From an uncultured Acetatifactor sp. (lineage in GTDB: Bacteria > Bacillota > Clostridia > Lachnospirales > Lachnospiraceae): 64,000 nt of DNA. Made by a program: the position numbers and the translations under genes. Positions 1 to 64,000 of the stretch are shown here, piece by piece; the stretch's first letter is position 1, and each line of letters opens with the position of its first letter. The notes under the pieces were generated by a model that worked only from the letters and a program-made list of their open reading frames with translations, ran no database searches and was not told the origin of the DNA. The DNA lies in the NCBI GenBank assembly GCA_947625675.1, contig CANQPH010000006.1:1-64000 (forward strand). Reading direction: 5' to 3'.

Positions 1-1
1 G

Positions 2-3000
2 AACTCCAATCCCGCCACCATCATGACGGACAAGGACATCGCGGACAAGGTGTACATCGAGCCGCTGACCGTCAGGGTCCTGGAACAGATCATTGAAAAA
101 GAAAAACCGGACAGCATTCTTCCCACTCTGGGAGGTCAGGCGGGCCTGAACCTGGGGATGGAGCTGGAGGAGTCCGGATTTTTGAAAAGTCATAACGTGA
201 CCCTCTTGGGCACCACGGCGGCAACCATCCGCAATGCGGAGGGGCGGCAGGAGTTCAAGGACCTGATGGAGCGCATCGGGGAGCCTTGCGCCGCCAGCAA
301 GGTGGTGGAGAACGTGGAGGACGGCATCGCCTTCGTGGCCGAGATCGGGTATCCCGTGGTGCTGCGTCCGGCCTATACCCTGGGCGGCAGCGGCGGCGGC
401 ATCGCCCACAACCAGGCGGAGCTGACCGAGATCCTGGAGAACGGGCTCAGACTTTCCCGGGTGGGCCAGGTTCTGGTGGAGCGCTGCATCGCCGGGTGGA
501 AGGAAATCGAATATGAGGTGATGCGGGACAGTGCAGGCAACTGTATTACAGTCTGTAACATGGAAAACGTGGATCCCGTGGGGGTACATACCGGGGACAG
601 CATCGTGGTGGCTCCCTCCCAGACCTTGAGCGACAAGGAATACCAGATGCTGCGGACTTCCGCCTTGAAGATCATAAACGAGCTTAAGATCACCGGGGGC
701 TGCAACGTGCAGTTCGCCCTGCATCCCACCAGCTTTGAATACTGCGTCATCGAAGTGAATCCCAGGGTGAGCCGTTCTTCCGCCCTGGCTTCTAAAGCCA
801 CGGGCTATCCCATCGCCAAGGTGGCGGCCAAGATCGCCCTGGGCTACACCCTGGACGAGATCAAGAACGCCATTACCGGCAAGACCTACGCCAGTTTCGA
901 GCCGGCCCTGGATTACTGCGTGGTGAAGATTCCCCGGCTGCCTTTCGATAAGTTCATCACGGCCAAGCGGACCCTGACCACCCAGATGAAGGCCACCGGC
1001 GAGGTCATGAGCATCTGCAACAATTTTGAAGGGGCCCTCATGAAGGCCATCCGTTCCCTGGAGCAGCACGTGGACTGCCTGCGGAGCTATGATTTCAGCG
1101 CCCTGGATGCGGAAGAGCTTCGGGATCGCCTGAAAAAAGTGGACGACCAGCGGATCTGGGTCATCGCCGAAGCCCTGCGCAAGGGGATCGGCATCCAGGA
1201 GATCCATGAGATCACCCAGATCGATGCCTGGTTTATCGACAAAATCGCCATCCTTACGGAGATGGAGGCCGCCCTGGAGGCAGGCCCCCTCACGCCGGAG
1301 CTTCTGCGGGAAGCCAAGCGGCTGGAATTCCCGGACAACGTGATCAGCAGACTCTCCGGCATTCCCGAAGGGGAGATCAAAGCGATGCGGAAGGAAAACG
1401 GCATCCATGCGGTGTACAAGATGGTGGACACCTGCGCCGCGGAGTTCGCCGCAGCCACCCCCTACTATTACTCCGTGTTCGGCGGGGAGTGCGAGGCCGT
1501 GGCCACCCAGGGCCGCAAAAAGGTGCTGGTGCTGGGCTCCGGCCCCATCCGTATCGGACAGGGCATCGAGTTCGACTATTGTTCCGTCCATGCCACCTGG
1601 GCTTTTGCCAGAGAGGGGTATGAGACCATTATCATCAACAACAATCCGGAGACCGTGAGCACGGACTTCGACATTGCGGACAAGCTGTATTTTGAACCCC
1701 TGACCCCGGAGGACGTGGAGGCCATCGTGGACATCGAGAAGCCGGACGGGGCGGTGGTGCAGTTCGGCGGCCAGACCGCCATCAAGCTCACGGAGCACCT
1801 CATGAAGATGGGCGTGCCCATCCTGGGCACCAAGGCCGAGGACGTGGATGCGGCGGAAGATCGGGAGCTTTTCGACAGGATTTTGGAAAAAACCCACATT
1901 CCCAGGGCGGCGGGAGGCACCGTCTATACGGCGGAGGAAGCCAAGGAGGTGGCCAACCGCCTGGGCTATCCCGTGCTGGTGCGGCCTTCCTACGTGCTGG
2001 GGGGCCAGGGCATGCAGATCGCCATTTCCGACCAGGAGATCGAGGAATTCATGGCCATCATCAACCGCATCGCCCAGGACCATCCCATTTTGGTGGATAA
2101 GTATCTTATGGGAAAAGAGATCGAGGTGGATGCGGTCTGCGACGGCACCGACATCCTGATTCCCGGGATCATGGAGCATATCGAGAGGACCGGCGTGCAT
2201 TCCGGGGACAGCATCTCCGTGTACCCGGCGCCCACCATCGGCAAGCTGATCAAGGACAAGATTGCGGATTACACCAAGCGCCTGGCCACGGCCCTGCACG
2301 TCAAGGGCCTCATCAATATCCAGTTCATCGCCATTGACGAGGACGTGTACGTGATTGAGGTGAATCCCCGTTCCTCCCGCACGGTGCCCTACATCAGCAA
2401 GGTGACGGGCATTCCCATCGTGGATCTGGCCACGGAGGTGATCCTGGGCAAGACCATCCGGGAGCTGGGCTACAAGCCGGGCCTGCAGCCGGAGGCGGAG
2501 TATTACGCCATCAAGATGCCGGTATTTTCCTTTGAAAAAATCCGGGGGGCGGAGATCAGCCTGGGGCCGGAGATGAAGTCCACCGGCGAATGCCTGGGGA
2601 TCGCCAAGACCTTCCACGAGGCCCTGTACAAGGCTTTCCTGGGGGCCGGGGTGGATCTGCCCCGGTACAAGCAGATGATCATCACCGTGAAGGATGCGGA
2701 CAAGGGGGAGGCCATTGCCATCGGCAGACGGTTTGAGAAGCTGGGTTACACCATTTATGCCACCAGGAGCACGGCGGCGGCCCTGAACGAAGCCGGGGTG
2801 AAGGCCCGGAAAGTCAACAAGATTTCCCAGGAATCCCCTACCGTCATGGATCTGATCCTGGGACACCGGATCGATCTGGTCATCGATACCCCTACCCAGG
2901 GAAGGGACAAGTCCAGGGACGGTTTCCTGATCCGGCGGACGGCCATCGAGACCGGCGTCAACTGCCTGACTTCTCTGGATACCGCCAGGGCCCTGGCCAC

Positions 3001-3055
3001 CAGCCTGGAAAATGCGGGGCAGGAGCTGACTCTGGTGGATGTGGCTTCCCTGTAA
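2..3055 (+). CDS. carB: Carbamoyl-phosphate synthase large subunit, 5' truncated by the window edge
   Basis: Makes carbamoyl phosphate from bicarbonate, ATP and glutamine-derived ammonia for pyrimidine and arginine synthesis. The reading frame is open from base 2 (NSNPATIM, which lies about 46 residues into typical CarB), so only the N-terminal part is missing and the ATG at 23 is internal. Both ATP-grasp halves are visible: the first carries GGSGGGIA and [18 protein letters not shown], the second carries [22 protein letters not shown] and [18 protein letters not shown]-terminal MGS-like allosteric domain follows (about residues 880-1010 of the visible part). carA would be expected upstream, outside the window. 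Identification is secure. Confidence 0.97.
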
Positions 3056-3176
3056 GATGGATCGCCCTTGACGAAATTAAATATTTTCTTAAGAATGGGA
3101 AGATTTTATAGCCAAGCTTGTCGAATTCCGCTATACTGTTCTGGTAATTTTTTTGGAAAGGACGATAGCGGATGGC

Positions 3177-4013
3177 ATGTATGATCGGTTGAGCCGAAGG
3201 CAAAGGAACCACAGGAGGACGGTAATACGGTATTACGTGAAACTGGCGGCGGAGGGAATCCTTCTGATAGGGGCGGTGTTTTTGATGATCTGCGGCGGCC
3301 GGTATCTATGGGGGCGATTTGGCCTGGGGGATGCGGAAGATGTCCAGGCCGAAGAAATCGGGAGGGAAGGCCCCGGCTCCGGGGAAACGGAATTTTTTGA
3401 AACAGGAAAAGGGGACGGAGATCGAGAGGATGTTCCCGGCCCTTACGTCGGCTATACCGTGGTGTTGGATCCGGGGCACGGAGGCATGGACAGCGGGAGC
3501 AGCGTCACCCTGGACGGGGAGCTGGTGGAGGAGAAAAACGTCACCCTCGCAATCTGCCAGCGCATTCGGGAATTGTTGGAGCAGCAGGGCGTCACCGTCC
3601 TCATGACCAGGGAGACGGACGTGGAAGTGAGCCTGGAAGAGCGGGCGGAGTTGTCCAATAGAGAGGAAGCGGATTTTTTCCTGAGTATTCACTGCAATTC
3701 CTTTGAGGACGATGCCTCGGTCTCCGGTTTGGAGTGCTTTTATTGGAAAAGGGACGATGAGGGAAAGGAATATGCCGAGAGCATTCGGGACGCCGTGACG
3801 GAGATCGAGGATCTGAAGGTTCGGGGCGTCTCGGAGGGAAATTACCAGGTGCTCCGGGACAATCAGAGACCGGCGGTGTTGGTGGAGACGGGCTTTTTGA
3901 CCAACCAGGAAGAATGCGGGAATCTTTTGTCCGAAAAGTATCAGGGAGAGCTGGCGGAAAAGATCGTGCAAGGCGTGTTGGAACTGGCGGAGCAAAAGCT
4001 GAAGGGAGTATAA
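3177..4013 (+). CDS. Membrane-anchored N-acetylmuramoyl-L-alanine amidase (Amidase_3)
   Basis: Predicted zinc amidase that cleaves the bond between MurNAc and L-Ala in peptidoglycan. One hydrophobic segment near the N-terminus (AAEGILLIGAVFLMICGG) anchors it or acts as an uncleaved signal, followed by an acidic, low-complexity linker. The catalytic domain shows DPGHGG, the Glu of EEKNVTL, SIHCNS and VETGFLTN, the zinc-ligand and catalytic positions of the family. I chose ATG 3177, preceded by GAAAGGA; an in-frame TTG lies at 3153. About 278 residues. It is related to the amidase half of the fusion gene at 13242, which suggests paralogous wall hydrolases. Confidence 0.9.
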   Translation: MYDRLSRRQRNHRRTVIRYYVKLAAEGILLIGAVFLMICGGRYLWGRFGLGDAEDVQAEEIGREGPGSGETEFFETGKGDGDREDVPGPYVGYTVVLDPGHGGMDSGSSVTLDGELVEEKNVTLAICQRIRELLEQQGVTVLMTRETDVEVSLEERAELSNREEADFFLSIHCNSFEDDASVSGLECFYWKRDDEGKEYAESIRDAVTEIEDLKVRGVSEGNYQVLRDNQRPAVLVETGFLTNQEECGNLLSEKYQGELAEKIVQGVLELAEQKLKGV

Positions 4014-4069
4014 ATCCCAGAATTTGGAGTATACTATAACAGACTTCAAATGAATTAAGGAGAATTGCG

Positions 4070-4708
4070 ATGCAAGCAGAAATCTATCCCTTTGTGGTGC
4101 GGCCCCTGCCCTATGAGTACGGGGCGCTGGCGCCGGTTCTGGACGGGGAGACCCTCACCTTTCACCATGACAGGCATTACAAAACCTACGTGGACAACCT
4201 GAACGATGCCCTGGCGGATTATCCCCAGCTACAAAAAATGAGCTTGAAGGAACTTCTGACGAAAATGGACTCCCTGCCGGCGGCGGTTCGAACCTCCGTC
4301 CGCAACAACGGGGGAGGGGCTTTCAACCATGAGCTGTATTTTGACGGGATGAAAAGCCCCATGGGACAGCTGCCTTCCGGGGAACTGGCGGAGGCCCTGA
4401 ATCGGGACTTCGGCTCCTTCCTGCAGTGGAAAGCCCAGATGAAGCAGGCTGCCATCTCCCAATTCGGTTCCGGCTGGGCCGTCCTGGTCTCCGATCATCA
4501 GGGAAAACTGTCCATCCTCAAGACGGCTAATCAGGACGTGCCGGATCTGGAAACCTACACGCCGCTTTTTTTGGTGGATGTGTGGGAGCATGCCTATTAC
4601 CTTCAGTATCGGAACCGCCGGGCGGATTACGTGGAAGGCTGGTTCGATCTGATCAACTGGAAAAAAGCGGGCCGACGGTATGAAGAGGTTTTGAGAAACA
4701 AAGGATGA
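4070..4708 (+). CDS. sod: Superoxide dismutase (Fe/Mn family)
   Basis: Converts superoxide to oxygen and hydrogen peroxide in the cytoplasm. The four metal ligands are present: His32 (FHHDRH), His87 (FNHELYF), Asp170 and His174 (VDVWEHAYYLQY). At 212 residues it has normal family length. It has an AAGGAG ribosome site and a TATACT-like -10 about 40 bases upstream. Its stop overlaps the start of queH by four bases (ATGA), so the two are translationally coupled. Whether the metal is iron or manganese cannot be decided from the sequence. Confidence 0.95.
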   Translation: MQAEIYPFVVRPLPYEYGALAPVLDGETLTFHHDRHYKTYVDNLNDALADYPQLQKMSLKELLTKMDSLPAAVRTSVRNNGGGAFNHELYFDGMKSPMGQLPSGELAEALNRDFGSFLQWKAQMKQAAISQFGSGWAVLVSDHQGKLSILKTANQDVPDLETYTPLFLVDVWEHAYYLQYRNRRADYVEGWFDLINWKKAGRRYEEVLRNKG

Positions 4709-5334
4709 ATAAGAAAAATTATCAAAAGGAACTGGAAAAGCTTCTGGCGGCTTTGCCGGAATTCGACCGGGAACAGCTTCCGCCCCGCTTGTTCCTGCAC
4801 AGCTGCTGCGCTCCCTGCAGCAGCTATGTGCTGGAATATTTGAGCGTCTATTTTGCCATCACTGTTTTCTACTACAATCCCAACATTTCTTTCGCAGAAG
4901 AATATAAACGGAGAGTGGCGGAGCAAAAGCGCCTGATCCGTACATACAACCAGGAAGGCGGCCGGTATCCCATTGAGGTTTTGGAGGGAGACTACGAGCC
5001 GGAACGTTTTTTCGAGATGGCCAGGGGGCTGGAGGACTGCCCGGAGGGCGGGGAACGGTGCTTCCGCTGCTATGAGCTGCGCCTGCGCCGGACGGCCCTG
5101 GAGGCCCGGGAAAAGGGCTTCGATTTCTTCGGCACCACCCTGACCATCAGCCCTCTGAAAAATGCGGAAAAGCTCAACGAGATCGGTTTCGCCCTGGAGG
5201 AGGAACTGGGAGTGCGTTGGCTGCCCTCGGATTTCAAGAAAAAAGAGGGTTACAAACGCTCCATCGAACTGTCGGCCCGCTATGACCTGTACCGCCAGGA
5301 TTACTGCGGCTGTGTATTTTCGGTGAGAAAATAA
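4705..5334 (+). CDS. queH: Epoxyqueuosine reductase QueH
   Basis: Last step of queuosine tRNA modification: reduction of epoxyqueuosine to queuosine, by the enzyme family (formerly DUF208) that replaces QueG in many anaerobes. Cysteine motifs expected for Fe-S and metal binding are visible: HSCCAPCSS near residue 32, CFRCYELR in the middle and DYCGCVFS at the C-terminus. About 209 residues. The start overlaps the stop of the superoxide dismutase gene (ATGA), so it is the second gene of a two-gene operon. Pairing with SOD may reflect protection of an oxygen-sensitive cofactor, which is inference. Confidence 0.92.
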   Translation: MNKKNYQKELEKLLAALPEFDREQLPPRLFLHSCCAPCSSYVLEYLSVYFAITVFYYNPNISFAEEYKRRVAEQKRLIRTYNQEGGRYPIEVLEGDYEPERFFEMARGLEDCPEGGERCFRCYELRLRRTALEAREKGFDFFGTTLTISPLKNAEKLNEIGFALEEELGVRWLPSDFKKKEGYKRSIELSARYDLYRQDYCGCVFSVRK

Positions 5335-5363
5335 AAATCCTTCCCTAAGAAAACAAAAAGTGC

Positions 5364-5391
5364 TTGCAAAATCCGCAATATGTAGTAAAAT
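5364..5391 (+). promoter_or_regulatory. Sigma-A-type promoter for the cysteine hydrolase gene
   Basis: TTGCAA at 5364 and TAAAAT at 5386 are separated by 16 bp, about 85 bases before the ATG of the next gene. Confidence 0.6.
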
Positions 5392-5427
5392 AAACTATAT
5401 GTTGAAGCGCAAAAACCAGATAACAGA

Positions 5428-5452
5428 TTCCGAAAGGACAATCCTTTCGGAA
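5428..5452 (+). promoter_or_regulatory. Perfect 11-bp-stem hairpin in the leader of the cysteine hydrolase gene
   Basis: TTCCGAAAGGA and its exact complement flank a three-base loop. There is no T-run, so it is unlikely to be a terminator. It lies between the promoter and the GGAGGA ribosome site (5462-5467), so it may stabilise the mRNA or serve as a regulator or protein-binding site. Confidence 0.55.
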
Positions 5453-5474
5453 ATTTAGGATGGAGGAATCAGTC

Positions 5475-6011
5475 ATGCCGCAGAAATATCTCGTCGTAGT
5501 GGACATGCAGGAAGATTTCGTGACCGGGGTCCTGGGGAGCCAGGAGGCCCGGGCCATCGTCCCGAAGGTGGTGGAAAAGGTGAAGGGCTTTGAGGGAGAA
5601 GTGATTTTCACCAGAGACACCCATCAGCCGAACTACCTCTCCACCCAGGAGGGCAGGAACCTTCCCGTGGAGCACTGCATCGAGGGCACGGAGGGCTGGA
5701 GGCTCATCGAGCCCCTGGAGCGGTTTCGCCTGGAGAAGGACTGCAGGGTTTATGACAAGCCATCCTTCGGCAGCCAGAAGCTGGCTGCGGATCTGGCGGC
5801 GGAAGCGGAACGGGGAGAAGTGGAGAGCGTGGAACTGATCGGTGTCTGTACGGACATTTGCGTGGTTTCCAACGCCCTGCTTTTGAAGGCCGCCATGCCG
5901 GAGATTCCCGTTCTGGCGGATGCTTCCTGCTGCGCTGGGGTGACGCCGGAGAAGCATAAATGCGCCCTGGAGACTATGAGAAGCTGTCAGGTGCTGGTGA
6001 CAGAGGATTGA
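5475..6011 (+). CDS. Isochorismatase-family cysteine hydrolase (nicotinamidase-like)
   Basis: Member of the isochorismatase/nicotinamidase fold. The N-terminal DMQEDF supplies the catalytic Asp, DKPSFGS supplies the Lys, and CTDICV supplies the nucleophilic Cys. TRDTHQPNYL with a later EHC resembles the metal-binding region of nicotinamidases, so deamidation of nicotinamide in NAD salvage is the best guess, but substrate is not fixed by sequence. I chose ATG 5475 because GGAGGA sits eight bases upstream. 178 residues. Confidence 0.85.
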   Translation: MPQKYLVVVDMQEDFVTGVLGSQEARAIVPKVVEKVKGFEGEVIFTRDTHQPNYLSTQEGRNLPVEHCIEGTEGWRLIEPLERFRLEKDCRVYDKPSFGSQKLAADLAAEAERGEVESVELIGVCTDICVVSNALLLKAAMPEIPVLADASCCAGVTPEKHKCALETMRSCQVLVTED

Positions 6012-6076
6012 GACTGGCGGCGCAAGGCCGGGGCTGAAAGTGGGAGACTGAGGCCTGTGGCGCAAGGCCGGGAGAG
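6010..6076. repeat. Two degenerate intergenic repeat copies
   Basis: GAGACTG followed by GGCGCAAGGCCGGG occurs twice, the second copy carrying a short insertion, immediately after the hydrolase stop. It belongs to the minisatellite pattern seen across the window. Confidence 0.5.
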
Positions 6077-6153
6077 GTTTTCCGAGATTTCGGAAGGGAA
6101 TTTTCCCGGCATGCGGAAAACTGCGAAAGAAATCAGATTAGGCGGTGGATGGT

Positions 6154-7050
6154 ATGTATCAGATTATCAGCGACGGTTCCTGTGACCTGCCGGAAGAGCT
6201 GGTCCGGGAAAAAGGGGTGGAAGTGGTCCCCTTTTACGTGTCTTTTGACGACAAAACCTATTACAAAGAAATTGCGGAGATGCCCATACGGAAATTTTAC
6301 GATCTGATGGTGGAGCAGGAGAACGTGGTGTTTCCCAAATCTTCCCTGCCGTCCATAGAGGATTACGTAACCGTTTTTGAAAAATATGCGAAGCAGGGAA
6401 TCCCCATCATCTGTATCTGTATCACCGTCAAGTTCAGCGGCTCTTACCAGGCCGCCATGAGCGCCCGGGAGATCGTCCTGGAAACTTGTCCGGAGGCCCG
6501 GATCGAAGTGATCGATTCCAAGGTGGACACTGTGCTCCAGGGTATGTACGTCCTGGAGGCGGTGAAGCTGCAGGAGCAGGGCGTGGGATATGAGGAAGCC
6601 GTGGACCGTCTGCTGAAGATCCGGGATACGGGCAGGATTTTCTTCACCGTGGGCAGCATCGATTATCTGAAGCACGGCGGGAGAATCGGGAAACTCTCCG
6701 GCCTGGCTGCTTCCGTGCTGGGCATCCGGCCCCTGATCACCCTGAAGGAAGGGGAGATTTTCCCTTCCGGCCTGTCCCGCAGCCGCCGGAAGTCCCTGGA
6801 GGCAGTGATGAATCTCCTGGACAACCATATCAAGTCCTTGCTGGCCCAGGGGGCCGACATGAAGGACTATCGGGTGGACGTGGGTTACGGATACGACATC
6901 CCGGAGGCCAGGGAATTCCGGCAGAAGATAAAGGAACGCTTCGCCGGGGTGCTGGACGTGGAAGAGATTGAGATGTACCAGATCGGCGCCACCATAGCGG
7001 TGCACACCGGCCCTCATCCGCTTGGAGTGGGGTTTTTGAAGAAGGCGTAA
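6154..7050 (+). CDS. DegV family fatty-acid-binding protein
   Basis: DegV proteins bind a fatty acid and, in several Firmicutes, serve fatty acid kinase as FakB-type partners. The hallmark N-terminus ISDGSCDLP, the TVKFSGSYQAA loop and the C-terminal GATIAVHTGPHPLGVGF are present. Start ATG 6154 is preferred (AGGCGG eight bases upstream) over GTG 6145. About 298 residues. A second, divergent DegV gene is at 60621. The tyrosine phosphatase gene follows 24 bases downstream in the same direction, so they are probably cotranscribed. Confidence 0.92.
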   Translation: MYQIISDGSCDLPEELVREKGVEVVPFYVSFDDKTYYKEIAEMPIRKFYDLMVEQENVVFPKSSLPSIEDYVTVFEKYAKQGIPIICICITVKFSGSYQAAMSAREIVLETCPEARIEVIDSKVDTVLQGMYVLEAVKLQEQGVGYEEAVDRLLKIRDTGRIFFTVGSIDYLKHGGRIGKLSGLAASVLGIRPLITLKEGEIFPSGLSRSRRKSLEAVMNLLDNHIKSLLAQGADMKDYRVDVGYGYDIPEAREFRQKIKERFAGVLDVEEIEMYQIGATIAVHTGPHPLGVGFLKKA

Positions 7051-7074
7051 GAAAAACCGTGGGGAAAGGGACGT

Positions 7075-7788
7075 ATGGATTCCGTTTTTTGTTATAAGCG
7101 TTATCCCTTTAAGGGGATCTTGAATTTCCGGGACCTGGGCGGCTATCCGGTCTGGGGCGGAGGCATGACCCGCTACGGCGTGTTTTATCGGTGCGGCCAT
7201 CTGTGCACCGCCGCCAGGGAGGATATTGCGGCCCTGCGAAAAATGGGCATGCAAAAGATCATTGATCTGCGCAATCCCGGGGATTTGGTGTATATGCCGG
7301 ATAAAATCGGCGAAGAAGACGGCATCAGGGTCGTAAACATTCCGCTGCAGGAAGAGATCCATCCGGAAGAATTGGGCGTTCTGCCCGGGGAAAAGGATAC
7401 CCTGACCCTTCGGAGACTGTATCAGCAGATCGTGGACAAATCCGGCAGCAGGATCCTTCGGGTCCTGCAGGAGCTGGCGGACACGGAAGGATCGGCGGCC
7501 TTTCACTGTTTCAACGGCAAGGACCGCACGGGCATCATCGCCCTGTTTCTCCTCGCCCTGGCCGGGGTGGAGGACTGCGACATCGTGGCGGATTTCGAGG
7601 TGAGCCATACTTATATCGAGGGCCATACGGAGGACGTTTCCGGCTCCAATTATGAGAACATGAGATGGCTGCTGGCCTACATAGGGCGGCAGTTCGGCTC
7701 CCCTGTCCAATACCTGCGCCGACAGGGACTCACGCCGGACCTGGAGAAGCGTCTGGTTGACCGCCTGGTACAGCGGCCGGAAGGGTGA
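7075..7788 (+). CDS. Tyrosine-protein phosphatase (Y_phosphatase3 type)
   Basis: The P-loop HCFNGKDRTG matches the HCxxGKDRTG signature of bacterial dual-specificity/lipid-type phosphatases, with the catalytic Cys and Arg. The N-terminal NFRDLGG motif is also typical. 237 residues, no signal peptide, so cytoplasmic. It is probably in an operon with the preceding degV gene. The natural substrate (phosphoprotein or phosphoinositide-like) cannot be told from sequence. Confidence 0.9.
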   Translation: MDSVFCYKRYPFKGILNFRDLGGYPVWGGGMTRYGVFYRCGHLCTAAREDIAALRKMGMQKIIDLRNPGDLVYMPDKIGEEDGIRVVNIPLQEEIHPEELGVLPGEKDTLTLRRLYQQIVDKSGSRILRVLQELADTEGSAAFHCFNGKDRTGIIALFLLALAGVEDCDIVADFEVSHTYIEGHTEDVSGSNYENMRWLLAYIGRQFGSPVQYLRRQGLTPDLEKRLVDRLVQRPEG

Positions 7789-7812
7789 GGATTTCCTTGC
7801 CAAAACTCGCAC

Positions 7813-7841
7813 TTGCGTTCCGTCCCATTCTGTAATATACT
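7813..7841 (+). promoter_or_regulatory. Promoter for the SEC-C protein gene
   Basis: TTGCGT and TATACT are separated by 17 bp, about 70 bases upstream of the gene. Confidence 0.65.
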
Positions 7842-7912
7842 GTTGTTAATGAGCGAAGCTGTCAGCTGTTGGCGGCGAGGAAATTTGAAAAAATACGAGG
7901 ATGGTGTTGACT

Positions 7913-8419
7913 ATGTTACTGTTGGAACAGTGGAGAGAGTTGGCTTATAATGAGAAGACCAGTCAGGAACAGCTGAAGAGGATCTGGGACGCCTATTTTG
8001 CGGCGGAAAAGGGGATCTATGAGCAGCTTCTGTCCAATCCCGACGAGGTGGTGACGGGAACCGTGCAGGAGCTGGCGGACAAGTACCAGGTGCCGATCCT
8101 GACCATGACCGGTTTCCTGGACGGGATCAATGACAGTTTGGTGGAGAAGAATCCCATCGAAGAGATGGAAGAGGATACCCAGGTGAACCTGGGCTTTGAC
8201 AAGACGTTGCTTTACAAGAACATGGTGGCGGCGGATGCGGACTGGCTGTACAATCTGGAGCAGTGGGACGGGATATTTGACGAGGATACCCGCAAGGCGC
8301 TGTACAAAGAGCAGAAGGCTTCCACTACCATTGTGAAGGGGGAGAAGATTTATCCCAACGATCCCTGCCCCTGCGGGAGCGGCAAGAAGTATAAGAAGTG
8401 CTGCGGCAGAAATAAGTGA
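7913..8419 (+). CDS. SEC-C zinc-motif protein
   Basis: The C-terminus [17 protein letters not shown] is the SEC-C zinc-binding motif (CxC...CC) found at the end of SecA and in many small accessory proteins. The upstream part (about 140 residues) is acidic and helical without a recognised catalytic motif. Start ATG 7913 ([10 protein letters not shown]) is preferred to ATG 7901, which directly abuts the GAGG. 168 residues. Role unknown; the motif suggests interaction with ribosomes, the secretory machinery or nucleic acid. Confidence 0.85.
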
Positions 8420-8439
8420 TCGGGTGAGGCATTGCCCAA

Positions 8440-8490
8440 AAAGGGCAGCCGCCCTGCATTTTTACATTGCAGTGCGGCCGCCCTTTTTTC
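8440..8490. terminator. Bidirectional intrinsic terminator
   Basis: A GC-rich stem (GGGCAGCCGC... with ...GCGGCCGCCC) is flanked by A-run on the left and T-run on the right, between convergent genes for the SEC-C protein and the spore protein. Confidence 0.8.
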
Positions 8491-8498
8491 TTTAGAGC

Positions 8499-8699
8499 TT
8501 ATTTCATCTGCTCTTCCTGCTTCTGGATCATTCTGCGAACCATTTCGCCGCCGATGGAACCGGCCTCCTTGGAAGTCAGGTCGCCGTTGTAGCCTTCCTT
8601 CAGGTTTACACCCAGCTCAGATGCAACCTCGGTCTTAAAACGATCCATGGCCGCCTTGGCTTCAGGCACCTCTACCTTGCTGTTTCTGCTGTTAGACAT
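8499..8699 (-). CDS. Small acid-soluble spore protein, alpha/beta type
   Basis: Binds and protects DNA in the dormant spore. The 66-residue protein has the family pattern: a middle segment FKTEVASELGV, then GYNGDLTSKEAGSIGGEMVRRMI. The EVA-like segment near FKTEVASEL matches the GPR protease cleavage region used at germination. ATG 8699 is preceded by GAGGTGAG. It is direct evidence that the organism belongs to an endospore-forming lineage. Confidence 0.95.
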   Translation of the reverse strand: MSNSRNSKVEVPEAKAAMDRFKTEVASELGVNLKEGYNGDLTSKEAGSIGGEMVRRMIQKQEEQMK

Positions 8700-8738
8700 T
8701 TTCTCACCTCGTTTCTGTATCAGCTTGTCTATATTCAA

Positions 8739-8761
8739 GATAAGTGCGGCAAGCACTTATC
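8739..8761. promoter_or_regulatory. Palindrome in the leader of the spore protein gene
   Basis: GATAAGTGC and its exact complement flank a five-base centre. It lies 40-60 bases upstream of the spore gene start and could be an mRNA hairpin or a dimeric repressor site. Confidence 0.5.
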
Positions 8762-8822
8762 CTGAACAAGGTTCCTTGCGGTCTTTTGTCGGGTCTCGTA
8801 CTTGTCAACGCTTATCTTGGTT

Positions 8823-8852
8823 ATAGTATGAGCCGCAGAAAAGAAAATATGA
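8823..8852 (-). promoter_or_regulatory. Possible forespore sigma-G/F promoter for the spore protein
   Basis: On the minus strand CATACTAT, close to the sigma-F/G -10 consensus, is preceded at 17 bp by TCATA, resembling the -35. The placement upstream of a spore gene supports it; the long leader of about 120 bases is a weakness. Confidence 0.4.
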
Positions 8853-8916
8853 TGGTAGTTTTTGGATGCCGAAATGATGCAAAATGAGGTTAAAATGAAA
8901 ATGGAGGATTTTTGAT

Positions 8917-10170
8917 ATGAAAAAAAGAAAACCATGGCGGCTCGTTCTCCTATGTCTCCTTCTGTGCCTGAGCTTCCAAAAAAGCGAGGCTTCGGCTTCC
9001 GCCCTTAAAGAAGCGTGGGATTTGGCTTCCGCCCCAAAAGGCGCAGGGGATTGGGCTTCCTTCCGAAACGGAGCGGAGAACCTGGCTTCCGTCCGAAAAG
9101 AGCCGGAGAACTCGACTTCCGTTCAGAAGGCTTCGGAACTGGAGGAATTGCTCGCACAATATGAGCTTTATGAAACTTGTTTTGCCGACATTCAGACCAG
9201 GGATCAGATAGAAGAAAGCGGTTATTCCATTATAGAGGAGCAGGTTTTTCCCATGCTGGCGGAAAGCTTTGGGGAAGAGGAGCTGACCTTGATTCCCGCC
9301 TTTGACGGGGAGTATCAGAGGCTGGCGCTTTTCCTGACGGAGGGCTCCGGGAAGATCCTGTGGAAGACCAACCGGCTGGAGACGAATTACTGCATCCGTG
9401 GGCAGCTTCGGCAGCCCACCCAGGGAATTGCGGCCATTTCCTTCCAGGACGCCAACGGGGACGGCAGGACGGACATCATCCTGATCACCAACTGCGCCAA
9501 TGACACTGGGGAGTATGCGGGCAGGTCTTACAAGATGGGGGACGTGCTGTATCAGGAGGATGGAACCTTTTACCGGGATTGGCGGGTGTCGGAGGAACTG
9601 AACCGCTTCGGCATGAACCGCAGCGTGGACATGATCCTGGCCCACACGAGGGACGGGTATTCCACGGAGTTCCTCTATACCGCCACCACCCTGCAGGAGC
9701 TTTTGAACAACGGTTTTTCCATCATCAAGGAACACAATTATACCAAGAATTTTGAAAAAATGGGCCGTCTGCAGATCGTGCCCGGGGTCTATTCCATGGC
9801 CAGCTTCGATTTTTTCATGATTTATCTGGTCAACAATCAGGGGGACATCGTCTGGAGCTTCCAGCCCATGGAGGATTATGAGAACCTGTATGCGCTGAAG
9901 GGGATGATCTGTCAGGATCTGGACGGGGACGGCATGAAGGATCTGGCGGTGTTGGCCAGCCTGAGTTACACCAATGAGGAAAACGAGCGGGTGGTGGACG
10001 TGAAATGCCGGATTTACTACCAGCGGACCGACGGCTTCGACAAGGATACGGAGTTCCAGGATTATTACCAATGCACGAAAGACGACGCCCTGATGGATGT
10101 TGCGGTGAAAATACGAAAATTCTGGGGATGGGAATTGGAACAAAATGATAAAGATACTGATCGTAGATGA
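8917..10170 (+). CDS. Exported protein with two DxDGDG calcium-type motifs (VCBS/FG-GAP-like)
   Basis: Signal peptide (KKRKPWRLVLLCLLLCLSF) followed by a repeat-encoded linker (residues about 29-74) and two similar lobes. Each lobe holds a Ca-binding-like loop typical of VCBS/FG-GAP propeller blades: DANGDGRTDIIL and DLDGDGMKDLAVL. No catalytic residues recognised. The 3' end overlaps the response regulator start by 26 bp, so it is cotranscribed with and coupled to the two-component genes. It may act as an extracellular sensor partner of the kinase, which is inference. 417 residues. Confidence 0.75.
   Translation: MKKRKPWRLVLLCLLLCLSFQKSEASASALKEAWDLASAPKGAGDWASFRNGAENLASVRKEPENSTSVQKASELEELLAQYELYETCFADIQTRDQIEESGYSIIEEQVFPMLAESFGEEELTLIPAFDGEYQRLALFLTEGSGKILWKTNRLETNYCIRGQLRQPTQGIAAISFQDANGDGRTDIILITNCANDTGEYAGRSYKMGDVLYQEDGTFYRDWRVSEELNRFGMNRSVDMILAHTRDGYSTEFLYTATTLQELLNNGFSIIKEHNYTKNFEKMGRLQIVPGVYSMASFDFFMIYLVNNQGDIVWSFQPMEDYENLYALKGMICQDLDGDGMKDLAVLASLSYTNEENERVVDVKCRIYYQRTDGFDKDTEFQDYYQCTKDDALMDVAVKIRKFWGWELEQNDKDTDRR
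9001..9140 (+). repeat. In-frame 30-bp tandem repeat, four full copies plus a partial
   Basis: Units start at 9001, 9031, 9061, 9091 and 9121; they encode degenerate ten-residue units (SAPKGAGDWA, SFRNGAENLA and so on) just after the signal peptide of the exported protein. Confidence 0.9.
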
Positions 10171-10804
10171 TGAAAAACCGATTTGTGACCTGATCGACAT
10201 CAACCTGACGGCGGCGGGCTACAGCTGCAAGAGCGTCCAGGACGGGCTGAAGGCCATCGATCTCATCGACCAGGAGCATTTTGACCTGGTGCTTTTGGAC
10301 ATCATGCTGCCGGGGGTGGACGGGTATGACGTGATGGATTACATCCGGCCCCTGAAAATTCCGGTGATCTTCATCACCGCCCGGCACGAGGTCCGGGATC
10401 GGGTGAAGGGACTGAAGCTGGGGGCGGAGGATTACCTGGTGAAGCCTTTCGACGTGGTGGAGCTGGTGGCCCGGGTGGAAGTGGTGCTCAGGCGTTACAA
10501 CAAGGCCCAGAAGATCTTGAAGGCCGGGGACGTGGTGGTGGACGTGGAGGCCAGGCAGGTGACCAAAGGAGGCCGGAAGGTGGTGCTGACCAACAAGGAG
10601 TTCGGCCTTCTGGTGCTTTTCATGCGCAACAAGAACGTGGCCCTTTTCCGGGAAACCCTTTATGAAAAGGTTTGGGAAGGGGAGTATTTTGCGGACAGCC
10701 GTACCCTGGATCTCCATGTGCAGAGGCTGCGCCGGAAAATGGGCTGGGAAGAGCAGCTGGTGGCGGTCTACAAGGTGGGGTACCGCCTGGAAATCGAGGA
10801 TTGA
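10145..10804 (+). CDS. OmpR-family response regulator
   Basis: Receiver domain (residues 1-115) with acidic pair D8/D9, phospho-acceptor Asp52 (LLDIMLPG) and the conserved Lys of LVKPFD, followed by a winged-helix DNA-binding domain ending VGYRLEIED. 219 residues. It lies between the exported VCBS-like protein (26-bp overlap) and the histidine kinase (12-bp gap). Cognate partner of the next gene. Confidence 0.94.
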   Translation: MIKILIVDDEKPICDLIDINLTAAGYSCKSVQDGLKAIDLIDQEHFDLVLLDIMLPGVDGYDVMDYIRPLKIPVIFITARHEVRDRVKGLKLGAEDYLVKPFDVVELVARVEVVLRRYNKAQKILKAGDVVVDVEARQVTKGGRKVVLTNKEFGLLVLFMRNKNVALFRETLYEKVWEGEYFADSRTLDLHVQRLRRKMGWEEQLVAVYKVGYRLEIED

Positions 10805-10816
10805 AGGTGCTATTGA

Positions 10817-12205
10817 ATGAAATTTTCCTATAAAATATTGATTTGCACGATCATCGTCATGGCGGCCGCCTTTGGCCTCAGCGGCTATATTTTCGTGAAC
10901 TTCGTGTTTCAGACTTCCCTGGAGAGGGAGGTGCGGCAGGCCGTCTACGAAAGCAGCATCCTGCAGTTCGCCTTTGAGACGGCGGCCCTCAACGTGCCTT
11001 CCCAGTACGACGTGCTGCCGGACAGGACCGTGGAGCAGATCGGTTCCCGGCTGGAGGCCAGCGACCAGGAAGGGGGAAGGCTCCTGCGCATTTCCAGCGA
11101 AAACAAGCGGATCCTCTATGCCAGCGACGGATTTACGGAGGACACCGCCCTTCTGGAACAGATCCAGGAAAACACCCGGCTCCATCAGGTGATTCCCGTA
11201 GGGAACCGATATTATATTCAGACCGGGATGATGTTGAGCGCCCTGAACCGGGTGCTGTATCTGGAGACCATGCAGGACGTGTCGGTGGTGTTTGAAGAGC
11301 GGGCCAGGGGCTTCGAGGTGTACCGCCGGGTGACGGTGGCGCTGTTGCTGGTCAGCTCCCTGCTCATGTCTCTGCTGTCCATCTGGCTGACCCGGCCCAT
11401 CCGCCTGCTGACCCGGGCCACCCGGAAGATGGCGGAAGGTGAGTACCAATATCGGGCCAAGCAGATCAGCCATGACGAACTGGGACAGCTGACGGCGGAT
11501 TATAACAGAATGGCGGCGGCCCTGGAGGAAAACATCCATAAGCTGGAGGAAGAGATCCGATCCAGGGAAGAGTTCATCGCCGCTTTCGCCCATGAGCTGA
11601 AGACGCCTCTGACGGCCATCATCGGTTATGCGGATCTGCTCCGTTCCAGGAAGCTGGACGAGGAAAAGCATTTTCTCTCCGCCAGTTACATTTATTCGGA
11701 AGGAAAGCGTCTGGAAGCTATGTCCCTCAGGCTGCTGGACATCATCGTGACCAAGCGTGACGTGATCGTGCCCCAGAAGACGGATGTGGAGGAACTGTTT
11801 TCCTATTTGAACGACATGTTCGGGGAGAGCGGTTATCTTTTCCATGTGGAATACGATCCGGCGGAGATATGGATTGAAGTCAACTTGATTAAATCCGTGC
11901 TGCTGAACCTGGTGGACAACGCCTGTAAGGCCTCGGAGCCGGGCGGGGTCATCGACGTGAAAGGGTATTCCACCCCGGAAGGCTACTTGTTCGAGGTGCG
12001 GGATTACGGGGAGGGCATCCCGGAAGGGGAAGTCCAGAAGATCACGGAGGCCTTTTACATGGTGGACAAGTCCCGATCCAGGAGTCGGAACGGCGCCGGT
12101 TTGGGGCTGGCCCTGTGCGTGGAGATCCTGCGGCTGCATCACAGCGAGCTGCAGATCGAAAGCGTCCTGGGAGAAGGCACCACCATCCGCTTCCTGATCG
12201 CCTGA
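10817..12205 (+). CDS. Sensor histidine kinase
   Basis: Classical membrane kinase: TM1 about residues 7-29, an extracytoplasmic domain of about 140 residues, TM2 about 172-192, HAMP, HisKA with phospho-acceptor His259 (FAHELKTPLTAIIGY) and HATPase with N box (NLVDNACKA) and G boxes (DYGEGIPEG, GAGLGLAL). 462 residues. Paired with the regulator upstream. The ligand is unknown; the flanking exported proteins could supply or modulate it. Confidence 0.94.
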   Translation: MKFSYKILICTIIVMAAAFGLSGYIFVNFVFQTSLEREVRQAVYESSILQFAFETAALNVPSQYDVLPDRTVEQIGSRLEASDQEGGRLLRISSENKRILYASDGFTEDTALLEQIQENTRLHQVIPVGNRYYIQTGMMLSALNRVLYLETMQDVSVVFEERARGFEVYRRVTVALLLVSSLLMSLLSIWLTRPIRLLTRATRKMAEGEYQYRAKQISHDELGQLTADYNRMAAALEENIHKLEEEIRSREEFIAAFAHELKTPLTAIIGYADLLRSRKLDEEKHFLSASYIYSEGKRLEAMSLRLLDIIVTKRDVIVPQKTDVEELFSYLNDMFGESGYLFHVEYDPAEIWIEVNLIKSVLLNLVDNACKASEPGGVIDVKGYSTPEGYLFEVRDYGEGIPEGEVQKITEAFYMVDKSRSRSRNGAGLGLALCVEILRLHHSELQIESVLGEGTTIRFLIA

Positions 12206-12259
12206 GAATAAAAAGGGGAAGAACTTTTGACAAAAAAGAAGGGGAACGGAGGAGGAAGG

Positions 12260-13090
12260 ATGCGCAAGATTATAGTTAACGTCTGCCTCTCCCTGCTGGC
12301 GGCAGCGGTCGTGGCGGCGGCAGTTTTGGGACCGGAGTTTTTGGCCCGTTATCAGGATAAAAAGATCTTGAACCGCCTGGAATCCCAGCTGGTGGAAGAG
12401 GAGAGCGAGGGCTATCGATATTCCTTGAGCAGCAATGAAAAGCTTTATATTTTATCCAAATGTTTGAACAGTCAGTCTGAGCCGGGGGATGAATTGAACA
12501 ATCAGGCCAGGATGGAAGGGGATCAGGCGGACTATCAGGAGCTGACGGGGAGCTATGCCTTTGTGGTCAACAGGAGGGACATCACCTCTCAGGAGATCAC
12601 GGACGAGAAGCTTTACGAGACCTGCAACCGGGAACTGGCCGTCCTGAAGGAGCTGGGAGTGCTTCCGGACACGGTGCGGGATACGGCGGCCGCCTCCTAT
12701 GACGCCGTCCGATATTCCGCCATTGATATTCCGGAGCCCCGCAACAACGTGTCCGTCTGGAAGCTGAGCCTGGCGACCACCACCAAGAACGCCAACAAGC
12801 AGAACCGTCTGCTGGACGCCTATCTGGATGCGGATACTGGCAAGCTTTATGAGTTTTACGTCCGCACGGAGCTGTCCTGGGAGGACGTGGACACGGACGC
12901 CATCATTGCCGCCTGGAGTGAATATATGGGCCTGACGGAGCCCCAGCCCTATGAGCCGGTGAATCCCCTACAGGAAACCACTCCGTATTTCAGCAAATAT
13001 TTTTTTGAGGGAATGGAGGACGGAATCACGGTGGTGACCGTCGGCTTCTATGAAGGCATCAACGAATTGTTCCTGAAGGTGTCCAGATAA
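12260..13090 (+). CDS. Exported or membrane-anchored protein of unknown function
   Basis: ATG 12260 follows GGAGGAAGG. A single N-terminal hydrophobic stretch (VCLSLLAAAVVAAAVLGPEF) is followed by a soluble extracellular part with no motif I recognise. Fourth gene of the sensory operon that starts at 8917. Its size, topology and position recall the accessory anchored proteins that tune some Gram-positive histidine kinases (YycH/YycI style), but this is analogy, not homology. 276 residues; an intrinsic terminator follows. Confidence 0.7.
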   Translation: MRKIIVNVCLSLLAAAVVAAAVLGPEFLARYQDKKILNRLESQLVEEESEGYRYSLSSNEKLYILSKCLNSQSEPGDELNNQARMEGDQADYQELTGSYAFVVNRRDITSQEITDEKLYETCNRELAVLKELGVLPDTVRDTAAASYDAVRYSAIDIPEPRNNVSVWKLSLATTTKNANKQNRLLDAYLDADTGKLYEFYVRTELSWEDVDTDAIIAAWSEYMGLTEPQPYEPVNPLQETTPYFSKYFFEGMEDGITVVTVGFYEGINELFLKVSR

Positions 13091-13132
13091 AGGCCCTGAG
13101 ATAAAAGCCTTGGAAATAGCATATTTAGAAGA

Positions 13133-13178
13133 GGTCCCTGCGTAGAATAGTAATAGTGATTGCGCAGGGGCTTTTTTA
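13133..13178 (+). terminator. Intrinsic terminator of the sensory operon
   Basis: GTCCCTGCG and CGCAGGGGC form the stem, followed by TTTTTT. Confidence 0.85.
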
Positions 13179-13241
13179 TGGGATGGAGCGGGTAACGGCG
13201 GCTCCGTCCTCGGAAGCGCCTCTGTGGGAAAGAAGGACAAG

Positions 13242-14894
13242 ATGTGGATCTGGGACAGGCGGAGAGGGCAGGGTTCCGAAAGCGGTTGTGATTCCCCAAA
13301 AGGTCTTATGCGGCTTTTGCTTAAACTTGGGGCGGGTCTGGGAAGTGCGATTCTGGGTCTGCTGTTTTGGGGCGGAGCGGGAGCGGCGGCCGCCGGGGAG
13401 AGTGTTGTGGCGGAAGCCATGGAAACGGTTTCAGCGGCTGCCAGGGAGAATGTTGCGGCGGAAGCCGAAGAGGAGACTTCAGCGGCTTCCAGGGAGGCGG
13501 CTCAAGAGGAGGCCAAGAAGGCGGAGGCCGGGAGGTTTCTGGTGGCGCTGGATCCGGGGCACGGAGGGGAGGACGAAGGCTGCAGCGGGGGCGGGACGGA
13601 AGAAAAGGAGATCAATCTTTCCATCGCCCTGCTCCTTCGCCAATATTTGGAGGAGAAGGGGTACCGGGTGCTGCTCACCCGGGAAGGGGATACGTTCCTT
13701 TCCTTGGAGGAACGGGTGAGGCTGGCCAACGAAAACCGGGCCGATATTTTCGTGAGCATCCACCAGAATTCCTGTGAAGAAGGGAAGGCCCAGGGGGTGG
13801 AGACCTGGTATGCCGGAATCTATGTGGAGCCGGGCGGCGAGGCGGATGCCGGTGAGGTGTCGGGTGTGGAATCGGATGTGGAATCGGATACTGACGCAGA
13901 TTCGGGCGGCGGGACGGCTGCCGGTGAAGTGTCGGGCACGGAATCGGATGTGGAATCGGATGCTGACGCAGATCTGGGCAGCGAGGCGGCCGCCAGTCAG
14001 GCACCGTGTGTGGAGTTGGATCTGACGGCAGCCTTGGCGGCGGACCGCACCGCCAGCAGCAGACGCCTGGCCAGGCTGATCCAGGGGCAGGTCCTGAGCC
14101 GGACGGATGCCGAAGACAGGGAAGCGCAGGGGGCCTCGGATTATTATGTGACGGTGCACACCGCCATGCCCTCCTGCCTGATCGAAACGGGCTTCCTTTC
14201 CGATGAAAAGGAGCGGCAGGCCCTGGAAAGTCACGACTATCAGGAGAAAATCGCCGCCGGGATTGCGGAGGGGATCGATCTGTATTTTTTCCCCAAAACC
14301 ATGTACCTGACCTTCGATGACGGCCCTACCCGGGAAAACAGCGCAGCCGTGCTGGACATCCTGAAAGAGTGGGGAATCCGGGCCACTTTTTTCGTGGTTG
14401 GAGAAAACGTGCGGAAGAATCCGGAGGTGGCGAAGCGCATCGTGGACGAAGGACATACCATCGGGATCCACTGCAACAGTCATAGATACGAGGAATTATA
14501 TGAAAGTGCGGAAGCCTTTGAAAAGGACTTTCAGGCCGCATTTGACGCCGTTTACGAAGCCACCGGGACGGAACCCGTGCTGTTCCGCTTTCCAGGGGGC
14601 AGCATCAACGCTTATAATAAAGAGGTTTACGAGGAAATCATCCGGGACATGACGGAAAAAGGTTTTATCTATTTTGATTGGAATGCCAGTCTGGAGGATG
14701 CGGTGAAGCATTCCGGCCCGGAGGATCTCCTGGCGAACGCCAGGAAAACCGCCCTGGGCCGCAAAAGGGTGGTGATGCTGGCCCATGATACCATCTATGA
14801 CACGGTGCTCTGTCTGCCGGAACTTCTGGATCAGTTTCCGGAGTACCGCATGGAACCCCTGGATGAAAAAGTGACGCCCATCCAGTTTAAATAA
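13242..14894 (+). CDS. Bifunctional cell-wall enzyme: Amidase_3 fused to NodB-type polysaccharide deacetylase
   Basis: Predicted exported enzyme, 550 residues. N-terminal hydrophobic segment (about 28-50), a repeat-encoded Ala/Glu linker, then an amidase domain with DPGHGG, EKEINLS, SIHQNS and IETGFLSD, then a NodB deacetylase domain from about residue 350 with TFDDGP, HCNSH, RFPGG, FDWNAS and MLAHD. All metal and catalytic positions expected of both families are present, so both halves may be active. A roughly 60-residue Asp/Glu/Ser-rich repeat interrupts the amidase domain between SIHQNS and the final helices. ATG 13242 is preferred to GTG 13224 because AAGGAC precedes it. Confidence 0.9.
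   Translation: MWIWDRRRGQGSESGCDSPKGLMRLLLKLGAGLGSAILGLLFWGGAGAAAAGESVVAEAMETVSAAARENVAAEAEEETSAASREAAQEEAKKAEAGRFLVALDPGHGGEDEGCSGGGTEEKEINLSIALLLRQYLEEKGYRVLLTREGDTFLSLEERVRLANENRADIFVSIHQNSCEEGKAQGVETWYAGIYVEPGGEADAGEVSGVESDVESDTDADSGGGTAAGEVSGTESDVESDADADLGSEAAASQAPCVELDLTAALAADRTASSRRLARLIQGQVLSRTDAEDREAQGASDYYVTVHTAMPSCLIETGFLSDEKERQALESHDYQEKIAAGIAEGIDLYFFPKTMYLTFDDGPTRENSAAVLDILKEWGIRATFFVVGENVRKNPEVAKRIVDEGHTIGIHCNSHRYEELYESAEAFEKDFQAAFDAVYEATGTEPVLFRFPGGSINAYNKEVYEEIIRDMTEKGFIYFDWNASLEDAVKHSGPEDLLANARKTALGRKRVVMLAHDTIYDTVLCLPELLDQFPEYRMEPLDEKVTPIQFK
13399..13494 (+). repeat. In-frame 48-bp tandem repeat (two copies)
   Basis: Copies at 13399 and 13447 encode similar 16-residue Ala/Glu-rich linker units between the membrane segment and the amidase domain. 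Confidence 0.8.
13848..13991 (+). repeat. In-frame 72-bp tandem repeat inside the amidase domain (two copies)
   Basis: Copies begin at 13848 and 13920 and encode 24-residue acidic units (AGEVSGVESDVESD... and AGEVSGTESDVESD...). Confidence 0.88.
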
Positions 14895-14946
14895 TGGTGA
14901 TTCAGGCAACAAAACGTAACAGTTCAGCTTGCCGCCAAAAAAACAT

Positions 14947-14975
14947 TTGTATTTTTCCGCAAACCGTGGTATAAT
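14947..14975 (+). promoter_or_regulatory. Promoter for tig
   Basis: TTGTAT and TATAAT with a 17-bp spacer, about 80 bases upstream of the trigger factor start. A half copy of the dispersed GTAACAGTTCAGC palindrome lies at about 14917-14929. Confidence 0.65.
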
Positions 14976-15053
14976 CGTACAATGACTGTGACCAGATATT
15001 GGTACAAGGAGTATGTGACGAATTGTGAGATCCCATAAGGAGGAAAGGCAAGA

Positions 15054-16340
15054 ATGAGTTTACAGGTAGAAAAAAAAGAGAAGAACATGGCGGTTCTAAC
15101 CATCGAGGTTCCTGCGGAGGAACTGGAGAAGGCCATTGAAAACGTATATCGCAAAAATCGCGGACAGATCATGATCCCCGGTTTCCGCAAGGGCAAGGCG
15201 CCCAGGAAGATGATCGAGCAGATGTACGGCAAGGGCGTGTTCTATGAGGATGCCGCCAATGCGCTGATTCCGGAAGCCTATGATAAGGCCGTGGAAGAGT
15301 GCGGGGAGGAAATCGTGTCCGCTCCCAAGGTGAGCGTGGTGCAGATCGAGTCCGGCAAGCCCTTTATTTTCACGGCGGAAGTGGCCCTGAAGCCCGAAGT
15401 GACCTTGGGGGCCTACAAGGGAGTGGAGGTGCCGAAGTCAGATCTGGAGGTGACGGAGGAGGAGATCGACGCCGACATCAACAGAGAGCGGGAGAACAGC
15501 GCCCGGACCATCACCGTGGAAGATCGGCCCGTGAAGGACGGCGACGAGACCGTCATTGACTTTGAAGGCTTCGTGGACGGCGTGGCCTTTGAAGGGGGCA
15601 AAGGCGAGAATTATCCCCTGACCATCGGATCGGGAGCGTTCATCCCCGGTTTTGAGGAAGCTTTGATCGGCGCCGAGATCGGCGTGGAGACCGACGTGAA
15701 CGTGACCTTCCCGGAGGATTACCAGGCGCAGGAGCTGGCCGGCAAGGCTGCGGTGTTCAAATGCACCGTGAAGGAGATCAAGGAAAAGGAACTGCCGGAG
15801 CTGGACGACGAGTTCGCCAGCGAGGTGTCCGTTTATGATACCATGGCCGAGTACCGGGAGGACGTGAAGAAGAAGATCGGGGAGAGGAAGGCCGAGGCCG
15901 CCAAGAACGCCAAGGAAGAGGCCGCCATTGACGCTGTCATTGCGAACGCTCAGATGGAGATCCCGGACGCCATGGTGGAGACCCAGCAGAGACAGATGCT
16001 GGATGATTTCGCCAACCGGATCGAGACCCAGGGTATTTCCATGGAGCAATATCTGCAGTTTACCGGCATGACGGAGGAGCGGCTCGTGGAGCAGATCAAG
16101 CCTCAGGCCATGAGGAGGATCCAGTCCAGACTGGTGCTGGAAGCCGTGGTGAAGGCGGAAGGTATCACAGCCTCCGAGGAAGAGTTCGAAGCGGAAGCGG
16201 CCAAAATGGCGGAAAGCTACAAGATGGAAACGGACAAGGTGAAGGAACTGTTGGGAGAGAACGGCAAGAAGCAGGTGATGGAGGATCTCTGCGTGAACAA
16301 GGCCGTGGCCTTCGTGGTGGAAAATGCGGTTGAGGTATAA
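15054..16340 (+). CDS. tig: Trigger factor (ribosome-associated chaperone and prolyl isomerase)
   Basis: Folds nascent chains at the ribosome exit tunnel. The ribosome-binding signature GFRKGKAPRKMIEQMYG lies near residue 43, a FKBP-type PPIase domain spans about 150-240 (VIDFEGFVDGVAFEGG, FIPGFEEALIG), and a long helical C-terminal chaperone domain follows. 428 residues is normal. AAGGAGG-type ribosome site before ATG 15054. It heads the block tig, clpP, clpX, lon, an arrangement common in bacteria. Confidence 0.97.
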   Translation: MSLQVEKKEKNMAVLTIEVPAEELEKAIENVYRKNRGQIMIPGFRKGKAPRKMIEQMYGKGVFYEDAANALIPEAYDKAVEECGEEIVSAPKVSVVQIESGKPFIFTAEVALKPEVTLGAYKGVEVPKSDLEVTEEEIDADINRERENSARTITVEDRPVKDGDETVIDFEGFVDGVAFEGGKGENYPLTIGSGAFIPGFEEALIGAEIGVETDVNVTFPEDYQAQELAGKAAVFKCTVKEIKEKELPELDDEFASEVSVYDTMAEYREDVKKKIGERKAEAAKNAKEEAAIDAVIANAQMEIPDAMVETQQRQMLDDFANRIETQGISMEQYLQFTGMTEERLVEQIKPQAMRRIQSRLVLEAVVKAEGITASEEEFEAEAAKMAESYKMETDKVKELLGENGKKQVMEDLCVNKAVAFVVENAVEV

Positions 16341-16402
16341 GGCTTCCAAGGTAGAAATTGTTGAAATTTTCTGGAATAATACATGAATAGAACGGATATG
16401 TA

Positions 16403-16441
16403 TAAACAGAGGATTAAGTTTTTCTTAAATCCTCTGTTTAT
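16403..16441 (+). terminator. Stem-loop after tig
   Basis: TAAACAGAGGATT-AAG and CTT-AAATCCTCTGTTTA form a long stem; the 3' U-tract is weak, so it may be a leaky terminator or processing site. Confidence 0.6.
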
Positions 16442-16454
16442 GCTGTGATATGAG

Positions 16455-16483
16455 TTGCAAAAAACTGCCAATTAGGATAAAAT
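16455..16483 (+). promoter_or_regulatory. Promoter for clpP
   Basis: TTGCAA and TAAAAT with a 17-bp spacer, about 40 bases before the clpP ATG. Confidence 0.65.
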
Positions 16484-16523
16484 ACTGTTAAATGGTGCAT
16501 TTGGACAGAATGGAGGAAGAAAA

Positions 16524-17132
16524 ATGAGTTTAGTGCCTTATGTCATTGAGCAGACCAGCAGAGGAGAGCGGTCTTACGATATTTATTCGAGATTGTTGAA
16601 GGATCGGATTATTTTCCTGGGAGAAGAAGTGAATGACGTGACCGCCAGTCTGGTGGTGGCCCAGCTCCTGTTCCTGGAAGCGGAGGATCCCGACAAGGAT
16701 ATCCATATGTATATTAACAGCCCCGGCGGCAGCGTGACGGCGGGCCTGGCAATTTATGATACCATGCATTATATCAAGTGCGACGTGTCCACGGTCTGCA
16801 TCGGCATGGCGGCCAGCATGGGAGCCTTCCTGCTGGCGGGCGGAGCCAAGGGCAAGCGTTTCGCCCTGCCCAATGCGGAGATCATGATCCACCAGCCTTT
16901 GGGAGGGACCCAGGGACAGGCCACGGAGATCGAGATTGCGGCCAGACATATCCTGCAGACCAAGGAGAAGCTGAACCGTATGCTGGCGGAGAACACCGGC
17001 AAGGATTATGAGACCATCTGTGCGGATACGGAGAGAGATAATTGGAAGACTGCGGAGGAAGCCTGCGCTTACGGATTGATCGACAAGGTGATCGTTTCCC
17101 ATGCAGGAGAAAATTCCCGGACGGAGGCGTAA
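16524..17132 (+). CDS. clpP: ATP-dependent Clp protease proteolytic subunit
   Basis: Serine peptidase forming the tetradecameric chamber served by ClpX. The catalytic triad is visible: Ser in GMAASMGA, His in MIHQPLGG, Asp in [10 protein letters not shown]. 202 residues. The last few residues (SRTEA) and the stop codon are encoded by the first copy of a 57-bp tandem repeat, so the natural C-terminus has been replaced or extended by repeat sequence. Confidence 0.97.
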
Positions 17133-17284
17133 TATTCCCGAACGGGAGAGCGCTTTCCAGCGGGAGCGGGTTCCCGAACAGAGGCGTAATATTCCCGGAC
17201 GGGAGAGCGCTTTCCGGCGGGAGCGGGTTCCCGAACAGAGGCGTAATATTCCCGGACGGGAGAGCGCTTTCCGGCGGGAGCGGA
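17114..17284 (+). repeat. 57-bp tandem repeat, three copies, overlapping the clpP 3' end
   Basis: Units start at 17114, 17171 and 17228 and are nearly identical. The first supplies the clpP stop codon (17130-17132). The array fills the clpP-clpX gap; a degraded fourth unit may follow. There are no unique spacers, so this is not a CRISPR array. Confidence 0.95.
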
Positions 17285-17338
17285 TTTCGCAGGAAAGCGT
17301 AATGAAGCGAGTGAGAGGATTGGAGTAAAGGAAAAAAT

Positions 17339-18604
17339 ATGGCGACAAAGATTACCCCAGGCGGAATCAGGTGTTCTTTTTGCAACAAGACTCAGGGACA
17401 GGTGCGCAAGATGATCTCCGGGCCCTCCGGCGTATATATCTGCGATGACTGCGTGGAGATCTGTGCGGACATCCTGGCGGAGGAGCTGGAGGACGAGGAA
17501 TATGACGGAGAACGGGCTTCCGACATCAACCTCCTGACCCCCAAGGAACTGAAAGCTTTTCTGGACGACTACGTGATCGGACAGGAGGAAGCCAAGAAGG
17601 TGCTTTCCGTGGCGGTGTACAATCATTATAAAAGAGTGACCGCCCCCAGGACGCTGGACGACGTGGAACTGCAGAAGAGCAACATCCTGCTCATGGGGCC
17701 TACCGGTTCCGGCAAGACCTACCTGGCCCAGACCCTGGCCAAGATCATCAACGTGCCTTTCGCCATTGCGGACGCCACCACCCTGACGGAGGCCGGCTAC
17801 GTGGGCGAGGACGTGGAAAACATCCTGCTGAAGCTGATTCAGGCGGCGGATTACGATATCGAGAGAGCCCAGTACGGCATCATTTATATCGATGAGATCG
17901 ACAAGATCTCCAAAAAAGGCGAGAACGTCTCCATCACCCGGGATGTTTCGGGAGAGGGCGTGCAGCAGGCCCTGCTGAAAATCGTGGAGGGCACCGTGGC
18001 CAGCGTGCCGCCCCAGGGAGGGCGCAAGCACCCCCATCAGGAGCTTTTACAGATCGATACCACCAACATCCTGTTTATCTGCGGCGGCGCTTTTGACGGA
18101 CTGGAAAAAATCGTGGAGGCCAGGCTGGACCGCAAGTCCATCGGTTTCAATACGGAGCTGGCCCAGAAGAGCACCAAGGAGATCGGGGAACTGCTCAGTG
18201 AGGTGACGCCCCAGGATCTGGTGAAGTTCGGTCTCATTCCGGAGTTCGTGGGCCGGGTGCCCATCAACGTGGCCCTGCAGGGCCTGGACAGAGAAGCTTT
18301 GGTCAGGATCCTGACGGAGCCCAAGAATGCGCTGATCAAGCAGTACCGAAAGCTCTTTGACCTGGACGGCGTGGAGCTTCGATTTGAGGACGGGGCCGTG
18401 GAAGCCATAGCGGACAGGGCTTTTGAGCGCAAGACCGGTGCCAGAGGACTTCGTTCCATCATGGAAGACGTCATGATGGACATGATGTACGAAATCCCAT
18501 CGGATGAAAGCATTGAGGCCTGCGTGGTGACCAGGGATGCGGTGGAAGGGAAGGGAGAGCCCCTTACCATCCGTCGGGAATCCCCCATGAAAAAGGCGAG
18601 ATAG
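17339..18604 (+). CDS. clpX: ATP-dependent Clp protease ATP-binding subunit
   Basis: AAA+ unfoldase for ClpP. N-terminal zinc finger (CSFCNK...CDDCVEIC), Walker A GPTGSGKT, Walker [11 protein letters not shown], a pore-loop region and the sensor-2 region [13 protein letters not shown]. 421 residues, normal length. It is separated from clpP by the 57-bp repeat array, so cotranscription would carry the array in the mRNA. Confidence 0.97.
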
Positions 18605-18608
18605 AGGA

Positions 18609-18655
18609 GAAGGGTGCTGCAAAAAGCGGGAAGTTGGTTTTGCAGCGCCCTTTTT
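18609..18655 (+). terminator. Intrinsic terminator between clpX and lon
   Basis: AAGGGTGCTGCAAAA pairs with TTTTGCAGCGCCC and is followed by TTTTT. It may terminate clpX or attenuate read-through into lon, which starts 20 bases later. Confidence 0.8.
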
Positions 18656-18674
18656 GCACAAAGGAAGGAATTGA

Positions 18675-21278
18675 GTGGGAAAAATGGAGGAAAAGGTTGT
18701 AAGAAAGCTGCCGGCGGTGGCATTGAGGGGGCTCACCGTTTTGCCGGGCCGGGTCGTGCATTTTGATTTGAGCCGCAGGAAATCCATTTTGGCGGCGGAA
18801 CGGGCCATGAAAGAGGACGGGGAATTGTTTCTGGTGACCCAGAAGGAACCAGAAACGGAGGATCCGGACTATGACGCAGTGTACCATATGGGCGTCGTGG
18901 CGCAGGTAAAGCGCATTAACAGAATGACCGGCGGAAATGTCAGAGTTTTCGCAGAGGGAGAGAGCCGGGGGATCCTGCTGGGATTCCAGGGAACCGGGGA
19001 AAAGGAAGGGGATATCCTGGCGGAGGGAGCTATCCTGACGGACGGAGGGATCCCAGGGAAAGGCTCTGTTCCGGCGGACGGAGCTAACTTGTCGGAAGGG
19101 GATACCCCGGTGGAGGGGGTTGTCCCGGCGGACGGAGACATCCCGGTGGAGGGAGTTGCCCGGGCGGACGGAGGAATCCCAGGGGAAGGCTCTGTCCCGG
19201 CGGACGGAGGCATCCCGGCGGAGGATGACTGTCTCGTGGCGGAGGTGGAGGAAGTGCCCTCTTGCGAAGGGGAGCTGGATTTCGTGAGGGAAGAAGCGAT
19301 GATCCGGCAGCTGGAAGAGATCGTCGTCTCTTATGGAAAATATTATCCCGCCCTGGGCGTGGTGCTGCAGAAGTTTTTTCAAACCGACAGGAAGCTGGAA
19401 CACCTGATCGATTTGACCGCCACCTTCATGCCCTTGCACTTTGCCGTCAAGCAGAAGCTCCTGGAGCTGCCCACCCTTGCGGAGCGATATGATTACCTGA
19501 TGGAAGTGTTGTATCAGGAAATGGAGATCGTCCAGACCAAGAAGGAAATGGCGGACAACGTCAAGGGACGGATGGAGAAGCATCAGAAGGAATATTTGCT
19601 GAGGGAGCAGATGTCCTATATCCGGCAGGAGCTGGGAGAGGATGAGGAGACGGATGCGGAGCAGTTTGAGGCGGCCCTGGAAAAGCTGAAGGCCGGCAGG
19701 GAAGTCAAGGAGAAGATCCGGAAGGAGATCAACCGGTTCAAAAATCTGAACTCCGGCAGTGCGGAAAGCTCCGTGGAACGAACCTATATCGAAACCCTGC
19801 TGGAAATGCCTTGGGATGCGGCATCCAGGGACAACACGGATTTGACCAGGGCGGAGAGGATCCTGGAGGAACAGCATTACGGCCTGGAGAAGGTCAAGGA
19901 GAGGATCCTGGAGTTCCTGGCGGTGCGGAGTCTGACCAAGCAGGGGGAAAGCCCCATCATCTGCCTGGTGGGCCCTCCCGGCACGGGCAAGACCTCCGTA
20001 GCCAAGAGCGTGGCGGAGGCTCTGGACAAGAAATATGTGCGCATCAGCCTGGGCGGGATCCGGGACGAGGCGGAGATCCGAGGCCATCGCCGTACCTACG
20101 TGGGCGCCATGCCCGGCCGTATCGCCGGGGCGCTCAGACAGGCCGGAGTGAAGAATCCTCTGATGTTGCTGGACGAGATCGACAAGGTCAGCAGCGATTA
20201 CAGGGGGGATACCTCTGCGGCCCTTCTGGAGGTGCTGGACGGGGAGCAGAACAGCCGATTCCGGGATCATTACATTGAGATTCCCATAGATCTGTCGGAG
20301 GTGTTGTTCATCGCCACGGCCAACACCACGGCCGCCATTCCCAGCCCCCTGTTGGATCGCATGGAGATCATCGAAGTCAATAGCTACACGGCCAATGAGA
20401 AGTTCCATATCGCCAAGGAACATCTGGTGGCCAAGGAATGGAAGCGCAATGGCCTGACGGAGCAGCAGCTGGTCATCAGCGACGCCGCCATCCGGCAGAT
20501 CATCGAGGGCTATACCAGGGAAGCGGGAGTAAGGGACCTGGAGAGGAAGCTGGGAGAGATCTGCAGAAAGGCCGCCAGGGAGCTGCTCACCGGCAAAAAC
20601 GGCAGGATCCGGGTCACGGGCCAGAACCTGACGAAGTATCTGGGCAATGTGAAGTATCTGCCGGACAAGCGGGATCTCACCGATCAGGTGGGAATCGTCC
20701 GGGGACTGGCCTGGACCAGCGTGGGCGGAGAGACCCTGCAGATCGAAGTCAACGTCATGCCCGGCAAGGGGGATATCGACCTGACGGGCCAGATGGGGGA
20801 CGTGATGAAGGAGTCCGCCATCACCGGCATGAGCTTTGTCCGTTCCGTCAGCAAAAAATACCAGGTCAGCCCGGAAGTCTACCGCAAAAATGATTTTCAT
20901 ATCCATATACCGGAAGGGGCGGTGCCCAAGGACGGCCCCAGCGCCGGCATCACCATGGCCACGGCCCTGGTTTCCGCAGTGACCGGCATCCCGGTCCACG
21001 GGGATCTGGCCATGACCGGGGAAATCACCCTGCGGGGAAGGGTGCTTCCCATCGGCGGGCTCAAGGAAAAGCTCCTGGCGGCCAAGACGGCGGGCATGAA
21101 GAAGGTGCTGGTGCCGGAGGACAACCGCAAGGACGTGGAGGAGATTTCCCGGGAGATCAAGTCCGGCATGGAGATCGTCTTCGTCCGGAACATGAACGAG
21201 GTGCTGGAACAGGCCCTGGTCGCCCTGCCCCAGCCCAAACCGAAGAAAAAGAAGAAGCAGGATGTGGAGGAGTTATGA
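18675..21278 (+). CDS. lon: ATP-dependent protease Lon with a repeat insertion in its N-domain
   Basis: AAA+ serine protease for misfolded proteins. An N-terminal LAN/PUA-like substrate domain is followed by a long coiled-coil (to about 350), an ATPase with Walker A GPPGTGKTS near residue 433, and a C-terminal protease with the Ser/Lys dyad (KDGPSAG near 756, the Lys of GGLKEKLLAAK near 797). About residues 112-184 are a G-x-x-P-x-D/E hexapeptide repeat placed in the N-domain between the strand RGILLGF and the strand CLVAEVEEV, which are adjacent in ordinary Lon. GTG 18675 has GGAAGG six bases upstream; ATG 18684 is the alternative. 867 residues, longer than usual because of the insert. Confidence 0.95.
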   Translation: MGKMEEKVVRKLPAVALRGLTVLPGRVVHFDLSRRKSILAAERAMKEDGELFLVTQKEPETEDPDYDAVYHMGVVAQVKRINRMTGGNVRVFAEGESRGILLGFQGTGEKEGDILAEGAILTDGGIPGKGSVPADGANLSEGDTPVEGVVPADGDIPVEGVARADGGIPGEGSVPADGGIPAEDDCLVAEVEEVPSCEGELDFVREEAMIRQLEEIVVSYGKYYPALGVVLQKFFQTDRKLEHLIDLTATFMPLHFAVKQKLLELPTLAERYDYLMEVLYQEMEIVQTKKEMADNVKGRMEKHQKEYLLREQMSYIRQELGEDEETDAEQFEAALEKLKAGREVKEKIRKEINRFKNLNSGSAESSVERTYIETLLEMPWDAASRDNTDLTRAERILEEQHYGLEKVKERILEFLAVRSLTKQGESPIICLVGPPGTGKTSVAKSVAEALDKKYVRISLGGIRDEAEIRGHRRTYVGAMPGRIAGALRQAGVKNPLMLLDEIDKVSSDYRGDTSAALLEVLDGEQNSRFRDHYIEIPIDLSEVLFIATANTTAAIPSPLLDRMEIIEVNSYTANEKFHIAKEHLVAKEWKRNGLTEQQLVISDAAIRQIIEGYTREAGVRDLERKLGEICRKAARELLTGKNGRIRVTGQNLTKYLGNVKYLPDKRDLTDQVGIVRGLAWTSVGGETLQIEVNVMPGKGDIDLTGQMGDVMKESAITGMSFVRSVSKKYQVSPEVYRKNDFHIHIPEGAVPKDGPSAGITMATALVSAVTGIPVHGDLAMTGEITLRGRVLPIGGLKEKLLAAKTAGMKKVLVPEDNRKDVEEISREIKSGMEIVFVRNMNEVLEQALVALPQPKPKKKKKQDVEEL
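19009..19225 (+). repeat. In-frame 18-bp tandem repeat (about 12 degenerate copies) inside lon
   Basis: Consensus close to GCGGACGGAGGCATCCCG, encoding hexapeptides such as GSVPAD, GGIPGE, GDTPVE, GDIPVE. Copies diverge by point changes but never break the frame. Confidence 0.9.
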
Positions 21279-21883
21279 TCATCAAAAAAGTAAGCCTAGA
21301 GACAGTCTGCGGCATCACCAGCAGGATTCCCGACAATCTCTACCCGGAAGTGGCTTTCGCAGGCCGGAGCAACGTGGGAAAATCCTCTTTGATCAACGCC
21401 TTGATGAACCGCAAGTCCCTGGCTAGAACCAGCGCCCAGCCGGGCAAGACCCAGACCATCAATTTTTACAATATCAACGACGCCCTGTATTTCGTGGATC
21501 TGCCGGGCTATGGTTACGCCAGGGCCAACGAAGAGGTAAAGGCGAAATGGGGAAAGATGGTGGAAAACTATCTCCACAAGTCAAAGATGCTGAAGGCGGT
21601 GTTCCTGCTCATCGACATCCGTCATGAACCCACCGCCAATGACCGTATCATGTACGAATGGATCGTGAGCCAGGGATATCATCCCATCATTATCGCCACC
21701 AAGCTGGACAAGATCAACCGCAGCCAGATCCAGAAGCAGGTGAAGCTGATCAAGACCTCCTTGCAGGCGGAGCCGGAGACCGTGGTGATTCCCTTCTCCG
21801 CCCTGAACAAACAGGGGAGGGAGGAGATCTATGGGCTTTTGGACGAGATGCTCGCATCGGAAAGCGGAGGCCCTGTGACATGA
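21275..21883 (+). CDS. engB: Ribosome biogenesis GTP-binding protein EngB/YsxC
   Basis: Essential small GTPase for 50S assembly. G1 GRSNVGKSSL, G2 with TSAQPGKTQT, G3 DLPGYGYA, G4 TKLDKI and G5-like SAL are all present. 202 residues. The start overlaps the lon stop by four bases (ATGA). lon-engB adjacency is widely conserved in Firmicutes. Confidence 0.96.
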   Translation: MIIKKVSLETVCGITSRIPDNLYPEVAFAGRSNVGKSSLINALMNRKSLARTSAQPGKTQTINFYNINDALYFVDLPGYGYARANEEVKAKWGKMVENYLHKSKMLKAVFLLIDIRHEPTANDRIMYEWIVSQGYHPIIIATKLDKINRSQIQKQVKLIKTSLQAEPETVVIPFSALNKQGREEIYGLLDEMLASESGGPVT

Positions 21884-23043
21884 AAATGAGAAAATATTGC
21901 AAGGCGGTGGTCAACCTGGGGCTGGCGTTTTGCGTGCTGCTGGCAGTGATCTTCCTGCTGCCCAGGCTCCTGTATTTTTTCCTGCCCTTTGTCATCGGCT
22001 GGATTATTGCCCTGATCGCCAGCCCCCTGGTGCGTTTCTTTGAAGAAAAAATGAAAATCAAGCGCAAGGCCGGCAGCGCCTTCGTCATCATCGTGGTCAT
22101 CGCCCTGGTGGTGCTGGTGCTGTACCTGGTCTGCGCCAGATTGGTCGATGAGCTGTTGGGCCTGATCGAGTCCCTGCCGGACATCTGGCAGAGTACCCAG
22201 GACGACCTGCAGGAGATCGGCAGAAACCTGAGCGTGGTCTATACGAGGCTTCCGGCGGACGTGCAGAATACTTTGAGCAATATCGGTCAGGAGGCCAGCG
22301 CCTACGTGGGGGATCTGTTCAGCCGGATCAGCGCCCCTACCATTTCGGCGGTGGGAAATTTCGCCAAGCAGCTGCCCACCGTGATCATCGGAATCATCAT
22401 GTGCCTGCTTTCCGCCTATTTCTTCGTGTCGGACCGCAGCCAGATCAACGCCTGGTGCAGGCTGCACATGCCCCGCAGTCTGCAGGAACGTTACCATATG
22501 GCGCAGAAGAGCGTCAAACATTCCGTGGGCGGTTATTTCAAGGCCCAGCTGAAGATAGAGGTGTGGATGTACGTCCTCCTGGTCATCGGCCTGAGCGTCC
22601 TGCGGGTGAATTACGTGCTTTTGATCGCCCTGGGAATCGCGGTGCTGGATTTCTTCCCCTTTTTCGGAACCGGCACGGTGATGGTGCCCTGGGCCATCAT
22701 CAAGATCCTGAGCGGCGACTACAAAATGGCAGTGGGACTCCTCATCATCTGGGGCGTGGGCCAGCTGGCCCGGCAGATCATCCAGCCCAAGATCGTGGGG
22801 GATTCCGTCGGAGTCCCGCCCATCCCCACCCTGTTCCTTTTATTCCTGGGATATCGGCTGGGCGGCGTGCTGGGGATGATCCTGGCGGTTCCCCTGGGAC
22901 TGATCCTTTTTACCCTATATCAGGAGGGAGCCTTTGATACCACCAAGAACAGCTTCCTGATCCTGGTGGACGGGATCAACCGCTTCCGGCGGCTGGACGA
23001 GGAGGATCTGGCGGACGTGGAGGAGAGACAATCGAGCCGTTGA
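21880..23043 (+). CDS. AI-2E family integral membrane protein
   Basis: Polytopic membrane protein of the AI-2E/PerM family, with about eight hydrophobic segments and an extracellular domain after the third. The conserved C-terminal PPIPTLFLLFLGYRLGGVLGM region is present. The true start is ATG 21880, overlapping the engB stop (ATGA). 387 residues. Family members include autoinducer exporters, Na+/H+ antiporters and the sporulation protein YtvI; which applies here is unclear. Confidence 0.88.
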   Translation: MKMRKYCKAVVNLGLAFCVLLAVIFLLPRLLYFFLPFVIGWIIALIASPLVRFFEEKMKIKRKAGSAFVIIVVIALVVLVLYLVCARLVDELLGLIESLPDIWQSTQDDLQEIGRNLSVVYTRLPADVQNTLSNIGQEASAYVGDLFSRISAPTISAVGNFAKQLPTVIIGIIMCLLSAYFFVSDRSQINAWCRLHMPRSLQERYHMAQKSVKHSVGGYFKAQLKIEVWMYVLLVIGLSVLRVNYVLLIALGIAVLDFFPFFGTGTVMVPWAIIKILSGDYKMAVGLLIIWGVGQLARQIIQPKIVGDSVGVPPIPTLFLLFLGYRLGGVLGMILAVPLGLILFTLYQEGAFDTTKNSFLILVDGINRFRRLDEEDLADVEERQSSR

Positions 23044-23085
23044 AAAAGGTGTCGGAAGGAAAAGGTTTCCCCCGGCGCCTTTTAA
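23043..23085 (+). terminator. Intrinsic terminator after the AI-2E gene
   Basis: AAAAGGTGTCGG and CCGGCGCCTTTT form the stem and a T-rich tract follows. Confidence 0.75.
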
Positions 23086-23266
23086 ATTGTATTTTTTTCA
23101 AAACAATGACTTTCGGGTGAAACAATTTCTTATCATTTGCGATCTTATATAATAGAAAGAAACAGAAAGAAAACGAATTTGATGCAATTTTGAAACAATC
23201 GGGTTTTATCATGTATTGTAAGGAGGATAAGCAGGGAAGTATTGCGGAAAGGAGTATTTAATTAAT

Positions 23267-23965
23267 ATGAAAGGGAACATTTTGGTGTACAATAACAGCA
23301 CCCGCATCGTGGAGATCATGAAGCCGTTGTTTTCGGGGGAAGGGCTGCGTGTGTCCGTTGCGGGAACTTATGGGGAGATGCTGGAGGCTCTGGAAGAGCA
23401 GGACATTCACCTCCTGATCACGGACGTGAGACTGAAGCCCAGGGGATTCGTGAACGGGATCGAGCTGATCGCAGATATCAGGAAAAGAAGCAGCGTGCCC
23501 ATCATCATCGTCTCTGCGGAGGGAGGGGAGAGCTCCAAGATTCTGGCGCTGAATGCCGGAGCCGACGATTATGTCACGGTGGACTGCAATCCCCTGGAGA
23601 TCTTGGCCCGGGTGAAGTCCCAGTTGCGCCGTTATACCCAACTGGTGAACGTTTGCGCCAACATCGACCGCATCTACCAGGTGGGAGAGCTTGTGATCGA
23701 TGACATTCGCAGGAAGGTATCCGTGGACGGCAAGGAAGTGAAGCTGACCCCCATCGAATACAAGATTTTGAGACTGTTGGTGCAGGAGAGGGGACGGGTG
23801 CTCTCCATCACCCAGATCTACGAATCCATCTGGCACATGCAGGCCATTGGCGCTGACAATACCATTGCGGTACATATCCGGCACATTCGGGAGAAGATCG
23901 AACAAAATCCCAAGGAACCCAGATACCTCAAAGTGGTCTGGGGCACCGGCTACAAGGTGGGATAA
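23267..23965 (+). CDS. Orphan OmpR-type regulator with a degenerate receiver
   Basis: Winged-helix DNA-binding C-terminus is intact (LTPIEYKILRLL, VHIRHIREKIE, VVWGTGYKVG). The receiver keeps Asp53 (LITDVRL), but the acidic pair that binds magnesium is Asn9-Asn10 (VYNNST) and the conserved Lys is Val105 (YVTVDCNP). Ordinary phosphorylation is therefore unlikely and the protein may act without a kinase, as atypical receivers do. No histidine kinase is adjacent. 232 residues. The stop codon falls in the first arm of a palindromic element. Confidence 0.88.
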   Translation: MKGNILVYNNSTRIVEIMKPLFSGEGLRVSVAGTYGEMLEALEEQDIHLLITDVRLKPRGFVNGIELIADIRKRSSVPIIIVSAEGGESSKILALNAGADDYVTVDCNPLEILARVKSQLRRYTQLVNVCANIDRIYQVGELVIDDIRRKVSVDGKEVKLTPIEYKILRLLVQERGRVLSITQIYESIWHMQAIGADNTIAVHIRHIREKIEQNPKEPRYLKVVWGTGYKVG

Positions 23966-24146
23966 CAGTTCAGCCAGCCGCAGGCCAGGGAAGGGGCCCT
24001 GAAAAATCGTGCTCGCACGAATTTTTTCAGGGCCCCTTCCCGGGTCTGCGGCTGAGGGAGCGCCCGTACATGAGCAAAGATAGGTGCGAAGCACCGGAAA
24101 GTGCGCAAGCGCAGCTTTGCGAATGTATGGGCATGGCTGAACTGTT
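23964..24146. repeat. 183-bp palindromic element with perfect 13-bp terminal inverted repeats (MITE-like)
   Basis: AACAGTTCAGCCA at 23964-23976 and its exact complement at 24134-24146 bound the element. Inside is a very long hairpin (about 23977-24054: CAGCCGCAG, AGGGAAGGGGCCCTGAAAAA and their complements). No gene inside. It could be a non-autonomous mobile element or a structured RNA acting as terminator of the regulator gene. Confidence 0.7.
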
Positions 24147-24174
24147 GGGCGTAAGCGCCCGTACATGAGCAAAG
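24060..24174. repeat. Direct repeat pair GCGCCCGTACATGAGCAAAG
   Basis: Identical 20-bp copies at 24060-24079 and 24155-24174, each followed by a near-identical WTAGGTGC stretch. One copy lies inside and one just outside the 183-bp element. Confidence 0.75.
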
Positions 24175-24184
24175 TTAGGTGCAA

Positions 24185-24212
24185 GCCCCGGGCATTTTTG
24201 CCCGGGGCTTTG
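24185..24212 (+). terminator. GC-rich hairpin followed by CTTTG
   Basis: GCCCCGGGCA and TGCCCGGGGC flank a short T loop. It is strong enough to terminate transcription leaving the repeat element. The rest of 24213-24460 holds only a degraded repeat and a palindrome. Confidence 0.65.
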
Positions 24213-24324
24213 TCATGCGCACCGAAGTCGAATCCTGTTCGCCAGCCGCTCTCTGCCGCCAGCCATCCCTTATTCACAAACCGAATCCTCTCCGACTGCC
24301 GGAAGAGGGAACCGTAACTTCGCA

Positions 24325-24360
24325 GTAACAGTTCGGCTTGGGTGCAGGCTGAACTGTTAC
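24325..24360. repeat. Dispersed palindrome, copy A
   Basis: GTAACAGTTCGGC and GCTGAACTGTTAC form the arms. Thirty bases (24332-24361) are identical to 57805-57834. Confidence 0.8.
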
Positions 24361-24460
24361 GCTTCGCACGATAACGGAGGCAATGGTGCGGAATAAGCGG
24401 TTGACTTTTGAGGAAAACTGCACTAAGCTAGAGAAAAAGGAAAAAAGAGAGGTGTGGAAA

Positions 24461-25207
24461 TTGAACACAGAGATGAAAAAAGGCATCAGCGGCAGCACGC
24501 TTAAGCTCATAGCGATTTCGGCCATGCTGGTGGATCATATCGGGGCGGTGCTGTTGGTCCCGTATCTCACCGCTCCGGGAAATTGGACCCAGGAATTATA
24601 TGATCTCTATTATGTGATGAGGATGATCATCGGGAGGATCGCCTTCCCGATTTTCTGCTTCCTTTTGACGGAGGGCTTTGCGCATACCTCCAACGTGTGG
24701 AAATATGCGCTGCGCCTGGGGATCTTTGCACTGGTTTCGGAAGCCGCTTTTGACCTGGCTTTTGAAGGAGCCGTTCCGGCCTGGGGGTATCAGAACGTGT
24801 TCTTCACCCTGTTTTTGGGGCTTGCCGCCATGATAATCTGGAAGAAGCTGGAGGACAGCAGTCTTCCAAAGGTTGCCTGGATTCCCCTGGGACTGGCCGG
24901 GATTGCCGTCTGTATGTGTCTGGCGGAACTGCTGCAGACGGATTACGGCGCCTATGGCGTTCTGTGCATCGTGACCTTGTATTTGACCAGGGGAAACCGT
25001 CTCTTTCAGGTGGTGGCGGGCTGCGCCGCCCTGTGGGTGGGGGATTACCTTTTCGGTATGGGAGGCAGCGAGTTCTGGGCACCTTTGGGATTGCTTCCGG
25101 TGCTCTTCTATAGGGGAAGAAGAGGGCTGAAGCTGAAATATGTTTTCTATTTGTTCTATCCGGTGCATTTGACAATACTGTACCTGCTCAGCTTGATTTT
25201 GCTGTAA
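24461..25207 (+). CDS. TraX-family membrane protein
   Basis: Polytopic protein of about 248 residues with the family features LKLIAISAMLVDHIGAV at the N-terminus, RIAFPIFCFLLTEGF and a C-terminal FYLFYPVHLTILYL. TraX proteins were named for pilin acetylation on F plasmids; chromosomal members in Firmicutes are probable acyltransferases of unknown substrate. TTG 24461 with GAGAGG eight bases upstream is the most plausible start; ATG 24383 and ATG 24473 are alternatives. Confidence 0.82.
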   Translation: MNTEMKKGISGSTLKLIAISAMLVDHIGAVLLVPYLTAPGNWTQELYDLYYVMRMIIGRIAFPIFCFLLTEGFAHTSNVWKYALRLGIFALVSEAAFDLAFEGAVPAWGYQNVFFTLFLGLAAMIIWKKLEDSSLPKVAWIPLGLAGIAVCMCLAELLQTDYGAYGVLCIVTLYLTRGNRLFQVVAGCAALWVGDYLFGMGGSEFWAPLGLLPVLFYRGRRGLKLKYVFYLFYPVHLTILYLLSLILL

Positions 25208-25241
25208 GGTATGTCTGGAAGTTCATGGAAGGGAGTATACT

Positions 25242-26132
25242 ATGTTAGAGGTAATGGATTTGTCTAAAAAGTACGGGAAAGTGCGGGCTGCGGACCATGT
25301 GAGTTTTACGGTGCCTGACGGCCGGGTGGGGATTTTGCTGGGGCCCAACGGGGCCGGCAAATCTACGGTGATCAAAAGCATCGCCGGTCTGCTTCGGTTC
25401 GAGGGCCAAGTCAGGATCCAGGGAATCCCGTCCCGGGAAAAGGCGGCCAGGAAAATTTTCGCCTACGTGCCGGAGATGCCCAGCATGTATGACATGCTGA
25501 CGGTGCGGGAGCATATGGAGTTCATCCGCAGGGCCTATGGGGCGGAAACGACGGATCAGGAAGTGGAAGAGCTTCTGGCACGCTTCGAGCTTCTGGACAA
25601 ACAGGAAAAGCTGGGCAATGAGCTGTCCAAAGGAATGATGCAGAAGGTGAGCATCTGTTGCGCCCTGGTGATTCATCCTCAGGTGATTCTCCTGGACGAG
25701 CCCATGGTAGGTCTGGATCCGGCGGCCATCAAGGAGCTGAAACAGATGGTGCTGGAGCTGCGGGATCGGGGAGCAACGGTGCTGATCAGCACTCATATGC
25801 TGGAGATGGTGAAAGAACTGTGGGACATCACTTTCGTCATGAACCAGGGACATATCCTGGGCAGCTACAACAGGGAGCAGGTGGGAGACGAGGATCTGGA
25901 GGAACTATTCTTCGCCGTGACGGGACAGGAGAAGAAGGACCAAACCGCAGTAGGACAGGAGAAAGAAGACCTTACCGTGACGGGACAAGAGAAAAAAGAT
26001 CCGGCTGCAGCAGGACAGGAGCAGAACGGCTCAGCCGCAGCGGAGCGGGAGCAAAAAGACCTTGCCGCAACAGGACAGGAGAAACAGGATTCAGAAAAGG
26101 GTTCTTCCAACGCCGGGGAAGGAGGGCAGTAG
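25242..26132 (+). CDS. ABC transporter ATP-binding protein with a repeat-encoded tail
   Basis: Nucleotide-binding domain: Walker A GPNGAGKST, signature LSKGMMQKV, Walker B VILLDEPMVGLD, H-loop STHMLE. After about residue 225 comes a hydrophilic tail of ten-residue repeats (TGQEKKDQTA type) unrelated to the ABC fold. 296 residues in total. The permease gene follows at once, and the two form an exporter. Confidence 0.93.
   Translation: MLEVMDLSKKYGKVRAADHVSFTVPDGRVGILLGPNGAGKSTVIKSIAGLLRFEGQVRIQGIPSREKAARKIFAYVPEMPSMYDMLTVREHMEFIRRAYGAETTDQEVEELLARFELLDKQEKLGNELSKGMMQKVSICCALVIHPQVILLDEPMVGLDPAAIKELKQMVLELRDRGATVLISTHMLEMVKELWDITFVMNQGHILGSYNREQVGDEDLEELFFAVTGQEKKDQTAVGQEKEDLTVTGQEKKDPAAAGQEQNGSAAAEREQKDLAATGQEKQDSEKGSSNAGEGGQ
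25917..26096 (+). repeat. In-frame 30-bp tandem repeat (about six copies) at the 3' end of the ABC ATPase gene
   Basis: Units encode VTGQEKKDQT, AVGQEKEDLT, VTGQEKKDPA, AAGQEQNGSA, AAEREQKDLA and ATGQEKQDSE. Frame is kept throughout. Confidence 0.92.
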
Positions 26133-26133
26133 G

Positions 26134-27720
26134 ATGCATGCGCTTCTTTATCTGACGGGGCGGAGCCTGAAAAACCGGATCAGAAAAGCTCTGCACAAGC
26201 CGGTCACATACATTTACCTGGTGATCATTTTGTTCTACCTTTTGGCCGTGCCTTTCGGCGTCCGGGCCATGTTTGAAGACATCAAGCTGGATTCCCCGGA
26301 GGGAATGACGGCTGTGTTTACGGTCTTCGCCTTTTGGGTCATCCCGGTCAATCTGGTGGCCTACGCCAGAAGGAAGGGGCTGATCTACCGGCGCAGCGAC
26401 GCTCATTTCCTGTTTCCGTCCCCTATCGGTCCCAAGACCATTTTGCTCTATGCCCACAGCAAGACCCTTCTCACCGGTCTGTTTATGAACATCGTGCTGG
26501 TGCTGGGATGTATCTACGTCTTTCAAGTGGAACCTTGGAGGATGCTCTTGTATTTCCTGTTCACCGTGGTCGTGGAAAACACTCTGGAGGGCGGCATCAT
26601 GCTCCTGCTCTATGGTTCGGAGCGTCTGGGAGAGCGGGAGAGAAAGTGGATCGTGGCCGTTTCTTACGGCCTGATCGGGCTTCTGGTGCTGTTGGCCTTC
26701 GTCACGTGCCTGGGCAAAAGCGGTTCCATTCGGTTCGAGGACGTATTGGCCTATCTGCACAGCGACGGGGTTCAGATGGTGCCCCTCATCGGATGGTACG
26801 TGGCGGTGTTGCACCTGCTGTTCCTGGGGCCCACGGCAGTCAATGTGATTTGCAGCCTGTTGTACCTGGGAACCGTGGTGTTGGTGGTATGGGCGGCGAT
26901 CCGAATGAAATGTACCGGGGAGTATTTTGAAGATGCGGAGAAATTTGCAGATGATTACGACACCGTGCTGGAAACCCGCAGACAGGGCAGGACGGACGTG
27001 CAGCTGGGCAGGAAAAAGAAGGTGGGAAAGGCCAGCATAACCTATCGGGGCAAGGGAGCCAAGGCTATTTTCTATCGTCAGCTTTTGGAATATAAAAAGA
27101 GCCGGTTCTTTATCTTTGACATCAATACCCTGTGTGCATTGATCGCAGGCTGCTTCGTATCCTTCCTCTGTAGCGGAGAGGAAGGGTTTGCGGCGGAAAA
27201 CAGCTCCTTGATCCTGGCCGGGGCGATGGCCTATGTGACGTTGATCTTCAGCGCCTACCAGGGCAAATGGGGCAAGGAGCTTCTGACCCCCTATACCTTC
27301 CTGATTCCGGACAATCCATTCCGAAAGCTGTGGTACGCCACCTTGATGCAGCATGTCCAAGCCCTGGTCAACGGCTGCCTGTACGTGCTGGTGCCGGTGA
27401 TCGTGCTGCACATCCCGCTCTCCACGGCAGCCCTCACCGTGCTCTGCTACGTGGTGTTCTGTGCCTGCAAGCTGTACATCCTCACGGTGGCGGAGGTGGC
27501 CGTGGGCAACGTGCTGGGAAATGTGGGAAAACAGTTTTTCCAGCTCTTCCTCCTGGGAATCGTGATCCTCTTGGGCGTCCTGGGTGCCGCACTGGGCATG
27601 GCGCTGGGAGGAATCAATCTGGCCTATGTGGTGATGCTGGTCCTGCTGTCGCTGGTGCTGGTCATTCTCCTGACGATCTCCACCCTGTGTTTTTACCGGA
27701 TGGAGACGTTGAAGTCATAA
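26134..27720 (+). CDS. ABC exporter permease
   Basis: Large membrane protein (528 residues) with about eleven hydrophobic segments and a central cytoplasmic loop (FEDAEKFADDYDTVLETRR), consistent with the putative ABC exporter permease family found beside such ATPases in Clostridia. ATG 26134 has GGAGGG about eight bases upstream and begins just after the ATPase stop. Substrate unknown. Confidence 0.85.
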   Translation: MHALLYLTGRSLKNRIRKALHKPVTYIYLVIILFYLLAVPFGVRAMFEDIKLDSPEGMTAVFTVFAFWVIPVNLVAYARRKGLIYRRSDAHFLFPSPIGPKTILLYAHSKTLLTGLFMNIVLVLGCIYVFQVEPWRMLLYFLFTVVVENTLEGGIMLLLYGSERLGERERKWIVAVSYGLIGLLVLLAFVTCLGKSGSIRFEDVLAYLHSDGVQMVPLIGWYVAVLHLLFLGPTAVNVICSLLYLGTVVLVVWAAIRMKCTGEYFEDAEKFADDYDTVLETRRQGRTDVQLGRKKKVGKASITYRGKGAKAIFYRQLLEYKKSRFFIFDINTLCALIAGCFVSFLCSGEEGFAAENSSLILAGAMAYVTLIFSAYQGKWGKELLTPYTFLIPDNPFRKLWYATLMQHVQALVNGCLYVLVPVIVLHIPLSTAALTVLCYVVFCACKLYILTVAEVAVGNVLGNVGKQFFQLFLLGIVILLGVLGAALGMALGGINLAYVVMLVLLSLVLVILLTISTLCFYRMETLKS

Positions 27721-27773
27721 AATGCGTCGATAGGTCTTTTCGCCGGGTGTTTCCCTCTGGGACGGTGAAATTC

Positions 27774-28352
27774 TCAGGCGAGTCCCAGGCGGGCCAGGAT
27801 CCCCAGGTGCTCCAGCAGGATGCGCAGGCCGATGAGGATCAGGATGACGCCTCCGGCCAGTTCGGCCCTGGACTTGTACCGGATGCCGAAAAGGTTGCCG
27901 ATCTTAACTCCTGCCATGGACAGGACAAGGGTGGTGACGCCTATGAAAGAAACGGCGGGAAGAATCTGTACCTGCAGGAAGGCGAAGGTGATGCCCACCG
28001 CCAGGGCGTCGATGCTGGTGGCCACCGCCAGCACCGCCATGGTGCGGACGTCCAGGGAATCATTTACGTTTTCCTCTTCTTTGGACAAAGCCTCCCGGAT
28101 CATGGAAACACCGATCAGGGCCAGGAGGGCGAAGGCGATCCAGTGATCGATGGCCGTGATATAGCTTTCAAACTGGACGCCCAGCAGAAAGCCCACCGCA
28201 GGCATCAAGGCTTGGAACCCGCCGAACCAGAGGCCGACGATGAAGGTCTTGCGGAAGGTGACCTTTTGCATGGCCAGGCCTTTGCAGACGGAGACGGCGA
28301 AAGCGTCCATGGAAAGACCCACGGCGATGGCGAACAAGCTGAAAAATCCCAT
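27774..28352 (-). CDS. mntP: Manganese efflux pump MntP
   Basis: Six-helix membrane protein of the MntP family. It shows the paired repeats [19 protein letters not shown] and [18 protein letters not shown], whose acidic residues line the transport path. 192 residues. It exports excess Mn(II). It is convergent with the ABC permease gene. A leader hairpin is present, but I see no yybP-ykoY manganese riboswitch. Confidence 0.93.
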
Positions 28353-28379
28353 AACAGCTTCTCCTTGATCGTATACTGA

Positions 28380-28432
28380 GGCAATGGGAAGGGAATGTCT
28401 CGATGGAGGACATTTTATCCCTTTCCATTGCC
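28380..28432 (-). promoter_or_regulatory. Long leader hairpin upstream of mntP
   Basis: GGCAATGG, AAGGG and AATGTC each pair with their complements around a nine-base loop, about 30 bases before the start of mntP. No terminator T-run follows it in the mntP direction. Confidence 0.55.
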
Positions 28433-28441
28433 GGGAATAAC

Positions 28442-28477
28442 GAAAGCCGGCCAGTGAGTATCCGTCACCGGCCGGTC
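28442..28477 (-). terminator. Terminator of the cold-shock gene
   Basis: GACCGGCCGGTGA and TCACTGGCCGGC on the minus strand, followed by TTTCG. Confidence 0.65.
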
Positions 28478-28506
28478 TTGGTTTTTGCAGTAATTTTCTT
28501 TTTTGA

Positions 28507-28722
28507 TTAGCCTACAACAGTTACATTGGTGGCACGAATTTTGCTGCTGTTCTGAGGGTCGGTTTCGGTGTCGAAGGTAACCTTCTGGCCTTCCTTCAGC
28601 GCCTTGAAGCCCTGCATGTTGATGGCAGAGAAATGAACGAAAACTTCGGTGCCGTTCTCGTCATTGGTGATGAAACCATACCCTTTGCCGTCATTAAACC
28701 ATTTTACTGTGCCGTGATTCAT
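28507..28722 (-). CDS. csp: Cold-shock protein (CspA family)
   Basis: RNA chaperone of 71 residues, a single OB fold. RNP1 KGYGFI and RNP2 VFVHFSAI are intact, and the start [15 protein letters not shown] is typical. AAAGGAGG-type ribosome site. The long structured leader (28748-28789) fits cold-regulated translation known for csp mRNAs. Confidence 0.96.
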
Positions 28723-28747
28723 ACTGTGAACCTCCTTTGATGTGGGT

Positions 28748-28789
28748 GGGCGTTTCGCCCGATTATTGCAACTGCACGTGTTGTGCAGT
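28748..28789 (-). promoter_or_regulatory. Two hairpins in the csp leader
   Basis: GGGCGTTTCGCCC at 28748-28760 and ACTGCAC...GTGCAGT at 28771-28789. They may form part of a cold-responsive 5' UTR, by analogy with csp genes. Confidence 0.5.
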
Positions 28790-28815
28790 CAGGTCTCGTA
28801 TTCTTATATGGGGGG

Positions 28816-28879
28816 CAAAAAAATCACATATTTTTGTAAAGCATCATAAGAATCGACAATGACTTACAAAAATATGTGA
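28816..28879 (-). terminator. Terminator of the ibrAB-like pair
   Basis: A perfect 16-bp inverted repeat (28824-28839 with 28864-28879) followed on the minus strand by TTTTTTT. It lies about 110 bases past the ibrB-like stop; the stretch between is AT-rich with no gene. Confidence 0.75.
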
Positions 28880-28986
28880 AATCAATGACTATCATTAAGA
28901 ATACAAGTAAAAGATAACACAGATTCCTGCATTCGTCAATACTTATTTTAAAATTTTTTGAAAAAATTTTGAATAAAAATATTGCG

Positions 28987-29523
28987 TTATTCCAGATCCT
29001 CCCAATTATCATCGGTGGGCTGCCAGGCCTGGCCGAATTCCACGTCCTTGAAGAGGGCGGTGAGGCCGGTGATTTGCTTCAAACGCAGGATCTCGTCCCG
29101 GTCCATCCCCAGGTGTCTGGAGATCCAGGCATCGGAGCGGCCTAGCTCGTGAAGCTCCTTGACGATGTTGCTCATCAGATCCACGTTGTGGGAGCCTCTG
29201 GCTCGGTTGTGGCGGATGGTGCTGGCCATGCGGCAGTCCAGATCCTTGTTGATCACGGAGACGGGCAGCAGTCCGCTTTCCCGTTCGTAGATATCCTTGT
29301 GCTCCAGCATGACCCTGTACCGGTGGAAGCCGTCCACGATGATGTAGACATCCCGTTCCACGTCGTAGTAACAGACGATGGGCATGGTATAACCGTCCTC
29401 TTTGATGCTGTCGTAGAGGAGCTTCAGCTCCGGAGGGGCCACGGAATTGGGGTTGTAGGTGTTGGGCTCGATCTTTTCAATGGGTACAGGAATAATGTTG
29501 TATACAGGGCTTTTAAATGACAT
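28987..29523 (-). CDS. ParB-like nuclease-domain protein, IbrB-type
   Basis: 178 residues. ParB/sulfiredoxin-fold N-terminus with VDGFHRYRV, the ParB box II-like motif, and an HTH-like C-terminal region (ISRHLGMDRDEILRLKQITG). The family partner, IbrA-like, lies directly upstream with an 11-bp overlap. In E. coli, IbrA and IbrB together activate expression of prophage Ig-binding genes; the chemical role of such pairs is not established. Not a chromosome-partition ParB by context. Confidence 0.85.
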   Translation of the reverse strand: MSFKSPVYNIIPVPIEKIEPNTYNPNSVAPPELKLLYDSIKEDGYTMPIVCYYDVERDVYIIVDGFHRYRVMLEHKDIYERESGLLPVSVINKDLDCRMASTIRHNRARGSHNVDLMSNIVKELHELGRSDAWISRHLGMDRDEILRLKQITGLTALFKDVEFGQAWQPTDDNWEDLE

Positions 29524-30826
29524 TTCGATATTTCTCCTTCAGTAGATTCACCGTTTTCTGCTGCTGCCTGGTCAGGCCGAAGCCCATGAAGCGGCAGATA
29601 TGATCGTTTTTCAGGATGCAGTAGCACATCCGTTTCCAGCTGGGAATGTCCTTGGTGGACTTGATGTCATCGGTATGATCCGGGATTTTTCCAAGGAAAA
29701 TGACCCTGGAATGCTTTCCGATAGTATAATTGGAGATGCCATTGCGCCGGATCTGATAACCGTGATCGATGAGCTCCTGAATGGTTTCTTCTTCCAGACC
29801 GCCTCCCGTAGTGCGCCAGAAACGGATGGAAGTCTTGAATTTCTGGACATAATTGTGGCGCAGTCTGGGGGGAAGGGTATCCAGCAAAAAGAGGGTGTAG
29901 GATTCCCAGGTGTGTCCTTCCGGAAGGGTGATATTCTTGTAGCCCATGGCCTTGGTTCGGCCATAGATGGCTCCGAAGTTTACGCCCCGGACCCGGCCCA
30001 CCAGCTTCGTCCAGATCACGGGGTCAATCACCCGGTAGAGGTTCAGACTGTCCTTGGCGTAGTCATTAAAAGGGGACGCCACCCGCATCTGTTCCGGGGA
30101 CAGGCCCGCCATGTAATAAAGATCGTACAATTTGTTGTAATCGTACTGGAACAAATAATTGGCATGCCAGACGTCGGCCAGCTCCCAGTCATAGAGGGGC
30201 GAGGCGCACCACACCTCCTTGAACAGCTTGGTGATCCAGCAAAGTCCTTTGTATCCGTATTTTTTGTTCAAAATGCCGCTGTAACGCTGGAGGGATTCTT
30301 CGGCCCGGATTCCCAGCAGACAGACGGTCTTTTTTTCTCCGTGGGAAAGACGGTACCACCGGACGAACTGTTTGGCCAGATCCTCCTGGTGCATGCGGTA
30401 CTTGTAGGTGGTGACGGGGTTGTTCCGCAGATTGATGACGTAAGGATGCTTGGGCATGGGGCGGACCCAGGCGTCTTCTTTTTTGTCGTCCCAGGGGTAC
30501 CAGAACATTTCATAATTGCTCAGGGCCGTCCGGGTGGCCATGGGAAGGCAGACCCAATAAGGCTCCACTTCCTTTTCGATGCGCCGGAAGGTCCGTTCCA
30601 CGTATTCCGTGGTGACGGTGTACTGGGCCTCGAAGTCCTGGTGGAATACCCCGATCGTGCGGTCCGGATAATATTTGTTGCGGAAATCCAGCACCAGGTT
30701 CAGCAGCAGGCCGCTGTCCTTTCCTCCGGAAAAGGAAATGAGGATGTTGTCAAATTCCCGGAAAATATAGTGCATGCGTTCCTGAAAAGCCTCGTATACG
30801 TTTTGGGCCAGGTATTCTTTTTTCAT
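29513..30826 (-). CDS. PAPS-reductase-fold protein, IbrA-type (DUF3440)
   Basis: N-type ATP pyrophosphatase fold: the PP-loop SGGKDS is at residues 33-38 (ILISFSGGKDSGLLLNLV). The extended C-terminal region with many aromatic residues (YDWELADVWHANYLF) fits the DUF3440/IbrA family rather than sulfate-assimilating CysH, which would show a C-terminal ECGxH-type Cys motif; none is visible. ATG 30826 follows GAAGGAAGG. 437 residues. First gene of a two-gene operon with the ParB-like protein. Confidence 0.85.
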   Translation of the reverse strand: MKKEYLAQNVYEAFQERMHYIFREFDNILISFSGGKDSGLLLNLVLDFRNKYYPDRTIGVFHQDFEAQYTVTTEYVERTFRRIEKEVEPYWVCLPMATRTALSNYEMFWYPWDDKKEDAWVRPMPKHPYVINLRNNPVTTYKYRMHQEDLAKQFVRWYRLSHGEKKTVCLLGIRAEESLQRYSGILNKKYGYKGLCWITKLFKEVWCASPLYDWELADVWHANYLFQYDYNKLYDLYYMAGLSPEQMRVASPFNDYAKDSLNLYRVIDPVIWTKLVGRVRGVNFGAIYGRTKAMGYKNITLPEGHTWESYTLFLLDTLPPRLRHNYVQKFKTSIRFWRTTGGGLEEETIQELIDHGYQIRRNGISNYTIGKHSRVIFLGKIPDHTDDIKSTKDIPSWKRMCYCILKNDHICRFMGFGLTRQQQKTVNLLKEKYRNVI

Positions 30827-31005
30827 GCAGACCCTTCCTTCGGATGCGCCGTGTTCTGAATGCCGCATCATGTTTTCCATTATATGGCAAAATTTTCCAT
30901 TTTTCAATAAAATTCCTGAAAATCCGCATAAATATAGGACGTATACTTTTACGGGATATGCAGAAACTACCAAGTATAGAAACGAAAAAGGAGAAGTGAA
31001 GGATT

Positions 31006-31935
31006 ATGATCATGGATATTCTGGTGACGGGAACCACGGTGGCCATGGCCTACGGCGCAGGATTCTGGGTGGGCAAGGTGGAACACAGGCTGGAGACAGC
31101 CGGGGACGGGGGAGAAAGCGGAGATGAGGACGCCTGGGACGAAGGAAGGACCATAGGGGGAGGAAAAGTCAGGGACGGGGGAGAAAGCGGAGATGAGGAC
31201 GCCTGGGACGAAGGAAAGACCATAGGGGGAGGAAGAGCCGGGGACAGGCACAGAGACGGAAACGAGGGCGTCTGGGATGGACTAAGAACGGAGGAGGAAA
31301 GAATCCGGAAAGGGCGCAGGGCAGGAGAGGAATCGGGGAATGCGGAGGAATGGGAAGACGAGGACGGACGGATTTTCAGGAATATGCAAAATTTTGCTGC
31401 GGAAAAGAAAGGGAAGCGGGGCGGACTGCCGGAAGGGGAGATCCGCAGCTTTGCCGGAAGGGGCAGGAGGCAGAAGCGTCTTCCGGCCGGGGCCAGGAAG
31501 ATCACTTTGGGCCGTGCCATCGGCAGTCCTGTGACAGGGGAGGTCAGCGGTTTCTCGGAAGGGGGGAAAAAAGGGGTGATCCTGCGTTCCAGCCAGGGCA
31601 AACTCTATGCCCCCGTCTCCGGCAAGATTGTGAAGCTTTATCCCACCGGGAACTGTATGCTGCTTCGGACGGATTTCGGGATGGATCTGTTGATCCGGGC
31701 GGGAATCGGCACGGAAGAGCTGGAAGGGCTGCATTATCGGCCCAGGGTGATTCAGAACGAGGTGGTCAGCAAAGGCAAACTCCTGCTGGAATACGATCCC
31801 GCCGCCATCCGCAGGGAGGGCTATGATCCGGCGGTGATCCTGAGCGTGGAGGCCGCGGAGGATTACCGAGAAATCACGGTTTCCGAAGATGCCCAGGTGA
31901 AAAACGGAGAAGATATCATGTGGGTGCGCCGATAA
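31006..31935 (+). CDS. Membrane-tethered PTS EIIA(Glc)-like protein lacking both catalytic histidines
   Basis: A short hydrophobic N-terminus (ILVTGTTVAMAYGAGFWVG), a charged linker that includes a duplicated 23-residue unit, then an EIIA-Glc fold (about residues 165-285; SPVTGEV, APVSGKIVKLYPTG, DPAAIRREGYDP). The phospho-accepting His and its partner His, 15 residues apart in the family, are Asn216 and Arg231 here. Phosphotransfer is therefore not expected; a binding or structural role is more likely. No PTS permease is adjacent. ATG 31012 is an alternative start. 309 residues. Confidence 0.8.
   Translation: MIMDILVTGTTVAMAYGAGFWVGKVEHRLETAGDGGESGDEDAWDEGRTIGGGKVRDGGESGDEDAWDEGKTIGGGRAGDRHRDGNEGVWDGLRTEEERIRKGRRAGEESGNAEEWEDEDGRIFRNMQNFAAEKKGKRGGLPEGEIRSFAGRGRRQKRLPAGARKITLGRAIGSPVTGEVSGFSEGGKKGVILRSSQGKLYAPVSGKIVKLYPTGNCMLLRTDFGMDLLIRAGIGTEELEGLHYRPRVIQNEVVSKGKLLLEYDPAAIRREGYDPAVILSVEAAEDYREITVSEDAQVKNGEDIMWVRR
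31105..31242 (+). repeat. In-frame 69-bp tandem repeat (two copies) in the EIIA-like linker
   Basis: Copies at 31105 and 31174 differ at only a few positions and encode DGGESGDEDAWDEGRTIGGG-type units. Confidence 0.93.
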
Positions 31936-32155
31936 CGGCGCATCCACATGATGCAGATTGCAAGGGCCTTTTTTCAATAACCGTATACAATTATTGTATC
32001 CGGTAATTGATACGCAATAATATATAAATATTGTGTATTAATATATAAATGAATTTGTAAAGCATTACTATTGCGCATAATATATTTACCTACTATAATG
32101 TTAACATAAAATAAACGAGAAGAAATTATAAAAAATCAAACGGGAGGAGAAATAG

Positions 32156-32416
32156 ATGCCAATTATATGTACTTTTAGGGGAATAAAAATATACATAAAT
32201 TATAGTGACCATGTGCCGCCGCATTTTCATGCATATTATGGGGAATATGACTGCTGTATAGATATTGACGAAATAGAAAAAATAAGTGGTAATATGCCGA
32301 ACAAACAACTAAAAATGTTGTTGGGTTGGGCAGCCCTTCACCAAGAGGAATTAAGGGAAAATTGGTATTTAGCACGACAGAAGGAAACACTTTTTGCAAT
32401 TGATCCGTTAAAATAA
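32156..32416 (+). CDS. DUF4160 protein
   Basis: 86 residues with the DUF4160 core: an N-terminal ICTFRGIKIYINYSDH segment, then HVPPHFHAYYGEY. Usually encoded next to a DUF2442 gene, as here (15-bp gap), and often proposed to be part of a toxin-antitoxin-like pair, which is not proven. GGGAGGAG ribosome site. Codon use is AT-rich, unlike neighbours. Confidence 0.85.
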   Translation: MPIICTFRGIKIYINYSDHVPPHFHAYYGEYDCCIDIDEIEKISGNMPNKQLKMLLGWAALHQEELRENWYLARQKETLFAIDPLK

Positions 32417-32431
32417 TACGAGGTATTTGGT

Positions 32432-32734
32432 GTGGACGATATAATAAAAAAATATTTTGAAAATCCAAAAAAAATTGAAGCTGTAAAGCCAATAGAAGAA
32501 TACATCCTGTTAATCACTTTTGATAATGGAGAAGTAAAAAAATATGACATGAAAAATGAATTGACAGGTGTTTTTGCAGTGTTAAGGAACAAAAATAAAT
32601 TTAATCAGGTTTTTATAAATGATGTTGGTAATATTGCGTGGAATATTGATGACAGCATAGACAGCTCTAAAAATTGGGAAAATCAAATTGATCTTTGCAA
32701 AGATATGTTATATTTGGAAAGCGTTCCGGTCTAA
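32432..32734 (+). CDS. DUF2442 protein
   Basis: 100 residues. The pattern AVKPIEEYILLITFDNGEVKKYD followed by a later WNIDDSID-type C-terminal strand region matches DUF2442. GTG 32432 has CGAGG eight bases upstream. Partner of the DUF4160 gene. Function unknown. Confidence 0.82.
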   Translation: MDDIIKKYFENPKKIEAVKPIEEYILLITFDNGEVKKYDMKNELTGVFAVLRNKNKFNQVFINDVGNIAWNIDDSIDSSKNWENQIDLCKDMLYLESVPV

Positions 32735-32762
32735 GCAAGTCATTTCCTAAGCGTTTCGCAAA

Positions 32763-32837
32763 TCGGGGTGACAGGATTCGAACCTGCGACCCCCTGGTCC
32801 CAAACCAGGTGCTCTAGCCAAACTGAGCCACACCCCG
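32763..32837 (-). tRNA. tRNA-Pro (anticodon TGG)
   Basis: On the minus strand the acceptor CGGGGTG pairs with CACCCCG, the anticodon stem CCTGG/CCAGG encloses TTTGGGA, and the T arm contains GGTTCGAATCC. CCA is not encoded. 75 bases. Confidence 0.97.
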
Positions 32838-32875
32838 CCATATCTTTGCAACACAAAAATTATATATCAGTTCGA

Positions 32876-32999
32876 CAGTCTCTGTCAAGTCCTGTTTTGG
32901 GGCATATTTGTCAGTACCCTCCTTCTGCCCGGAGGCAGCTTCGTCTACCTCATGGCCTTCCTGTTCTTCCACGGGCTGTATGCGACCTTTGTGAAATAA
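32876..32999 (+). pseudogene. Remnant of a membrane protein C-terminus
   Basis: An open stretch with no start encodes VLFWGIFVSTLLLPGGSF, VYLMAFLFFHGLYATFVK and a stop. This is strongly hydrophobic with a typical C-terminal Lys. The rest of the gene is absent, which suggests a deletion between the tRNA and the SDR gene. Parent family not identified. Confidence 0.4.
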
Positions 33000-33071
33000 G
33001 GAAGGGCCCAGGAACAGTTTTGGCCTCCGCATCATATGATATTCTAAAGTTCATCCAGCGGAGAATCTGGC

Positions 33072-33998
33072 ATGCAACAAAGGATTGAAAAATGCGGAAG
33101 GCCTGTCGGGGAATGCGCCAAAACGGTTCGGAAATGCGAGGAGATTCCGGTGCAGTTTCCACCCCAGCATCAGGACAGACAGCCGGGGATGGAATATCTC
33201 ATGGATCCCCGGCCCGTTTCCGAGCGCAGCCCGGGGAAGGGCAGACTGGCAGGAAAGAAGGCCCTGATCACCGGAGGGGACAGCGGCATCGGCAGGGCGG
33301 TGGCCTATGCTTTTGCCCGGGAAGGGGCGGATGTCGCCATCGCCTATTATGATGAAAAAAAGGACGCCTGCGAGACCCGGGAAAGGGTGCAGCAGCTGGG
33401 AGGGAAGTGCGTCCTGTTCTGTGGCGACCTGAAAAATCCGGATTTTGCCTGGGAATGCGTCAAAGGAACGGCGGAATGTCTGGGCGGTCTGGACGTCCTG
33501 GTAAACAATCACGCCGTGCAGTTCGTGAAGCGGAGCATCCTGGACATCAGCAGGGAGCAGCTGGAATTCACCTTCGCCAACAACGTGTTTTCCTTTTTTT
33601 ACCTGATTCAGAGCGCCCTGCCTTATCTGAAGGAGGGTGCCAGTATCATCAACACCACTTCCGTCACGGCCTATGCGGGTCATCGGGATCTCATCGATTA
33701 CAGCGCCACCAAGGGGGCTATCGTGTCTTTGACCAGGTCCCTGGCCCTGTCTCTGGCGGATCGGGGGATCCGGGTGAACGGAGTGGCTCCGGGGCCCATC
33801 TGGACTCCGCTGATACCGGCATCCTTTTCCGCCGAAGAGGTGGAGACCTTCGGCGCCGGCACTTCCCAGGTACCCTTGATGCGGGCGGGCCAGCCCTGCG
33901 AAGTGGCGCCTTGCTACGTGTTCCTGGCTTCCGAGGATTCCAGCTACATGACGGGCCAAGTGCTTCATCCCAATGGAGGGACCATCGTGGGCGGCTGA
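33072..33998 (+). CDS. SDR-family oxidoreductase (general stress protein 39-like)
   Basis: NAD(P)-dependent short-chain dehydrogenase. Cofactor motif TGGDSGIGRAVA, NNHAVQ (replacing NNAG), catalytic Ser in TTSVTAY, and YSATK with Tyr and Lys. The N-terminal extension (PPQHQDRQPGMEYLMDPRP) is typical of the YhdF/YdaD-type stress dehydrogenases. 308 residues. Substrate unknown. Confidence 0.9.
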   Translation: MQQRIEKCGRPVGECAKTVRKCEEIPVQFPPQHQDRQPGMEYLMDPRPVSERSPGKGRLAGKKALITGGDSGIGRAVAYAFAREGADVAIAYYDEKKDACETRERVQQLGGKCVLFCGDLKNPDFAWECVKGTAECLGGLDVLVNNHAVQFVKRSILDISREQLEFTFANNVFSFFYLIQSALPYLKEGASIINTTSVTAYAGHRDLIDYSATKGAIVSLTRSLALSLADRGIRVNGVAPGPIWTPLIPASFSAEEVETFGAGTSQVPLMRAGQPCEVAPCYVFLASEDSSYMTGQVLHPNGGTIVGG

Positions 33999-34084
33999 AG
34001 CGATTTTGGGTGGTTAGAGCAATTTTGGAACGGCTGGAGCAATTTGGGGTGGTTGGAGCAATTTGAGGCGGCTGGAGCCATTTG
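33990..34084 (+). repeat. Degenerate 19-20-bp tandem repeat (about five copies)
   Basis: Units resemble GGCTGGAGCAATTTTGG. They begin in the last codons of the SDR gene and run to its terminator. Confidence 0.8.
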
Positions 34085-34091
34085 TTTTCCG

Positions 34092-34121
34092 GGCCTGTGC
34101 TTTGTGCGCAGGTCTTTTTTT
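34092..34121 (+). terminator. Terminator of the SDR gene
   Basis: GGCCTGTGC pairs with GCGCAGGTC, followed by seven T. Confidence 0.85.
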
Positions 34122-34330
34122 ATGTCGGTATCCCAGGAATGAGAAAAGTAAGCGGATGTCATATATTTTCTTATAAATTTCCTGCAAATGAAACATTCTG
34201 CCAGATTTCTGAGTCTGTAACAATAGAAAGATAGATGGCAGTAGGGATAGCAATCTCGGGATTTGTGTTGTCGCACAAAGTTCCCCTGAATCGAATGTCG
34301 CTTTAATCGTCGGCAGAATGGGAGGGAAAA

Positions 34331-35470
34331 ATGAGAAAATATTTGTCATTGTTGGCAGCGGTTATGGGGGCGGCGATACTGGCCGCCTGCGGAAGTCGGG
34401 AAGAGACGGAGCTTGGGAAGGCATCAGGAACGAATGGGGGAGTGCCGATTTTTGTTGATGATGGAGGCTCCGAAAGGGCAGGTTCTTCGGAGAGAGCGGG
34501 AGGTTCTAGGGGAGCAGATGGTGCGGAGATGCGAGACGCCAAAGAACCAGGTGTTTCGGAAGGAGCTGGGATCCGGGAAGGGGCAGGCACAGGAGAAGTG
34601 AGCGGCTTATCGGGAGAGATGGGCTCTTCTGAGAAAAAGGTTGAATCGGGAGATGGAGAGGTGCAGAGCGTCACTGTCACCCAGGGAGGCCCTTACGGAG
34701 AACTGTCCCTGAGTCTGCCCGCAGGCTGGAGCTATGAGGCCTGTCCTATGGACAGTGAAGATTTTCTGGGAGATTATGGGATTCGTTTTGCCCCGGAGGG
34801 AACGGACGCCGGATATGTGGAAGCCTCTTACCAGAAATTCTTTGGGGTCTGCGGAATGGGGCTGGAAGAGGAGGAATCCGTTATCGGCGATCATCCCGTC
34901 TGGGTCGGTACCTATGACGAGGCCGACCATTGGGATTTCATCACCTTTGAGGGGGACTATGAAGGGGTGGTGGTATTGACCGTTGGAACGGTGGACGACT
35001 GGTGGAGTCAGTACGGAGATCGGATTCAGGGCATTTTGGAGACACTGATCTTCCGGCCCGACGTGCGGGAAGGGGGCGCCTATGTGTATTCGAAGGAGTC
35101 GGAGATCCCGGAAATCGGCCTGTATTTTACCTTGAAAAACATCACCTCCACGGGAGGCACCCTGGTCTGGAATCAGCATGAATCGGACAAGCTGAAAGGG
35201 GAACTGCTCTATGGGGAGGCATTTACCCTGGAGATGCAGAAAGGGGATGATTGGGAGGACGTTCCCGTGGCGCTGGCAGGAGAATACGGTTTTCATGATG
35301 TCGCCTACACCATTGCGCCGGATTCCTCCACGGAGAAAGAGTTCAGCTGGGATTGGCTGTACGGAGAGCTTCCGCCCGGCACCTACCGCCTTGGCAAGCG
35401 GGTATTTGATTCTCCGGAATCCGGGAAATCGAAAGAGTACCGGGTCTATGCGGAGTTCATATTAAATTAA
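34331..35470 (+). CDS. Lipoprotein with a C-terminal bacterial Ig-like domain
   Basis: Lipobox LAAC after a 19-residue signal, so it is lipid-anchored on the outer face of the membrane. A low-complexity Ser/Gly/Glu/Ala linker (about 35-105) of degenerate repeat origin follows. The middle domain (about 115-240) is unrecognised. The C-terminal 130 residues (ITSTGGTLVWN, GEAFTLEMQKGDDWEDVP, DVAYTIAPDSS, LPPGTYRLGK) match the Ig-like fold common in Clostridial lipoproteins. 379 residues. Function unknown. Confidence 0.8.
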   Translation: MRKYLSLLAAVMGAAILAACGSREETELGKASGTNGGVPIFVDDGGSERAGSSERAGGSRGADGAEMRDAKEPGVSEGAGIREGAGTGEVSGLSGEMGSSEKKVESGDGEVQSVTVTQGGPYGELSLSLPAGWSYEACPMDSEDFLGDYGIRFAPEGTDAGYVEASYQKFFGVCGMGLEEEESVIGDHPVWVGTYDEADHWDFITFEGDYEGVVVLTVGTVDDWWSQYGDRIQGILETLIFRPDVREGGAYVYSKESEIPEIGLYFTLKNITSTGGTLVWNQHESDKLKGELLYGEAFTLEMQKGDDWEDVPVALAGEYGFHDVAYTIAPDSSTEKEFSWDWLYGELPPGTYRLGKRVFDSPESGKSKEYRVYAEFILN

Positions 35471-35520
35471 GAGAACTCCGGTCACGGCCACTTTTTGCTC
35501 ATTATTTTATAAGATGGGAA

Positions 35521-35549
35521 TTGTGAAAACGGCCGAATCGTGGTATAAT
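35521..35549 (+). promoter_or_regulatory. Promoter for the flavin reductase operon
   Basis: TTGTGA and TATAAT with a 17-bp spacer. The remaining leader to 35727 has one short hairpin (AGCCGC...GCGGCT near 35588-35605). Confidence 0.65.
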
Positions 35550-35727
35550 TCCTAAGTGAAGTGATAATGGAAAAATGTAAATGAGGCCAGCCGCCGCACA
35601 GCGGCTTGGTACAATTTCCCTTGGGAAAATAAATTGCGATCCGGCTTTTTCATGACGCTTTTTATGGCGATTTATGGGAATGACCAAGAGGATACGGCCG
35701 GAATAGCGGAAAGGTATGGTGACGGAA

Positions 35728-36204
35728 ATGAAATTCGAAGTGGACAGTTTTGGAATATACGATAAGGACTGGGCTTTGCTGACGGCGGGAGAGGAAGGGA
35801 ATTACAACACCATGACCATCAGCTGGGGAGGTCTGGGAACCCTGTGGGGGATGCCCGTGGCCACGGTCTATGTGAAGCCGGTGCGGTACACCCATCAGTT
35901 TATGGAGGAGAATGACTATTTTACCATCAGTTTTTATCCGGAGGAATGTCGGCAGGCCTTGGGGGTTCTGGGCACTCTTTCCGGCAGGGACGGGGACAAG
36001 GTGGCCAGGGCCGGGCTCACACCCCGTTTTCTGGAGCAGGGGGTGACCTTCCGGGAGGCCCGGGTCACCTTGCTGTGCCGCAAGGTTTACAGACAGGATC
36101 TGGATGTCAGCCGGATGCCGAAAGGGGTGGTGTCCGCTTTTTACGAAAAAGAAGCGCCCCACACCATGTACATCGGAGAAGTGGTGGAGATCCTGGAAGG
36201 ATAG
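35728..36204 (+). CDS. Flavin reductase-like FMN-binding protein
   Basis: Small flavin reductase-type protein: TAGEEGNYNTMTISWGG is the typical flavin-binding start, and VKPVRYTHQFMEENDYFTI the following strand. 158 residues from ATG 35728; ATG 35716 would add four. It probably reduces flavin or serves as an FMN electron carrier. The HD-nitroreductase gene follows after 11 bases. Confidence 0.85.
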   Translation: MKFEVDSFGIYDKDWALLTAGEEGNYNTMTISWGGLGTLWGMPVATVYVKPVRYTHQFMEENDYFTISFYPEECRQALGVLGTLSGRDGDKVARAGLTPRFLEQGVTFREARVTLLCRKVYRQDLDVSRMPKGVVSAFYEKEAPHTMYIGEVVEILEG

Positions 36205-36215
36205 GAGAAATGCGG

Positions 36216-37376
36216 ATGTTGCCTGAAAGAAAAGAAGCGGAAGCTCTTCTGGCGGAGGCGGAGCGGTGCAACCCCGGCCCCTGGGGGAACCACAGCAGGG
36301 TGGCAGCCGTCTGCGGAGAGAAAATAGCCGCCCGGTGTCCGGGGATGGATCCGGAGAAAGCCTACGTGCTGGGGCTGCTGCACGATATCGGACGGAAATT
36401 CGGGGTAAAGCATCTGGGCCATGTGTACGATGGCTGGCACTATATGCTGGAGTTAGGCTATGACAAGGCGGCCAGAATTTGCCTCACCCATTCCTTTGCG
36501 GTGCAGGATCTGGAGGATTATGTGGGGAAAAAGGATATCCCGGAGGAAGCCCAGGAAGAACTGCGGATGGCCCTGGCCAAGGTGGTTTACGATGACTATG
36601 ACCGCTTGATCCAGCTGTGCGACAGTATCAGCGGGCCGGAGGGCCCCGTGGACATGGAAGAGCGGATGGCGGATGTGAAACGGCGTTACGGCAGATATCC
36701 TCAGGAAAAATGGGAGAAGCATCTGGAGCTGAAACGGTATTTTGAGGAAAAGACCGGGCGGGATCTGTATGAGATCGTGGGAAAAACGATGCTCCGGGGC
36801 TCGTTACATAAAGTCATAAAAAAAGAAGAAGGAGGACATGACAAAATGAGCGAAGTATTGCAGGCGATTGCAAAGAGAAGTTCCACCAGGGGTTACACCC
36901 AGGAGAAACTGACGAAGGAGGAACTGGATACCCTGATTCAAGCGGGACTCCAGGCTCCCACGGCGGCCAACCGCCAGGAGATCCACATCACCGTGGTGGA
37001 GGGGGACAACCCTATTTTGGCGGAGTTGGAGACGGACAAAAACCAGGGACGGGGCCTCGCCGATCTCCCGCACAATTTCTATTATGAGGCTCCCGTGGTC
37101 CTGTTTTTGAGCGGGGACGCATCCTTTTACTGGAGCAAGTTGGATGCGGGCATCGCGGCGGAAAATATCGCCCTGGCGGCGGAGGGCCTTGGCCTGGGCA
37201 GCCTGATCATCGGCTGCGTCAAAGACGCCCTGTACGGGGAGAAAAAGGATTATTATGCGAAAGCCCTGAAATTCCCGGAGGGCTACGAGTATGAGATCGC
37301 CGTTGCGCTGGGCCGCAAGGCTGTCACCAAGGAGCCTCATGACTATAGTGCGGAGAAGAACGTGACTTATCTGTAA
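36216..37376 (+). CDS. HD-domain phosphohydrolase fused in frame to a nitroreductase
   Basis: Residues 1-about 200 form an HD domain (GNHSRVA, LHDIGRKFG, THSF, DDYDRLIQLCDS). Residues 211-386 form a nitroreductase (RSSTRGYTQEKLT, APTAANRQEIH, ALAAEGLGLGSLIIG). No stop codon separates them. GGAGG (36831-36835) and ATG 36846 mark an internal start, so a free nitroreductase may also be made. ATG 36216 has GGAG at 36204 eight bases upstream; ATG 36210 is an alternative. The likeliest history is loss of the HD stop codon from two adjacent genes. Confidence 0.85.
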   Translation: MLPERKEAEALLAEAERCNPGPWGNHSRVAAVCGEKIAARCPGMDPEKAYVLGLLHDIGRKFGVKHLGHVYDGWHYMLELGYDKAARICLTHSFAVQDLEDYVGKKDIPEEAQEELRMALAKVVYDDYDRLIQLCDSISGPEGPVDMEERMADVKRRYGRYPQEKWEKHLELKRYFEEKTGRDLYEIVGKTMLRGSLHKVIKKEEGGHDKMSEVLQAIAKRSSTRGYTQEKLTKEELDTLIQAGLQAPTAANRQEIHITVVEGDNPILAELETDKNQGRGLADLPHNFYYEAPVVLFLSGDASFYWSKLDAGIAAENIALAAEGLGLGSLIIGCVKDALYGEKKDYYAKALKFPEGYEYEIAVALGRKAVTKEPHDYSAEKNVTYL

Positions 37377-37581
37377 GCTTGAGTTTCCGCAAACTGCAGC
37401 GAAAAAACGGCTGAATCTGTCCAAAGTGCCGCTTCGCCGATTTTTTCAAGTTGTAAAACGTCTTGATTTACGGGTATTTTTGCTCAATAATAGAATTCAG
37501 CCACATTTGACAGGTTCCACGGTGCGTTTTTCCCATTCTTCCCAATGTGCAAAACGATAAAAAGTAGGAGGAATGCAGAAG

Positions 37582-37782
37582 ATGCAAGGGAAATCTGAAG
37601 GTTCTATTTCCTACGAAAGAGAAACCCCTGCGCTTGTGGCTGACGTCGCAGATGGAAGACAACTTCCGGATATGGGCGTGGGGACAAAAATTATAGAAGC
37701 GGTGCATGACGGGAAATCGGGGGAGGGACGCAGGAACGTCTGTCATTGTGGCAATGAAGGGCTGTTGCGGAGATTGCAATAG
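37582..37782 (+). CDS. Small open frame of uncertain reality
   Basis: 66 residues after a good ribosome site (AGGAGG at 37566-37571). The first part (SISYERETPALVADV) recalls the start of FAD-dependent oxidoreductases, but no dinucleotide motif follows, so it may be a remnant. The last part contains VCHCGN. No family recognised. The remaining gap 37377-37581 shows nothing else. Confidence 0.3.
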   Translation: MQGKSEGSISYERETPALVADVADGRQLPDMGVGTKIIEAVHDGKSGEGRRNVCHCGNEGLLRRLQ

Positions 37783-37828
37783 TCCTTTAAAAATGAAAAA
37801 AAGAAAAGGAAATTCGAGAAATTAAATA

Positions 37829-37857
37829 TTGCAATGCGCTTCAAAACGTGCTATGAT
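37829..37857 (+). promoter_or_regulatory. Promoter of tRNA-Gly
   Basis: TTGCAA and TATGAT with a 17-bp spacer, 31 bases before the tRNA. Confidence 0.7.
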
Positions 37858-37888
37858 GAAATAACAAATAGAACAATTTATTTGATAT

Positions 37889-37959
37889 GCGGGTGTAGTT
37901 CAATGGTAGAACACCAGCCTTCCAAGCTGGACACGTGGGTTCGATTCCCATCACCCGCT
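37889..37959 (+). tRNA. tRNA-Gly (anticodon TCC)
   Basis: GCGGGTG pairs with CACCCGC; anticodon stem CCAGC/GCTGG encloses CTTCCAA; T arm GGTTCGATTCC. CCA not encoded. 71 bases. Confidence 0.98.
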
Positions 37960-37963
37960 CGTA

Positions 37964-37989
37964 GAGCGGGTGATGCACCCAGCTTTTTT
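37964..37989 (+). terminator. Terminator of tRNA-Gly
   Basis: GC-GGGTG-ATG-CACCC-aGC followed by TTTTTT. Its stem reuses the tRNA acceptor sequence. Confidence 0.8.
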
Positions 37990-38006
37990 GTGTGCGCAGC
38001 ACGCAA

Positions 38007-38068
38007 GTCTGCGTAGCAGACCCCGGCGAAGCCGGGAAAGCGGGGGATTGCACCCGGCTTTATTTTTT
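38007..38068 (+). terminator. Cluster of hairpins, second terminator
   Basis: GTCTGCGTAGCAGAC, CCCGGCGAAGCCGGG, then GCCGGG pairing with CCCGGC before TTTATTTTTT. The rest of the gap to 38268 has only the remnant below and AT-rich DNA. Confidence 0.55.
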
Positions 38069-38144
38069 CTCCATTTCCTTCAGCCGTTCAATCTCTGCCT
38101 GGATCTGTTTGCGTTCGGATGACCTTGCCCATTTCCATGTTCAT
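38060..38144 (-). pseudogene. Possible collapsed regulator gene remnant
   Basis: The start MNMEMGKVIR, preceded by AAGGAAAATT, resembles XRE regulators; after a frame change the end reads SSERKQIQAEIERLKEMEKK and a stop. This suggests that the middle of the gene was deleted. Weak evidence. Confidence 0.25.
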
Positions 38145-38268
38145 AATTTTCCTTTTTTGAATATCTCCGACTCTTTGATGCTTTGAGTATAACACCGATA
38201 TTTCTTTGGCATAATAGATACGGCTTTGGATGGAAACCATCGAGAGTTGAAAAGAAATATAATATCCC

Positions 38269-38297
38269 TTGACATCCGTTCGGCCATATTATATAAT
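38269..38297 (+). promoter_or_regulatory. Consensus promoter of the flavodoxin-marR operon
   Basis: TTGACA and TATAAT separated by 17 bp, both perfect. A MarR operator would be expected nearby; none is obvious by eye. Confidence 0.8.
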
Positions 38298-38352
38298 TTA
38301 TTCAATGGCACAAGATTAAATCTGTAAAGATTGAGGAATGGAGGTACAGGCA

Positions 38353-38835
38353 ATGAGCAAAATTTTAGTGGCTTATTTTAGTGCGAGCGGTGTGACCGCT
38401 GATGCCGCCGGGAAGCTGGCGGATGCGGTGAAGGGCGATCTTTATGAAATCAAACCGCAGGTACCCTACACGAAAGCGGATCTGGACTGGATGAACCAAT
38501 CCTCCCGCAGTTCTGTTGAGATGAAGGACAAATCCAGCCGTCCGGCCCTTGCGGACAAGGATGCGGACATTGCGGGACATGACACGGTTCTGCTGGGCTT
38601 CCCCATTTGGTGGTATACCGCCCCGACCATTATCAATACCTTTTTGGAGAGCTATGATTTTGCGGGAAAAACCGTGATTCTGTTCGCTACCTCCGGCAGC
38701 AGCGGGTTTGAAAACTCCCTTGCCGATCTCAAGAAGAGTGTCGGTGCCGATACGGTATTGAAGGAGGGCGTCGTGGTGCATGGGACAAAAGAGGACGCTT
38801 ATTGGAGAGCGTGGGCGGAGAGCATTCATGGATGA
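38353..38835 (+). CDS. Flavodoxin-family protein
   Basis: FMN-binding electron carrier of 160 residues. Phosphate loop SASGVTADAA after the first strand ILVAYF, the aromatic loop FPIWWYTAP and the third loop ATSGSSGF. GGAGG eight bases before ATG 38353. The marR gene overlaps its end by eight bases, so the two are coregulated. Confidence 0.92.
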   Translation: MSKILVAYFSASGVTADAAGKLADAVKGDLYEIKPQVPYTKADLDWMNQSSRSSVEMKDKSSRPALADKDADIAGHDTVLLGFPIWWYTAPTIINTFLESYDFAGKTVILFATSGSSGFENSLADLKKSVGADTVLKEGVVVHGTKEDAYWRAWAESIHG

Positions 38836-39271
38836 CAGATACGCTGCCCTCAAATTGGAAAATCAGCTTTGTTTCCCGCTGTATGCCTGTTCCAAGGAGA
38901 TCGTCAAGGCATACAAGCCCTATCTCGATGAACTGGATTTGACTTATACGCAGTACATCACCATGATGGTCCTGTGGGAACATAAGGAACTGCGTGTCAA
39001 AGAAGTGGGAGAAAGGCTGTTTCTCGATTCCAGCACGCTGACGCCGCTCTTAAAACGCCTGGAGGAAAAAGGTTATATCACGAGGCGGCGCTCTGAAATG
39101 GACGAGCGGGACGTGTTCGTGACGATTACCGAAGCCGGAGAGGCATTGAAGGAAAAGGCCATCACCGTTCCGGAGAGGCTTGCGGCCTGCGTGGAACTCG
39201 AACCGCAGAAGGCGGCGGCCTTGTATCAGACGCTTTATGAGATCATCGGGACTCTGACGAAAAAATCGTAG
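38828..39271 (+). CDS. MarR-family regulator, OhrR-like, with sensing Cys15
   Basis: 147-residue winged-helix repressor. The N-terminal LENQLCFPLYACSKEI places Cys15 exactly where OhrR-type peroxide sensors have their reactive Cys. The DNA-binding part is LFLDSSTLTPLLKRLEEKGYI with the wing RRRSEMDERDVFVTIT. It probably represses its own operon with flavodoxin and responds to organic peroxide or quinone stress; this is inference. Confidence 0.9.
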   Translation: MDDRYAALKLENQLCFPLYACSKEIVKAYKPYLDELDLTYTQYITMMVLWEHKELRVKEVGERLFLDSSTLTPLLKRLEEKGYITRRRSEMDERDVFVTITEAGEALKEKAITVPERLAACVELEPQKAAALYQTLYEIIGTLTKKS

Positions 39272-39293
39272 AGAAGGCAGGGAAATACGGAAA

Positions 39294-39410
39294 ATGAATG
39301 AAAAATTTGATATTCAGGCATACATGACCCAGGGCGTGGAAAGCATTGTTGCCGACGCCCTGAAGGCGACGCTGAAGGACCCTTGGGAGAGCGCATTCAT
39401 GCTGAAATAA
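39294..39410 (+). pseudogene. Truncated N-terminus of a radical SAM protein
   Basis: A 38-residue frame (EKFDIQAYMTQGVESIV..., ATLKDPWESAFMLK, stop) matches the N-terminal leader of a common Clostridial radical SAM family in which the CxxxCxxC domain follows soon after. Here the frame ends and a terminator follows, so the body has been deleted. Third position in the flavodoxin-marR operon. Confidence 0.55.
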
Positions 39411-39415
39411 CCAGG

Positions 39416-39461
39416 AAACAGCCACGTCCGGGAGAAGATCCGAACATGGCTGTTCTTTTTT
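39416..39461 (+). terminator. Terminator of the flavodoxin-marR operon
   Basis: AACAGCCA pairs with TGGCTGTT, followed by CTTTTTT. Confidence 0.85.
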
Positions 39462-39521
39462 ATGCTTATCCTGTTTGCGTATGAGGTAGAGCGACGCTTT
39501 GTTCCGCCCTCTCAAGGTTTG

Positions 39522-40502
39522 TCACTGTCCGTTCTGCATCTTGATCTGCTGACCGGTGATCAGAGGGTATGTCACCACCTCTTGGCCCTCCAAATTCTCC
39601 GCATGCATGTCCACGCCGGTGATCTGGCTGTTTTCATAGGTGGTATAATAGTAAATCCCCTTGTCCGCATTGCAGCAGGAGGAATAGATGGTGTATTCAA
39701 ACAGGCCCCTGCCCATGTGCACGCAGCCCTTCTGCTGTTCCACGGAGGTCAGGATATGGAAAAACTGGCTGATGCTTTCCGATTCCGAATCCCCGGAGAC
39801 GGAGTTCATCTTCACGAAGGCGGCCTTCACGAAACGGGAAGCGGAGGAAGGATCGCCGGGAAGTCCCAGGGAACCCATGCCCCGGCTGTAGGCGGTCAGG
39901 GGCAGCTTGTCGGAGAAGGAATTCACCGGCTGGTCGATGGAAAGCCCCATGTAATTGTTCAGGTTGAACATCATAGTCTCAAAAGGCGGGTTATTGGTGA
40001 GAATGCCCACCGGATTGTCATAAACCTTCAGCCCGTCTTTCACGGATTCCACCGTAAGGGCCCCCGTGCGGTCCGCAATGATCCAGTGCAGGGGGGAGAG
40101 GGGAAGGGCCTCGCTGAAGTTGATTTTCACCATGTTCATGCGCTGGAGCAGCGTCTTCGCCTCCTCCAGGTTGGCGCATTGTCCCAGGATCCAGGGAATG
40201 AATTCAAAAGGAGCCACGTTGTCCATCCCCTCCGCCGGTTCTTTGTAATCCGCATTGCCCGGGAAATTCAGCCCGGCCATGCTCAGCCCCTTTTCGTTGG
40301 TGGCATCATAATAGAGCGGGCAGCCTTCCGCCATGGTGGCCATGCCGATCAGGGCATAGTGGTGCTCCATGGAAGGAACCATGCGGAAATGGAAAGGATA
40401 GTTTCTGGGCGTGACGGCCACCGTCTCATGGAAGGAAATCTCGTAGTCCAGGTTCCGTCCGAAGTAAAAATCTTTTGTCAAATAAGTAGCAGCAGTGCAC
40501 AT
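39522..40502 (-). CDS. bsh: Choloylglycine hydrolase (bile salt hydrolase)
   Basis: Ntn-hydrolase that splits glycine or taurine from conjugated bile acids. Met1 is followed by the nucleophile Cys2; FGRNLDYE gives Arg16 and Asp19; NEKGLSMAGLNFPGNADY and GILTNNPPFE carry the conserved Asn residues; AYSRGMGSLGLPGD contains the late conserved Arg. 326 residues, no signal peptide. AAAGGGGG ribosome site. Penicillin V acylase activity is the alternative in this family. It supports a gut habitat. Confidence 0.93.
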   Translation of the reverse strand: MCTAATYLTKDFYFGRNLDYEISFHETVAVTPRNYPFHFRMVPSMEHHYALIGMATMAEGCPLYYDATNEKGLSMAGLNFPGNADYKEPAEGMDNVAPFEFIPWILGQCANLEEAKTLLQRMNMVKINFSEALPLSPLHWIIADRTGALTVESVKDGLKVYDNPVGILTNNPPFETMMFNLNNYMGLSIDQPVNSFSDKLPLTAYSRGMGSLGLPGDPSSASRFVKAAFVKMNSVSGDSESESISQFFHILTSVEQQKGCVHMGRGLFEYTIYSSCCNADKGIYYYTTYENSQITGVDMHAENLEGQEVVTYPLITGQQIKMQNGQ

Positions 40503-40545
40503 GACTGTGTCCCCCTTTTAAAATTTATAAATTGATTGAATTTTA

Positions 40546-40574
40546 TTGTATCACCTTTGGGACTGTTATACAAT
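40546..40574 (+). promoter_or_regulatory. Promoter for the alpha/beta hydrolase gene
   Basis: TTGTAT and TACAAT with a 17-bp spacer, in the divergent gap with bsh. Confidence 0.6.
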
Positions 40575-40626
40575 AGGTGGGAGGATATTAAATTTTGGAA
40601 CAATGGGAGAGGAGAACCCTGGTAAG

Positions 40627-41274
40627 ATGTTGAAATATGAATATGGGAATCGGAATGCGGGAAATATTTTGATTCAGATGGCGGACGATCACGACCTTTC
40701 GGAAATGTCGAAGGAAATGGAGAAAATCAGGGAACTGGCGGGGGAGGACTTCTGCCTGGTGGTGTTTCAGGTGAATCGCTGGAACGATGATCTGTCCCCA
40801 TGGAAAGCCCCCGCCGTGTTCGGCGAAGAGGGCTTCGGTGGACGGGCGGAAGAGACGCTGGCCGAAATTCTGCAGATCGTCAAGGGGCCGGAAAAGAAAT
40901 ATTATATCGGGGGATATTCCCTGGCGGGACTGTTTGCCCTGTGGGCGGCGTATCGGACGGATGCCTTTGCGGGGGTCGCCGCTGCTTCTCCTTCTCTTTG
41001 GTTCCCGGGATTCATCGATTACATGAAAGAGAATGATATTCTGGCGGAAAAGGTGTATCTGAGCCTGGGGGACAGGGAAGAGAGGATCCGCAACCCAGTG
41101 ATGCGAAGGGTGGGGGATTGTGTTCGGGAGGCTTATGGATTGCTGTCCGAAAGGGGAGTGGACTGTGTCCTGGAATGGAATAAGGGGAATCATTTCAAGG
41201 ATCCGGGGGAGAGGACGGGCAAGGCTTTCGGCTGGCTGCTGTCCGGGAAAGCCTGTGGAAAATCTTCGGAATAA
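40627..41274 (+). CDS. Alpha/beta hydrolase (esterase-like)
   Basis: 215 residues. Nucleophile elbow GYSLAG, an Asp region in VYLSLGDREERIRNP and a late His in NKGNHFKDPGERT complete a plausible catalytic triad. ATG 40627 has AGGAG twelve bases upstream; ATG 40603 is the alternative. No signal peptide. Substrate unknown. Confidence 0.82.
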   Translation: MLKYEYGNRNAGNILIQMADDHDLSEMSKEMEKIRELAGEDFCLVVFQVNRWNDDLSPWKAPAVFGEEGFGGRAEETLAEILQIVKGPEKKYYIGGYSLAGLFALWAAYRTDAFAGVAAASPSLWFPGFIDYMKENDILAEKVYLSLGDREERIRNPVMRRVGDCVREAYGLLSERGVDCVLEWNKGNHFKDPGERTGKAFGWLLSGKACGKSSE

Positions 41275-41292
41275 TTTTTTATAAAAAAGGGT

Positions 41293-41320
41293 TGCAATAT
41301 ACCCCCATGGGGTATATAAT
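41293..41320 (+). promoter_or_regulatory. csoR-copA promoter with an embedded CsoR operator
   Basis: TTGCAA (-35, 41293) and TATAAT (-10, 41315) are 16 bp apart, and the palindrome TATACCCCCATGGGGTATA (41298-41316) fills the spacer. It matches the known GC-tract CsoR operator type, so bound CsoR would block RNA polymerase until Cu(I) binds. Confidence 0.85.
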
Positions 41321-41471
41321 AAACGACGAAGGGAATCAAGGCGGAGTGAGAATGATGGACGATGCGAGCGCAGCGGACAGCGTGAGGATGTCGGATGTTG
41401 GGAAGATAACGGACGGTAGGAATATGACGGGCACTATGAAAGAACAGTTGGAAAAACAGGAAGGAACGGTT

Positions 41472-41789
41472 ATGGCGGAAGAGAAGGAATGCTGCCGGCG
41501 CGCCGGTTCGCATAAATCCAAAGAGCGCCCGGAGGCGGAATACAAGGATTTGATCCACCGGCTGAACCGGATAGAGGGACAGATCCGGGGCATTCGGGGC
41601 ATGGTGGAAAAGGATGTGTACTGTACGGACATCCTGGTGCAGGTGGCGGCGGTTACCGCCGCTTTGAACAGTTTCAACAAGGTGCTCCTGGCCAATCATA
41701 TCAAGACCTGCGTGACCAGGGACATTTTGGAGGGAAAAGAGGACACAGTGGACGAACTGGTGGCCACCCTGCAGAAGTTGATGCGATAA
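41472..41789 (+). CDS. csoR: Copper-sensing repressor CsoR
   Basis: DUF156 helical repressor. The Cu(I) ligands Cys51, His76 and Cys80 have exactly the family spacing (C-x24-H-x3-C). Start ATG 41472 follows AGGAAGGAA; an in-frame ATG at 41352 with GGCGGAG would add 40 unrelated residues. 105 residues. It controls the copper ATPase gene that follows. Confidence 0.93.
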   Translation: MAEEKECCRRAGSHKSKERPEAEYKDLIHRLNRIEGQIRGIRGMVEKDVYCTDILVQVAAVTAALNSFNKVLLANHIKTCVTRDILEGKEDTVDELVATLQKLMR

Positions 41790-41814
41790 CGGCTTGGAAA
41801 CCGTTTCAACAGAG

Positions 41815-41925
41815 AGGAAAAAGTCGGCGGCGAGGAAAGCGTTTCGGCAGAAGGCGGAAAAAAGTTGACGGCGAGGAAAGCGTTTTAGCAGAAGGTGGAA
41901 AAAGTCGGTGGCGAGGTTGGAAAAC
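41815..41925 (+). repeat. Degenerate tandem repeat of about 41 bp between csoR and copA
   Basis: GGAAAAAGTCGGCGGCGAGG, AAAGCGTTTCGGCAGAAGG and variants recur two and a half times. Confidence 0.8.
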
Positions 41926-41979
41926 CGCCGCCGTGAAGCGCTAGAATCAGTGATATGGCAGAAAGAAGGTAGTGAGAAT

Positions 41980-44595
41980 ATGGAACAATATACGGTGACC
42001 GGCATGAGCTGCGCCGCCTGCAGCGCCAGAGTGGAGAAGGCGGTGAGCAAGGTGCCGGGAGTGACCTCCTGTTCCGTGAGCCTGCTGACCAACTCCATGG
42101 GAGTGGAAGGCAGCGCTTCGGAGGCGGAGATCATCAAGGCAGTGGAGGAAGCGGGATACGGGGCATCCAGGAAGGTGCGGAGCGGCTCCGGCCGGGAAAG
42201 CGGGGGAAGTGCTGCAGCCTCCGGCGCAGCGCAGGGTTCCTCCGGGGACTGGTCCGAGGATCCTTTGCTGAAGGACAGGGAGACCCCCGCTTTGAAAAAA
42301 CGCTTGATCGCTTCTTTGATTTTCCTGGCGGCCCTGATGTATCTTTCCATGGGGCATATGATGTGGGGCTGGCCCCTGCCGGGAGCTTTGGCGGAAAATC
42401 ATGTGGCCCTGGGGCTGCTGCAGCTGTTGCTGACGGTGGCCATCATGGTCATCAATCAGAAATTTTTCATAAACGGGGTCAGGAGCCTGCTCCATCGGGC
42501 TCCCAACATGGACGCCCTGGTGGCCCTGGGGGCGGGGGCGGCTTTCGTCTACAGCACCTACGCTCTTTTTGCCATGACCGACGCTCAGATGCGGGGGGAC
42601 ATGGAAGGCGTCATGAGCTATATGCATGAATTCTACTTTGAATCCGCAGGGACGATTTTGACCCTGATCACGGTGGGAAAGATGCTGGAGGCCAAATCCA
42701 AAGGAAGGACCACGGACGCCCTGAAAGGCCTGATGAAGCTGGCGCCCAAGACGGCCACCCTTCTGCGGGACGGGGCGGAAGTGACGGTTCCCGCTTCTCA
42801 GGTGCGCCGGGGCGATCAGTTCCTGATCCGTCCCGGGGAGAACATTCCCGTGGACGGGGTGGTGCTGTCCGGCAGCAGCGCCGTGAACGAGGCGGCTCTG
42901 ACCGGGGAGAGCATCCCCGTGGACAAGGCGGAGGGAGATCCCGTTTCCGCCGCCACGGTAAACCAGTCCGGGTTCCTTCGATGCGAGGCCACCCGGGTGG
43001 GAGAGGACACCACCCTTTCCCAGATCATTCAAATGGTCAGCGACGCCGCAGCCACCAAAGCGCCCATCGCCAAGGTGGCGGACCGGGTATCCGGTGTCTT
43101 TGTTCCGGTGGTGATCCTGATCGCCCTCGTGACCATCGCAGTCTGGCTGATCGCAGGGCAGACCGTGGGATTTGCCCTGGCCAGGGGGATCTCCGTGCTG
43201 GTCATCAGCTGTCCCTGCGCCCTGGGCCTGGCCACGCCGGTGGCCATCATGGTGGGCAACGGAATGGGGGCCAGGAACGGGATCCTGTTTAAAACGGCGG
43301 CTTCCCTGGAAGCCGCAGGGAGAACGCAGATCGTGGCCCTGGATAAGACGGGCACTATCACCAGCGGGGAACCCAGGGTGACGGACGTGCTTCCCGCCCG
43401 GGGGGTGACGGAGGAAGAGCTTCTGACCCTGGCCGCTTCCCTGGAGCAGAAAAGCGAGCATCCTTTGGCCCGGGCGGTACTGGAATACGCCGGACGCCAG
43501 GGGATCCGGGGTCTGGAGGTGCAGGAATTCCAGGCTTTGCCGGGCAACGGGCTCACCGCTCTGCGGGAGGGCCGCAGCCTGGTGGGAGGCAGTGAACGCT
43601 TCATCGGGAGCAGGATGGCTTTTTCGGAAACCTTGCAAAAAGAATCCCGCAGGCTTTCCGAGGAAGGGAAGACGCCCCTGCTCTTTGCCGAGGGGGAAAG
43701 AATCCTGGGCCTTATCGCCGTGGCGGACGTGATCAAGGAAGACAGTCCGGAAGCCATAAAAGAGTTAAAGAACATGGGAATTCGGGTGGTCATGCTGACG
43801 GGGGACAACGAGCGGACCGCCAGGGCCATCGGGGCCCAGGCCGGGGTGGACCAGGTGATCGCCGGAGTGCTTCCGGAGGGCAAGGAAAGCGTGATCCGCT
43901 CTCTGCAGCAGACGGGCAAGGTGGCCATGGTGGGAGATGGGATCAACGATGCGCCGGCCCTGACCCGGGCGGATATCGGAATCGCCATCGGCGCAGGCAC
44001 GGATGTCGCCATTGATGCCGCAGACGTGGTGCTGATGAAGAGCCGGTTAAAGGACGTGCCCGCCGCCATTCGTTTGAGCCGGGCGGTTTTGACCAACATC
44101 CATGAGAACCTGTTTTGGGCCTTTTTCTACAACGTGATCGGCATCCCTCTGGCGGCGGGTGTCTGGATCCCCCTGTTCCACTGGCAGCTGAACCCCATGT
44201 TCGGAGCGGCGGCCATGAGCCTGTCCAGCTTTTGCGTGGTGACCAACGCCCTGCGGCTGAATCTGTTGAAGATTTACGATCCTTCCAGGGACAGGAGGAA
44301 GGGAAAATCGGTCTCTTCTGTCGAAGCGGCGACGCCAGGCAGTTCAGATAAACCAATATTAAATAAGAAAGAAGAGGAAAAAGAAATGACGAAGACCATG
44401 AAAATCGAAGGCATGATGTGCGGACACTGCGAGGCCAGAGTGAAGAAGGCCCTGGAGGCCCTGGAGGGAGTGACGGAGGCCAAGGTGAGCCATGCGGACG
44501 GAACCGCCGTGGTGACCCTGAGCGCCCCCGTGGATAACGGTGCGCTTCAGAAAGCGGTGGAAGACCAGGATTACAAGGTGATTTCCGTTCAGTAA
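41980..44595 (+). CDS. copA: Copper-exporting P1B ATPase CopA with a C-terminal CopZ-like domain
   Basis: N-terminal HMA domain with GMSCAAC (Cys11, Cys14), eight TM segments including [10 protein letters not shown], phosphorylation DKTGT, SEHPLA and [13 protein letters not shown] second HMA domain ([15 protein letters not shown]) is joined in frame at the C-terminus through a Lys/Glu linker. AGAGGA and an internal ATG 44386 (Met803) would allow a free CopZ chaperone of about 69 residues. 871 residues. ATG 41980 with AAGG upstream. Preceded by csoR. Confidence 0.94.
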
Positions 44596-44638
44596 AAAGA
44601 GGAAAGCAGGTTCGCAGGACGAACTGCGGGGAGCGGCT

Positions 44639-45313
44639 ATGTATCGGATTTTGCTGGTAGAGGATGATGAAGGAATCGCCCTGGCCATATCCAGGCAGGC
44701 GCAGTCGTGGGATCTGGAGGTGAGGATCGTCCGGAATTTCCGCAATGTCATGGCGGAATTTGCGGAATATGATCCCCACCTGGTTCTGCTGGACATCGGC
44801 CTGCCCTTTTACAACGGCTATTACTGGTGCCAGGAGATCCGCAAGGTATCCAGGGTGCCCGTGATTTTCATTTCCTCCGCTTCGGACAACATGAACATCG
44901 TCATGGCCATGAACATGGGAGGGGACGACTTCATCGTCAAGCCCTTCGATCAGGAGGTGCTGATGGCGAAGCTGGGAGCTTTGCTTCGCAGATCCTATGA
45001 CTTCGCAGCTTCCCTGCCGGTGCTGGAGCACCGGGGCGCCCTGCTGAACACCGGGGAAAACGTCCTGGTCTATGGGAATCAGAGACTGGAGCTGACCCGG
45101 AATGAATACCGCATTCTCCATACTTTGCTGGAAAACAAGGGCAGGGTGGTGAGCCGGGAGCGCCTGATGGAAAGGCTGTGGGAGACAGACAGTTTCGTAG
45201 ATGACAACACCTTGACGGTGAACGTGAATCGACTGCGCAAAAAGCTGGACGGCCTGGGGCTGGAGGATTTCATCGTCACCAAATTCGGCGTGGGTTATCT
45301 GGTGGAGGCCTAG
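44639..45313 (+). CDS. BceR-type response regulator
   Basis: OmpR family with acidic residues E8/D9/D10, Asp52 (LLDIGLP), Lys in IVKPFD and a winged-helix C-terminus (VNVNRLRKKLDGLGL, FGVGYLVEA). 224 residues. First gene of a regulator-kinase-ATPase-permease set. Confidence 0.92.
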   Translation: MYRILLVEDDEGIALAISRQAQSWDLEVRIVRNFRNVMAEFAEYDPHLVLLDIGLPFYNGYYWCQEIRKVSRVPVIFISSASDNMNIVMAMNMGGDDFIVKPFDQEVLMAKLGALLRRSYDFAASLPVLEHRGALLNTGENVLVYGNQRLELTRNEYRILHTLLENKGRVVSRERLMERLWETDSFVDDNTLTVNVNRLRKKLDGLGLEDFIVTKFGVGYLVEA

Positions 45314-45370
45314 GAGTCAGGAGGAATTGCGGAGTGGAACCGCCCGTTGCTTGGCTTGGTTGCGCTGGAA

Positions 45371-45577
45371 AGGTTTCCGGGAGAGGCGGGAAAGGAGAAG
45401 GCTTCCGGGAAGTTGAGAGAAGAAGCTTTCGGGAGAGGCGGGAAAGGAGAAGGCTGCTGGGAGGTTGAGAGAAAAAGCTTTCGGGAGAGGCGGGAAAGGA
45501 GAAGGCTTCCGGGAAGTTGAGAGAAAAAGCCTTCGGGAGAGGCAGGAAGGAGAAGGCTTCCGGAAGGAGCGGAAGGG
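45371..45577 (+). repeat. 52-bp tandem repeat, about four copies, between bceR-like and bceS-like genes
   Basis: The motif GAGAGGCGGGAAAGGAGAAG recurs at 45381, 45433, 45485 and, altered, at 45537. Fills almost the whole 271-base gap and places a purine-rich run directly before the kinase start. Confidence 0.93.
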
Positions 45578-45584
45578 ATACAGG

Positions 45585-46604
45585 ATGAGCAGACAGGAGG
45601 ACGCAGGGGCCTTTGGAGATTTTCTAAAGCGTTATATGAGGAGCCACAAATGGGGAATTCTAGCGTTCTTCCTGTTTGTGGGCGTGTTTTTGCTGTCCTT
45701 TTTTCTATATCATCTTCCCCTGAAAGCGGTGATCTATCCCGCCCTGCTCTGCGGTTTGCTGGGCATTTTGCTGGGAGGAAGGCGGCTTGCCCTGGATTGG
45801 AAAAAACAGGCTCGCCTGGAAGAACTTCGGGCACTTCCCGCATTTCTGGCGGAACGCTTCCCAGAAGCGGACGGCTGGCAGGAAGATGAGTATCAGCGGA
45901 TCCTGGCGGCCTGGCAGGAGCAGATGCGCAGCCAGAAGGACGAGATGGATCGGAAGTATGGGGAGATGTTGGATTATTACACCCTTTGGGCCCACCAGAT
46001 CAAAACGCCCATCGCCTCCATGCGTCTGAACCTGCAGAACGAGGATTCCCCGCTTTCCCGAACCTTGTCCCAGGAGGTGCTTCGAATCGAGCAGTATGTG
46101 GAGATGGCGCTGTTGTACCTGAAGCTGAACGGAGACGGCACGGATTATGTGCTGCGGGAGCACAGTCTGGAAGAGCTGGTGAGGCAGGCGGTGAAAAAAT
46201 TCGCCGGACAATTTATCCTGAAAAAGCTGAAGCTGGAGCTGCATCCCCTGCCCGGGAAGGCGGTGACGGATGAAAAATGGATGGTCTTTGTGCTGGAACA
46301 GGTGCTTTCCAATGCGCTGAAATACACCCAGTCCGGCGCCATCACCATATGGCAGGAGGAGCCCGCCACCATTTGCATCCGGGATACGGGAATCGGGATC
46401 GCCGCTTCCGACCTGCCCCGGATTTTCGAGAAAGGCTACACGGGATTTAACGGCAGGAGCGACAAGCGGGCCAGCGGCATCGGCCTCTATCTCTGCCGCC
46501 GGATCTGCGGGGAACTGGGCCACGACATCAAAGTCGCTTCCAAGCCGGACGAGGGCACCACTGTCCGGATCTGCCTGGCCCAGGAGAAATTCACGGGGGA
46601 GTGA
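45585..46604 (+). CDS. BceS-type intramembrane-sensing histidine kinase
   Basis: Two TM helices near the N-terminus (GILAFFLFVGVFLLSFFLY and IYPALLCGLLGILLGG) with almost no extracellular loop, as in kinases that take the signal from their ABC transporter. His137 (WAHQIKTPIASM) and a HATPase domain (EQVLSNALKYT, DTGIGIAASD, SGIGLYLC). 339 residues. ATG 45585 follows GGAAGGG. Confidence 0.93.
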   Translation: MSRQEDAGAFGDFLKRYMRSHKWGILAFFLFVGVFLLSFFLYHLPLKAVIYPALLCGLLGILLGGRRLALDWKKQARLEELRALPAFLAERFPEADGWQEDEYQRILAAWQEQMRSQKDEMDRKYGEMLDYYTLWAHQIKTPIASMRLNLQNEDSPLSRTLSQEVLRIEQYVEMALLYLKLNGDGTDYVLREHSLEELVRQAVKKFAGQFILKKLKLELHPLPGKAVTDEKWMVFVLEQVLSNALKYTQSGAITIWQEEPATICIRDTGIGIAASDLPRIFEKGYTGFNGRSDKRASGIGLYLCRRICGELGHDIKVASKPDEGTTVRICLAQEKFTGE

Positions 46605-46622
46605 AACTTGTATTATAAAATC

Positions 46623-46636
46623 TAACATATTTGTAA
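46623..46636 (+). promoter_or_regulatory. Candidate BceR-type operator
   Basis: TAACA-TATT-TGTAA matches the TNACA-N4-TGTAA operator known for BceR-like regulators, 147 bases upstream of the transporter genes. Confidence 0.6.
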
Positions 46637-46782
46637 GAATTTCAGGGAGAAATGTAAGACGATGTTATGGTTTTCATTTCTCTTTTTTGTTAAGATGAAT
46701 GCATCAGATGGATCCTCTGAAAATTCAAAAAAGGCGGGGACAGGGGGAGGGGAGTCCTCCGGTCCCCGGGAACGAGGGAAGT

Positions 46783-47601
46783 ATGAGTATTTTGGAAGTA
46801 AACGGTCTGAAAAAGACCTATACCACCCGTTACGGCGGGCAGAAGGTGGAGGCCCTGAAAAACGTGACCTTCACCGTGGAAGAGGGGGAATATGTGGCGA
46901 TCATGGGGGAATCCGGCTCCGGCAAGACCACGCTGCTCAACATCTTGGCGGCGTTGGATAAGCCCACGGGGGGCAGCGTGAAGCTGGACGGGGAGGAGCT
47001 GTCCCGGCTGAAGGAATCGGCGGTGGCATCCTTCCGCAGGGATCATTTGGGATTTGTGTTCCAGGAGTTCAATCTCCTGGACACCTTCACCCTGGAGGAC
47101 AATATTTATCTGCCCCTGGTGCTGGCGGGCAAGCGTTACGGGGAGATGCGGGACCGCCTGGTGCCAGTGGCGGATCAGCTGGGTATTTTGGAACTTTTGA
47201 AAAAATACCCCTATGAGGTATCCGGCGGGCAAAAGCAGCGGGCGGCGGTGGCCAGGGCTCTGATCACTTCTCCCAGGCTGATCCTGGCGGACGAACCCAC
47301 GGGGGCCCTGGATTCCAAGGCCACGGACGAACTCCTGCGCATGTTCGGGGAAATCAACAGCAAGGGGCAGACCATCCTCATGGTGACCCATTCCGTCAAG
47401 GCGGCCAGTCATGCGGGGAGAGTGCTGTTCATCAAGGACGGGGAGGTTTTCCACCAGATCTACAAAGGGGAGGAAAGCGACGAGGAACTGTACGCCAGGA
47501 TTTCGGAAACCCTGACGGTGCTGGCCACCCGGGGCGGCAATGGGGGAGAGACGGAGGAGTTCGCCGGCTTTCCCGGACACAGGGGAGGCGAGGGGAGATG
47601 A
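46783..47601 (+). CDS. BceA-type ABC transporter ATPase
   Basis: Walker A GESGSGKTT, signature VSGGQKQR, Walker B LILADEPTGALD and H-loop VTHSV. 272 residues. The closing residues overlap the permease start by four bases (ATGA). With the permease and the kinase it should form a peptide-antibiotic sensing and resistance complex, for example against bacitracin-like or lipid-II-binding peptides. Confidence 0.94.
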   Translation: MSILEVNGLKKTYTTRYGGQKVEALKNVTFTVEEGEYVAIMGESGSGKTTLLNILAALDKPTGGSVKLDGEELSRLKESAVASFRRDHLGFVFQEFNLLDTFTLEDNIYLPLVLAGKRYGEMRDRLVPVADQLGILELLKKYPYEVSGGQKQRAAVARALITSPRLILADEPTGALDSKATDELLRMFGEINSKGQTILMVTHSVKAASHAGRVLFIKDGEVFHQIYKGEESDEELYARISETLTVLATRGGNGGETEEFAGFPGHRGGEGR

Positions 47602-49820
47602 AGGCTGATAGAAACTATCCGCAGGGAGAGCAGCGTGAGAATCCGCAAGGCGCCCAGCGCACAAATCCGCAAGAGGAGCGGCGTGAAAACCTTCAGGGGA
47701 AGCGGCATGAAAATTCTCAGGGAGCTCAGCGTGAAAAAAGAAATCACGGATCGGGAAAGCCGCTGTTCTATCTCCGTCTGGCTTGGATCGGGATCCGCAA
47801 GAATAAACGGTTTTACCTGCCTTATCTGCTGACCTGTATGGGAATGGTCATGATGTTTTACATTATCGTGTTCCTGGCCACGGGAGAGTCCTTAAAGGGG
47901 ATGAGCGGCGGGGAAGTCATGGCATCGCTTTTGAGTACGGGAAGTTATGTGATCGGTTTTTTCTCCCTGTGCTTCTTGTTTTACACCAATTCCTTCCTGA
48001 TTCGCCGCAGAAAAAAGGAGTTCGGCCTGTACAACATCCTGGGCATGGGGAAGAGGAATCTGCTCTGCGTCATTTTCTGGGAAAACGTGATGATGGCTGC
48101 GCTGTCTCTGGCGGGGGGCCTGGCGGCGGGCATCGCCTTTTCCAAGCTTGCGGAGCTGCTGATGATCAACATCATGCATCAGAATGTGAACTTCACCCTT
48201 TCCGTGGGGTGGGAGGCCGTGAAACTGACCCTCCAGGTCTTCGGCGGGATTTTCCTGCTGCTTTTGCTGCGCAGCATGTGGCAGATCAGGCTTTCCAAGC
48301 CGGTGGAGCTGTTGCGGAGCGAGTCCGTGGGGGAGAAGCCGCCTCGGGCCAATTATCTGTTCGCCCTGGCGGGGCTTTTGCTTTTGAGCGGGGCCTATTA
48401 TCTGGCGGTGGTCATAGAGAACCCCCTGGAAGCCATTCTCTGGTTCTTCGTGGCGGTGATCATGGTGATCCTGGCCACCTACCTGCTGTTCATTTCCGGT
48501 TCCGTGACGCTGTGCAGGCTGCTGCAGAAAAATAAGAACTATTATTATCGAACCAATCATTTCGTCTCCGTTTCCTCCATGGTGTATCGGATGAAACGCA
48601 ACGGGGCGGGACTGGCCAGCATCTGCATCCTGTGCACCATGGTGCTGGTCATGCTCACGGGGACGGTGTGCATGTACATCGGAACGGAGGAGAGCCTTCG
48701 CAGCAGATATCCCCGGAACATTCTGCTGCGCACCCAGCAGGCGGCATCCCTGGAGGAAGAGAAGCTGGAAAACGTGAGGCTGGCCGTAAAGGAGGTGCTT
48801 GCGGAAAACGGCCGGGAAATGACGGCCCTGCAGGAGTATCGGCTGGGGGACGCCAACGGCTGTTACATCGTGGATGGAAGGATCCTGCCTTTTTTGCCCA
48901 TGGAAGAGGCCAGGGTAGCGGGAGCCCTGGATTCCTTTGTCCAGACCTGGCAGATGTTTCTGATTTCCTTGGAGGATTACAACAGGCTGATGGGGACGGA
49001 AGAAACCCTGGAGGAGGGAGAAATTCTGATCCATACCACCAAGGCAAAATATACGGAAGATACTTTGATCATGCCCTTCGGGGAGACCAGGCGGATCAAG
49101 AAATACGTGAAGGATTTCGTGAACAACGATATCGACTCCATGCAGATTTTTCCCACCTTTTATTTGATCACGCCGGATTTTGAAGGGGACATGGAGCGCT
49201 GGAATCAGGTGGAATATCGGATCTCCGAAATGGGGGACACGGTTCGATATCCGGTTACCTGGATCTGGTATTACGGTTTTGACCTGGAGGCCGGGGAGGA
49301 GGAGCAGAAGACCATTGCGCTGCAGCTTCGGGATCGTCTGAACGATCTGGCGGCAAAAGAGCAGATCTATTCGACGGAACGGGAGAGCGTAGCCCTGGAA
49401 AGAACCTATTTTTATAGCTTGTACGGGGGACTGTTTTTCCTGGGAACGCTGTTGGGCATTGTGTTCCTGCTTGCAGCAGTGCTGATCATTTATTATAAGC
49501 AGATTTCGGAAGGGTATGAGGATCAGAGCCGGTTCGAGATCATGCAGAAGGTCGGCATGACCAAGAGGGAGATCCGGAAAAGCATCAATTCCCAGGTGCT
49601 CACGGTGTTCTTCCTGCCTCTTTTGACCGCCGGAGTGCACTTGAGTTTTGCCTTCATCATCATGCGGAGGATGCTGTTGGTCTTTTCCCTGAACAACACC
49701 CTGCTGCTTCTGGCCGTGGCCGTGGTCTGCTTCGGCGTCTTCGGACTGTTCTACGTGCTGGTCTACCACAGGACGTCCCGGGCCTATTACCACATCGTGA
49801 CGGAGGCCAGGCAGGAATAG
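47598..49820 (+). CDS. BceB-type ABC permease with a repeat-encoded N-terminus
   Basis: FtsX-like permease with about ten TM segments and a large extracellular domain between TM7 and TM8 (about residues 360-600) used for sensing in the family. 740 residues. The first 46 residues are an eight-residue repeat (NPQGAQRE type) ahead of FYLRLAWIGIRKNKRFYLPY, where family members normally begin. Overlaps the ATPase gene. Confidence 0.93.
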   Translation: MKADRNYPQGEQRENPQGAQRTNPQEERRENLQGKRHENSQGAQREKRNHGSGKPLFYLRLAWIGIRKNKRFYLPYLLTCMGMVMMFYIIVFLATGESLKGMSGGEVMASLLSTGSYVIGFFSLCFLFYTNSFLIRRRKKEFGLYNILGMGKRNLLCVIFWENVMMAALSLAGGLAAGIAFSKLAELLMINIMHQNVNFTLSVGWEAVKLTLQVFGGIFLLLLLRSMWQIRLSKPVELLRSESVGEKPPRANYLFALAGLLLLSGAYYLAVVIENPLEAILWFFVAVIMVILATYLLFISGSVTLCRLLQKNKNYYYRTNHFVSVSSMVYRMKRNGAGLASICILCTMVLVMLTGTVCMYIGTEESLRSRYPRNILLRTQQAASLEEEKLENVRLAVKEVLAENGREMTALQEYRLGDANGCYIVDGRILPFLPMEEARVAGALDSFVQTWQMFLISLEDYNRLMGTEETLEEGEILIHTTKAKYTEDTLIMPFGETRRIKKYVKDFVNNDIDSMQIFPTFYLITPDFEGDMERWNQVEYRISEMGDTVRYPVTWIWYYGFDLEAGEEEQKTIALQLRDRLNDLAAKEQIYSTERESVALERTYFYSLYGGLFFLGTLLGIVFLLAAVLIIYYKQISEGYEDQSRFEIMQKVGMTKREIRKSINSQVLTVFFLPLLTAGVHLSFAFIIMRRMLLVFSLNNTLLLLAVAVVCFGVFGLFYVLVYHRTSRAYYHIVTEARQE
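47616..47735 (+). repeat. In-frame 24-bp tandem repeat (five copies) at the start of the bceB-like gene
   Basis: Encodes YPQGEQRE, NPQGAQRT, NPQEERRE, NLQGKRHE and NSQGAQRE. Confidence 0.9.
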
Positions 49821-49842
49821 GGGATGCGTAGTCCCCTATTCC
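49814..49842. terminator. Hairpin between convergent bceB-like and racemase genes
   Basis: GGAATAGGGGA pairs perfectly with TCCCCTATTCC. The bceB stop codon lies in the stem. No long T-run, so termination strength is uncertain. Confidence 0.6.
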
Positions 49843-49856
49843 CTTAACGGCTCTGC

Positions 49857-51038
49857 TTATGAGAATGTCCTGGGGAGCCTGCTCCCCAGGCGGCTTAGGA
49901 TTTCGTTGGAAATGGTGCCCAGGCGGCGGGCCAGCTCGCAGGCGGTGATCTGTTCCCCGCCGTCCCGCCCTATGAGGGTGGCGATGGAACCGGCGGTCAC
50001 CTCCGGGATGTCCGTCACGTCCACCAGGGTCTGGTCCATGCAGACGGGACTGACGATAGGGGCCCGGCGGCCGGAAAGCAGGACTTCTCCCGCACCGTTT
50101 GAAAGTCCCCGGGGCAGGCCGTCCCCGTAACCGATGGACAGGGCGGCGATGCGGCGGGGGGAAGAGGTCTGGAAGCGCAGACCGTAACCGGCGGTCTCCC
50201 CGGGGCGGATTTCCCGGAGGGAGGCCACCCTGGCGTACAGGGACAGTACCGGGGCAAGGGGCAGGGGACAATCCCGGGTATCCTCTTCCGTGCTCAGCAT
50301 GCCGTAGAGGGCGATGCCGGGCCGGGCATAATCCAATGTGAGTTCCGGATGGTTCAGAATCCCATAGCTGGACTGCAGGTGGAGTTTGGCTTCGGGAAGG
50401 AATTCCCGGAGTTTTTTTGCTGCGGACATAAAAGTTTCAATCTGTGCCTGGGTGAAGCTTTTTCCCTGGGGGGAGATCAGATCCGCTGCACCCAGATGGG
50501 AAAAAACACCGTCGATTCGCAGATGCTTCATGCCGCAGATGGATTTAAGCTGCTCCCTTTGATGGGCAGGGACGCCCAGCCGATGCATGCCGGTGTCCAC
50601 CGCCAGATGGACGGGGAGCCTCCTAATGCCGGAAGCTTCCGCATATTCTTCCAGAAGAAGGGCATAGGGGTAATCCACCAGGGTCTGGGTCAGGTCATAT
50701 CGGGCGAGTAGGGGGAAGGCGTCGGGATGGGTGTAGCCCAGGATCAGGATGACGCCCTGGATACCGGCCTGCCGCAGGGCGGCGCCCTCTTCCGCACAGG
50801 CCACGCAGAAGGAGTCGATGCCCAGGCGGCTGCATTCCCTGGAAATGAGAACTGCCCCGTGTCCGTAAGCGTTGGCCTTCACTGCGGGCATCAGCCGGCA
50901 GCGCTTGGGCAGGATGGAGCGCAGCAGGGCGATGTTGGAAGTCAGGGCGGTGCGGTCCAATTCGATCCAGGCCCGGGACTTGTCCGCAGGACAGTATTTC
51001 CCTGCTGCCATGGGCTCCCCATCATATTGGTCAATCAT
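49857..51038 (-). CDS. Soluble serine/alanine racemase, VanT-like
   Basis: PLP-dependent racemase: KANAYGHG carries the PLP Lys, and ETAGYGLRF the second catalytic Tyr. Near the C-terminus the alanine racemase motif TINYE is TISNE, giving Asn378 where alanine racemases have Tyr; the same Asn marks VanT serine racemases. The membrane domain of VanT is absent. 393 residues. ATG 51038 has AGGAGG seven bases upstream; an in-frame start near 51107 is possible. Follows vanG. It would supply D-Ser for D-Ala-D-Ser. Confidence 0.85.
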   Translation of the reverse strand: MIDQYDGEPMAAGKYCPADKSRAWIELDRTALTSNIALLRSILPKRCRLMPAVKANAYGHGAVLISRECSRLGIDSFCVACAEEGAALRQAGIQGVILILGYTHPDAFPLLARYDLTQTLVDYPYALLLEEYAEASGIRRLPVHLAVDTGMHRLGVPAHQREQLKSICGMKHLRIDGVFSHLGAADLISPQGKSFTQAQIETFMSAAKKLREFLPEAKLHLQSSYGILNHPELTLDYARPGIALYGMLSTEEDTRDCPLPLAPVLSLYARVASLREIRPGETAGYGLRFQTSSPRRIAALSIGYGDGLPRGLSNGAGEVLLSGRRAPIVSPVCMDQTLVDVTDIPEVTAGSIATLIGRDGGEQITACELARRLGTISNEILSRLGSRLPRTFS

Positions 51039-51109
51039 TTTCCATCCTCCTGGTGTAATCTCCCTTGAGCCATGGGCCTTTGGAACAGATTCTGCGGGCA
51101 TGACCATCT

Positions 51110-52156
51110 TCACCGCCCCTCCAGGGCCAGTTCCATCACCTTGTCCAGAACCTCTCCGAAGGAATAGCCCGCCGCCTCCATCATCTTGGGATAACGGCTG
51201 TGTTCCGTGAAGCCGGGGATGGTGTTGACTTCGTTGAAAACGATTCGTCCATCCGGGGTCAGGAACATGTCCACCCTGGCGAAGCCCCGGCAGTCCAGGG
51301 CCCGGTAGATCCTGGCGGCGGTTTCCTTGAGTCGGGCCGCCGTCTCCGGGGAAACCCTGGCCGGAACGTGGATAGAGGAAGTTTTCAGGGTATATTTTTC
51401 CGTAAAATCGAAGAATCCGCCTGAAAGCTCAATCTCATCCGCCTCGCCCAGAATCAGATCGGTGTTGCCCAGCACGGCGCAGCCCGTCTCAAAGCCCGGA
51501 ATGGCTTCCTCCAGGATCACTTGATGATCGTACTGGAAAGCCTCCCGAAGGGCTTCCTGCAGCTGCGTTTTTTCCGCAATCCTGCTGATCCCGAAGGAGG
51601 AGCCGGCCCTCACGGGCTTGACGAAAAGGGGAAGTCCGATCTCATCGGCAAGGCGGTTCGCCTCCTCCATGGAGAAGGAGGACAATACCCCGGAGCGGGG
51701 CACTTCCACCCCTGCGGAGGCGGCGATCCGGTGGGCCCTGTCCTTGTCCATGCAGAGGGCGGAAGAGAGGGTGCCGCAGCCCGCCAGGGGAATCCCGGCC
51801 AGTTCCAGCAGTCCCTGCAGGGTGCCGTCCTCCCCATTCCTGCCGTGGAGGACGGGGAAGGCCGCATCCACGGACAGCTTGATCGCTTCCCCCTCCTGAT
51901 AAAGCAGCAGGACGTGTTCGCTGCGGCTGGGGGAAAGGGCGGCGGGGATGCAGAATTCCGGCTGACACCAGGTGTCGTTTTCGATGCGCTCCGGATCGCC
52001 GTGATAATAGAACCAGTCCCCCTGTCTGGAGATGCCCACGGGGATGGAATGGTATTTGACCGGATCCAGATGTTTCAGGACGGAAGCGGCGGATTTCAGG
52101 GAAACGGAATATTCGGAGGAACAGCCCCCGAAGAATACAAGCACGTTCAGACTCAT
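51110..52156 (-). CDS. vanG-like: D-alanine:D-serine ligase, VanG-like
   Basis: ATP-grasp D-Ala-D-X ligase. FFGGCSSEYSVSLKSA, FPVLHGRNGEDGTLQG, CMDKDRAH, KPVRAGSSFGI and FNEVNTIPGFTEHSRYP are all present. The omega loop FFDFTEKYTLKTS agrees with the EKYT type of D-Ala-D-Ser ligases and the whole sequence reads close to VanG. ATG 52156 follows AAAGGATGAG. 348 residues. Between vanS-like and the racemase gene. Incorporation of D-Ser lowers vancomycin affinity. Confidence 0.9.
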   Translation of the reverse strand: MSLNVLVFFGGCSSEYSVSLKSAASVLKHLDPVKYHSIPVGISRQGDWFYYHGDPERIENDTWCQPEFCIPAALSPSRSEHVLLLYQEGEAIKLSVDAAFPVLHGRNGEDGTLQGLLELAGIPLAGCGTLSSALCMDKDRAHRIAASAGVEVPRSGVLSSFSMEEANRLADEIGLPLFVKPVRAGSSFGISRIAEKTQLQEALREAFQYDHQVILEEAIPGFETGCAVLGNTDLILGEADEIELSGGFFDFTEKYTLKTSSIHVPARVSPETAARLKETAARIYRALDCRGFARVDMFLTPDGRIVFNEVNTIPGFTEHSRYPKMMEAAGYSFGEVLDKVMELALEGR

Positions 52157-52243
52157 AAGAAACTCATCCTTTCCGTAAAAATAGGTTTGGGATAAGCATA
52201 GCAGAGTGGAATCTTTCAGATATGTTCTTTTTTTCAAAGGGTT

Positions 52244-52283
52244 CTGATGAATCCCTGACGAAATTCATACTTTTTTCTGACGA
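52244..52283 (-). promoter_or_regulatory. Candidate VanR boxes upstream of the vanG-like gene
   Basis: On the minus strand TCGTCAGAAAAA, then 22 bp later TCGTCAGGGATT, then CATCAG. The first resembles the 12-bp VanR box TCGTANGAAANT of other van clusters; spacing is two helical turns. Confidence 0.4.
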
Positions 52284-52362
52284 GCCCCTTTTGGAGAACT
52301 TTGAAAAAGCAATCCCCAGGAACTTGTACAGCTCTTAAGGCTGCTGTGAACGGTGGCCGCCC

Positions 52363-53466
52363 TCACCCCTGGGAAGGCAGGAACAGGATGAAGGCGATGC
52401 TTTCGTCGGCGCTCTTGGCCCGGATCCAGCCGCCGTGCAGCTCTACGATCTCTTTGGTGATGGCCAGCCCCAGGCCTGCGCCGCAGGTGGAAGAGGAGCG
52501 GGAGGAATCCAGCCGGAAGAACTGCTCGAAAATTCGGGCCAGTTTGTCCGGAGAGATGGTTTTGCCGTGATTGTGGATTTCCAGGAGCACGCCGCCCCGG
52601 GCCCGGTTCAGGGACAGGTAAATGGGGGAGTCGGCGTAGCTGTAATTGATGGCGTTGCGGATCAGGTTGTCGAAAACCCGGGCCAGCTTGTCCGGGTCGC
52701 AGACCAGGTCGATGTCTTTTTCCAGATGAAGATCCCAGGTCAGGCCCTTTTCCGCCAGAATGGGAGTGAATTCGCTGGAGATCTGTTCCAGCATCCTGCT
52801 CAAATGGATGCACTCCGGTTCCAGGGTCAGGGTGGTCAGGCTGAAACGGGTGATGTCGAAAAATTCGTTGATCAGATCTTCCAGTCTCTGGGCCTTGTTC
52901 AGGGCGATGCCGGTATAACGCTCCTGAAGCTGCGGGGAGAGCTGTGGCTCGTCCTGCAGGAGGGAAAGATAGCCGATGACGCTGGTGAGAGGGGTCTTCA
53001 GGTCATGGGCCAGGTAAACGATCAGGTCGTTTTTGCGCTGTTCCGACTCCTTGGCCAGAGCCGCATTGCGCAGGGCTTGCTCCCGCACCTGGTTCAGCTC
53101 GTCCTGTACGGTTTTCAGATCCTCCGACAGCTGGATGGGATGGCCCGCAGGCTGAGCCAGCTCTTCTGCGGCGGCCACCAGCTCGTCCACATAATGCAGG
53201 GGCTTGGAAATAAAGTAATAGGTGATGCCCGCCCAGCCCGCAATGGCGCCCAGAGGCAGGAAAAGCAACTCTACCAGTTTCAGAAACCGGTAAAGGGGAT
53301 CGTTCAGGTACCAGATGCGGGAGCTGGTGGCGATATAATGGGCGAGAAAAAAGGAAGCGGTCAGAAAGATCACGTAACTGACCAGGGAAATGCAGTAACG
53401 CAGCAAAAGCCGCCTGGCCAGCCGGCTTCTCAGGGAACGATTCTTTTGCGCAAAAGGATTATTCAA
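52363..53466 (-). CDS. vanS-like: VanS-like sensor histidine kinase
   Basis: Two TM segments (about 24-46 and 65-85) with a very short outer loop, then His154 (LAHDLKTPLTSVIGY), N box (NLIRNAINYS) and G box (GAGLGLAI). 367 residues. Overlaps the vanR-like gene by eight bases. Predicted sensor of glycopeptide or of wall stress controlling the ligase and racemase. Confidence 0.88.
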   Translation of the reverse strand: MNNPFAQKNRSLRSRLARRLLLRYCISLVSYVIFLTASFFLAHYIATSSRIWYLNDPLYRFLKLVELLFLPLGAIAGWAGITYYFISKPLHYVDELVAAAEELAQPAGHPIQLSEDLKTVQDELNQVREQALRNAALAKESEQRKNDLIVYLAHDLKTPLTSVIGYLSLLQDEPQLSPQLQERYTGIALNKAQRLEDLINEFFDITRFSLTTLTLEPECIHLSRMLEQISSEFTPILAEKGLTWDLHLEKDIDLVCDPDKLARVFDNLIRNAINYSYADSPIYLSLNRARGGVLLEIHNHGKTISPDKLARIFEQFFRLDSSRSSSTCGAGLGLAITKEIVELHGGWIRAKSADESIAFILFLPSQG

Positions 53467-54154
53467 TGGTATATCCCACCCCCCAGACGGTTTTGACGAA
53501 CCTGGGCCTTCTGGCCGGTTCCTGCATTTTTTCCCGGAGCCTGGCGATATGGGCCATGACGGTGTTGTTGCTTTCCAGGTATTTTTCTCCCCAGACCGCC
53601 TCGAAAAGCTCTTCGGAAGAGACCACGCTGCCCCGGTGCTCGCAGAGGTACCATAAAATGTTGAATTCCATGGGGGTCAGTCCCAGATCCCTGCCATTTA
53701 AAGTGCATTTGTGGCTGCTGCGGGAGATGTGCAGGCCACGGATGTTGAATTCGTCCGTCTCCTTCAGACTGCCCTCGCCGGAATTGTAGCGCATGTACCG
53801 GCGCAGCTGGGTCTTGACCCGGGCCATGAGCTCCAGGGGATTGAATGGCTTGGTGACATAGTCATCCGCCCCCAGGGTCAGGCCCATGATCTTGTCCATG
53901 TCCTCCACCTTGGCGGTCAGCATGATGATGGGAAAAAGGAAATGTTCCCGGATCTTCTGACAAAGCTGAAAGCCGCTCATATCCGGCAGCATCACGTCCA
54001 AAAGGGCCAGACTGATCTCTTCCTCCTGAATGCAGCGCAGTGCATCCAGGGCGTTGTAAAATTTCCGCACCTCATAGCCTTCGTTCTGCAGATAGACCTC
54101 CACCAAATCCGCAATTTCCCGCTCATCGTCCACGATGACAATCTTCACGCCCAT
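53459..54154 (-). CDS. vanR-like: VanR-like response regulator
   Basis: OmpR family: D9/D10, Asp53 (LLDVMLPDMSG), Lys in VTKPFNP, winged helix ending VWGVGYTIE. 231 residues from ATG 54154. First gene of the minus-strand van-like cluster. Confidence 0.9.
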   Translation of the reverse strand: MGVKIVIVDDEREIADLVEVYLQNEGYEVRKFYNALDALRCIQEEEISLALLDVMLPDMSGFQLCQKIREHFLFPIIMLTAKVEDMDKIMGLTLGADDYVTKPFNPLELMARVKTQLRRYMRYNSGEGSLKETDEFNIRGLHISRSSHKCTLNGRDLGLTPMEFNILWYLCEHRGSVVSSEELFEAVWGEKYLESNNTVMAHIARLREKMQEPARRPRFVKTVWGVGYTIE

Positions 54155-54369
54155 GACAACTCTCCCCGATCCTATATTTCCATATAAAAATATCCCCACG
54201 GATGCCTGCGGCAGCCCCTGCCCGTTGGACATCCCCCTAAAGTATAGCACAGACGCCTTCCAGGTGACAATGAGAACCCTCCGGGAATATCTGATATTTT
54301 TCTTACGATTTTATGACGTTTTTCGGCAGGCGGCCTTCTTTGCAATGGCTGCAGGTCGATCCTCCCGCA

Positions 54370-54500
54370 ACCTCTGTCGATTGCTTTGCGGCTCTTGCTG
54401 CGATCCTTGTTCGATCTTTTTGTGGTTCTTGCTGAGATCCCTGTCAGCCATTTTGTGGCCTTTGAAACGATTCCCGTCGGCCACTTTTGCGGCCGCTTCC
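54370..54500 (-). repeat. Degenerate 33-35-bp tandem repeat
   Basis: GTGGTTCTTGCTGAGATCCC and variants recur three to four times between the vanR-like gene and the next regulator gene. Here the purine-rich strand is minus, as are the genes. The rest of 54155-54369 shows no gene. Confidence 0.65.
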
Positions 54501-54508
54501 GGGCAGCA

Positions 54509-55186
54509 TCACTTCGCCAGCTGGAAGCCTGTCCCCCAGATGGTCCTGATGTAGGGCCGGTTGGTCACTTCCTTTAACTTTCGGCGGATGTTGCTGATAT
54601 GGACGTTGATGGTCTTGTCTTCGCCGAGATAGAGGTCGTCCCAGGCGTAATCATAGATTTCCCGTTTGGTGAAGATTCGGTCCGGATTGGAGACCAGAAG
54701 CTCCAGGATCTTGAACTCCTGTTTGGTCAGGGGAATTTCCTTCCCCTTAACGGCGGCCTGATAGGATACTGTATCCAGAGTCAGTTCCTGATATTGGTAG
54801 AACTGGACTTTGGGTTCCTTGCGGGAAGAGAAAAGGCGGATCTGTGCGCCCACTCGGTCCGTCAGCTCTTTGACCACAATGGGATCGCCCTTGGTTTCCG
54901 ATGCGCCCTCGGGCAGGATGTGTACCTGGTGCCTGGAGTTTTGGGCGATGGAAACGGCGATGATGGGAATGTCCTGACTGCGGCGGATCCGGGCGACAAT
55001 GCTTTTCAGATCCAGCCCGGTCATCCCGATGTCCAGGATCGCTAAGGAAAAGGGATCCCGTTCCGCAAAGAACAAACCTTCTGTTCCGGAAAAGGCCTGG
55101 GTGCAGGAATATCCGGCCCTTCTGAGGGAATCTGACAGCAGCTCGCTGATTTCCATATTGTCTTCGATCAGTAGAATTCGCTCCAT
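54509..55186 (-). CDS. Orphan OmpR-type response regulator
   Basis: Receiver with E8/D9 and Asp52 (AILDIGMTG); the region around the conserved Lys (GASETKGDPIVV) is unusual and two residues shorter than normal. Winged helix with VHISNIRRKLKEV and TIWGTGFQLAK. 225 residues from ATG 55186. No kinase is next to it; the van-like kinase 1 kb away belongs to its own regulator. Target unknown. Confidence 0.87.
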   Translation of the reverse strand: MERILLIEDNMEISELLSDSLRRAGYSCTQAFSGTEGLFFAERDPFSLAILDIGMTGLDLKSIVARIRRSQDIPIIAVSIAQNSRHQVHILPEGASETKGDPIVVKELTDRVGAQIRLFSSRKEPKVQFYQYQELTLDTVSYQAAVKGKEIPLTKQEFKILELLVSNPDRIFTKREIYDYAWDDLYLGEDKTINVHISNIRRKLKEVTNRPYIRTIWGTGFQLAK

Positions 55187-55219
55187 GCGTTCCCTCCCCC
55201 TTGTCTTTGGTATGTTAAA

Positions 55220-55248
55220 ATTATACATTTTTTAAAATCCTATGTAAA
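55220..55248 (-). promoter_or_regulatory. Promoter of the orphan regulator
   Basis: Minus strand TTTACA and TATAAT with a 17-bp spacer. Confidence 0.65.
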
Positions 55249-55334
55249 GTATGGATTCTTGGAGAAAACTATTGCGCAAGAAGGGACGGACGGCTATAAT
55301 GAGTACAAGCATTATTTTGAAGGAGGCTGTGACA

Positions 55335-56498
55335 ATGACAAAAGTAACGAATTCTATCCTGTATGCGGGAGTCAACGATCATGAGGTGGATCTGTTCGAG
55401 GGGCAATATGTGGTGCCCAACGGCATGGCTTACAATTCCTATGTGATCCTGGACGAATCCATCGCCGTGATGGACACCGTGGACGTTCATAAAACCGGGG
55501 AATGGCTGGCCAATCTGGAAGAGATCCTGAGCGGGCGCACGCCGAGTTATCTGGTGGTGCAGCACATGGAGCCGGATCATGCGGGCTCCATCGAGGCCTT
55601 TGTGCAAAAATATCCGGAGGCTACGGTGGTAGGAAATGCCAAGACATTTGCCATTATGGGACAGTTCTTCCCGGAACTAAATCTCGACAAGAAGCTGGCG
55701 GTGAAGGACGGGGAGGCTCTGTCCCTGGGCGCTCACGAGCTGCATTTCACCTTCGCACCCATGGTGCATTGGCCGGAAGTCATGCTGACCTATGAATCTG
55801 CGGAAAAGGTGCTGTTCTCCGCCGATGCTTTCGGCAAGTTCGGGGCCCTGGACGTGGAGGAAGATTGGGCCTGCGAGGCCAGGAGGTATTACATCGGCAT
55901 CGTGGGAAAATACGGCATGATGGTGCAGAACGTCCTGAAAAAGGCGGCGGCTCTGGACATCGCCGTCATCTGTCCTCTGCACGGGCCGGTGCTGCGGGAA
56001 AACTTGGGCTATTACCTGAATCTGTATGACATTTGGTCCTCTTATCGTCCGGAAAGCCAGGGGGTGTGCGTCTGCTATACTTCCGTTTACGGACATACGA
56101 AGGAAGCGGTGGAGCTTCTGTGCGGCAAGCTGGAGGAAGCGGGCGTGAAGGTGGCTTGTCATGACCTGGCCAGGGAAGATATGGCGGAGGCCGTGGAGGA
56201 CGCTTTCCGCTATGACAGGCTGGTTCTGGCCACCACTACTTATAATGCGGGAATCTTTCCCTTCATGAGAACCTTTATCGACCACCTCACGGAGCGGAAT
56301 TTCCAGAAGCGCACCGTGGCCCTGATCGAGAATGGTTCCTGGGGACCCATGGCGGCCAAGGTCATGCAGGAGATGCTCCAGAAGGCCAAGGAGATCACTT
56401 ATGCGGAAAACAACGTGACTATTAAGTCCGCTCTGAACGAGGAGAGCAAGGCCAAGGTGGAGGCTCTGGCCAGGGAACTGGCTTCAGAAAAATTTTAG
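55335..56498 (+). CDS. Flavo-diiron protein (FprA type)
   Basis: Reduces oxygen to water (or NO to N2O) in anaerobes. Metallo-beta-lactamase domain with diiron ligands HMEPDH, PMVHW, SADAFG and PLHGP; C-terminal flavodoxin domain with TSVYGHTKEA and ENGSWGP. 387 residues. AGGAGG eight bases before ATG 55335. Works with rubredoxin or similar donors; no such gene is adjacent. Confidence 0.95.
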   Translation: MTKVTNSILYAGVNDHEVDLFEGQYVVPNGMAYNSYVILDESIAVMDTVDVHKTGEWLANLEEILSGRTPSYLVVQHMEPDHAGSIEAFVQKYPEATVVGNAKTFAIMGQFFPELNLDKKLAVKDGEALSLGAHELHFTFAPMVHWPEVMLTYESAEKVLFSADAFGKFGALDVEEDWACEARRYYIGIVGKYGMMVQNVLKKAAALDIAVICPLHGPVLRENLGYYLNLYDIWSSYRPESQGVCVCYTSVYGHTKEAVELLCGKLEEAGVKVACHDLAREDMAEAVEDAFRYDRLVLATTTYNAGIFPFMRTFIDHLTERNFQKRTVALIENGSWGPMAAKVMQEMLQKAKEITYAENNVTIKSALNEESKAKVEALARELASEKF

Positions 56499-56637
56499 AA
56501 ATTCCTAAGCAATTCCCAAGGAATGCATGAGGAAAAAGGCAGGAAGAAAATCTCATCCAGGAGTATGCTATAAGCAGATCAGGAAAGACTACAGATCAAA
56601 AGTATGCGATTGGCAAATCTGGAAAGGATGAGATGAT

Positions 56638-57495
56638 ATGCAAAGACAATCGGTTGTTAGGAAGAGGCGCAGGAGACGCCCCGTCTGGCTGAAGGCGGGG
56701 GCCGTTCTCCTTGTCGCTTTTCTGGTGTTCCTCCTGCTTCCCAAGGGGGTGCCCACGCTGCTTGCGGATTCCGTCCTGCGGACCTTGAAGGGGCTGGCGG
56801 GAAATTCCCGGGAGGCGGAAGGGCAGGATAACGGGGAGATCGCCCAGATCCTCGGCACGGAGATTGTAAACGGCAGGGAGCAGAAGGAAATAGAAGCGCT
56901 GCAGGAGTTGTTGGAGTTAAATGCGGAAGCGGAGGATTTCGTAAACGGATACGGGGACCGGGCGTCCTATCTGGGGCAGGAAATCGATCTGTCGGCGGAC
57001 TTCCAGAGCGGCCGGGTACCTCTGCTCATGCAATGGGACAAGCGCTGGGGTTACGATCTGTACGGGGACAGCATGATCGGGCTGTCCGGCTGCGGGCCCA
57101 CCTGCCTGGCCATGGCTTACCTTTACTTTACGGAGGATCTTACGGCCAATCCCCGCACCATGGCCCAATTCGCCTATAAGAACGGCTATTTCGTGAGCGG
57201 CGGCACCAGCTGGGATCTCTGGACCGAGGGAGTGAAGAAGTTGGGTCTGTCGGGGGAGGAACTGCCCCTGGACCAGGGCCGGATGGAAAGGGCGCTGGAC
57301 AACGGCAGCCTGATCGTCTGCAGCATGCGCCCCGGAGATTTCACCACCACGGGACATTTCATTTTGATCTATGGCTATGATGAAAACGGTTTTCGGGTGA
57401 ATGACCCTAACCGCAGGAGCAACAGCGAGAAGCAGTGGACCTACGAGGTGCTGCAGGGACAGATCAAGAACCTGTGGGCCATAAGCGCTTCCTGA
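56638..57495 (+). CDS. Membrane-anchored C39-like cysteine peptidase
   Basis: N-terminal Arg-rich stretch and one TM (AGAVLLVAFLVFLLLP), a helical spacer, then a papain-like C39_2 domain: QWDKRWGYDLYG, catalytic Cys in GLSGCGPTCLAMAY, His in TTTGHFILIYGY and the Asn/Asp of VNDPNRRS. 285 residues. Extracellular; substrate unknown. It is common as an exported peptidase in Firmicutes and not linked to a bacteriocin gene here. Confidence 0.88.
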   Translation: MQRQSVVRKRRRRRPVWLKAGAVLLVAFLVFLLLPKGVPTLLADSVLRTLKGLAGNSREAEGQDNGEIAQILGTEIVNGREQKEIEALQELLELNAEAEDFVNGYGDRASYLGQEIDLSADFQSGRVPLLMQWDKRWGYDLYGDSMIGLSGCGPTCLAMAYLYFTEDLTANPRTMAQFAYKNGYFVSGGTSWDLWTEGVKKLGLSGEELPLDQGRMERALDNGSLIVCSMRPGDFTTTGHFILIYGYDENGFRVNDPNRRSNSEKQWTYEVLQGQIKNLWAISAS

Positions 57496-57510
57496 TTTTT
57501 CGGAGGCGAT

Positions 57511-57640
57511 GTTTGGCTGTATGGGAGCGAAAGAAGTGGTGCGGAAACGGCGTTTGGCTGTATGGGAGCGAAGGAAGCGGAACGAAAACAGCAGAGTGGT
57601 GCGGAACTGAAAGGAAGCGGTATGGGAGCGGATCGGGAAC
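57511..57640 (+). repeat. 41-bp degenerate tandem repeat
   Basis: GTTTGGCTGTATGGGAGCGA begins at 57511 and again at 57552; a shortened third copy (TATGGGAGCGGA) is near 57621. It follows the C39 peptidase gene. Confidence 0.85.
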
Positions 57641-57657
57641 CTTGTCGGAAGGATTAT

Positions 57658-57692
57658 GGGCCTGGAAGAGAGAACTCTTCCGGGCCTTTTTT
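57658..57692 (+). terminator. Terminator of the C39 peptidase gene
   Basis: GGGCCTGGAAGAG pairs with CTCTTCCGGGCC, followed by TTTTTT. Confidence 0.9.
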
Positions 57693-57794
57693 GCGTCCAT
57701 ATTTTCGGAGCGCCATTTTATGAGCAACGGTAGTATATCCGCTCCTTTGGAGCGGACTTAAAAGCGACGGAATGCACGTAGTGCGGTTTTGCCA

Positions 57795-57834
57795 GCCGAA
57801 TTTATTCGGCTTGGGTGCAGGCTGAACTGTTACG
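57795..57834. repeat. Dispersed palindrome, copy B
   Basis: GCCGAA-TTTA-TTCGGC followed by the 30-base stretch identical to 24332-24361, ending in GCTGAACTGTTACG. The gap 57693-57794 shows only a short TCCGCTCC hairpin near 57740. Confidence 0.8.
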
Positions 57835-57873
57835 AATTATATTTTTACAGAAAAAATTTTTTATAAAAATGTG

Positions 57874-57915
57874 TTGACAACAGTGTGCATACTGTATATA
57901 CTGTATATGTACAGT
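57874..57915 (+). promoter_or_regulatory. Promoter and GntR-type operator of the ABC operon
   Basis: TTGACA (57874) and TATACT (57897) with a 17-bp spacer. The palindrome ACTGTATATGTACAGT (57900-57915) starts within the -10, with an extra ACTGTATAT half-site just upstream. It is well placed for autorepression by the GntR regulator. Confidence 0.75.
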
Positions 57916-57941
57916 AACTGTAGCGAAAAAGAGGTTTGAGA

Positions 57942-58319
57942 ATGAATATATTCATTGACAACAGGAGCGGCACTCCCATTTATGATCAGATTTATTCTCA
58001 GATCAAGGCACAGATCATCAGCGGTTCTCTGAAGGAGGATGAAGCGCTTCCCTCCATCCGCAGTCTGGCCAAGGATCTGGGGATCAGCGTGATCACCACC
58101 AAGAGGGCCTATGAGGAGTTGGAACGGGAAGGCTTCCTCTATACGGTGGCGGCCAAGGGGTGCTTCGTGGCGCCCAAGAACATTGAATTGCTGCAGGAAG
58201 AGAATCTGAAGAAGATCGAGGATCACATGCAGCAGATCATGAAGCTTGCGGCGGCCTGCAATTTGGAAGAGGAGGATGTCTTTGAGATGTTCCGCCTCCT
58301 TTGGGGAGAAGAGACATAG
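57942..58319 (+). CDS. GntR-family regulator (YtrA type)
   Basis: Short GntR protein (125 residues) with the winged HTH at residues 10-77 (PIYDQIYSQIKAQIISG, LPSIRSLAKDLGIS, VITTKRAYEELEREGF) and a small helical tail lacking a ligand domain, as in the YtrA subfamily that controls ABC transporter operons. ATG 57942 with GAGG seven bases upstream. Probable repressor of its own operon. Confidence 0.93.
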   Translation: MNIFIDNRSGTPIYDQIYSQIKAQIISGSLKEDEALPSIRSLAKDLGISVITTKRAYEELEREGFLYTVAAKGCFVAPKNIELLQEENLKKIEDHMQQIMKLAAACNLEEEDVFEMFRLLWGEET

Positions 58320-58378
58320 AACGCACAAAGTCCCCCAAATTCAAATGCCGCCTGATCGGCGGCAGAATGCGAGGAAGT

Positions 58379-59251
58379 ATGAATACGTTAGAAATTAAAG
58401 GTTTGACCAAGCATTACCGGGGCTTTGCCCTGGATGGGGTGGATCTCGTTCTGCCCCAGGGCTGCATCCTGGGCCTGATTGGGGAAAACGGGGCGGGGAA
58501 GAGCACCACCATCAAGCTGATTCTGAACATGATACGGGCGGAGGAAGGAAGTGTCCGTATTTTTGGAAAGGAAAACGTCGCTTCCATGCCCTCCGTGCTG
58601 GAGAACGTGGGCGTGGTGCTGGACGAAGTGGGCTTCCCCGGCTGTCTGAACACCGCTCAGATAGGAAAGATCATGGAGGATACTTATCGGAACTGGGAGG
58701 AGGAAACCTACCAGGGGTATCTGAAACAGCTCTCCGTGCCGGAAAAGAAACCTTTCCGTGATTTTTCCAAAGGAAATAAGATGAAACTGGGTATTGCGGT
58801 GGCCTTGAGCCATCAGGCGAAGCTTCTGATCCTGGATGAGCCCACTTCCGGTCTGGATCCCGTGGTGCGGGATCAGGTGGTGGATATTCTGGGAAATTTC
58901 ACCAGGGAGGAGTCCCACGCCGTGCTGATCTCCTCCCACATCGTCAGCGATCTGGAGAGGATCTGCGATTATATCGCCTTTTTGCACCAGGGGAAGCTGA
59001 TGCTGTGCGAGGAAAAGGACGTGCTTTTAGAGGAGTACGGTCTGGCCCACTGTACCGCAGAACAGTTGGCGGAACTCCCGAAAGAGGCCGTAAAAGGGAG
59101 CAAAAGTTCTCCCTATGGGGCGGAGGCCCTGGTGAGGAAGAGTCTGCTGCGGGAGGAACGGGAGCGGCAGGGGCTTCAGATCAGCCCCGTCACCATCGAA
59201 GAGTTGTTTGTATACATGGTCAAAAATGCGGATCAAGGGAGGAAGGATTGA
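58379..59251 (+). CDS. ABC transporter ATP-binding protein
   Basis: Walker A GENGAGKST, signature FSKGNKMKL, Walker B LLILDEPTSGLD, H-loop SSHIVS. 290 residues. Lies between the GntR gene and the permease; the usual arrangement for YtrA-regulated exporters that respond to cell-wall antibiotics. Confidence 0.93.
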   Translation: MNTLEIKGLTKHYRGFALDGVDLVLPQGCILGLIGENGAGKSTTIKLILNMIRAEEGSVRIFGKENVASMPSVLENVGVVLDEVGFPGCLNTAQIGKIMEDTYRNWEEETYQGYLKQLSVPEKKPFRDFSKGNKMKLGIAVALSHQAKLLILDEPTSGLDPVVRDQVVDILGNFTREESHAVLISSHIVSDLERICDYIAFLHQGKLMLCEEKDVLLEEYGLAHCTAEQLAELPKEAVKGSKSSPYGAEALVRKSLLREERERQGLQISPVTIEELFVYMVKNADQGRKD

Positions 59252-59252
59252 G

Positions 59253-59903
59253 ATGAAGGGACTTTTGAGGAAAGATTTTTATATGATGAAAAGCTATTGT
59301 AAAGGCTCCATCCTTTTGGTCTTGATTTTTCTGGGGGCGACCATCGTGGCCCATGAAAATTATCTGTTTTTGTTGTATCCGTTTCTGATCGTCAGCCTCT
59401 TTCCCATGACCTTGCTGAGTTATGAGGAACAGGCCGGATGGGACCGATATGTGGGGGCCTTCCCTTATTCCAAGGCTGCGGTGGTGTCCTCCAAATATGT
59501 GGTGGCCCTCCTCAGCACGGCTGCGGTGGCCCTGATCTTTGCGGCAGGGCTGTTAATCAGGGGAGCGTTTGTGAGCGGGGAGAGGATTTCTTTGGAAACT
59601 TGCCTGGGGATTTTTCTTTCTATGATGCTTCTGGGAATTTTAAGTCCCGGTCTCCTGCTGCCCTTTTTGCTTCGATTCGGAGTGGCCAAGGGAAGAGTGG
59701 TCTTCATCTGCGTGGTGGCGGTGCTTGCGGCGGCCGTGGGGGCTCTGGGGAGCATCGCCGGCGGAAGCGGTGCGGATGCGTTTTTCCTGACGGCTTTGAA
59801 CCCTGTCGGTGTAAAATTCTGGCTCTTCTGTCTGGCGGGAATTCTGTATTATGCCCTGTCCTGGGGGCTGGCCATATGGCTGTACCGCAAAAAGGAGCTG
59901 TAA
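59253..59903 (+). CDS. ABC-2-type permease
   Basis: Six hydrophobic segments, beginning MKGLLRKDFYMMKSYCKGS, typical of the ABC2_membrane_5 group that pairs with YtrA-type operons. 216 residues. GGGAGGAAGG upstream of ATG 59253. Confidence 0.9.
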   Translation: MKGLLRKDFYMMKSYCKGSILLVLIFLGATIVAHENYLFLLYPFLIVSLFPMTLLSYEEQAGWDRYVGAFPYSKAAVVSSKYVVALLSTAAVALIFAAGLLIRGAFVSGERISLETCLGIFLSMMLLGILSPGLLLPFLLRFGVAKGRVVFICVVAVLAAAVGALGSIAGGSGADAFFLTALNPVGVKFWLFCLAGILYYALSWGLAIWLYRKKEL

Positions 59904-59940
59904 AAGGGGCGAAAAGAGCTGTAAAAGGGGTGAAAAAAGG
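59894..59940 (+). repeat. Two copies of a 23-bp repeat
   Basis: GAGCTGTAAAAGGGGYGAAAA occurs twice, running from the permease stop to the ribosome site of the next gene. Confidence 0.7.
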
Positions 59941-60528
59941 ATGAAAATTTATCTGCTGCGGCATGGGGAGACCCTGTGGAACCAGGAGGGCAGGATGCAG
60001 GGGCACCGGGACGTGCCCTTGAGCGAAGAAGGGCTGAAACAGGTTGCGGAAGCCGCCGGGAAGGTCGCAAATCTGAAAGAGCCCATGGAGGCGATTTTGA
60101 GCAGTCCGCTGAAACGGGCCAGGGTTACGGCGGAGACGGTGGCGGAGGCCATCGGATACCCGAAGGAGAAGATCATCCTCTGCCCGGATCTGATCGAGCG
60201 GGGGTTCGGAGAAGCGGAAGGCTCCACCCCGGAGGAACGGCAGGAAAAATACCCGGATGGGATTTATCCGGGTATGGAAACTCCTGAGGAATTGTGCGAG
60301 AGGGCCGGGAGGGTGCTGGAGGAATGCCTGGAGCGCTTCCCCGGCCGGACCATCCTCCTGGTGAGTCACGGCATGTTCCTGAAAGCCCTTCTGGCGGTGG
60401 CCGCAGGGGCGGATTTCGAGAAGGGAGACGTTCCCATCGTGGGGCCTGCCAGCCTGAATCTGCTGGAATATACGGATGGAAAATTCACCCTGTGGATCGA
60501 TGAGACTAGGGACCGGTGGTTCCGATGA
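59941..60528 (+). CDS. Histidine phosphatase family protein
   Basis: Phosphoglycerate mutase-like fold: LLRHGETLWNQEGRMQG with the phospho-His, SSPLKRARVTAE, and the second His in LVSHGMFLKALL. 195 residues. Broad small-molecule phosphatase; substrate not predictable. The last codons run into a degenerate repeat. Confidence 0.9.
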   Translation: MKIYLLRHGETLWNQEGRMQGHRDVPLSEEGLKQVAEAAGKVANLKEPMEAILSSPLKRARVTAETVAEAIGYPKEKIILCPDLIERGFGEAEGSTPEERQEKYPDGIYPGMETPEELCERAGRVLEECLERFPGRTILLVSHGMFLKALLAVAAGADFEKGDVPIVGPASLNLLEYTDGKFTLWIDETRDRWFR

Positions 60529-60630
60529 GACTGGAGATCGGCAGGTTCTGCGAAACTCAGAATCGGTGGTTCCGATGGGGCCGGGAATCAGCGGGTTCAA
60601 CGGGCCCCGAACTCACTGGTTCAATGCGGC
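60511..60630 (+). repeat. Degenerate repeat shared by two converging gene ends
   Basis: GACCGGTGGTTCCGATGAG, GAATCGGTGGTTCCGATGGG and CACTGGTTCAATGCGG recur. They span the C-terminal codons of both the phosphatase and the minus-strand DegV gene. Confidence 0.6.
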
Positions 60631-61463
60631 TGGGCGACGAAGACGACTCCGAAGGCTCCCGGCCCGATATGAGTGCCGATGGTGGGGCCGATCTGCAGCC
60701 GCTCGGTTACGGGGATGCCGTCTTCCGCCAGCTTTTCCTCGAACTTTTCACAGTTTTCCGTGCCGAAGGAATAGATGGAGTAGAGGGGGAAGTTTTCATC
60801 CGGATTCAGATCCTTCAGATGCTTTTCCACGGCCTGGATCGCTTTGTTTTTGCCCAGGGCCTTGCCGATGACGGCCACCTGTCCTTCCTCCGTCACAGTG
60901 ATGACGGGTTTCAGGTTGGCGAACTCCCCGATGGCGGCGACAGTGCGGTTCAGCCGCCCTCCCTTGGCCAGAAATTCCAGGGTGTCCAGGGCGGCCAGCA
61001 CCTTGACCCGGGTTTTCAGCTCTTCCAGCGTTTCCGCAATTTTTTCTGCGGAAATTCCGGCGGCCCGCAGCGTATGGGCGTGGTCCGCCAGGATCTTGAT
61101 GTTGTAGGTGGCGGAAAGAGAGTCTATGATGAAAATCCTGTCATAGCCGCAGATTTCCCTGGCCATGAGGGCCCCCTGGTAAGTGCCGCTCAAAGCGGAA
61201 GAGAGGGAGAGATAGACCAGGTCGTCGCCCTTTTCCCTGACATCCTGGAACAGATCCAGGAAAAGCTGGGGAGAAGGCTGGGAGGTCTGGGGAAAAGCGT
61301 CGCTTTCCTTCAAAATTCTGTAGAAGTCATTGCGGTCCAGGTTGACCCCTTCCGTGTAAACCTGACTTCCCACGGTGATGCTGATGGGAATCAGATCGAT
61401 ATTCTTGGCTTTCAGTTCCTCCAGCCGGTAATCGGAGGCGGAATCCACTGCAATTCTGATCAT
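60621..61463 (-). CDS. DegV family protein (second copy)
   Basis: Fatty-acid-binding fold: IAVDSASDY at the N-terminus, SSALSGTYQGA loop, GGRLNRTVAAIG and GPTIGTHIGPGAFGVVF. 280 residues. Divergent in sequence from the copy at 6154, so probably a different acyl preference. Confidence 0.93.
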   Translation of the reverse strand: MIRIAVDSASDYRLEELKAKNIDLIPISITVGSQVYTEGVNLDRNDFYRILKESDAFPQTSQPSPQLFLDLFQDVREKGDDLVYLSLSSALSGTYQGALMAREICGYDRIFIIDSLSATYNIKILADHAHTLRAAGISAEKIAETLEELKTRVKVLAALDTLEFLAKGGRLNRTVAAIGEFANLKPVITVTEEGQVAVIGKALGKNKAIQAVEKHLKDLNPDENFPLYSIYSFGTENCEKFEEKLAEDGIPVTERLQIGPTIGTHIGPGAFGVVFVAQPH

Positions 61464-61493
61464 GAAATATGTCCTTTCTTATTTTCCTAATAA

Positions 61494-61522
61494 ATTATAT
61501 TCTCAAATATTTTGAAACGCAA
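61494..61522 (-). promoter_or_regulatory. Promoter of the second degV gene
   Basis: Minus strand TTGCGT and TATAAT with a 17-bp spacer. Confidence 0.7.
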
Positions 61523-61688
61523 ACTTTATTGCCTATCCTATCAGACTTTGCGCACTCTGTCAACACCGGCTTTTATTTTTTATGGGTCGGTTTTTATTTT
61601 TTATGGGCGATAGATTATGGGCGATAGATTTATTTTATTAGACAAGGGAGGTGGAGCTGTGGTAAAATAATTTTGTTTGTGAAGTCTG

Positions 61689-61719
61689 CAAGAGCATAGT
61701 CCGAAGGCCCATGCTCTTG
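61689..61719 (+). promoter_or_regulatory. Leader hairpin before metF
   Basis: CAAGAGCAT pairs with ATGCTCTTG. No known riboswitch recognised. Upstream, 61565-61640 holds small direct repeats (TTTTATTTTTTATGGG, GGGCGATAGATT). Confidence 0.5.
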
Positions 61720-61756
61720 TACAGCGAATGAAGAGAAAGAAAAGAGGATGGACGGC

Positions 61757-62629
61757 ATGAAGATCAGTGAAATCTACCGGCAGAAAATGGAACAGGGAAA
61801 GCAGGTGTTATCTTTTGAAATCTATCCGCCCAAGCACGGGACGGAGCTTCGGGACATCGATGCCACTCTGGAGATTCTGGCGGACTGCAGGCCGGATTTT
61901 ATCAGCGTGACCTTCGGGGCGGGGGGCAGTTCCAGCAATAACAGGACCATTGAGCTGGCCAGGAAGATCCGGGACAGTTACGGGATAGAGCCGGTGGTGC
62001 ACCTGACCTGTCTGACCTATGATAAAAAGGAAATCGACGAATTCTGCCAAGTGCTGAAGGACAACGGCATAGAGAACGTCCTGGCCCTGCGGGGGGACGC
62101 CAAGCCGGAAGTGCCGCCCAAGGAGGATTTCGCCCATGCTTCGGAACTGACGGCGTATCTCCACGAAAAGGGAGGCTTCTGCATCGGCGGGGCCTGTTAT
62201 CCGGAGAATCATCCCGATTCACCCGATCGGGTTTTTGAGATGCGTCATTTGCGGGAAAAAGTGGAAGCGGGAGCGGAGTTTTTGCTGTCCCAGCTCTTTT
62301 TTGAAAATGAAATGTTCCTTTCCTTTGAAGAGGACTGCCGGATTGCCGGGATAGACGTGCCCGTGATGCCGGGTATCATGCCCGTGATCAACAAGGCCCA
62401 GATCGAGCGCATGGTGTCCCTCTGCGGGGCGTCCCTGCCGGAACGTTTCCGCCGGATTATGAACAAGTTTGAATATAACAAGCCGGCGCTGTTTGACGCC
62501 GGCATGTCCTATGCGGTGAGCCAGATCATAGATTTGTTGGCCAGCGGCGTGGACGGGATTCACCTCTATACCATGAACAATCCCAAGGTGGCCAGACGGA
62601 TCTGCGACAGCATCCGGAACATTATTTAG
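61757..62629 (+). CDS. metF: Methylenetetrahydrofolate reductase
   Basis: Makes 5-methyl-THF for methionine synthesis or one-carbon metabolism. FEIYPPK, TFGAGGSS, ALRGDAK, GGACYPENHPDS and QLFFENE match the family, a TIM barrel with FAD. 290 residues. ATG 61757 has GAGG nine bases upstream. Its 3' end overlaps the convergent dtxR-like gene by eight bases. Confidence 0.95.
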   Translation: MKISEIYRQKMEQGKQVLSFEIYPPKHGTELRDIDATLEILADCRPDFISVTFGAGGSSSNNRTIELARKIRDSYGIEPVVHLTCLTYDKKEIDEFCQVLKDNGIENVLALRGDAKPEVPPKEDFAHASELTAYLHEKGGFCIGGACYPENHPDSPDRVFEMRHLREKVEAGAEFLLSQLFFENEMFLSFEEDCRIAGIDVPVMPGIMPVINKAQIERMVSLCGASLPERFRRIMNKFEYNKPALFDAGMSYAVSQIIDLLASGVDGIHLYTMNNPKVARRICDSIRNII

Positions 62630-62987
62630 AATTGATGTACTTCTTGATGGCTTCGAAGCTTTCCCGGCTGATGACGTGTTCGATGCGGCAGGCGTCGTCC
62701 ACCGCCACTTTTTCATCCACGCCCAGTTTGGTGAGCCATCGGGAAAGCAGCTCGTGGCGCTCATAGATCATTTCCGCAATTTCCCTGCCGGATTCCGTCA
62801 GGTAGATAAATCCTTCTTTGGTGACCCGGATGTGCTCTTTTTCCCGGAGATTCTTCATGGCCACGCTGACGCTGGACTTTTTGAACCCCAGCTCTTCCGC
62901 AATGTCCACGGAACGGACCACGGGACGGGTCTTGCTCAGGATCAAAATCGTTTCCAGATAGTTTTCCGCTGATTCATTCACATGCAT
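62622..62987 (-). CDS. DtxR/MntR-family metal-dependent regulator
   Basis: 121 residues: winged HTH (VRSVDIAEELGFKKSSVSVAMKNLREKEHI) and a short dimerisation/metal domain with His and Asp/Glu ligands (ERHELLSRWLTKLG, DDACRIEHVIS). There is no C-terminal SH3/FeoA domain. ATG 62987 with GGGGTG upstream; GTG 62996 is the alternative. Divergent from the feoA genes, so probably the iron (or manganese) repressor of the feo operon. Confidence 0.92.
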   Translation of the reverse strand: MHVNESAENYLETILILSKTRPVVRSVDIAEELGFKKSSVSVAMKNLREKEHIRVTKEGFIYLTESGREIAEMIYERHELLSRWLTKLGVDEKVAVDDACRIEHVISRESFEAIKKYINSK

Positions 62988-63060
62988 CGTAATCACCCCG
63001 TTTGATTCCTTATTTTTGATACCACAATTATGAACAGTATAGCATATTTCCAGGGTCAGG

Positions 63061-63116
63061 GCAAGTGCGGGATTTTGAAGAAAAATGATCTGTGCGGGAT
63101 TTTGAAAAAATCCGAT
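63061..63116 (+). repeat. Two copies of a GTGCGGGATTTTGAA repeat
   Basis: Copies spaced 27 bp apart in the dtxR-feo gap. Confidence 0.7.
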
Positions 63117-63264
63117 TTTCTCATGGATTGGCTCCTGCCCGGCCGAAAGGGTGCAAAAGTATGCTTATTGGATGGAAGAATTCGTGAAGTGGCTGACGAA
63201 GGAATAGACGGCGGCAGACTGTTTGCCATCAAAAACTTAAGTGAGAAAAATATAATAAAAGTAC

Positions 63265-63296
63265 TTGACAACGAATATTTGTTAGAGTATACTAAC
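63265..63296 (+). promoter_or_regulatory. feo promoter with a DtxR-type palindrome over the -10
   Basis: TTGACA (63265) and TATACT (63288) with a 17-bp spacer. GTTAG-AGTATA-CTAAC (63281-63296) covers the -10 and resembles the TTAG...CTAA half-sites of DtxR/IdeR boxes. Confidence 0.65.
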
Positions 63297-63368
63297 CAAT
63301 GAAATGAGAATCGCAGGTTCGCAGAGCGGGCCTGCGGCCTCAAAAAGAAGAGGAAAGGATGAGGAACA

Positions 63369-63581
63369 ATGCCGTTGTCAATGGTAAGGGCGGGAGAGCC
63401 CAACGTGATTCGCAAAGTGGGCGGAAAAGAAGAGACCAGGAAGTTCCTGGAGAATCTGGGATTTGTGACCGGAGGGCTGGTGACGGTGGTGTCCGAGACC
63501 GGGGGGAGTCTGATCGTGAACGTGAAGGATTCCAGGGTCGCCATCGGAAGGGACATGGCCAACAAGATCCTGGTGGGATAA
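63369..63581 (+). CDS. feoA: FeoA-family protein, first copy
   Basis: 70-residue SH3-like partner of the ferrous iron transporter FeoB. Typical FLENLGFVTGGLVTVVSETGGSLIV and VAIGRDMANKILVG. ATG 63369 with AGGAAAGGATGAGG upstream. First gene of the feo operon. Confidence 0.92.
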   Translation: MPLSMVRAGEPNVIRKVGGKEETRKFLENLGFVTGGLVTVVSETGGSLIVNVKDSRVAIGRDMANKILVG

Positions 63582-63599
63582 GGGATTCTGGCTGCCGGG

Positions 63600-63730
63600 G
63601 AGGGCTAAAGTGTCCGGAGGACATCGGAGATCTCTGGGGTGCGCCGAAGGATCGAAGTGTTCCGGAAAGCGTTGGAGTGCCGGGGAATGCCGGAGAGTCG
63701 AAGCGCACCGGAGAGGGCATCCCGTAGAAG
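63600..63730 (+). repeat. Degenerate repeats between the two feoA genes
   Basis: Variants of GTGTCCGGAGGACATCGGAG, GTGTTCCGGAAAGCGTTGGA and GTGCCGGGGAATGCCGGAGA. No gene in the gap. Confidence 0.55.
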
Positions 63731-63757
63731 AAGAAAAGGAAAGGTGAGGAGAAGAAT

Positions 63758-63976
63758 ATGACGTTGAGAGAAGTTCCTTGCGGCAAGACCGTGAGGGTAA
63801 GCAAGCTGACCGGTGATGGACCGGTGAAGAGGCGCATCATGGACATGGGCATTACCAAAGGCATCGAGATTTATGTCAGAAAGGTGGCGCCTTTGGGAGA
63901 TCCCGTGGAAGTGACGGTGAGAGGTTATGAGCTTTCCATCCGGAAGGCGGATGCTGAAATGATTTTGGTGGAATAG
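63758..63976 (+). CDS. feoA: FeoA-family protein, second copy
   Basis: 72 residues: LREVPCGKTVRVSKL, KRRIMDMGITKGIEIYV, APLGDPVEVTVRGYELSIRK. More like canonical FeoA than the first copy. feoB is expected just beyond the window. Confidence 0.95.
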   Translation: MTLREVPCGKTVRVSKLTGDGPVKRRIMDMGITKGIEIYVRKVAPLGDPVEVTVRGYELSIRKADAEMILVE

Positions 63977-64000
63977 GTATTGGCGAAATGGTTTTTTGCA

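Follow-up and report, generated by a model that had tools for sequence, protein, structure and literature searches.

Bacterial minisatellites, or VNTR loci, are built of units of about 10-100 bp repeated head to tail within and between genes, and their defining trait is variability among strains. REP sequences, MITEs and Rickettsia palindromic elements are scattered short repeats, some of them in genes, with one sequence common to their loci. The arrays described here, from an uncultured Acetatifactor species, resemble the former in having tandem units in the same size range at genic and intergenic sites, known here from one genome per species, but the comparison genomes sampled (the best 80 of 524 relatives and 50 kb of E. 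coli) have fewer loci. They resemble the dispersed families in being numerous, scattered and short, some of them genic, and differ in that nearly all are unrelated to each other (BLASTN, 95 arrays). A CRISPR array was rejected: the copies detected by TRF adjoin one another head to tail, and about half of the arrays (85 of 172) sit in frame within genes.

The closest precedent is the tandem repeats of archaeal Borg elements, which are without cultivated hosts (PMC12660748, in the part drawn on here); the present host is a bacterial chromosome. According to the portion of the Borg repeat study used here (PMC9879509), tandem repeats account for 0.62% of a Borg genome on average by that paper's definition, compared with 1.3-1.7% by TRF here. 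The same portion describes scattered arrays of independent origin with units unique to each locus, about half of them within ORFs (85 of 172 in this genome), genic unit lengths that are multiples of three (here 85 of 85, partly by construction of the ORF calls) and encoded peptides that are commonly disordered (here the strong arrays, by composition, and Lon, by pLDDT). The coding strand has a compositional lean in both systems, to A in Borgs, with T depleted, and to purines here, with no depletion of T at third codon positions. Borg units are described there as perfect, with no SNPs, whereas those studied here are mostly decayed (median match 81%), and a Borg is a linear archaeal extrachromosomal element, whereas the present contig is bacterial and carries housekeeping genes.

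In the same family, the tandem-repeat inserts in Rho of Lachnospiraceae, in the part of the report consulted (PMC10284900), are likewise independent tandem duplications that gave disordered segments in a conserved protein; they concern one protein in two species, whereas the arrays here affect numerous proteins, and non-coding sites too, in a single genome. Among the matches listed for open-licence articles in PubMed Central, genome-wide tandem-repeat proliferation in Lachnospiraceae was unreported. For the question of how new disordered protein segments and C-terminal extensions originate, this group of related bacteria offers what may be many independent births of such segments in orthologous genes, and array-free sister genes can serve as controls, as at the Lon loop and between clpP and clpX. 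The differences in density inside one genus also make it possible to look for whatever gene or condition governs the rate of tandem duplication.

Tandem repeats in the window

The window, the whole stretch of 64,000 nucleotides that was analysed, contained 15 arrays detected by TRF (score at least 50, period at least 9, overlapping rows merged), ten of them with scores of at least 80. Twenty dinucleotide shuffles of the window gave 0-2 arrays at scores of at least 50 and none at 80 or more. An initial annotation made by inspection had listed about nineteen repeat loci, and 17 of these held up. Twelve (9001, 13399, 13848, 17114, 19009, 25917, 31105, 33990, 41815, 45371, 47616 and 59894) were TRF arrays with scores of at least 50, and five (6010, 54370, 57511, 60511 and 63061) gave self-alignment scores of 29-52, compared with a 95th percentile of 22 for 150 random segments from named Lachnospiraceae loci (best 80 of 524 relatives); the score of each locus was the best of four overlapping windows, which tilts slightly toward the claim. 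The loci at 34460 and 63600, with self-alignment scores of 22 and 20, did not stand out from this percentile. TRF also detected arrays at 27975, 61567 and 62344 that were absent from the earlier list.

The features below were found by TRF unless a self-alignment score is given, and lie on the plus strand unless stated otherwise. A 30-bp array (8976..9122) lies near the N-terminus of an FG-GAP-repeat protein (Pfam), behind a signal-like segment recognised by eye; the G146 orthologue has no TRF array. Two arrays lie in one protein. The first, with a 48-bp unit (13386..13496), separates a membrane-like segment, again recognised by eye, from the Amidase_3 domain, and the corresponding site in G146 carries a different repeat; the second, with a 72-bp unit (13830..14001), is within the domain itself, the Pfam match at 101-346 covering the array. 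The Lon protease has an 18/36-bp array inserted in its N-terminal domain (19013..19224), where it produces an extended loop. An ABC transporter ATPase (Pfam) ends in a C-terminal tail formed by a 30-bp array of 5.3 copies (25923..26081). In G023 this tail also carries a 30-bp array, with no BLASTN similarity to the first, and the two may have shared an origin and later diverged. A 69-bp array (31098..31277) lies in the N-terminal part of a PTS_EIIA_1 protein (Pfam), the G023 orthologue of which, 50% identical, carries a 66-bp array with no detectable similarity to it. In an FtsX-family permease (Pfam) a 24-bp array (47617..47722) lies in the first approximately 50 residues, and the best 20 matches from other genomes align starting only at residues 31-59. 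Weaker gene-internal repeats have units of 27 bp in a minus-strand gene (27975..28031, minus strand, score 65) and 21 bp (62344..62388, score 58).

At gene ends, a weak direct repeat of about 40 bp (6010..6075; self-alignment 29, offset 40) lies at the stop codon (6009-6011) of an isochorismatase-family gene (Pfam Isochorismatase), and a 57-bp array of three copies (17114..17283) overlaps the stop codon of clpP and occupies most of the space between clpP and clpX. A 19/39-bp array (33988..34084) takes in the 3′ end of a short-chain dehydrogenase gene (Pfam), with the stop codon region, and repeats both. A 21-bp array (59890..59947, score 78) is at the stop codon of a gene ending at 59903, and a decayed repeat (60511..60600; self-alignment 35, offset 50) is at the end of a gene called to finish at 60528. 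Directly past the stop of a metal-sensing repressor gene (Pfam Trns_repr_metal) there is a 41-bp array of three copies (41796..41916), and two copies of about 41 bp (57511..57592; self-alignment 52) lie downstream of a gene called to end at 57495. A 52-bp array of 3.8 copies (45369..45563, score 325) is intergenic between response-regulator-like and histidine-kinase-like genes, both named by eye, and a weak 21/14-bp repeat (61567..61630, unoriented, score 75) is intergenic with divergent genes on either side. Two imperfect copies of about 27 bp are found at 63061..63110 (self-alignment 33, offset 27).

Density in the genome and among relatives

In 806,552 bases of the same genome outside the window, TRF detected 157 arrays with scores of at least 50 and 85 with scores of at least 80 (strong arrays), or 10.5 strong arrays per 100 kb; in all, 28% of the genome was sampled, chiefly the opening 40 kb of its longest contigs. 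The 80 named loci of the family (best 80 of 524 relatives; 1,550,537 bases), all of which lie around lon, gave 96 and 34 arrays respectively, or 2.2 strong arrays per 100 kb, and a single 50-kb stretch of E. coli gave no strong array. The density, which had been called unusual for a bacterial chromosome, thus exceeds that of the named loci (best 80 of 524 relatives) approximately threefold at TRF scores of at least 50 and fivefold at 80 or more; it equals neither that of the 20 shuffles nor that of ordinary Lachnospiraceae as represented by these loci. The excess is genome-wide and several-fold over most sampled relatives in the family.

Raised density is heritable within a clade, though patchy and partly clustered on the tree. 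A supported clade comprising the window species, G149, G146 and G144 has 11-23 arrays per 100 kb, the sister G149 being less dense (10.8), and G150 (28) adjoins the clade. Dense genomes also occur outside it (G011 and G018, each sampled over 20 kb, and G035, over 34 kb), and the values for many other species of the genus come from about 20 kb each.

Units, placement and encoded peptides

The 95 strong arrays have periods of 14-78 bp, with one of 115 bp, and a median length of 113 bp. All-against-all BLASTN gave four similar pairs, so that the units are indeed locus-specific and nearly all unrelated. Copies match at a median of 81% (range 67-100%; at least 95% in six of 95). This spread, together with orthologous genes that carry other arrays or none, agrees with the continuing birth and decay proposed earlier.

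Genes were called with a simple purpose-written script rather than a standard gene finder. Coding arrays number 85 of 172 in 870,552 bases of the genome, 47 strong and 38 weaker. The period is a multiple of three in all 85, as had been noted for the window, a rule that is to some extent built in, since any array that broke the frame would terminate the called ORF. Units outside genes are often not multiples of three: arrays at stop codons, between genes or straddling gene boundaries split 40/24/23 over period modulo 3. Compared with 300 random relocations, arrays were in excess at stop codons (43 against 19.2 expected) and between genes (42 against 16.8), and internal coding arrays were depleted (57 against 86.6). 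Of the 43 stop-class arrays, 23 contain the stop codon, and several repeat it in their copies. Array units at gene ends are often copies of the gene's own 3′ end, and some of the stop-class arrays may represent genes cut short by the array.

Peptides encoded by the 47 strong coding arrays had a hydrophobic fraction of 0.129, compared with 0.365 in the proteome, and a disorder-promoting fraction of 0.796, compared with 0.532. The 38 weaker arrays had nearly the hydropathy of the proteome (-0.16 against -0.17) and were only slightly poor in hydrophobic residues (0.292), so some of the weak class may be ordinary sequence. Judged by composition, a hydrophilic and apparently disorder-prone peptide is thus the character of the 47 strong coding arrays and not of all 85.

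Lon, clpP-clpX and turnover between species

The units of the clpP-clpX array copy the 3′ end of clpP including its TAA, and the gap between the two genes is 206 nt, compared with a median of 49 in 95 relatives. The array is missing in G149 and G144. The Lon loop has 101 residues here and 24-31 in 83 of 84 relatives, making it about 75 residues longer than usual; 15 of 20 genus stretches around clpX yielded no Lon for this comparison. In the predicted structure pLDDT falls below 50 at residues 107-183, flanked by confident strands, and is 25-31 at residues 111-180. The long loop is therefore probably disordered. This Lon is the sole one found in the assembly, and the contig carries clpP-clpX-lon and other bacterial genes in synteny with related bacteria.

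Reciprocal-best gene pairs with six related species (n = 144) were compared. An array was present in the window species' own gene in 28 pairs, and in seven of these the partner also had one. None of the seven pairs of arrays showed similarity by BLASTN, and arrays did not recur significantly in the same gene (odds ratio 2.4, p = 0.13). For Lon and the gene at 27774, which account for two of the seven coincidences, the position of the array differs between the two species. In relatives the same gene usually has a different array or none.

Candidate causes of a raised rate

No cause of a raised rate was found among repair genes, GC content, G-quadruplexes or a shared motif. MutS, MutL, RecJ and SbcD are all present in this genome (G000), which argues against repair-gene loss; the MutS and MutL matches lie in open frames of 891 and 767 aa, so that a mismatch-repair mutator through loss of mutS or mutL is not suggested by sequence. 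A search for MutS_I in 138 genomes of the genus found it in 123, including G000, and it was absent from the assembly of the dense G146; all such absences are limited by assembly gaps. RecJ scored over the cut-off in 14 of 16 genomes and MutL in 15. SbcD did so in nine of 16, and was not found in the dense G144 and was below the cut-off in the dense G146. As it was also below the cut-off in five sparser genomes (G034, G015, G142, G147 and G006) and over it in the sparse G132, it tracks density poorly. In 92 oriented strong arrays, G-quadruplex motifs with runs of three G numbered 1 (0.5 expected), and two-G motifs numbered 37 on the sense strand (43.3 expected) and 4 on the other strand (19.9 expected), giving no enrichment. 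GC content did not correlate with density in 33 genomes including this one (rho 0.18, p = 0.31) or across the 80 named loci (best 80 of 524 relatives; rho -0.02). As a shared motif, only GAAGCG emerged, and it was marginal.

Origin of the repeats

The arrays probably arise by ordinary tandem duplication followed by decay, at a raised, lineage-specific rate and with selection as a filter. Slipped-strand pairing or template switching would duplicate resident sequence, mostly of 14-78 bp; near gene ends, where the seeds are directly seen, they would often consist of the last part of the gene together with its stop codon. Nested periods (for example 18/36 and 19/39 bp) suggest later expansion, usually to two or three copies and sometimes more. 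Tolerated sites would then keep their arrays, that is, sites outside genes, stop codons and in-frame loops or tails, the strong coding arrays being hydrophilic as well; the observed placement and composition support this step. Point mutation would erode the copies until they are lost or replaced, as comparison between species supports, and such turnover would explain why a given gene carries another array, or none, in related species.

Duplications might instead arise at a normal rate and be poorly purged in this lineage, in keeping with arrays that lie chiefly at tolerated sites and with the presence of mismatch-repair and nuclease genes. Internal coding arrays are, however, clearly depleted and the strong ones hydrophilic; selection therefore acts, and we consider this explanation unlikely. 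The dedicated process offered as one option in the initial annotation found no backing in a strong shared motif or flank, and the MutS, MutL, RecJ and SbcD genes are present. A system of this kind (a slippage-prone polymerase, retroelement or recombinase), writing repeats at chosen sites as suspected in Borg elements, would fit the excess seen across the genome, with its partial clustering on the tree, and a purine lean common to coding and non-coding arrays, comparable to the shared-composition argument for a common mechanism in Borgs. GAAGCG occurs in 20 of 92 arrays, where 6.2 would be expected, but this word is itself purine-rich and marginal after correction for 4096 words. The units are moreover unrelated and at gene ends seeded locally, and no candidate enzyme was identified in a survey that covered repair genes; such a system seems quite unlikely.

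Retention for function, with disordered tails and loops tuning proteins and 3′-end arrays tuning operons, is compatible with tandem duplication and decay. The only Lon found in the assembly has the long, probably disordered loop, and in the excerpted account of Rho (PMC10284900) a disordered insert alters this conserved protein, tandem-repeat inserts being independent in two Lachnospiraceae. Against this, array sequence is not detectably conserved between relatives, most copies have decayed and the clpP-clpX array is missing from G149 and G144, and we think function improbable as the explanation. The genome is fragmented (101 contigs, 94% complete), copy numbers of long near-identical arrays are unreliable in this assembly, and an array stood at the start of one of 19 contig starts in the stretches checked. 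Most copies have nevertheless diverged (median match 81%), a typical array is short, with a median of 113 bp, and the frame is kept. Since separately assembled related species share a similar excess, assembly artefact, a concern raised at the outset, is extremely improbable.

Strand composition

The purine-rich strand had been said to follow the direction of the nearby genes. This stands as a strong tendency, seen in 75 of 85 coding arrays and 66 of 79 codirectional non-coding arrays, and fails as a rule. In the window, the reversed case was borne out, a decayed repeat of about 34 bp among minus-strand genes (54370..54500, minus strand; self-alignment 46) in which the minus strand is 66% purine; the 27-bp repeat at 27975..28031 is not purine-rich in sense (0.42). 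Filtering at the level of the peptide accounts for part of the purine richness of the sense strand. Purines made up 0.624 of third positions, where amino-acid use and background codons predict 0.560. Because the lean extends to third codon positions and to arrays between genes, a preference in the choice of seeds or tolerance at the RNA level may contribute as well.

We raise, as a doubtful possibility, that some gut Lachnospiraceae form a subclade with a heritable mutator causing tandem duplications throughout the chromosome. It might be transcription-coupled, given this spread of the purine lean, and would continuously make disordered segments from gene ends and loops, even in a single-copy housekeeping enzyme such as Lon. 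The transcription-coupled reading is weakened by T at third codon positions, which is not depleted (0.147 against 0.124 expected). As a test of transcription against replication as the source of the orientation, arrays in genes oriented against the leading strand, as assigned by GC skew, were few: 10 of 16 were purine-rich in sense (p = 0.45), as were eight of the 12 strong ones among them.

Density of tandem arrays

Tandem Repeats Finder (TRF) detected 15 merged arrays in the window at a score of at least 50, and 10 at a score of at least 80. Twenty dinucleotide shuffles of the window gave 0–2 and no arrays at these cut-offs, so that the density is not that of shuffled sequence. Of the 19 tandem-repeat loci listed in the initial annotation, 12 are TRF arrays, and five more (6010, 54370, 57511, 60511 and 63061) were recovered by self-alignment, scoring above the 95th percentile of a null drawn from Lachnospiraceae loci around lon. 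The remaining two, at 34460 and 63600, did not exceed this percentile.

The genome comprises 3,100,638 bases in 101 contigs, and the window is positions 1–64000 of contig C6. Outside the window, a sample of 41 stretches (806,552 bases) contained 157 arrays with scores of at least 50 and 85 with scores of at least 80 (19.5 and 10.5 per 100 kb). These densities were compared with those of 1,550,537 bases surrounding lon, made up of 80 loci from the best 80 among 524 relatives detected; the best 80 protein matches of the window Lon had mostly Lachnospiraceae titles. The 80 loci contained 96 and 34 arrays respectively (6.2 and 2.2 per 100 kb), bearing out the claim of an unusual repeat density, and only four of these best 80 reached the mean density of the window genome. 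The 29 loci with a GC content of 0.50–0.60 had means of 7.4 and 2.6, also below this genome, and 50 kb of E. coli K-12 gave one array at the lower cut-off and none at the higher. If the sample is representative, we infer over 300 strong arrays chromosome-wide.

Among 33 genomes of the genus (our own included) with at least 9 kb sampled, densities at the lower cut-off spanned 0–27.5 per 100 kb, many values coming from about 20 kb, and did not track GC content. In a phylogeny built on four proteins named by eye (trigger factor, ClpP, ClpX and an EngB-like GTPase), the window species grouped with genome G149 (support 0.98) and G146 with G144 (1.00), the four forming one group (1.00) adjoined by G150 (0.82). 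Densities in these five genomes lie between 10.8 and 27.5 per 100 kb. G023, whose available sequence was too short for inclusion in the phylogeny, is also dense. Elsewhere in the genus the excess is patchy, high in G011, G018 and G035 and low in G132, G013 and G015. The tandem-repeat trait of the window genome is real, unusual and lineage-level.

Placement and composition

The position of 172 arrays in 870,552 bases of the genome was compared with random relocation. Arrays were more frequent than expected at stop codons (43 observed, 19.2 expected) and between genes (42, 16.8), and less frequent inside genes (57, 86.6), near N-termini (18, 25.1), near C-termini (10, 19.4) and straddling (2, 4.9). 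All 85 coding arrays had periods divisible by three, as had been proposed for repeats within genes, a result that is partly circular because frame-breaking arrays would terminate the called ORF; the periods of the other 87 were distributed 40/24/23 over the classes modulo 3. The 95 strong arrays had periods of 14–78 bp, plus one of 115, with medians of 113 bp for length, 2.5 for copy number and 81% for match between copies. Only four pairs among them resembled each other, consistent with locus-specific, unrelated units.

The purine-rich strand tends to follow the genes, as originally suggested. The sense strand of coding arrays was 64.8% purine and 12.8% T, compared with 54.1% and 21.1% in other coding sequence; for codirectional non-coding arrays the values were 62.3% and 18.6%, versus 56.4% and 26.0%. 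Only 16 arrays lie in genes opposing the leading strand (by GC skew), and 10 of these were purine-rich in sense, so that the lean may follow either transcription or replication.

In the 47 strong coding arrays the hydrophobic residue fraction was 0.129 (proteome, 0.365). Compared across all six frames, hydrophobicity was lowest in the true one for 26 of these 47. At 0.292, the 38 weaker coding arrays were far nearer the proteome. Such a peptide filter explains the purine lean only in part, because the purine content at third codon positions of coding arrays (0.624) exceeded the 0.560 predicted from amino-acid use, and arrays lying wholly between genes leaned equally (0.628). A uniform bias is countered by third-position T, which was not depleted (0.147, 0.124 expected).

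Origin and turnover

The stop codon lay within the array in 23 of the 43 stop-class arrays, and the copies often reproduced the final codons and stop of the gene. Every 57-bp unit of the clpP array is a copy of the clpP end including TAA, and a short-chain dehydrogenase array begins within the last codons and TGA. Such gene-end copies are the trace expected from duplication of resident sequence and not from insertion of mobile sequence.

The mechanism is likely to be ordinary. On the simplest account, RecA-independent slippage or template switching, which are established in bacteria generally, would act on resident sequence; duplication would run at a raised rate in this lineage, or survival of duplications would be raised, and selection on frame, position and hydrophilicity would follow. 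A search of arrays and flanks gave no strong motif, and no G-quadruplex excess was found in arrays. Genes for MutS, MutL, RecJ and SbcD are present; mismatch repair is not expected to see loops of 20–70 bases. The genome's MutL (contig C65, 1584–3476, 767-aa frame) and RecJ (contig C9, 15356–17176, 662-aa frame) are longer than in several relatives, and the extra length may represent repeat-born linkers.

The Lon N-domain loop has 101 residues in the window and 24–31 in 83 of 84 readable relatives, the exception having 72 (L039, a distant Clostridiales genome; 9580–12027), where the same loop holds an insert of apparently unrelated sequence. This is the only Lon found in the assembly, a second match being a weak AAA-region similarity. 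AlphaFold gave residues 111–180 a pLDDT of 25–31 between confidently predicted strands, in a model from 21 sequences with a mean pLDDT of 67.5, a pTM of 0.38 and a poor AAA part. The clpP–clpX gap is 206 nt, compared with a median of 49 in 95 relatives, one of which is longer (416); it is 6 nt in G149, 11 in G144, and 117 with a different 21-bp array in G146. The amidase repeats of the window and G146 differ but share their position. Differing 10-residue repeats in the ABC ATPase tails of the window and G023 could descend from one array.

Among 144 reciprocal-best gene pairs with six species, our own gene carried an array in 28, both genes doing so in seven of these, and the partner alone in 14. 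Where both had arrays, BLASTN at E 1e-3 detected no similarity between them, and recurrence in the same gene was not significant over the 144 pairs (odds ratio 2.4, p=0.13).

Relation to described repeats

The closest published phenomenon found is the tandem repeats of Borg elements, which PMC9879509 describes as having unique units, genic periods divisible by three, commonly disordered products and an A-rich, T-poor composition. About half lie in ORFs, as do 85 of 172 arrays here. Perfect copies and location on a linear archaeal extrachromosomal element, both defining Borg features, were tested for here, and the repeats of this genome share neither. They therefore work like Borg repeats without being the same system. 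Independent disordered tandem repeats in Rho of two Lachnospiraceae (PMC10284900) are a precedent within the family, but in one protein. The repeats of the window are notable in extending to housekeeping genes of a bacterial chromosome, with array-free sister genes remaining as comparison.

Other elements in the window

A palindromic element bounded by TAACAGTTCAGC...GCTGAACTGTTA is dispersed in the window, at 23963–24147 and also at 14917, 24326–24359 and 57821. Allowing at most one mismatch, the ends matched six times in the window (0.08 expected); exact ends occurred in 15 of 267 loci, including loci of our own genome and of G144, G145, G146 and G149. The region 23955–24185 had a fold z of -12.95, and the element at 23963–24147 is MITE- or REP-like. 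An AT-rich pair of small genes adjoining tRNA-Pro (32157–32734), which by eye we take to resemble DUF4160 and DUF2442 proteins, was possibly acquired. On the minus strand, a small gene at 8499–8699 resembles by eye an alpha/beta small acid-soluble spore protein and is 91% identical in G146 and G145; this putative spore-protein gene suggests that the window species is a spore former.
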